In this document: positions 1 through 17,899 of the stretch, piece by piece
Position numbering within the stretch: position 1 is the stretch's first letter
Layout: every line of letters begins with the position of its first letter
DNA from: Planctomycetota bacterium
GTDB lineage: Bacteria > Planctomycetota > PUPC01 > DSUN01
Reading direction: 5' to 3'
Assembly: GCA_016872875.1 (NCBI GenBank)
Contig: VGYW01000149.1
Span: 1 to 17,899 of the forward strand
Length of the DNA stretch: 17,899 nucleotides
Made by a program: the position numbers and the translations under genes
Notes under the pieces: model-generated
Database searches by the model: none
Told to the model about the DNA's origin: nothing
Seen by the model: the letters and a program-made list of their open reading frames with translations, nothing else

Positions 1-228
1 TGGGGCGCCGGCCCGCGGGCCGGGCAGTATCTCTCCCTGGGGGCCAAGAGCCGCGCGCTCCTGCGCGGCAACCTCCAGGCCACCATCGCCGACGTCCGCG
101 CCGTCGCACACCCCGTCCTGCGCCACCGCCTCGTCACAAACTACACCGCGTTGGCGGAGGGGGTGGAGGCGGATGACATCGTGGACAGACTGCTGGAACT
201 CGTGCCCGAGACCCCAAAGGGGAAATGA
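1..228 (+). CDS. MoxR family AAA+ ATPase, C-terminal fragment
   Basis: This is the last 75 residues of a gene that begins upstream of the window. It opens with WGAGPRAGQYLSLGAKSRAL, the conserved start of the MoxR lid region (W-G-x-GPR-x-Q-L-x-x-A-+-A-x-A). It continues with an A-D-V-R-A-V-A-H-PVLRHRL segment and ends in a helix with VDRLLELVP. MoxR proteins are cytoplasmic AAA+ chaperones that work with vWA-domain partners, and the next three genes encode exactly such partners. The Walker A and B motifs lie outside the window. The TGA stop falls inside the first unit of a 7-base repeat array, so the end of the gene and the start of the repeat are fused. Family assignment is secure; the substrate is unknown. 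Confidence 0.93.
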   Translation, partial: WGAGPRAGQYLSLGAKSRALLRGNLQATIADVRAVAHPVLRHRLVTNYTALAEGVEADDIVDRLLELVPETPKGK

Positions 229-310
229 CTAATGACCAATGACCAATGACGCAATGGCTAGACCTGTTTCCTGTCCTGAATTGGTCATTGGGCATTGGGA
301 ATTGGTCATT
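224..310. repeat. Heptamer inverted-repeat element at the MoxR/DUF58 junction
   Basis: The left arm (224-251) is four 7-base units of the type AATGACC (aatgact, aatgacc, aatgacc, aatgacg). The right arm (about 281-308) is ttggtca, ttgggca, ttgggaa, ttggtca, the reverse complement of the same word with small changes. A loop of about 30 bases separates the arms. The MoxR stop TGA (226-228) lies in the first unit. The DUF58 start lies 20 bases past the right arm. Confidence 0.85.
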
Positions 311-327
311 CAGGGGCTTTGTCCGCC

Positions 328-1221
328 ATGCGTTTCCTTGATCCGAAGATTCTGCGTGCCGTTGCGAACATCGAGCTTCGCGCGCGCCTGCTGGTGGAGG
401 GGATGTACGCCTCGCGGCACCGCAGCCCGTTCTACGGCTTCAGCGTGGAGTTCGTGGACCACCGCGAGTACTCGCCCGGCGACGAGCCGCGGACGATTGA
501 CTGGAAGATGCTCGCCCGCACCGAGCGCTACTTCGTCAAGCGGTTCGAGATGGAGTCGAACATGAACGTCGTGTGCCTGCTCGACACGAGCCGCTCGATG
601 GCCTACGGTGCGGCGGCGCGCGACAGGCTCACGAAGCTGGAGTACGCTAGCTACCTGGCCGCGTCGGTGGCCTTCCTCGCGCACCGGCAGCAGGACTCGC
701 CCGGGCTGGCGACGTTCGGGGACGAGCTCCGCGAGTTTATCCCGCCCAAGCAGGGCCAGCGGCACCTCTACACGCTCCTGTCGCGCCTCGAGGCCATCGA
801 GCCGCAGGGGCAGACCGCGCTCGCACGAGTCCTGGAGGCCATCGGCCGACGCCTCACCCGCCGCGGCATCGTGCTCCTCATCAGCGATTGCTACGGGGAG
901 CCGCGCAGCGTGGTGGACGGCATCCGCCACCTCGCCGCCCGAGGGCACGACCTGATCGTGATTCAGCTCATGGACCACGACGAGGTGGCCTTCCCATTCA
1001 AGCCGCTCACGACGTTCCGCGACATGGAAACGGGTGGGGCGCTGATGAGCGACCCGTTGCGGCAGCGGCCGCTCTACCTTGAGCGCCTCGGACGCTTCCG
1101 CCGCGCCATCGAGGGCGGCGCCGTGGCCTGCGGCGCAGACTACCGCTTCGTGGACACCTCGCAGCCGATCGAGCTCGTGCTGCGCGACTACTTGCTCTAT
1201 CGGAGAGAGAGGGCTCGGTGA
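328..1221 (+). CDS. DUF58 domain protein (vWA-like, MoxR partner)
   Basis: A 297-residue cytoplasmic protein of the DUF58 family. The N-terminus (FLDPKILRAVANIELRARLL) and the block HRSPFYGFSVEF (about 31-42) are standard for the family. The hallmark GDEPRTIDWKMLART follows at 51-65, then YFVKRFEMES. A vWA-like fold begins at VVCLLDTSRSM; its D86-T-S-R-S90 matches the metal-ion site DxSxS. I chose ATG 328 because family homology begins there. An in-frame ATG at 295 would add eleven residues read entirely from the repeat arm. The ribosome site before 328 is weak (AGGGG at 312-316, 11 bases away). DUF58 genes usually follow MoxR, as here, and the product is thought to be a client or partner of the ATPase. 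No transmembrane segment is visible. Confidence 0.93.
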   Translation: MRFLDPKILRAVANIELRARLLVEGMYASRHRSPFYGFSVEFVDHREYSPGDEPRTIDWKMLARTERYFVKRFEMESNMNVVCLLDTSRSMAYGAAARDRLTKLEYASYLAASVAFLAHRQQDSPGLATFGDELREFIPPKQGQRHLYTLLSRLEAIEPQGQTALARVLEAIGRRLTRRGIVLLISDCYGEPRSVVDGIRHLAARGHDLIVIQLMDHDEVAFPFKPLTTFRDMETGGALMSDPLRQRPLYLERLGRFRRAIEGGAVACGADYRFVDTSQPIELVLRDYLLYRRERAR

Positions 1222-1234
1222 CGTGACGAGGGGG

Positions 1235-1321
1235 GATGATTGGATGAATGGATGGATGGATGAAAGACTGGCAGCCGGCTCTCTCTGACATTCATCCACC
1301 CATCCACCCATCCATTCATCC
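1235..1321. repeat. Inverted repeat of GGAT/ATCC words between DUF58 and vWA gene
   Basis: The left arm (1235-1265) is built from GGATGAAT/GGATGGAT words and the right arm (1289-1321) from CATCCACC/CATCCATT words, its near reverse complement. The period here is 4 and 8 rather than 7. An outer pair, CGGAGAGAGAGG (1201-1212, still inside the DUF58 gene) and CCTCTCTCCG (1320-1329), extends the possible hairpin over the DUF58 stop codon. It fills most of the 120-base gap between the two genes. Confidence 0.82.
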
Positions 1322-1328
1322 TCTCTCC

Positions 1329-1334
1329 GAGGGA
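1329..1334 (+). promoter_or_regulatory. Ribosome binding site of the BatA-like gene
   Basis: GAGGGA lies 7 bases before ATG 1342 and just after the right arm of the inverted repeat. This supports ATG 1342 as the start. Confidence 0.7.
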
Positions 1335-1341
1335 CAGTGAG

Positions 1342-3597
1342 ATGGGTTTGTTGTTTCCTGGCATGCTGCTCGGGCTCGTGGGGTTGGCCATTCCGGTGGC
1401 GCTCCACCTGATCGCGCGGCACAAGTACCAGGTCCAGGAGTTCCCCTCCATCCAGCTCCTCCGGGCCGACGAGCGGACCAACGTGTTCGCAATGCGGCTG
1501 GTGGACGTGGGCCAGCTTCTCCTGCGGCTCGCGGTGCTGGCCCTCCTTGTGCTGGCGATGGCCCGGCTTTTCACTGGCTGGGCGCCGTTCGGGCGGGCCG
1601 CGCGCAACCTGGTGGTGGTGGTGGACTGCTCGGCCAGCATGCGGGCGTTGGGCACGGGCGCCGATGGCCGCAGGGCGCCGCTCGTCGCCCTGGCAAAGGC
1701 GAAAGCCGAGGCGCTCCTCCGCGCCATCGCCGCGCCCAGCCAGTGCGCGCTCATTGCCGCGGGGCAGGACGCCGAGAGCGTCGTGCCCCTCCAGCCATCG
1801 CCGCAACGGGCTCTCCACGCCCTTTCGGGCCTCGATGCCGCCGATGGTGCGGGGCGGGGGCTTGTGCGCGCCGTTGCCACAGCTTGCGGCCTGGTGTGGG
1901 GCCGCCGCGAGGCTCGCTCCCAGATCGTAGTGCTCACCGACCTCGCGGCCTCAGCCTTCGAGACGCGGAACAGCGATGACCTGCGGGTTGTGCAGGACGC
2001 GCAGCGCGAGCTCGGCCGCAAGCTCGATATAGTGTTCCTCGACCTCGCGGGCGGCCAGGCCGACAACCTGGCGGTGCTCGACGCCGGCGTGCGCGGCTTG
2101 CGCGCCAAGATGGGCGACGACGCCCGCATCGTGGCCCGCGTGTTCAACAGCGGCGCCGCCGAGCGGAAGGCCAAGCTCCAGCTCGCCGTCGGCGAGCGCC
2201 GCGAGCCGGCCGTCCGGGAGATAGCCCTGCCGCCCGGGGGAGAGGCCGACGTTGGCCTCACCCTCCGCGCCTCCCGTGCCGGCCAGGCGATGGTGGAGGT
2301 GCGGCTCGACGGCGACGACGGCCTGCCCGCCGACAACCGCTTCGCCGTGCCGCTCGACGTTGCCGACGCCCGCCGCGTCCTCATCGTCAGTGGGGCAGGG
2401 GCCACAGGCGAGACGCCTGTGCCACCAAAGGGCACTGAGGTCGGTGGCACAGGCATCTTGCCTGTGACGGCGAAGAGCGAGCAGGAGCCGACGCTCGACG
2501 GCGTCCGCATCCTCCGCTTCGCCCTCAACCCCGGCCGCGAGCTGGGCCAGCCCCACGGCACCGGCATCCACACCACGGCCGTCGCGCCCGAGGCCCTCGC
2601 CGCCCAGCCGCTGAGCAAGTACGACGCCATCGTGCTCCACGGCGTGAGCACGCTCGGCGAACAGGCGCTGAGGGACCTCGACACCTTCGTGCGGCAGGGC
2701 AGGGCGGTGCTCTTCGTCTGTTCGGCCGACACCAATGCGATGAAGTTCAGCCGCACGTTCGCCGCGCTGTCGCCCGCGGAGGTCGGCAACGAGCGGGCGC
2801 TCGACCCGCCAATCGGCATCCGCCACGCCGACAGCCAGCACCCGGTCCTCGCCCCTTTCCGCGACAGGCTCAAGGGCGACCTGACGGCTGTGCGGTTCGC
2901 CGCGCTCCGCGAGCTTCGGCGGCTCGCCCCCGACGCCCGCGCGATGTTCCTGGGCACCGACGGCTCGGTGCTGGCGGCCGAGATGCCCGTGGGCCAGGGC
3001 CGCACCGCGCTCCTGGCCTTCGGCTTCGAGCTCGAACGCGGCAGCCTCGCCCGCACCCGCGTCTTCCCTGCCCTGATGTGGCAACTCGTGGGCTACCTCG
3101 CTGGGGAGCTACGCCCGCGCCGGCCCGATCTCCTCACCGCCGCGCGGCCCGCGGTCCTCGATGTCTCCGAGCCGGGCTTCGCCTTCCTCGACCAGTTGGA
3201 GCTTGCCCCGCTCGCCTCGTCGGAGCCGCCCATGCGGCTCGCCGTAGGACGCGACAGGACGCTGCTGGTGCCTGGCCTGCCCGTGGGCAACTACCTGGTG
3301 CAGAAGCCGTCGGTGGGCGCCGGGCGGCGGGCCGCGGGCGGTCGCCTCCTGGCCGTGAACCACGACCCGCGCGAGAGTCGCACCGTTCGTATCGCGGAGT
3401 CTGAGCTGGCCGGCCTCTTCGGGCAGAGCATGCGGGTGGCAACGGTGGCCGAGCCGCTTGAACTCGAATTGCCAGGCGGCGAGCTCTGGCCGCTGCTGGT
3501 CCTGCTCCTCATCGCGGCCTATGCGGTCGAAGGCGGCGTGGGGTGGCTGCTCAATGCGCGCCGCGAGCGCCAGCGGACCGAAGGAGCCGGGCAATGA
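1342..3597 (+). CDS. BatA-type membrane protein with vWA and GATase-like domains
   Basis: A 751-residue membrane protein. It starts with the aerotolerance-regulator (BatA) N-terminal module: hydrophobic segment at about 3-24, the conserved HLIARHKYQVQEFPSIQLLR block, and a second segment at about 56-77. A vWA domain follows, with NLVVVVDCSASM; D95-C-S-A-S99 fits the metal site DxSxS. IVVLTDLAAS is the later vWA strand. A middle beta-sandwich (about 240-340) leads to a class I amidotransferase-like fold (about 343-465, with YDAIVLHGVS and GRAVLFVCS). No catalytic Cys-His-Glu triad can be assigned. A last membrane segment lies near 715-738 with a basic tail, so the bulk should be extracytoplasmic. 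A repeat insertion occupies residues 354-375. The gene ends in an ATGA overlap with the next, which points to coupled translation. Function in stress tolerance or assembly is inferred from the family only. Confidence 0.92.
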   Translation: MGLLFPGMLLGLVGLAIPVALHLIARHKYQVQEFPSIQLLRADERTNVFAMRLVDVGQLLLRLAVLALLVLAMARLFTGWAPFGRAARNLVVVVDCSASMRALGTGADGRRAPLVALAKAKAEALLRAIAAPSQCALIAAGQDAESVVPLQPSPQRALHALSGLDAADGAGRGLVRAVATACGLVWGRREARSQIVVLTDLAASAFETRNSDDLRVVQDAQRELGRKLDIVFLDLAGGQADNLAVLDAGVRGLRAKMGDDARIVARVFNSGAAERKAKLQLAVGERREPAVREIALPPGGEADVGLTLRASRAGQAMVEVRLDGDDGLPADNRFAVPLDVADARRVLIVSGAGATGETPVPPKGTEVGGTGILPVTAKSEQEPTLDGVRILRFALNPGRELGQPHGTGIHTTAVAPEALAAQPLSKYDAIVLHGVSTLGEQALRDLDTFVRQGRAVLFVCSADTNAMKFSRTFAALSPAEVGNERALDPPIGIRHADSQHPVLAPFRDRLKGDLTAVRFAALRELRRLAPDARAMFLGTDGSVLAAEMPVGQGRTALLAFGFELERGSLARTRVFPALMWQLVGYLAGELRPRRPDLLTAARPAVLDVSEPGFAFLDQLELAPLASSEPPMRLAVGRDRTLLVPGLPVGNYLVQKPSVGAGRRAAGGRLLAVNHDPRESRTVRIAESELAGLFGQSMRVATVAEPLELELPGGELWPLLVLLLIAAYAVEGGVGWLLNARRERQRTEGAGQ
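2403..2466. repeat. Paired palindromes in frame inside the BatA-like gene
   Basis: Two hairpins, CACAGGCGAGACGCCTGTG (2403-2421) and CACAGGCATCTTGCCTGTG (2448-2466), each have an 8-base stem and 3-base loop. Together with flanking CCACC and GGTGG they also form one larger inverted repeat around a 16-base spacer. They are read as TGETPVPP and GGTGILPV and sit just after the first strand (RRVLIVSG) of the GATase-like domain. A near-identical copy lies at 10013-10036. Confidence 0.88.
3581..3586 (+). promoter_or_regulatory. Ribosome binding site deciding the start at 3594
   Basis: AAGGAG lies 7 bases before ATG 3594. This decides against the longer in-frame start at 3543, which would overlap the previous gene by 55 bases and add 17 residues unlike the family. 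Confidence 0.75.
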
Positions 3598-5894
3598 GCG
3601 TGGTCTATTGGCTCCTCGGCCTCGATGCCCCTGGGACGGTGGTGGGCACCACGCGCTGGGGGTTCTGTACCGCTCGGCCCGTCGGCGTCGCAGTGCTGGC
3701 CGCGCTGGGAGTGGTGGCGGCCGCCGTGGCCGCGCTGAACCTCCTGCCGCAGAACGTCGTGCGCTGGCGCACCCGCGTGGCGCTCCTCGCCGTGCGGCTG
3801 GCCGGGTTCGCTCTCCTCGCAGCCATGCTCTGCCAGGTCGAGCTGCGGCTGACCCTCGAGCGCGCGCTGCCGCCCAACGTGGCCGTCCTCACCGACACCT
3901 CGGGCAGCATGGGGCTTCGAGACGCATCGGGCCGGAGCCGGCTCGAGGCCGCGCGCGCCTTCGCCGCCGGCCCCATGGCCGCCCTGGGCAAGCGCGCGAA
4001 TGTCGTGCCCTATGCCCTCGACTGGCGGCTCCGCCCCGACGACGGCTCGGCCACGGCTGAGGGGATGACCCGCCTGATCGCCGCAGTGGAGGATGTCGCC
4101 CGGCGCGAGAGCGACCTCCAGGCGATTGTCCTGCTCACCGACGGCAACGACACGGCGGGGACGCGGAGCAGCCTGGTCGCGCCGCTCCTCGCCTCGCGCG
4201 GGCTGCCCGTCTATCCCGTCGTCTTTGGCAGCGCTGGGGCGCCGAGGGTCGCACGAGTGAAAGTCTCCGAGGCTGCATCGTACGCGCGGCTGGGCGACGA
4301 ATTGCGCCTCACGGCGTCGCTCTCAGCCACAGAGCTTGGCGAGCAAGCCGTCCGCGTGCTCCTCCACGAGGACGGCCGCAAAGAGCCAATCGCGGCGCGC
4401 GAGAACGTCCGCCTGGGCAAGGAGCCCGTCGCGGTGCCCTTCGTTGTGAAGCCGTCGCGGGCAGGCACGCGAACCTATCGCTTCGTCCTGGACGGCGTGC
4501 GGGACGCCGCGAGCGCGCGGCTCCTCGCCTCCGAGCACAAGGTGCAGGTGATTGACGCGAAGATACGCGTGCTGGCGGTGGACATCCCGCGCGACGAGCG
4601 GAAGATCGTCGGCCACTGGCTGGCCCGCGACCCTGTGGTGGAGTTCGCGAGCCTCACGCTTCTGCCCAAGGGCGGCTGGTACGCCCAGGGCGCGCTCCGC
4701 CACAAAGACGTTGCCGACGGCCTGCCCGACCGCGAGGCCGACCTCTACCAGTACGACGTGATCATCCTGGGCGACATCCCGCGCGCCTACTTCCGCGCGG
4801 GCGGGGACGTGACCGAGGCGCGCATGCAGCGGCTCGTGGACTTCGTGGCGCGGCGCGGCGGGGGCCTCGTCACGCTTGGCGGGCAAAGCGTCTACGCCGC
4901 AGGGCAGTACCAGGGCTCGCCGCTGGCCGCCATCCTGCCGTTCGCCGTCGAGCCGGCCCGCCAGCCGCAGGTGCCGCACCCCTTCAAGGCCATCGCCACG
5001 CCGCTGGGCCTGAGCCATCCCGTCATGCAGTTGGCTTGGGAGCCGCAGGCCAACCGCGAGGCCTGGCTCGACCTCCCGACCCTCGACGGCTGCAACCGCG
5101 TCGAGCGCATCAAGCCGGGAGCGACACTCCTGGCAGTCCGGGAAGCTGCTGAGGCCGAGGCTTCGGATCACGCCTCACGCGTCACGCGTCCGGCATCGCT
5201 CCCCGTCATGGCCATCCAGAACGTCGGCAAGGGCAAAGTCCTCTCGCTCGCAATGGACACCACGTGGCGCTGGGAGATGCAGCGGCCGGCGGAGGGCGAT
5301 GACCACTTCCGCCGCTTCTGGGGCAACGCCGTGCGGTTCCTTGCCCCCGACCCGCGCATCGCGCCCAATGCGCCGCAGGTGCTCCGGTACCAGTCCCGCG
5401 CCGCCGTGGGCGAAACGATCACTCTGGCGACCCGCCTGGTTGACCCCGCGTTCCACCCAATCCGCGAGGCCGACCTGCGCGTGGCCGTCACCAGCCCCTC
5501 GGGCAAGGTGCTTCGCATCTATCCGCGTGACGGCCGCGACGCGCCCGGCCTCTACGAGTACAGCGTGGCCCTCAACGAGCCCGGCCCCTGGCAGGTCGCT
5601 GCAACCTTCGGCGGCAAGACGAGCAGCGATGAGATCGTCGCGGGGGAGGGCGACGACGAGCTGGACGACCCCCGCGCCAGGCCCGAGGCAATGGCCGAGC
5701 TTGCGAAGGCCACGGGCGGCCGCGTCTTCACCCCCGACGAGGCGTCTGCGCTTCCCGCCGAGCTGGCCCTCGCCCCGCGCCGCCTCACCACCACCGCCAC
5801 CATCGCCCTCTGGAACCTCCCCGCCACGCTCGTGATCGTTCTCGCGCTCGTAGCCGTAGATTGCTTCATCCGCAAGCGGAGAGGCATGGTATGA
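3594..5894 (+). CDS. Membrane protein with vWA domain and GATase-like domain
   Basis: A 766-residue membrane protein, paralogous in plan to its upstream neighbour. Two hydrophobic segments (about 28-48 and 62-82) are followed by a canonical vWA domain: VAVLTDTSGSMGLRD, with D101-T-S-G-S105 as metal site, and IVLLTDGNDT with D183. Beta-sandwich sequence (about 215-320) leads to an amidotransferase-like domain (about 324-460; YDVIILGDIP, GGGLVTLGG). Residues 596-674 look Ig-like (VGETITLATRLVDPAF). A last membrane segment at about 733-756 ends in a basic tail. The layout puts the vWA and GATase-like parts outside the cytoplasm or on one membrane face. Planctomycete relatives are often annotated as glutamine amidotransferase, but I see no catalytic triad and think a binding or scaffold role is likelier. 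An in-frame repeat codes SDHASRVTRP near residue 525-534. Confidence 0.9.
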   Translation: MSVVYWLLGLDAPGTVVGTTRWGFCTARPVGVAVLAALGVVAAAVAALNLLPQNVVRWRTRVALLAVRLAGFALLAAMLCQVELRLTLERALPPNVAVLTDTSGSMGLRDASGRSRLEAARAFAAGPMAALGKRANVVPYALDWRLRPDDGSATAEGMTRLIAAVEDVARRESDLQAIVLLTDGNDTAGTRSSLVAPLLASRGLPVYPVVFGSAGAPRVARVKVSEAASYARLGDELRLTASLSATELGEQAVRVLLHEDGRKEPIAARENVRLGKEPVAVPFVVKPSRAGTRTYRFVLDGVRDAASARLLASEHKVQVIDAKIRVLAVDIPRDERKIVGHWLARDPVVEFASLTLLPKGGWYAQGALRHKDVADGLPDREADLYQYDVIILGDIPRAYFRAGGDVTEARMQRLVDFVARRGGGLVTLGGQSVYAAGQYQGSPLAAILPFAVEPARQPQVPHPFKAIATPLGLSHPVMQLAWEPQANREAWLDLPTLDGCNRVERIKPGATLLAVREAAEAEASDHASRVTRPASLPVMAIQNVGKGKVLSLAMDTTWRWEMQRPAEGDDHFRRFWGNAVRFLAPDPRIAPNAPQVLRYQSRAAVGETITLATRLVDPAFHPIREADLRVAVTSPSGKVLRIYPRDGRDAPGLYEYSVALNEPGPWQVAATFGGKTSSDEIVAGEGDDELDDPRARPEAMAELAKATGGRVFTPDEASALPAELALAPRRLTTTATIALWNLPATLVIVLALVAVDCFIRKRRGMV
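5166..5193. repeat. In-frame heptamer array (TCACGCG) in the vWA/GATase gene
   Basis: Four 7-base units run in tandem: gatcacg, cctcacg, cgtcacg, cgtccgg. They are read as SDHASRVTRP. No opposing arm is seen nearby. The same word recurs at 12977-13004 in the giant gene. Confidence 0.75.
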
Positions 5895-5896
5895 GC

Positions 5897-6008
5897 ACCC
5901 ATTTCGGATTTCGGATTTCGGATTGCGGATTGAGCTGCGGAGGAGAGGAGTGATGCTGCCTTGACTTCCTCTGAAATCCGCAATCCGCAATCCGCAATCC
6001 GCAATCCC
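5897..6008. repeat. Heptamer inverted-repeat element before the DUF4175-like gene
   Basis: The left arm (5904-5931) is tcggatt three times and then gcggatt. The right arm (5974-6008) is aaatccg, caatccg three times and caatccc, the reverse complement of the left-arm word. The 42-base loop holds a strong Shine-Dalgarno-like tract, GGAGGAGAGGAG (5939-5950), and a TTG at 5961. The element starts 3 bases after the preceding stop codon. Confidence 0.9.
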
Positions 6009-6020
6009 CTGGCGGCGGTC

Positions 6021-7820
6021 ATGGCCGCCGTCAGGGGCTTCGGCCTCTTTCGCAAGCGTTGGGCCGTGGCAGCGGGGCTGGCCTGGTTCGTGATCATCGG
6101 GCCGGGGTCGCTCCTGGCCTGGTTCGCGCTCGACTGGGCGGTGCGGCTGCCCGCGTGGCCGCTCCTGGGCTCCTTCGCGCTCGCCGTGCTCGCCGCGCTG
6201 GCCACGCTCGCGCTCCGAGTTGTCCCGCCCGGCCTCCGACGTGTTCGCATTGAGAAGGAGGCACTCCTGATCGAGTCGCTGCACGGCGGCCTGGACAACC
6301 AGCTCATCGGCGCGCTCCAGCTCGGCCATGAGGTGGCCGAGGCAGAGGGGGCGAGGGACGAGGGGCGAGGGGCGAGGGGGCTGGGGTATGCAGAGGGCCT
6401 CGTGGTCGCACTGGTGGAGCGCACGGCGCGGGTGGTGGACGAGATGAACGTCCGTCGCCTGCTCGACCTGCGCCGCGCGAGGCGATTGCTGCGCGGCGCG
6501 GCTGCCACGGCCCTCGCGTGCGTGCTCTGCCTGGTTCTTGCCCGCGGCGCGGTGATGGCACGCATCGAGCGGCTGCGCGACGCCTGGGCCGCCGCCCTCG
6601 ACAGCCTCTTCCCCGTGACCCTCGTGGCATACCCGGGCGACGTGGCCGTCGTGCGCGGCCGGCCAGTGACGCTCCGCGTCGAGGCCAAGGGCGCTCGCCG
6701 CCGCGCCGTGACCCTTGTCTGCACCGACGCCGGGACGAAGCAGCCGCGGCACCACCCACTCGAACTCAGCGAGCGCAAGGCGTCGTTCACGGTTCCAAAG
6801 GCCGACGAGTCGTTCACGTATCGGTTCGACTACGCCGGGCGGAAGAGCGCGGAGCACACGGTGACGGTGGGCGACCTGCCGACGGTGAGCGCCATCCACT
6901 ACGAGCTGGGCTACCCCGCCTACACGGGGCAGGCGCCGCGCACCCTCGTCGGCTACGTCGCGCGGCTCCAGGGCCTGGTGGGCACCGACGTGCTCGTGAG
7001 CTTCGCCGCCACGACTGACCTCCACCCCGACCACTGCCGCGTGGAGTGGCTCGACGGCTCGTGGACCCAGGTCTCCGTCAACGGGCGGTTCGGCCACTTC
7101 TCGGTCGCCATTGCCCGCCCCGACCGCGCGACTCTCCACCTCACGGGCGCCTGCGGCCCGGGCTTCGAGATGGAGCGGCCGCTCTCCTTCGAGATCGCCA
7201 CGCAAGCCGATGATGCCCCAACCGTGCAGGTGCTGCTGCGGAACCGCAAGCTCACGATGATGGCCGAGGAGGCCGCCGCCTTCGCCCTGGGCTGGGTGGC
7301 CGAGGACGACTTCGGGGTGGCAGAGGTGACGCTCGACTACAAGGCCGAGGGGCTGGACCCGCTCCTCGGGCGGCCGGTGCGCCAGGGCTCAGTGTCGCAG
7401 CGCTTCGACCCGCCGCGCGACCGCGTGCGGGGCAGGTTCGCCGACCTCTTCAAAGGCCTCAGCCCGCCCCTCGAGCCCGGCGACCGCATCACGCTGAACG
7501 TGGCGGCCCGCGACAACAACAGCGAGACCGGCCCGCGGACCGGCCGCGCCCAGCCCGTCGAGATCGTGATCGTCCGCCCCGACCTTGCGGCCTTCGCCGA
7601 GAAACGCTTCGGCTTCGATGCTCAGGCCCTTCTCGGCGGCCTTGTGAGGATCAAGCGCGAGACCGACCTCCTCGCCGAGCCGGTCCGCACCGTCCGCACC
7701 GAGCCCAAGCACGAGATCGCTAGGCACGACCTCAAGGCGCGCGTGGCTGACGAAGCCTGGCCCAGCGGCTCGGAGGACGCCGTCGGCGACTACTTCAGGC
7801 TTCTCTCCGGAGCGGAGTGA
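6021..7820 (+). CDS. DUF4175-like membrane protein
   Basis: A 599-residue protein with a basic N-terminus (FRKR), two hydrophobic segments (about 14-38 and 44-67), a soluble helical stretch, and a third hydrophobic segment (about 155-178). The rest is beta-rich: VTLVAYPGDVAVVRGRPVTLRV (about 196-217), AIHYELGYPAYTG, then DDFGVAEVTLDY (about 429-440) and PPLEPGDRITLNVAARDNN (about 481-499). These last motifs match DUF4175-type proteins found beside DUF4159 and vWA genes. Those proteins are often much longer with a helical, charged C-terminus; this one stops soon after. I chose ATG 6021 because homology-like sequence begins there, but it lacks a good ribosome site. TTG 5961, 10 bases after GGAG, is the alternative and would add 20 residues coded by the repeat. 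A G-rich repeat codes residues 108-122. Confidence 0.82.
   Translation: MAAVRGFGLFRKRWAVAAGLAWFVIIGPGSLLAWFALDWAVRLPAWPLLGSFALAVLAALATLALRVVPPGLRRVRIEKEALLIESLHGGLDNQLIGALQLGHEVAEAEGARDEGRGARGLGYAEGLVVALVERTARVVDEMNVRRLLDLRRARRLLRGAAATALACVLCLVLARGAVMARIERLRDAWAAALDSLFPVTLVAYPGDVAVVRGRPVTLRVEAKGARRRAVTLVCTDAGTKQPRHHPLELSERKASFTVPKADESFTYRFDYAGRKSAEHTVTVGDLPTVSAIHYELGYPAYTGQAPRTLVGYVARLQGLVGTDVLVSFAATTDLHPDHCRVEWLDGSWTQVSVNGRFGHFSVAIARPDRATLHLTGACGPGFEMERPLSFEIATQADDAPTVQVLLRNRKLTMMAEEAAAFALGWVAEDDFGVAEVTLDYKAEGLDPLLGRPVRQGSVSQRFDPPRDRVRGRFADLFKGLSPPLEPGDRITLNVAARDNNSETGPRTGRAQPVEIVIVRPDLAAFAEKRFGFDAQALLGGLVRIKRETDLLAEPVRTVRTEPKHEIARHDLKARVADEAWPSGSEDAVGDYFRLLSGAE
6343..6384. repeat. In-frame heptamer array (GGCGAGG) in the DUF4175-like gene
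   Basis: Six 7-base units run in tandem: cagaggg, ggcgagg, gacgagg, ggcgagg, ggcgagg, gggctgg. They are read as EGARDEGRGARGLG and interrupt a helical region (GHEVAEA...YAEGLVVALVER). No opposing arm is seen nearby. Confidence 0.78.
7814..7817 (+). promoter_or_regulatory. Ribosome binding site of the DUF4159 gene
   Basis: GGAG overlaps the end of the preceding gene and lies 5 bases before ATG 7823. A GTG at 7817, overlapping the stop as GTGA, is a possible alternative start that would add two residues. Confidence 0.55.
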
Positions 7821-7822
7821 AC

Positions 7823-8623
7823 ATGAGGATTCTGTCTCCAATCGGCCTCGTCCTCGTCGTCGTCCTCGTCCTCGACTCTTCTTCCTGCGGCGGCAGTTGG
7901 GCCGAGCGGGCGGGGGAGATGAATCGCACCGAGCTTTCGGCCAGCGACGCCCGCAAGCGCTCGGCCGCCGAGGCCAAGGAACGCCGCAACAAGATCGCCA
8001 TCCGCCGCATCAAGCCGGCCATGCCGGGGGTGGACTGGGATGCCGACCCCACCGCCATCCCCTATCTCCTCTACCAGGTCAACAAGCGCACCGACCTGCC
8101 CGTCTACACCGACAACGAGGGCCTCGACCTCGCCACCGACGAGCTCTTCGACTACACCATCGTCTACCTCACCTCGCACACCCGCTGGAGCCTGAACGAG
8201 CGGGAGACGGAGAACCTGAAGCGGTGGCTCGAGCGCGGGGGCACGCTCTACCTGGACGACTGCTACCTCCGCGGCAGCCCGTTCGCCGACAGCGTACGGC
8301 CGGAGGTCTCGAAGCTCATACCCGGCGCCGAGCCTGTCTGGCTGCTGAAGACCGACCCGCGCGTGGCCGACACCTTCAAGATGATCTACCCCACGCCGTG
8401 GCCCGGCGAGGCGTTCACGCGGCCCTGGCTCTACTTCCTGCTCGACGACCGCCCGGCCGTCTTCTTCAGCCCTAACGACGACGGCTGCGCCTGGGAAATC
8501 TCGACGCCGCCCACCGCCTCCAACCCCATCGGCGAAGGCATCGGCCACGGCGGCGACAACCGCTACCGCGAGATGATCTACCAGCAGTGCACCAACTGGA
8601 TCCTCTTCGCCCTCACGCATTGA
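7823..8623 (+). CDS. Exported DUF4159 domain protein
   Basis: A 266-residue protein with an N-terminal signal sequence (MRIL, then a Leu/Val core at about 8-17, then DSSSCGGSW). The Cys could be a lipidation site, but SSSC is a poor lipobox. The mature part matches DUF4159: LFDYTIVYLTSHTRWSLNERE (about 110-130), the glycine turn GGTLYLDDC (about 140-148), FADSVRPEVSKLIPGAEPVWL, and the diagnostic FFSPNDDGCAWE (about 214-225). The fold is thought to resemble class I amidotransferases without clear catalytic residues. DUF4159 genes regularly accompany MoxR, DUF58 and vWA genes, as here, suggesting one extracytoplasmic complex; its function is not known. The start follows the previous stop by two bases. 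The signal core is coded by a 30-base tract identical to that of the next gene. Confidence 0.9.
   Translation: MRILSPIGLVLVVVLVLDSSSCGGSWAERAGEMNRTELSASDARKRSAAEAKERRNKIAIRRIKPAMPGVDWDADPTAIPYLLYQVNKRTDLPVYTDNEGLDLATDELFDYTIVYLTSHTRWSLNERETENLKRWLERGGTLYLDDCYLRGSPFADSVRPEVSKLIPGAEPVWLLKTDPRVADTFKMIYPTPWPGEAFTRPWLYFLLDDRPAVFFSPNDDGCAWEISTPPTASNPIGEGIGHGGDNRYREMIYQQCTNWILFALTH
7839..7875 (+). repeat. Dispersed repeat coding signal-peptide core, copy 1
   Basis: A tract of CCTCGT/CGTCGT words. Bases 7846-7875 are identical to 8650-8679, and the match extends to 37 bases with one mismatch (7845 versus 8649). It is read as LVLVVVLVL followed by D. Confidence 0.88.
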
Positions 8624-8629
8624 GACAAG

Positions 8630-11600
8630 ATGAAGCCTCTTTCAATCGTCCTCGTCCTCGTCGTCGTCCTCGTCCTCGAAACCCTTGCGGGCGGGGCCGA
8701 GGTCGAACTGCGCCTGGTGGCCCACGACCAGCCCGACCTGACGGTTGACAAGCTTGAGCGGCAGCGGCCCATCACCAACATCGTCCCCACCGAACGCGGG
8801 ATGGAGACGGTCAAGGTCGGCCTCGACCTCGTCTGCTGGGCGCGGAACGTGCTCCTCGACGGCGAGCCGGTCTTCGAGCGCTACCACGAGAAGAAGTACA
8901 TCGGCCGCGTGCCGGTCGCCCGGGCCACGCTCAAGCCCGGCCCGCACACCCTCTGGCCAGGCGACCACGTGTTCACCGTGGACAAGGACGGCAAGGTGGC
9001 CACAGCCGACCCTGAGCTGGCCGTGGACGGCCAGGTGGTGCGGATCAAGTGCTACCCGGTCACGGTGCGGGCCTTCCGGGCCAATCCCGACGAAGGCGAC
9101 CTGCCGATGACGATGCGGGTCACGCCCCTGCCCGACCTCACGATTCGTGAGGCAGATGACCACGAGAAGAACGTCCCGACGAAGAAGGGGGAATCGAGCA
9201 AGGCGCGCGAGCTGCTGCCGGTCTTCGACAAGTTCGCCCCGCTCACGATCTGGTTGCCAGCGAACAAGGCGGGCAAGGGCTACATCGCTCACCCCCTCGG
9301 CCTCACGTTCCACTTGGGGCCTGAGGGGGTCAAGCCCGGCGCCGGCGGCGGCCAGAGCGTCGAGGGGCTTCGCGTCGAGCGAGGCACCATCGAGGTGCCG
9401 CTTTATGGCTTCCCCGTCGAAGGACCGGTGGGCGGCAAGCTCGTCGTCCCTGGCGTCGAGCAATTCGTCTGGGGCGGCCACGACAAAGGCCGCAAGTTCC
9501 TCACCAACTGGTATCCGAGGCAGCATCCGTACAGCATCCAGCTCTCGGAGGAGGGGCCGACGCTCGAGGTGTCGGGCGACCTGCGCGCGCTGCCTTTCAA
9601 GAGCCTGCGAATGGACGTGCCGGACAAGGCGGCCGGCGTGCCCCGCGTCGTCGTCGTCGAGTCGGCCACGCGACACCTCAGCCCCGGCGGCACGCTCAAT
9701 GCGCGGGTGCGTGCCGCTGATGCCTCTGCTCTCATTGTGGCTCCGGGATTCGCACAACTAAGGCCGTACGACGGCAGCCAATGGACGGACCTCAAGCTTG
9801 AGGCCGGCCAGGATGGCGGCGTGAAGGTGGCAATCGGCGAAGTGCCCGATGGCGTGTATCGCCTGCGTCTGGGCATCCCCTCTCTCTTCACCGACCAATG
9901 GGTCTCCGTCACGCGCAAGCGCCCTGTGGGGCTTGGCCTGTTCACCCAGCGGGGCCGCGACGCCTTCTTCCGCGGCGAGGCATTCTGGATCGGCCTGGGT
10001 ATCATCTCCATCGGTGGCACAGGCATCCTGCCTGTGGGCTCGCCTGTCGAGGCAGACCTTGTGGATTCGACCGGCAGGCGCTTGCCCCTCCTGCGCGAGA
10101 AGGCGGCCAAGGCCATCGAGAGGCGCGAGAGCTTCATCATCCGCGTGGACGCCGCGGCGAGCCGCGCCCTCGCACCAGGCCGCTGCCGCGTCGAGGCGAA
10201 AGTCGGCGAGCACGCCGCCCGGCCGCTCGCGCTCGACATCGTGGACCCCACGCCCCGCACCCACTTCGCCAACGTGCTCTACGGCAAGTACAACGTCATG
10301 GGCGAGCAGTACCAGCGGGTGCTGCGCACGGGGGAGGGCGCGGAAGAGCTGGCCCGCGAGATTGCCGCGATGGGCTACAACACCTTCATCGGCATGGCCT
10401 ACGACATCAGCCGCGTGTCGCGCCGCGACGCCGACCTCGAGCAGCTCGTCCGCGAGCGGCCTGAGCTCGGCCCAGCCGAGAGCTACTATCAGCCGAGCGG
10501 ACGCGACCGCTTCCTCAACGCCTGCGTCCGCCACAACCTGGCCTTCTACGAGAACGTGTTCACCTACAACGACACCATGCTGCCGCGCGAGCCTAAGACC
10601 CTCGACGCCTGCGAACGCTACATCAGCCTCGAGACGGCCGCCGTGCGGCACAGCCCGGCGCTCAAGGGCCTCTGCCTCTACGACGAGTTCTACGACACTG
10701 CCGACACGGGCACGGCGATGTCGCAGATTTTCCTCAAGGCCCAGGAGGTGGCCTTTCGCGAGAAGCACAAGGGCACGGCGAGCGCCGACGCGCTGAAGGC
10801 CCTCGACCGCTTCGTCGGCCGCCCGGCAAGCCAGCGGCGGCCAGAGGACCTTGCCGCCTTCCGGGCCTGGGCCGAGCACATGGACGCCTACTGGCGCGAC
10901 TTCTCGGCCCGCATGTCCGCCGCCGCAAAGGCCGTCATGCCCGCCGCGCGGAACCTCACCCTCCAGCGCTTCTGGGGCGGCAACGGCGGCAACATCGCGC
11001 CAAACGGCACGCCCGACGACGCCTTCGCCGGCCTCGACATCGCCGCCTGCGTGATGTACAAGGACGGCGGCTACGGAGACCGCCCCGTCTTCGCGCCCAT
11101 GCAGGCCGACGTGATGCGCGTCCGAGACGGACTGCCCGTGTGGACTCAACTGCACACCTTCGGCTCGCCCCCGCTCTTCAACGACCACATCCTCCGCCAA
11201 GCATTCTTCGCCCTGTCACAGAAGGTGGACGGCTTGGCCTTCTTCACGATCCCGCACGACTACGAGCACCCCCAGGCGATTGACAACCGCGACGTCGTGC
11301 GCGACATCACCGACAAGCTCTGCACCCGCTACGGCGACCTTTTCACCAAGCTACAGCGGGGCCACCGCAAGGTCGCCGTCTACTACTCGCGCCAGGCCGA
11401 CCACCTTGCCTCGCGCAAGCCCGAGAACTTGTCGTGCGCATGCGAGGGGCTCTGGGTCGCCTGCACGCGGGCCGGCTTCCCCGCCGACTTCCTCTACGAC
11501 CAGCAGATTCGCGAGGGGCGGGGGATGGACTACGAGGTCGTCTTCGCCCCCGGCTTCACCATCGAGGGCGAGACGCCGCCCGACCTCCTCGCCGCGCTCG

Positions 11601-14600
11601 CGCGCCTGGTGAACGCCGGCAAAACGGTCGCCGTCGAGCGCGCCAGCAAGCTGCCCATCGAGGGGATCGTCCGCCTCGATTCCGACCTCGACGAGTACGA
11701 CGACAAGCTCGGCGGCTCATTCCCACGCAACATTGATTTCGAGTTCGAGTCGGTCTTCGACCAGACCGAGGAGATGACGAGACTCGTTCGCGCCTTCCTT
11801 GCGAAGCGCATCGCGCCCGCCGCCGAGCACAACCTGCTCGTCGGCCCCGACTGGCTCCGCTGCGGCAAGGCTGAGTACCTGGTCGTGTCTAACTTCGCCC
11901 CCACTAGATTCGCGGGCCTCTACAAGACCCTCTATCAGGCCCCCGACACGCCGACCCTCCGCTTCCCCAAGCGCCCGCCCGTCTGCTACGACGTGCTGGA
12001 GATGAAGCGCACCGAAGTCAGGACAGATTCGGCAACTATGACGCTCCAGGCCGACCTCCGGCACTATCCGGGCAAGATATACGCCTTCCTGCCCGCCGAA
12101 ATCGGCAGCGTGGCGCTCGCCGCGCCCGCCGCCGTCGCCGCCGGCTCCGATCTCAACTACCAAGTGACCATCCAGGACAAGTCAGGCGCGGCCATTGACG
12201 CCGGCTTCCCGCTGGAGGTCTCGCTCGTTCCGCCGGCCCCGCAGGCTTCCGGGCCGCCCATCTTCCGGGCCGCAGCGCCCGAGCACCGCGGGACCATCCC
12301 GCTGCCGGCGAACGTGCCCGCAGGCACGTGGAAGCTGCGCGTGCGTGAGCTGATCAGCGGCGCCGCGGCGGAGGCGGCCATCGAAGTCAAGCCCGGCAAG
12401 GCGCCCGCCGCCACGCTCGATGCCCGCACCGTGTGGGCCGGCGATGCGGAGCGAATCCGCGAGTTCCTGGCGGCCAAAGGCCCCGTCACCATCGCCGTGG
12501 ACGATGAGCAGCCCTGGGTGCGCCCGCACGCAGAGGCCCTCGCCAGGGCGCTCGCCGCGCGCGGGCGCGCGGCGAAGGTGGCACCCGTCTCCCAGGCCAT
12601 CCGCCTGCCCGCGGACTGGGACGACCAGGCGCCCACCCTCGACGGCGCCCGCCTCTGGCGCGGCAACCTGGTTGACCCCGGCTTGTTCGTTGATGCCCCG
12701 CTCATCCTGCTCGGCAAGCGATTCGAGAACCGGCTCATCGAGGCCCTCGTGCGCCGCGACGTCTTGGCCACGCCCGTCTCCGCCAGCTTCCCAGGCCCTG
12801 GCCGAGCGGTCGTCGCCTGGGTCCGGCGCGGCTTCTCGAACGATCACGACACCATCGCAATCCTCGCCAACGATGGCGATGGGCTTTCTGAGGGGATCGG
12901 GGCACTGTGGGACGCGGGACGCGGGACGCGGGACGAGGTGCAGAAGAAGCCCGAAGCGGTCGGCCAGAGCGCTCCTGTCACGCGTCACGCGTCACGCGTC
13001 ACGGATAGCTTCCGTGATATGATCAGCCGCGAGGACCTCGTCCGCACGATTGACGTTGACGCCGCCTCTGGTCGCGCGCTCGTCGGCACCAACGGCTTTG
13101 GCCACAACCTCTTCTGCTTCGGCCGCGACGGCAAGCTCCTCTGGAAGCAGTTCCTCCCCGAGCACAACGTCTACTTCGCCCGCTGGTACGACGCGGGAAA
13201 GCGTGTGGTGGCGGCGACGGGCCGGGGCTTCTTCGTCTTCCTGCTCGACGGCGCCGACGGGCGCGTGCTCAAGCGCTTCGCGGCGACCGAGTGGCCCGAC
13301 TTCCACGGCGGCTTCAACACCTACCAGGAAGGCGCAATCAACACCGAGGTCCAGATAGCCGTCAATCCCCCCCTGCGGCAGATCCTCATCGGCGGACGCA
13401 CCGGGCTGATAGCCGTGGACTTCGATGGGCGGAAGATGTGGTATCGCGACAAGGCCGAGGCCATCGCGTCGTACCCCGCCGAGGCCGTGCAGTGGGCCGG
13501 CGCCGCCTTCGGCAAGTCAGCTCACGTCGGCGACTTCGCCCTCAGCCCCGACGGCAGCCGCCTCGCCCACGGCGAATACCAGGTCTGCGGCTCCACCCGG
13601 CTCGACCCCGAGCACATCGCAAACGTCTGGCGCTACGTGCCGATGCTCCTCGACGCCCGCACGGGCGCCGTGCTCGCCGAGAACACCGACGACCCCGGCA
13701 ACCAGGTGAACCCCAGCGGCTGGCACACCGCCTGGCCCGCGCACTCCCCGACGCCCTGGATTCACACCCAGGGCCTCGCCTTCCCCCTCCTGGCCGATGG
13801 CAAGCGCGGGCCACTTGTCTCCTTCGATGGCCGCTGGCTCAAGGATGGCGGACGCCTTGTGATGAAGCCCACATGCGTCGAGCGCTTCGCGCCCGACGGG
13901 AAAAGCCTTTGGACCGCCGCGTCCGACCGCATCTTCGTCCCCGGCCTCGACTGCGTGAGCAGCGACGAGATGCGCCTCTATCGCTGTGACCGCGACGGCC
14001 TCATTAAGTGCGTTGACCTTGCGACGGGGCGGGCGCTCTGGGAGCACAAGCTCCCCTTCCCCGCCACGCTGTGCGCGACGGCGGATGGCCTGGTGGCCGG
14101 CGCGCAGAACGGGGCCGCTGTGCGTCTCGACGCTAACGGCAAGGTGGTTTGGCAGTCGCGGCTGCGCGAGCACCACGAGGTGCCGGGCAGTGACTACCCG
14201 GACTACATCCGCGCTGCGCTGGCCCGCGACCCCGATTCGACCGCCGAGCTCTTCCCTGTGGGGGAGGACAAGCCCGGCGAATACGATGGCGTGCTGCGCA
14301 TGGGCATCGAGCAACTGGCCAAGAAATGGAAGGAATTCCGCTTTGCGCCCGGCCAGCTCGGCACCCGGTCGCTCCAGCGCAAGGTGGTCCCATCGGCTAC
14401 ATACCTGCTCGAGTTCCGCTACTGCGTAGAGGATCGCAACACGCGGCTGGTGGCCGGCGCACTGCTGAAGGGCGCGAAGGAGACGCTCACGGCGTCGAAG
14501 TTCGCTGGCAGGCCCGGCGAATGGGCCTTCGGGCGCCTGGCGGTGAAGACGCTGGCCGACACGCAGGCCATCGAGGTCGGCTTCGAGGCCGAGGGCGGGG

Positions 14601-16393
14601 CCGTGCTGGTGGACGACGCGAGCTTCCGCACCATCCGCTTCCCGTCGGCCAACCTCCTCGCCAATGCCGAGCTCCATGCTGTCGAGCCGACGTTCGTCCG
14701 CGACATCCGCGTCCAGTACAGCCGCATTCCGCCGAGCCTCGAGGAGAAGCTCCGCAGCCGCAACCGCGTGGCCGTCCTCAAGCAGGGCCTCGTCTCCTCC
14801 GCCACGCGCTTCACCCAGGAGCAGGCGTTCCTGCACAACGGCCGCCTCGACGACATCGGCCCCGTCTGGTTCTACCAGCCCGACGACGCGGGCTTCAGCA
14901 TCGTCCTCACCCGCGCCGCCTGGGTCTCGCACCTCGTCCTCTACCTGAACAACGCGACGCCCGACAACGCCTACCGCACGATCAGCATCCTGGCGAACGA
15001 CATGGAGAAACGCATCCCCGTGGCGGTCGCGCTCGTGCGGGGCAACCGGCGGCGGTTCGTCGTCGTCCACTTCCCGAAGCTGCTGCACACCGATTCGCTC
15101 AAGGTGCTGCCCGGCCTGCACGGCTCGCGCAAGGAGTGCCTCACCGAGATCGAGGTCTACGGCCCCCCCGGCGGCCCCGAGATGGCCGGGGCGGGGAAGC
15201 GGTTCGCCGACGAGCCGGAAGCGACGCCGATGTTCATGGGCGCGCCGTCGCATGTCCCGGGAAAGCTCCCTGCTGACCTCGCCGGCGAGTTCGTCGAGCT
15301 TGGCCGCGTGCGGATCGGCGCGCCGGCCTACAACGTCAGCGGCACCGTGGCCGGCGGCGCCTTCGCCTACGGCGAGGCCGGCGGCACCATCCGCTCGCTC
15401 CAGGTCAAGGAGCCCGACGCGCCGCGGGGCGGAGATCCGAAATCCGAAATCCGAAATCCGAAATGGAAAGGCGAGGCGGGGCCGGCCTGGGCAATCGGCA
15501 CAGTGACCCCCACCACCACGCCGGCCCGCTATGCGGGGCGGCTCATTGTGGGCACGGCCGACGGCAAGCTCCACGCCGTCGCCGACAACGGCATGCGCCT
15601 CTGGTCGTATCAGACGGGCGGCCGTGTCTACTCCGCGCCCGTGCCCGACGGCGACGAGGTCTACTTCGGCTCCGACGACGGCCGCCTCTACAAGCTCGAT
15701 GTGGATTCGGGCATCCTGCTCTGGGAGTTCCCCACGGGCGGCAGGATCCGCAGCGCGCCCGCGCTCGCCGGGGGACTGGTCTTCTTCGCCTCCTGGGATG
15801 GCTTCCTCTACGCCGTTGACGCCGACAAGGGCACGCTGGCCTGGAAAGCGCAGGTGGCCAGGTTCACACGCTCCAGTCCTGCCGTGCTTGTGGGCGGGGC
15901 GTCTCCGCCCCGCGTCTTCATCGGCGACGAGGATGGCCGCATGCACTGCTTCGAGGCCGCCAGCGGCAAACCGCTCTGGTCCGCTGACCTCGGCGGCACA
16001 ATCTCAACCTGCCCGGCCGTGGCCGCCGATGGCGTGCTCTTCGCCAACGACCAGGGCGATGCGGCACTCGTCGCGCACGACGGCGCCGTGCGCTGGAAGC
16101 GCGCCCTCGGCGCGCGCGTGACCGGCCAGCCCCTCGCCACGCAGAGCCAGGCCATCGTGCCCACGGAGAGAGGCGTGCTCGCGCTGCGGCGCGCCGACGG
16201 CCAGCCCGACCCCCGCTTCGTGCCGCCCGAAAGCCCGGGCAAGGTCATCTCCGCCGTGCCCTGCGGCGACAAGCTCTTCCTCATCGCCGCCCAGGCCGAC
16301 GTGGATTTCCGCAACACGCCGCGAACCTATGTGACCTATGAGGGCGCCTCCATCGTGTGGGGGCCGAAGCTGGAGAAGCCAAGTGCAAAGTGA
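8630..16393 (+). CDS. Giant exported protein: glycosidase-like barrel with two PQQ-like beta-propellers
   Basis: A 2587-residue secreted protein in one unbroken frame. A signal peptide (core at about 7-16, cleavage near GGA-E) leads to beta-sandwich regions (about 24-540). Residues 544-890 look like a TIM barrel: AREIAAMGYNTFIGMAYD, GLCLYDEFYD with D685/E686 as possible acid residues, LPVWTQLHTFG, DGLAFFTIPHDYEHP. A GATase-like segment follows (about 910-1000; DYEVVFAPGFTIEGETPPDLL), as in GH42-type enzymes. Ig-like sequence lies at about 1162-1260. A PQQ-like propeller spans about 1466-1850 (FCFGRDGKLLWKQ, GLIKCVDLATGRALWEHKL). A galactose-binding-like stretch covers about 1898-2181. The second propeller is about 2301-2571 (VYFGSDDGRLYKLDVDSGIL). 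The propellers are structural; I see no quinoprotein enzyme signature. Carbohydrate breakdown or surface binding is a guess. Repeats occur at residues 462-469, 1427-1459, 2269-2280 and 2423-2428. Confidence 0.88.
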   Translation: MKPLSIVLVLVVVLVLETLAGGAEVELRLVAHDQPDLTVDKLERQRPITNIVPTERGMETVKVGLDLVCWARNVLLDGEPVFERYHEKKYIGRVPVARATLKPGPHTLWPGDHVFTVDKDGKVATADPELAVDGQVVRIKCYPVTVRAFRANPDEGDLPMTMRVTPLPDLTIREADDHEKNVPTKKGESSKARELLPVFDKFAPLTIWLPANKAGKGYIAHPLGLTFHLGPEGVKPGAGGGQSVEGLRVERGTIEVPLYGFPVEGPVGGKLVVPGVEQFVWGGHDKGRKFLTNWYPRQHPYSIQLSEEGPTLEVSGDLRALPFKSLRMDVPDKAAGVPRVVVVESATRHLSPGGTLNARVRAADASALIVAPGFAQLRPYDGSQWTDLKLEAGQDGGVKVAIGEVPDGVYRLRLGIPSLFTDQWVSVTRKRPVGLGLFTQRGRDAFFRGEAFWIGLGIISIGGTGILPVGSPVEADLVDSTGRRLPLLREKAAKAIERRESFIIRVDAAASRALAPGRCRVEAKVGEHAARPLALDIVDPTPRTHFANVLYGKYNVMGEQYQRVLRTGEGAEELAREIAAMGYNTFIGMAYDISRVSRRDADLEQLVRERPELGPAESYYQPSGRDRFLNACVRHNLAFYENVFTYNDTMLPREPKTLDACERYISLETAAVRHSPALKGLCLYDEFYDTADTGTAMSQIFLKAQEVAFREKHKGTASADALKALDRFVGRPASQRRPEDLAAFRAWAEHMDAYWRDFSARMSAAAKAVMPAARNLTLQRFWGGNGGNIAPNGTPDDAFAGLDIAACVMYKDGGYGDRPVFAPMQADVMRVRDGLPVWTQLHTFGSPPLFNDHILRQAFFALSQKVDGLAFFTIPHDYEHPQAIDNRDVVRDITDKLCTRYGDLFTKLQRGHRKVAVYYSRQADHLASRKPENLSCACEGLWVACTRAGFPADFLYDQQIREGRGMDYEVVFAPGFTIEGETPPDLLAALARLVNAGKTVAVERASKLPIEGIVRLDSDLDEYDDKLGGSFPRNIDFEFESVFDQTEEMTRLVRAFLAKRIAPAAEHNLLVGPDWLRCGKAEYLVVSNFAPTRFAGLYKTLYQAPDTPTLRFPKRPPVCYDVLEMKRTEVRTDSATMTLQADLRHYPGKIYAFLPAEIGSVALAAPAAVAAGSDLNYQVTIQDKSGAAIDAGFPLEVSLVPPAPQASGPPIFRAAAPEHRGTIPLPANVPAGTWKLRVRELISGAAAEAAIEVKPGKAPAATLDARTVWAGDAERIREFLAAKGPVTIAVDDEQPWVRPHAEALARALAARGRAAKVAPVSQAIRLPADWDDQAPTLDGARLWRGNLVDPGLFVDAPLILLGKRFENRLIEALVRRDVLATPVSASFPGPGRAVVAWVRRGFSNDHDTIAILANDGDGLSEGIGALWDAGRGTRDEVQKKPEAVGQSAPVTRHASRVTDSFRDMISREDLVRTIDVDAASGRALVGTNGFGHNLFCFGRDGKLLWKQFLPEHNVYFARWYDAGKRVVAATGRGFFVFLLDGADGRVLKRFAATEWPDFHGGFNTYQEGAINTEVQIAVNPPLRQILIGGRTGLIAVDFDGRKMWYRDKAEAIASYPAEAVQWAGAAFGKSAHVGDFALSPDGSRLAHGEYQVCGSTRLDPEHIANVWRYVPMLLDARTGAVLAENTDDPGNQVNPSGWHTAWPAHSPTPWIHTQGLAFPLLADGKRGPLVSFDGRWLKDGGRLVMKPTCVERFAPDGKSLWTAASDRIFVPGLDCVSSDEMRLYRCDRDGLIKCVDLATGRALWEHKLPFPATLCATADGLVAGAQNGAAVRLDANGKVVWQSRLREHHEVPGSDYPDYIRAALARDPDSTAELFPVGEDKPGEYDGVLRMGIEQLAKKWKEFRFAPGQLGTRSLQRKVVPSATYLLEFRYCVEDRNTRLVAGALLKGAKETLTASKFAGRPGEWAFGRLAVKTLADTQAIEVGFEAEGGAVLVDDASFRTIRFPSANLLANAELHAVEPTFVRDIRVQYSRIPPSLEEKLRSRNRVAVLKQGLVSSATRFTQEQAFLHNGRLDDIGPVWFYQPDDAGFSIVLTRAAWVSHLVLYLNNATPDNAYRTISILANDMEKRIPVAVALVRGNRRRFVVVHFPKLLHTDSLKVLPGLHGSRKECLTEIEVYGPPGGPEMAGAGKRFADEPEATPMFMGAPSHVPGKLPADLAGEFVELGRVRIGAPAYNVSGTVAGGAFAYGEAGGTIRSLQVKEPDAPRGGDPKSEIRNPKWKGEAGPAWAIGTVTPTTTPARYAGRLIVGTADGKLHAVADNGMRLWSYQTGGRVYSAPVPDGDEVYFGSDDGRLYKLDVDSGILLWEFPTGGRIRSAPALAGGLVFFASWDGFLYAVDADKGTLAWKAQVARFTRSSPAVLVGGASPPRVFIGDEDGRMHCFEAASGKPLWSADLGGTISTCPAVAADGVLFANDQGDAALVAHDGAVRWKRALGARVTGQPLATQSQAIVPTERGVLALRRADGQPDPRFVPPESPGKVISAVPCGDKLFLIAAQADVDFRNTPRTYVTYEGASIVWGPKLEKPSAK
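8643..8679 (+). repeat. Dispersed repeat coding signal-peptide core, copy 2
   Basis: The second copy of the CCTCGT/CGTCGT tract; 30 bases (8650-8679) are identical to 7846-7875. It is read as IVLVLVVVLVLE and forms the hydrophobic core of the signal peptide. Both copies lie at the same distance from the start codon, within a few bases. Confidence 0.88.
10013..10036. repeat. Palindrome in frame inside the giant gene (GGTGILPV copy)
   Basis: GGTGG is followed by CACAGGCATCCTGCCTGTG (hairpin at 10018-10036). The 24 bases differ at one position from 2443-2466 and are read in the same frame as GGTGILPV. It sits in what looks like a hairpin turn of a beta-sandwich (before VEADLVDSTGR). Confidence 0.85.
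12909..13004. repeat. Two-arm heptamer element in the linker before the first propeller
   Basis: The left arm (12909-12936) is gggacgc three times and then gggacga. The right arm (12977-13004) is gtcacgc three times and then gtcacgg. Reverse-complemented, the two words match at six of seven positions. The element codes residues 1427-1459 (DAGRGTRDE and VTRHASRVTD) and lies in the linker between the glycosidase-like half and the first propeller. Confidence 0.85.
15434..15468. repeat. In-frame heptamer array (AATCCGA) before the second propeller
   Basis: Five 7-base units run in tandem: gatccga, aatccga three times, aatggaa. They are read as DPKSEIRNPKWK. The word belongs to the same family as the element at 5897-6008. 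It lies in the linker just before the second propeller. Confidence 0.82.
15894..15913. repeat. GC-rich perfect hairpin inside the second propeller
   Basis: GCGGGGCG and CGCCCCGC form an 8-base stem with loop TCTC. It is read as GGASPPR between two propeller strands (SSPAVLV and VFIGDEDG), where relatives would have a short turn. Confidence 0.65.
16372..16375 (+). promoter_or_regulatory. Ribosome binding site supporting the GTG start at 16383
   Basis: GGAG lies 7 bases before GTG 16383, inside the end of the giant gene. It is the only well-spaced site for the downstream reading frame. Confidence 0.55.
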
Positions 16394-16518
16394 GAAAGGC
16401 AAAAGGCAAAAGGCAAAAGGCAAAAGGAGACCTGGAGGAGCGGAGCGGCTCCGCCTCCCGGCCTCTTCGCTTTCCCACTTTTGCCTTTTGCCTTTTGCCC
16501 TTTGCCTTCTCCCTTCTC
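16381..16518. repeat. Heptamer inverted-repeat element across the giant-gene stop
   Basis: The left arm (16381-16429) is seven units: aagtgca, aagtgag, aaaggca four times, aaaggag. The right arm (16477-16518) is acttttg, ccttttg twice, ccctttg, ccttctc twice, the reverse complement of the left word with drift. A small GC-rich palindrome, GCGGAGCGGCTCCGC (16440-16454), lies in the loop. The giant-gene stop TGA (16391-16393) is in the second unit and the GTG start of the next gene in the first. Confidence 0.88.
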
Positions 16519-17899
16519 TTCCCGCTTTCCCCGCCGGCTATCACCTCGTCGAGAACTTCACGGCTCAGTTGCCCGGCAACGGCACAGTGACGGCTGCCGT
16601 TGACTTTGAGAGCGCCAGGGTCGGCCTGGCGGCCGCCCGCCTAGCCTATGCGCTCACGCCAAAGGTCCAGCAGGCCTGGCTCCAGTTCCCGCACGAGGCC
16701 ATTCGCATCCCAGGGCCGGGGCAGTTGAGGCTGTGGGTGAGGCCCGATGGCTCGGGCGACGAGCTCCAGCTCAGCGTCCACCACGCCGAGTCGTTCCTCG
16801 ACGACCGCGGCGAGCGGCGGCTGAAGGACCACGCGCGCGTCGCGCTGCCGCGCGTGAAGCTCGACTTCGCCGAGTGGCGCGAGGTGGTGTTCGACCTGCG
16901 CGGCGTGCCAGCGGGCCGGGCCATCTGGCTCGACCGCCTCGAGCTCCACGGCCGCCGCAAGGAGGGCGAGCGGTCCGACGCCGCGGTGTTGCTGGACGAC
17001 CTCCGGCTCTACCCCGCCTCGGGCGGCCCGCCGGCCACGTCAGCCACCCGCCTCATCGGGCCGCCGACGCGCGACTTCGCCACGAGCGTGGCCGTGGCGC
17101 TCGACGCGCGGAGCTTCATCGCGGCGCCGGCCAAGGCCCGCTGCCGGCTGACCATGACCGACCGGAACGGGAACGTTGTGGCCGACCGCGACTTCGACGT
17201 GGCCCTCGCCCCCTCGCAGGCGCGGGAGGCCAGGCTCGAGCTCGCCCCCGAGAAGCTCGACGCCTACCTGCCGCCCTTCACGCTGGCGTGCGACGTGGTG
17301 TCGGCCGACCTGCCCCAGCTCTCCGCCAAGTCCGAGCACAAGCTCGTGATGGCCAACGGCGTCTTCCTCTTCGACGACATGTCCGACGCGCTCGGCCGCT
17401 GGTTCACCGCCGGCTACCCCGGCGACATCCGCCAGAACCCACGCTCCTGGGCGGGCTGGACCCACGGCGAGGCCCAACGCGCAAGCCCCTGGACTCAGAC
17501 CTCTGCCGCCATCTCCCGCGTCCTCGTGTCAGACGCCGAGCGCCCGGCGGCGCTTCCCGCGCCGTTCGGCCAGTTCGCCCTGCGCGTGGACTACACGGGC
17601 GACGCCGCGGTCTACTGCGCCCGCGAGCGCTATCTGCCAGGCAACCCCTTCCGCCTCGGCGTCTGGGTGAAAGGCGACGGCAGCGGCGCCAGACTCTTCG
17701 CGCTCTTCCTCGACTACACGGACGCGGCCGACTTCTGGGAGGGCGGCTGGAAGCGCATCTACGACGGCGAACGCGAGCTGTGCACCCTGGACTTCACCGA
17801 CTGGCGCCACGTCGAGGTGCCTCTGCCCGGCAATGGCCTCGGCAGCAACGCCCCGCGCGGCTCGACCCCCGAGCTCGACTTCCCCCTCGAGCTCACCGC
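16383..17899 (+). CDS. Exported beta-sandwich protein, galactose-binding-like domains (5' part)
   Basis: An open frame runs from GTG 16383 to the window edge (505 residues and counting), overlapping the giant gene by 11 bases. The N-terminus is rich in Lys/Arg (residues 5-16), then hydrophobic at 33-46 (FCLLPFALCLLPSL), with likely cleavage at 48-52 before YHLVENF. Residues of about 115-217 form a galactose-binding-like sandwich: QLRLWVRPDGSGDELQLSV, WREVVFDLRG, AVLLDDLRLYP. About 327-505 repeats the pattern: FRLGVWVKGDGSGARLFALF, DFTDWRHVEVPL. Such domains usually bind glycans or stabilise secreted enzymes; any catalytic part would lie beyond the window. TTG 16488 is an alternative start but has no ribosome site and leaves no basic n-region. 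Codon bias from 16539 on matches the neighbours, which supports a real gene. Confidence 0.8.
   Translation, partial: MQSEKGKRQKAKGKRRPGGAERLRLPASSLSHFCLLPFALCLLPSLPAFPAGYHLVENFTAQLPGNGTVTAAVDFESARVGLAAARLAYALTPKVQQAWLQFPHEAIRIPGPGQLRLWVRPDGSGDELQLSVHHAESFLDDRGERRLKDHARVALPRVKLDFAEWREVVFDLRGVPAGRAIWLDRLELHGRRKEGERSDAAVLLDDLRLYPASGGPPATSATRLIGPPTRDFATSVAVALDARSFIAAPAKARCRLTMTDRNGNVVADRDFDVALAPSQAREARLELAPEKLDAYLPPFTLACDVVSADLPQLSAKSEHKLVMANGVFLFDDMSDALGRWFTAGYPGDIRQNPRSWAGWTHGEAQRASPWTQTSAAISRVLVSDAERPAALPAPFGQFALRVDYTGDAAVYCARERYLPGNPFRLGVWVKGDGSGARLFALFLDYTDAADFWEGGWKRIYDGERELCTLDFTDWRHVEVPLPGNGLGSNAPRGSTPELDFPLELT

Follow-up and report, generated by a model that had tools for sequence, protein, structure and literature searches.

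A broad class of dispersed heptamer arrays, with arms single or facing an inverted arm, in a planctomycete contig, other bacteria, and phages

The repeat elements in a 17,899-nucleotide stretch of a Planctomycetota genome (contig VGYW01000149.1; the whole stretch is called the window here) belong to a broad class of heptamer arrays scattered through genomes; in this class an arm stands singly or faces an inverted arm. Templated spread of arms plus later slippage is the best explanation that we can offer and fits most of the facts, at a probability that we put slightly below even. Existing arms would serve as templates during DNA repair or recombination at other tolerated sites, these being gene edges, protein linkers, and phage operons; new arms would take the standard length and the genome's current word, old arms would be overwritten, and local slippage would then adjust the number of units and let the word drift. 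The observations that bear on this reading are the excess of period 7, the length mode, the burst of one word, word replacement, presence or absence at orthologous sites, inverted pairing, and a one-unit indel. Beyond the window itself, the data on the class come from genomes of relatives and of other phyla.

A preliminary description of the window had listed seven heptamer words and four inverted pairs; Tandem Repeats Finder (TRF) recovered all seven words in place together with the four pairs, all of which fold as RNA hairpins. A tolerant lag scan found 12 arrays at lag 7, compared with one at lag 4, two at lag 6, two at lag 8, one at lag 9, and none at lags 5 and 10 to 15, while order-2 Markov resamples of the window contained a mean of 0.035 lag-7 arrays (maximum, 1; n = 200); in a scan for exact runs, eight period-7 arrays are visible. 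One of the 12, a GGGCGGC array at 3315 to 3339, was taken for compositional coding sequence. The claim of a constant period needs one exception because an 8-bp two-arm element is built alike at 1234 to 1314, and period 9 is a second minority elsewhere. The arms and single arrays are as follows.

224..256, + strand: 5' arm of AATGACC, about 4.6 units (TRF and tolerant scan)
280..310, + strand: 3' arm of inverted AATGACC-type units, TTGGTCA/TTGGGCA; TRF word ATTGGGC (TRF)
1234..1264, + strand: 5' arm of the 8-bp two-arm element, GGATGAAT (TRF)
1293..1314, + strand: 3' arm of the 8-bp two-arm element, CATCCACC (TRF)
5168..5190, + strand: single TCACGCG array in the ORF at 3543-5894 (TRF)
5901..5931, + strand: 5' arm of ATTTCGG (GGATTTC/GGATTGC), 6 bp past the end of the ORF at 3543-5894 (TRF and exact scan)
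5975..6007, + strand: 3' arm of AATCCGC, inverted (TRF and exact scan)
6345..6386 (TRF 6348-6379), + strand: single GGGGCGA array, given as GGCGAGG in the preliminary description, in the ORF at 5961-7820 (TRF and tolerant scan)
12909..12935, + strand: 5' arm of GGGACGC in a variable linker of the PQQ-repeat protein (ORF 8630-16393) (TRF and exact scan)
12977..13003, + strand: 3' arm of GTCACGC, inverted, one mismatch per unit (TRF and exact scan)
15435..15464, + strand: single ATCCGAA array, in frame (peptide KSEIRNPK), in the PQQ-repeat protein (TRF)
16395..16427, + strand: 5' arm of AAAGGCA, directly after the stop codon of ORF 8630-16393 (TRF)
16478..16518 (TRF 16478-16508), + strand: 3' arm of CTTTTGC (TRF and tolerant scan)

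The elements at 224, 1234, 5901, and 16395 lie between genes and those at 5168, 6345, 12909, and 15435 inside them, in a window that has DUF58, BatA, DUF4159, and PQQ-repeat genes and whose protein relatives make the contig look planctomycete; by eye, the arm at 224 to 256 overlaps an apparent stop codon at 226 to 228. Predicted RNA hairpins are strongest by z score for the AAAGGCA/CTTTTGC pair (-73.5 kcal/mol; z, -7.4), followed by the ATTTCGG/AATCCGC pair (-56.5 kcal/mol; z, -6.6) and the AATGACC pair (-38.4 kcal/mol; z, -5.5). The GGGACGC/GTCACGC element at 12906 to 13006 is the weakest of the four (-50.1 kcal/mol; z, -2.6); its arms differ by one base per unit, and equal folding was reached in 3 of 200 shuffles. 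The octamer element at 1234 to 1314 has a z score of -3.7. Three of the 7-bp pairs are G-first and one, AATGACC, is C-first.

The excess of period 7 that the preliminary description had proposed to look for genome-wide is strong, and is carried by many words, in relatives and in other phyla. We counted tolerant lag-7 arrays in part samples of four genomes, including G164, the nearest genome found for the window (one of 6 matched among 392 planctomycete genomes, at about 74% DNA identity), and G002, the genome of the acidobacterial MAG SZAS-13. Period 7 is the main period in all four, with words that are partly different (108 arrays against 43 at the runner-up lag in G002, 110 against 30 in G164, 22 against 8 in G411, and 29 against 4 in G409); an order-1 Markov control for G164 and G002 gave 1 lag-7 array against the 218 observed. 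Viral contigs contain the word AATCCGV in 118 stretches and genome contigs in at least 119, with Acidobacteria, Planctomycetes, Verrucomicrobia, Chloroflexi, Bacteroidetes, Gemmatimonadetes, Deltaproteobacteria, Nitrospirae, and a Staskawiczbacteria genome among the 80 matches listed; the word is also found in 39 of 392 planctomycete genomes, compared with 2 for the reversed control. Other words make up 74 of the 191 exact period-7 arrays in the AATCCGV viral stretches (near-duplicate loci included), and an independent check of 37 further viral loci yielded 92 lag-7 arrays, the next most frequent lag being 14 with 10. A plasmid search with one element gave no match. Minority period-9 arrays accompany the heptamers, with 8 in the phage locus L047 and 43 in G002.

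One word is extremely abundant in a single genome. An AAATCCG 19-mer has 1,801 (893 + 908) overlapping matches in G002, which are not array counts, and 0 to 24 in each of 39 other genomes; the reversed-word control has none, and in a 365-kb sample of G002 the AAATCCG word makes up 52 of 74 exact period-7 arrays. This burst bears on a rival account in which slippage, the published proposal according to the citations in PMC4692102 and PMC4679880, acts independently at each site: short direct repeats spaced 7 bp apart would be expanded, a step of 7 bp suiting the polymerase, and fold-back template switching would produce the second arm. We consider it unlikely as the whole account, given that one word at hundreds of G002 sites is hard to derive from independent local seeds and that words recur across phyla.

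Arm length points the same way in one respect and the opposite way in another. Over 953 tolerant arrays, a pool that includes viral and genome-contig loci chosen for the AATCCG word and several near-duplicate viral loci (identical elements were counted once in the polarity count only, and not in pooled lengths or exact-array counts), length peaks at 32 nt (158 arrays), flanked by 31 nt (92) and 33 nt (113). Thus, 363 of the 953 measure 31 to 33 nt, or about 4.5 units, with side peaks one unit shorter and one unit longer. Exact AAATCCG arms in G002 behave similarly (41 of 83 at 32 to 33 nt), and words other than AATCCG peak near 30 to 33 nt in G164, G002, and the viral and genome loci, the peak being less sharp in G411 and G409, from which the samples were smaller; in the independent viral set the peak is blurred, with 23 of 92 arrays longer than 60 nt. 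A mode near 4.5 units is not the falling distribution that independent slippage would give, but the quantization of lengths as 7k plus 3 to 4 is what slippage between direct repeats of 3 to 4 nt would be expected to leave.

Pairing is frequent but not required. Adjacent arrays match as inverted copies of one word in 14 of 27 pairs in G164, 22 of 31 in G002, 6 of 9 in G409, and 4 of 6 in G411, compared with 5.5%, 17.3%, 8.5%, and 8.3% of random pairs, respectively; for 187 of 293 arrays in the four genomes no inverted arm lies within 300 bp, and median length is 32 for single and paired arrays alike. Paired arms might instead be kept as RNA hairpins that stabilize mRNA or couple genes, with selection setting both length and pairing. 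The z scores down to -7.4 favor such a role, as does the AAAGGCA element, whose arms are nearly identical across about 74% DNA identity while its loop diverges; the many unpartnered arrays of the same median length, and the arrays inside coding sequence, count against it. Further, a pair at locus L342 of G002 flanks a terminator-like stretch, and its arms would therefore not share one transcript. On balance we regard selection for RNA hairpins as very unlikely to be the general cause.

The two arms of a pair are not equivalent. Among 148 distinct two-arm elements, 125 have a G-richer 5' arm, 20 have a C-richer one, and 3 show no difference; counted per distinct word the polarity is 41 G-first, 10 C-first, and 4 tied (p = 1.5e-5). 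In the independent viral set, all six words other than those used to fetch the loci are G-first, although two of the six lie only one base from such a word; of three elements that carry words used for fetching, one is G-first and two are C-first. A related asymmetry appears at gene edges, taken as the edges of ORFs of at least 90 aa and not from a gene caller: in G002 the left edge carries 12 W and 1 W' arrays and the right edge 12 W' and 4 W, although exceptions are many (13 W' arrays on the left edge in the genome loci and 18 in the viral loci). This G-first polarity is not explained by copying alone, and it stays unaccounted for unless the 3' ends of DNA are where arms arise. A telomere-like process would supply such ends, with a template-carrying polymerase adding a G-rich heptamer to DNA 3' ends and capped ends being rejoined; the polarity is the geometry of fused telomeres, and a short template would fit both the preferred length and the 7k plus 3 to 4 quantization. 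We nevertheless hold it to be highly improbable, since arms that stand singly show the polarity too, with respect to gene edges, a result that would not be expected from end-capping, and since the enzyme searches described below found no enzyme for it.

The words themselves had been described as free in sequence, and many different ones do occur, but they are not wholly free: GATT or GAGT is present in 18 of 57 distinct first-arm words of two-arm elements, compared with 7.1 expected and a maximum of 16 in 300 letter shuffles. The G-quadruplex was set aside as a general cause because many words, by eye, have no G run.

At orthologous sites arrays are found in some lineages and are missing in others, and the word can differ in place. 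We placed 14 G002 array sites in G409 or G411, giving 21 comparisons classed by eye from gaps and lag scores; 5 carry another word (one of them an octamer), 3 carry the same word or a one-base variant, and 13 have no comparable array. A different heptamer word was found at only 3 of the 14 slots, plus one 8-mer, and these counts include L354:8542 in G411, read by eye as a different word with a lag-7 score of 9.0 and a best lag of 14. Two sites, L342:5610 and 5893, are one shared interval (G411 lag-7 score, 9.5) and were classed as having no comparable array, as was L356:2686 in G411, where a 1,492-nt gap has a period-9 signal. Downstream of one gene the word is GGATTTC in G002, GGAAAAC in G409, and made of GTCCGTT-like units in G411; inside moaA, a gene named from its sequence, it is AATCCGA in G002 and CCAAAAA in G409. 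The preliminary description had asked for gain or loss at orthologous sites, and arrays were indeed found present or absent, with words differing at the same site. Where G002 has the 5893 arm, the relatives have, by eye, a two-unit heptamer-like stretch of the kind from which independent slippage could start.

The same sites speak to a mobile palindromic element of the REP or MITE type, moved by a transposase and ending in heptamer arms. Such an element would be in keeping with the high copy number, the many copies between genes, and the paired arms, and there is a near-empty site in G409 (L356:16762) and a small number of loops that by eye look related (SZAS-13 loci L144, L183, and L180). However, the loops of 25 two-arm elements in the G002 sample matched only within the same cluster or through the arm word itself, and are otherwise unrelated, which also led us to reject the view that all arms are single copied elements including their loops. 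Direct repeats flanking 52 G002 arrays, taken singly, are not in excess (4 nt, 3 against 3.4 expected; 5 nt or longer, 0 of 52 against a shuffled mean of 1.1 at 5 nt). At L342, moreover, the 5610 and 5893 arms flank a 250-bp stretch that is partly alignable with G411 and G409 (alignment scores of 42 and 46, compared with 27 and 30 for the best of 200 shuffles); judged from the alignment, this interval appears to be old intergenic sequence with a terminator-like part, and the two arms can therefore be separate additions. We thus rate a mobile element as quite unlikely. REP and REPIN palindromes, which are short, dispersed between genes, and associated with RAYT transposases, differ from the class described here, which has tandem heptamer arms, no fixed palindrome, and no association with Y1 transposases; a conserved palindrome including the loop, common to copies, was not found among the 25 G002 two-arm elements.

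That the arrays stem from one generating mechanism and not from one ancestral repeat, as first proposed, is borne out in part: a process acting on many words fits better, and one ancestral repeat was set aside in view of the differing words, sites, and loops, but no enzyme could be tied to the process. Neither of the linked enzymes that had been suggested, a transposase or a reverse transcriptase, was tied to the arrays when Y1_Tnp and retron reverse transcriptases were each compared with one word. Across 40 genomes, Y1_Tnp counts (10 in G002; range, 0 to 16) do not track the 19-mer burst, which sets aside a linked Y1 transposase and further weakens the case for a mobile element. G002, G409, and G164 each have a reverse transcriptase (L418, L419, and L420) with the type XIII retron reverse transcriptase as its best PADLOC model, and this enzyme is the sole RVT_1 match in G002 and in G409. 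RVT_1 had no match in the G411 draft, despite the arrays there, nor in G410. Among the 392 planctomycete genomes, a retron reverse transcriptase (E value of 1e-30 or less, which may include other retron types) is present in 15 of 39 with the AATCCGV word and in 93 of 353 without it (Fisher's exact test, p = 0.13); this test is weak because it covers one word of many and the cutoff admits other retron types. A linked reverse transcriptase was set aside on this lack of tracking, and both the test and the G411 draft count against telomere-like addition. Against templated spread we count that no donor-recipient event was directly seen, that no enzyme was identified, that gain and loss are unpolarized, that another heptamer word stands at only 3 of the 14 slots, that the length peak blurs in the independent viral set, that copying leaves the polarity unexplained, and that in one case, the AAAGGCA element, arms look conserved and not labile.

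Phages carry the arrays too. Head genes are among their sites, and L047, a contig with the gene order terminase, portal, maturation protease, major head protein, and head-tail adaptor, has ten period-7 arrays with several words. Four loci related to L047 (57 to 62% identity) have no period-7 arrays, one of them having five period-8 arrays and another three period-9 arrays, and a further related locus at 62% identity has eight period-7 arrays; a trans-acting process in some hosts would be the simplest reading of the phage arrays. Slippage finds support in phage contigs L066 and L116, which are 98.7% identical and in which one array differs by exactly one 7-nt unit, a single case. As a long shot that extends telomere-like addition, many bacteria and their phages might share a trans-acting enzyme with a changeable seven-base template that lays down a near-fixed 4.5 units or so of a G-rich heptamer on exposed DNA 3' ends; rejoining of the capped ends would leave inverted G-first arms, and the word would record the template that a lineage had at the time. 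In another pair of phages about 98% identical, L019 has a GATTGCG array at a diverged site (13000 to 13080) where L107 has a short repeat with AATCCGC units.

The window's own sites also differ among relatives. In the linker that holds the 12909 to 13003 element, the homolog P0003 has the same 3' word (common peptide, TRHASRVT), P0009 and P0010 have NPKSETRN-like or NPRPETRNPKPET peptides, and P0008 and P0005 have other repeated peptides; the words of P0005, P0008, and P0009 were inferred from peptides, and the linker DNA in G164 (contig C177, the apparent source of P0010) reads CGAAACC. P0001, P0002, P0004, and P0005 have the array at 15435, whereas P0003, P0006, and the remoter members of the 60 relatives listed lack it. 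The AAAGGCA element occupies the same place in G164, with an unalignable loop between its nearly identical arms. Its 3' arm (16478 to 16518) is in frame with the gene that follows, where it encodes FCLLPFALCLLP in the window and LCLLPFALCLLP in G164, and in the two species alike it may form that gene's signal-peptide core (window 16478 to 16560; L249 reverse strand), the start codon being putative. The TCACGCG word and the octamer word of 1234 to 1314 are found again in G164, which also has CCAGATT and CCGACAA arrays at spots without an array in the window, the CCAGATT array lying in frame in P0010. On the same G164 contig (L249), a compound of a CCAGATT-type array and a CCGACAA array occurs twice, about 6.8 kb apart, and P0010 reads the first copy in frame.

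Several parts of this pattern are already published, namely the heptamer excess, the convergent pairs of Xanthomonas, and the word shifts in one Nostoc hairpin. The remark in the preliminary description that no named mechanism was known holds only in part: over-representation of heptameric simple sequence repeats in bacteria, with slippage proposed, was reported by Mrazek in 2007, as cited in PMC4692102 and PMC4679880. We share with that work the excess of period 7, and a change in unit number was seen once (L066/L116); as cited there, the Mrazek work is given without mention of arms, polarity, length, or word turnover. PMC4692102 describes Xanthomonas GGGAATC repeats as dispersed, mostly intergenic, and mostly of four units, nearer the 5' neighboring gene, and variable between related species, with 70 convergent pairs among the 186 repeats of one species and 75 among the 183 of another; unlike the arrays studied here, they are of one word, were studied as G-quadruplexes, and have no word replacement reported in the passages on them. 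In PMC4476775, the P6b stem of the Nostoc trnL intron carries Class I (TDNGATT) and Class II (NNTGAGT) heptamers, with repeated independent shifts from II to I. It resembles our elements in having heptamer stem-loop arms at one site and GATT and GAGT cores that match common words here, and inverted heptamer arms with the word replaced at a fixed site were found here in a few cases; it differs in being confined to one intron locus, where the stem of the intron accounts for it, and not genome-wide. None of the elements in the window is in a trnL intron, their positions being within protein-coding ORFs or between them. Beggiatoaceae TAACTGA arrays, as described in PMC4679880, consist of two to six copies and mostly precede start codons, in taxa that are scattered, but they are of one word and inverted pairs are nearly absent (one indirect repeat).

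What looks new is the joint set of rules: arm length, G-first polarity, a word shared within a pair, sites that persist while words change, a burst in a single lineage, and placement in phage head genes. A search of titles and the starts of abstracts, with subscription journals largely beyond its reach, found no paper describing the class by these rules together. Slippage is the only cause that we found proposed for the bacterial heptamer excess, and the joint rules turn that excess into a question for comparison of close strains. The arrays are also a source of new coding sequence, in the form of in-frame peptides such as KSEIRNPK and perhaps a signal peptide.

Some minor repeats of the window deserve record. 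The octamer elements of one word family, at 1234 to 1314 in the window and at L255 and L262 in G164, have by eye a common inner CTGACAT(T)CATCCA in the two species. A palindromic repeat, GGTGGCACAGGCATC(T/C)TGCCTGTG, has by eye two in-gene copies (2398 to 2470 and 10012 to 10040; peptide, GGTGILPV) and belongs to a repeat family other than the heptamers, likewise placed in proteins. Finally, two consecutive genes open with alike hydrophobic leaders (LVVVLVL) derived from TCGTCC repeats at 7842 to 7874 and 8646 to 8678.
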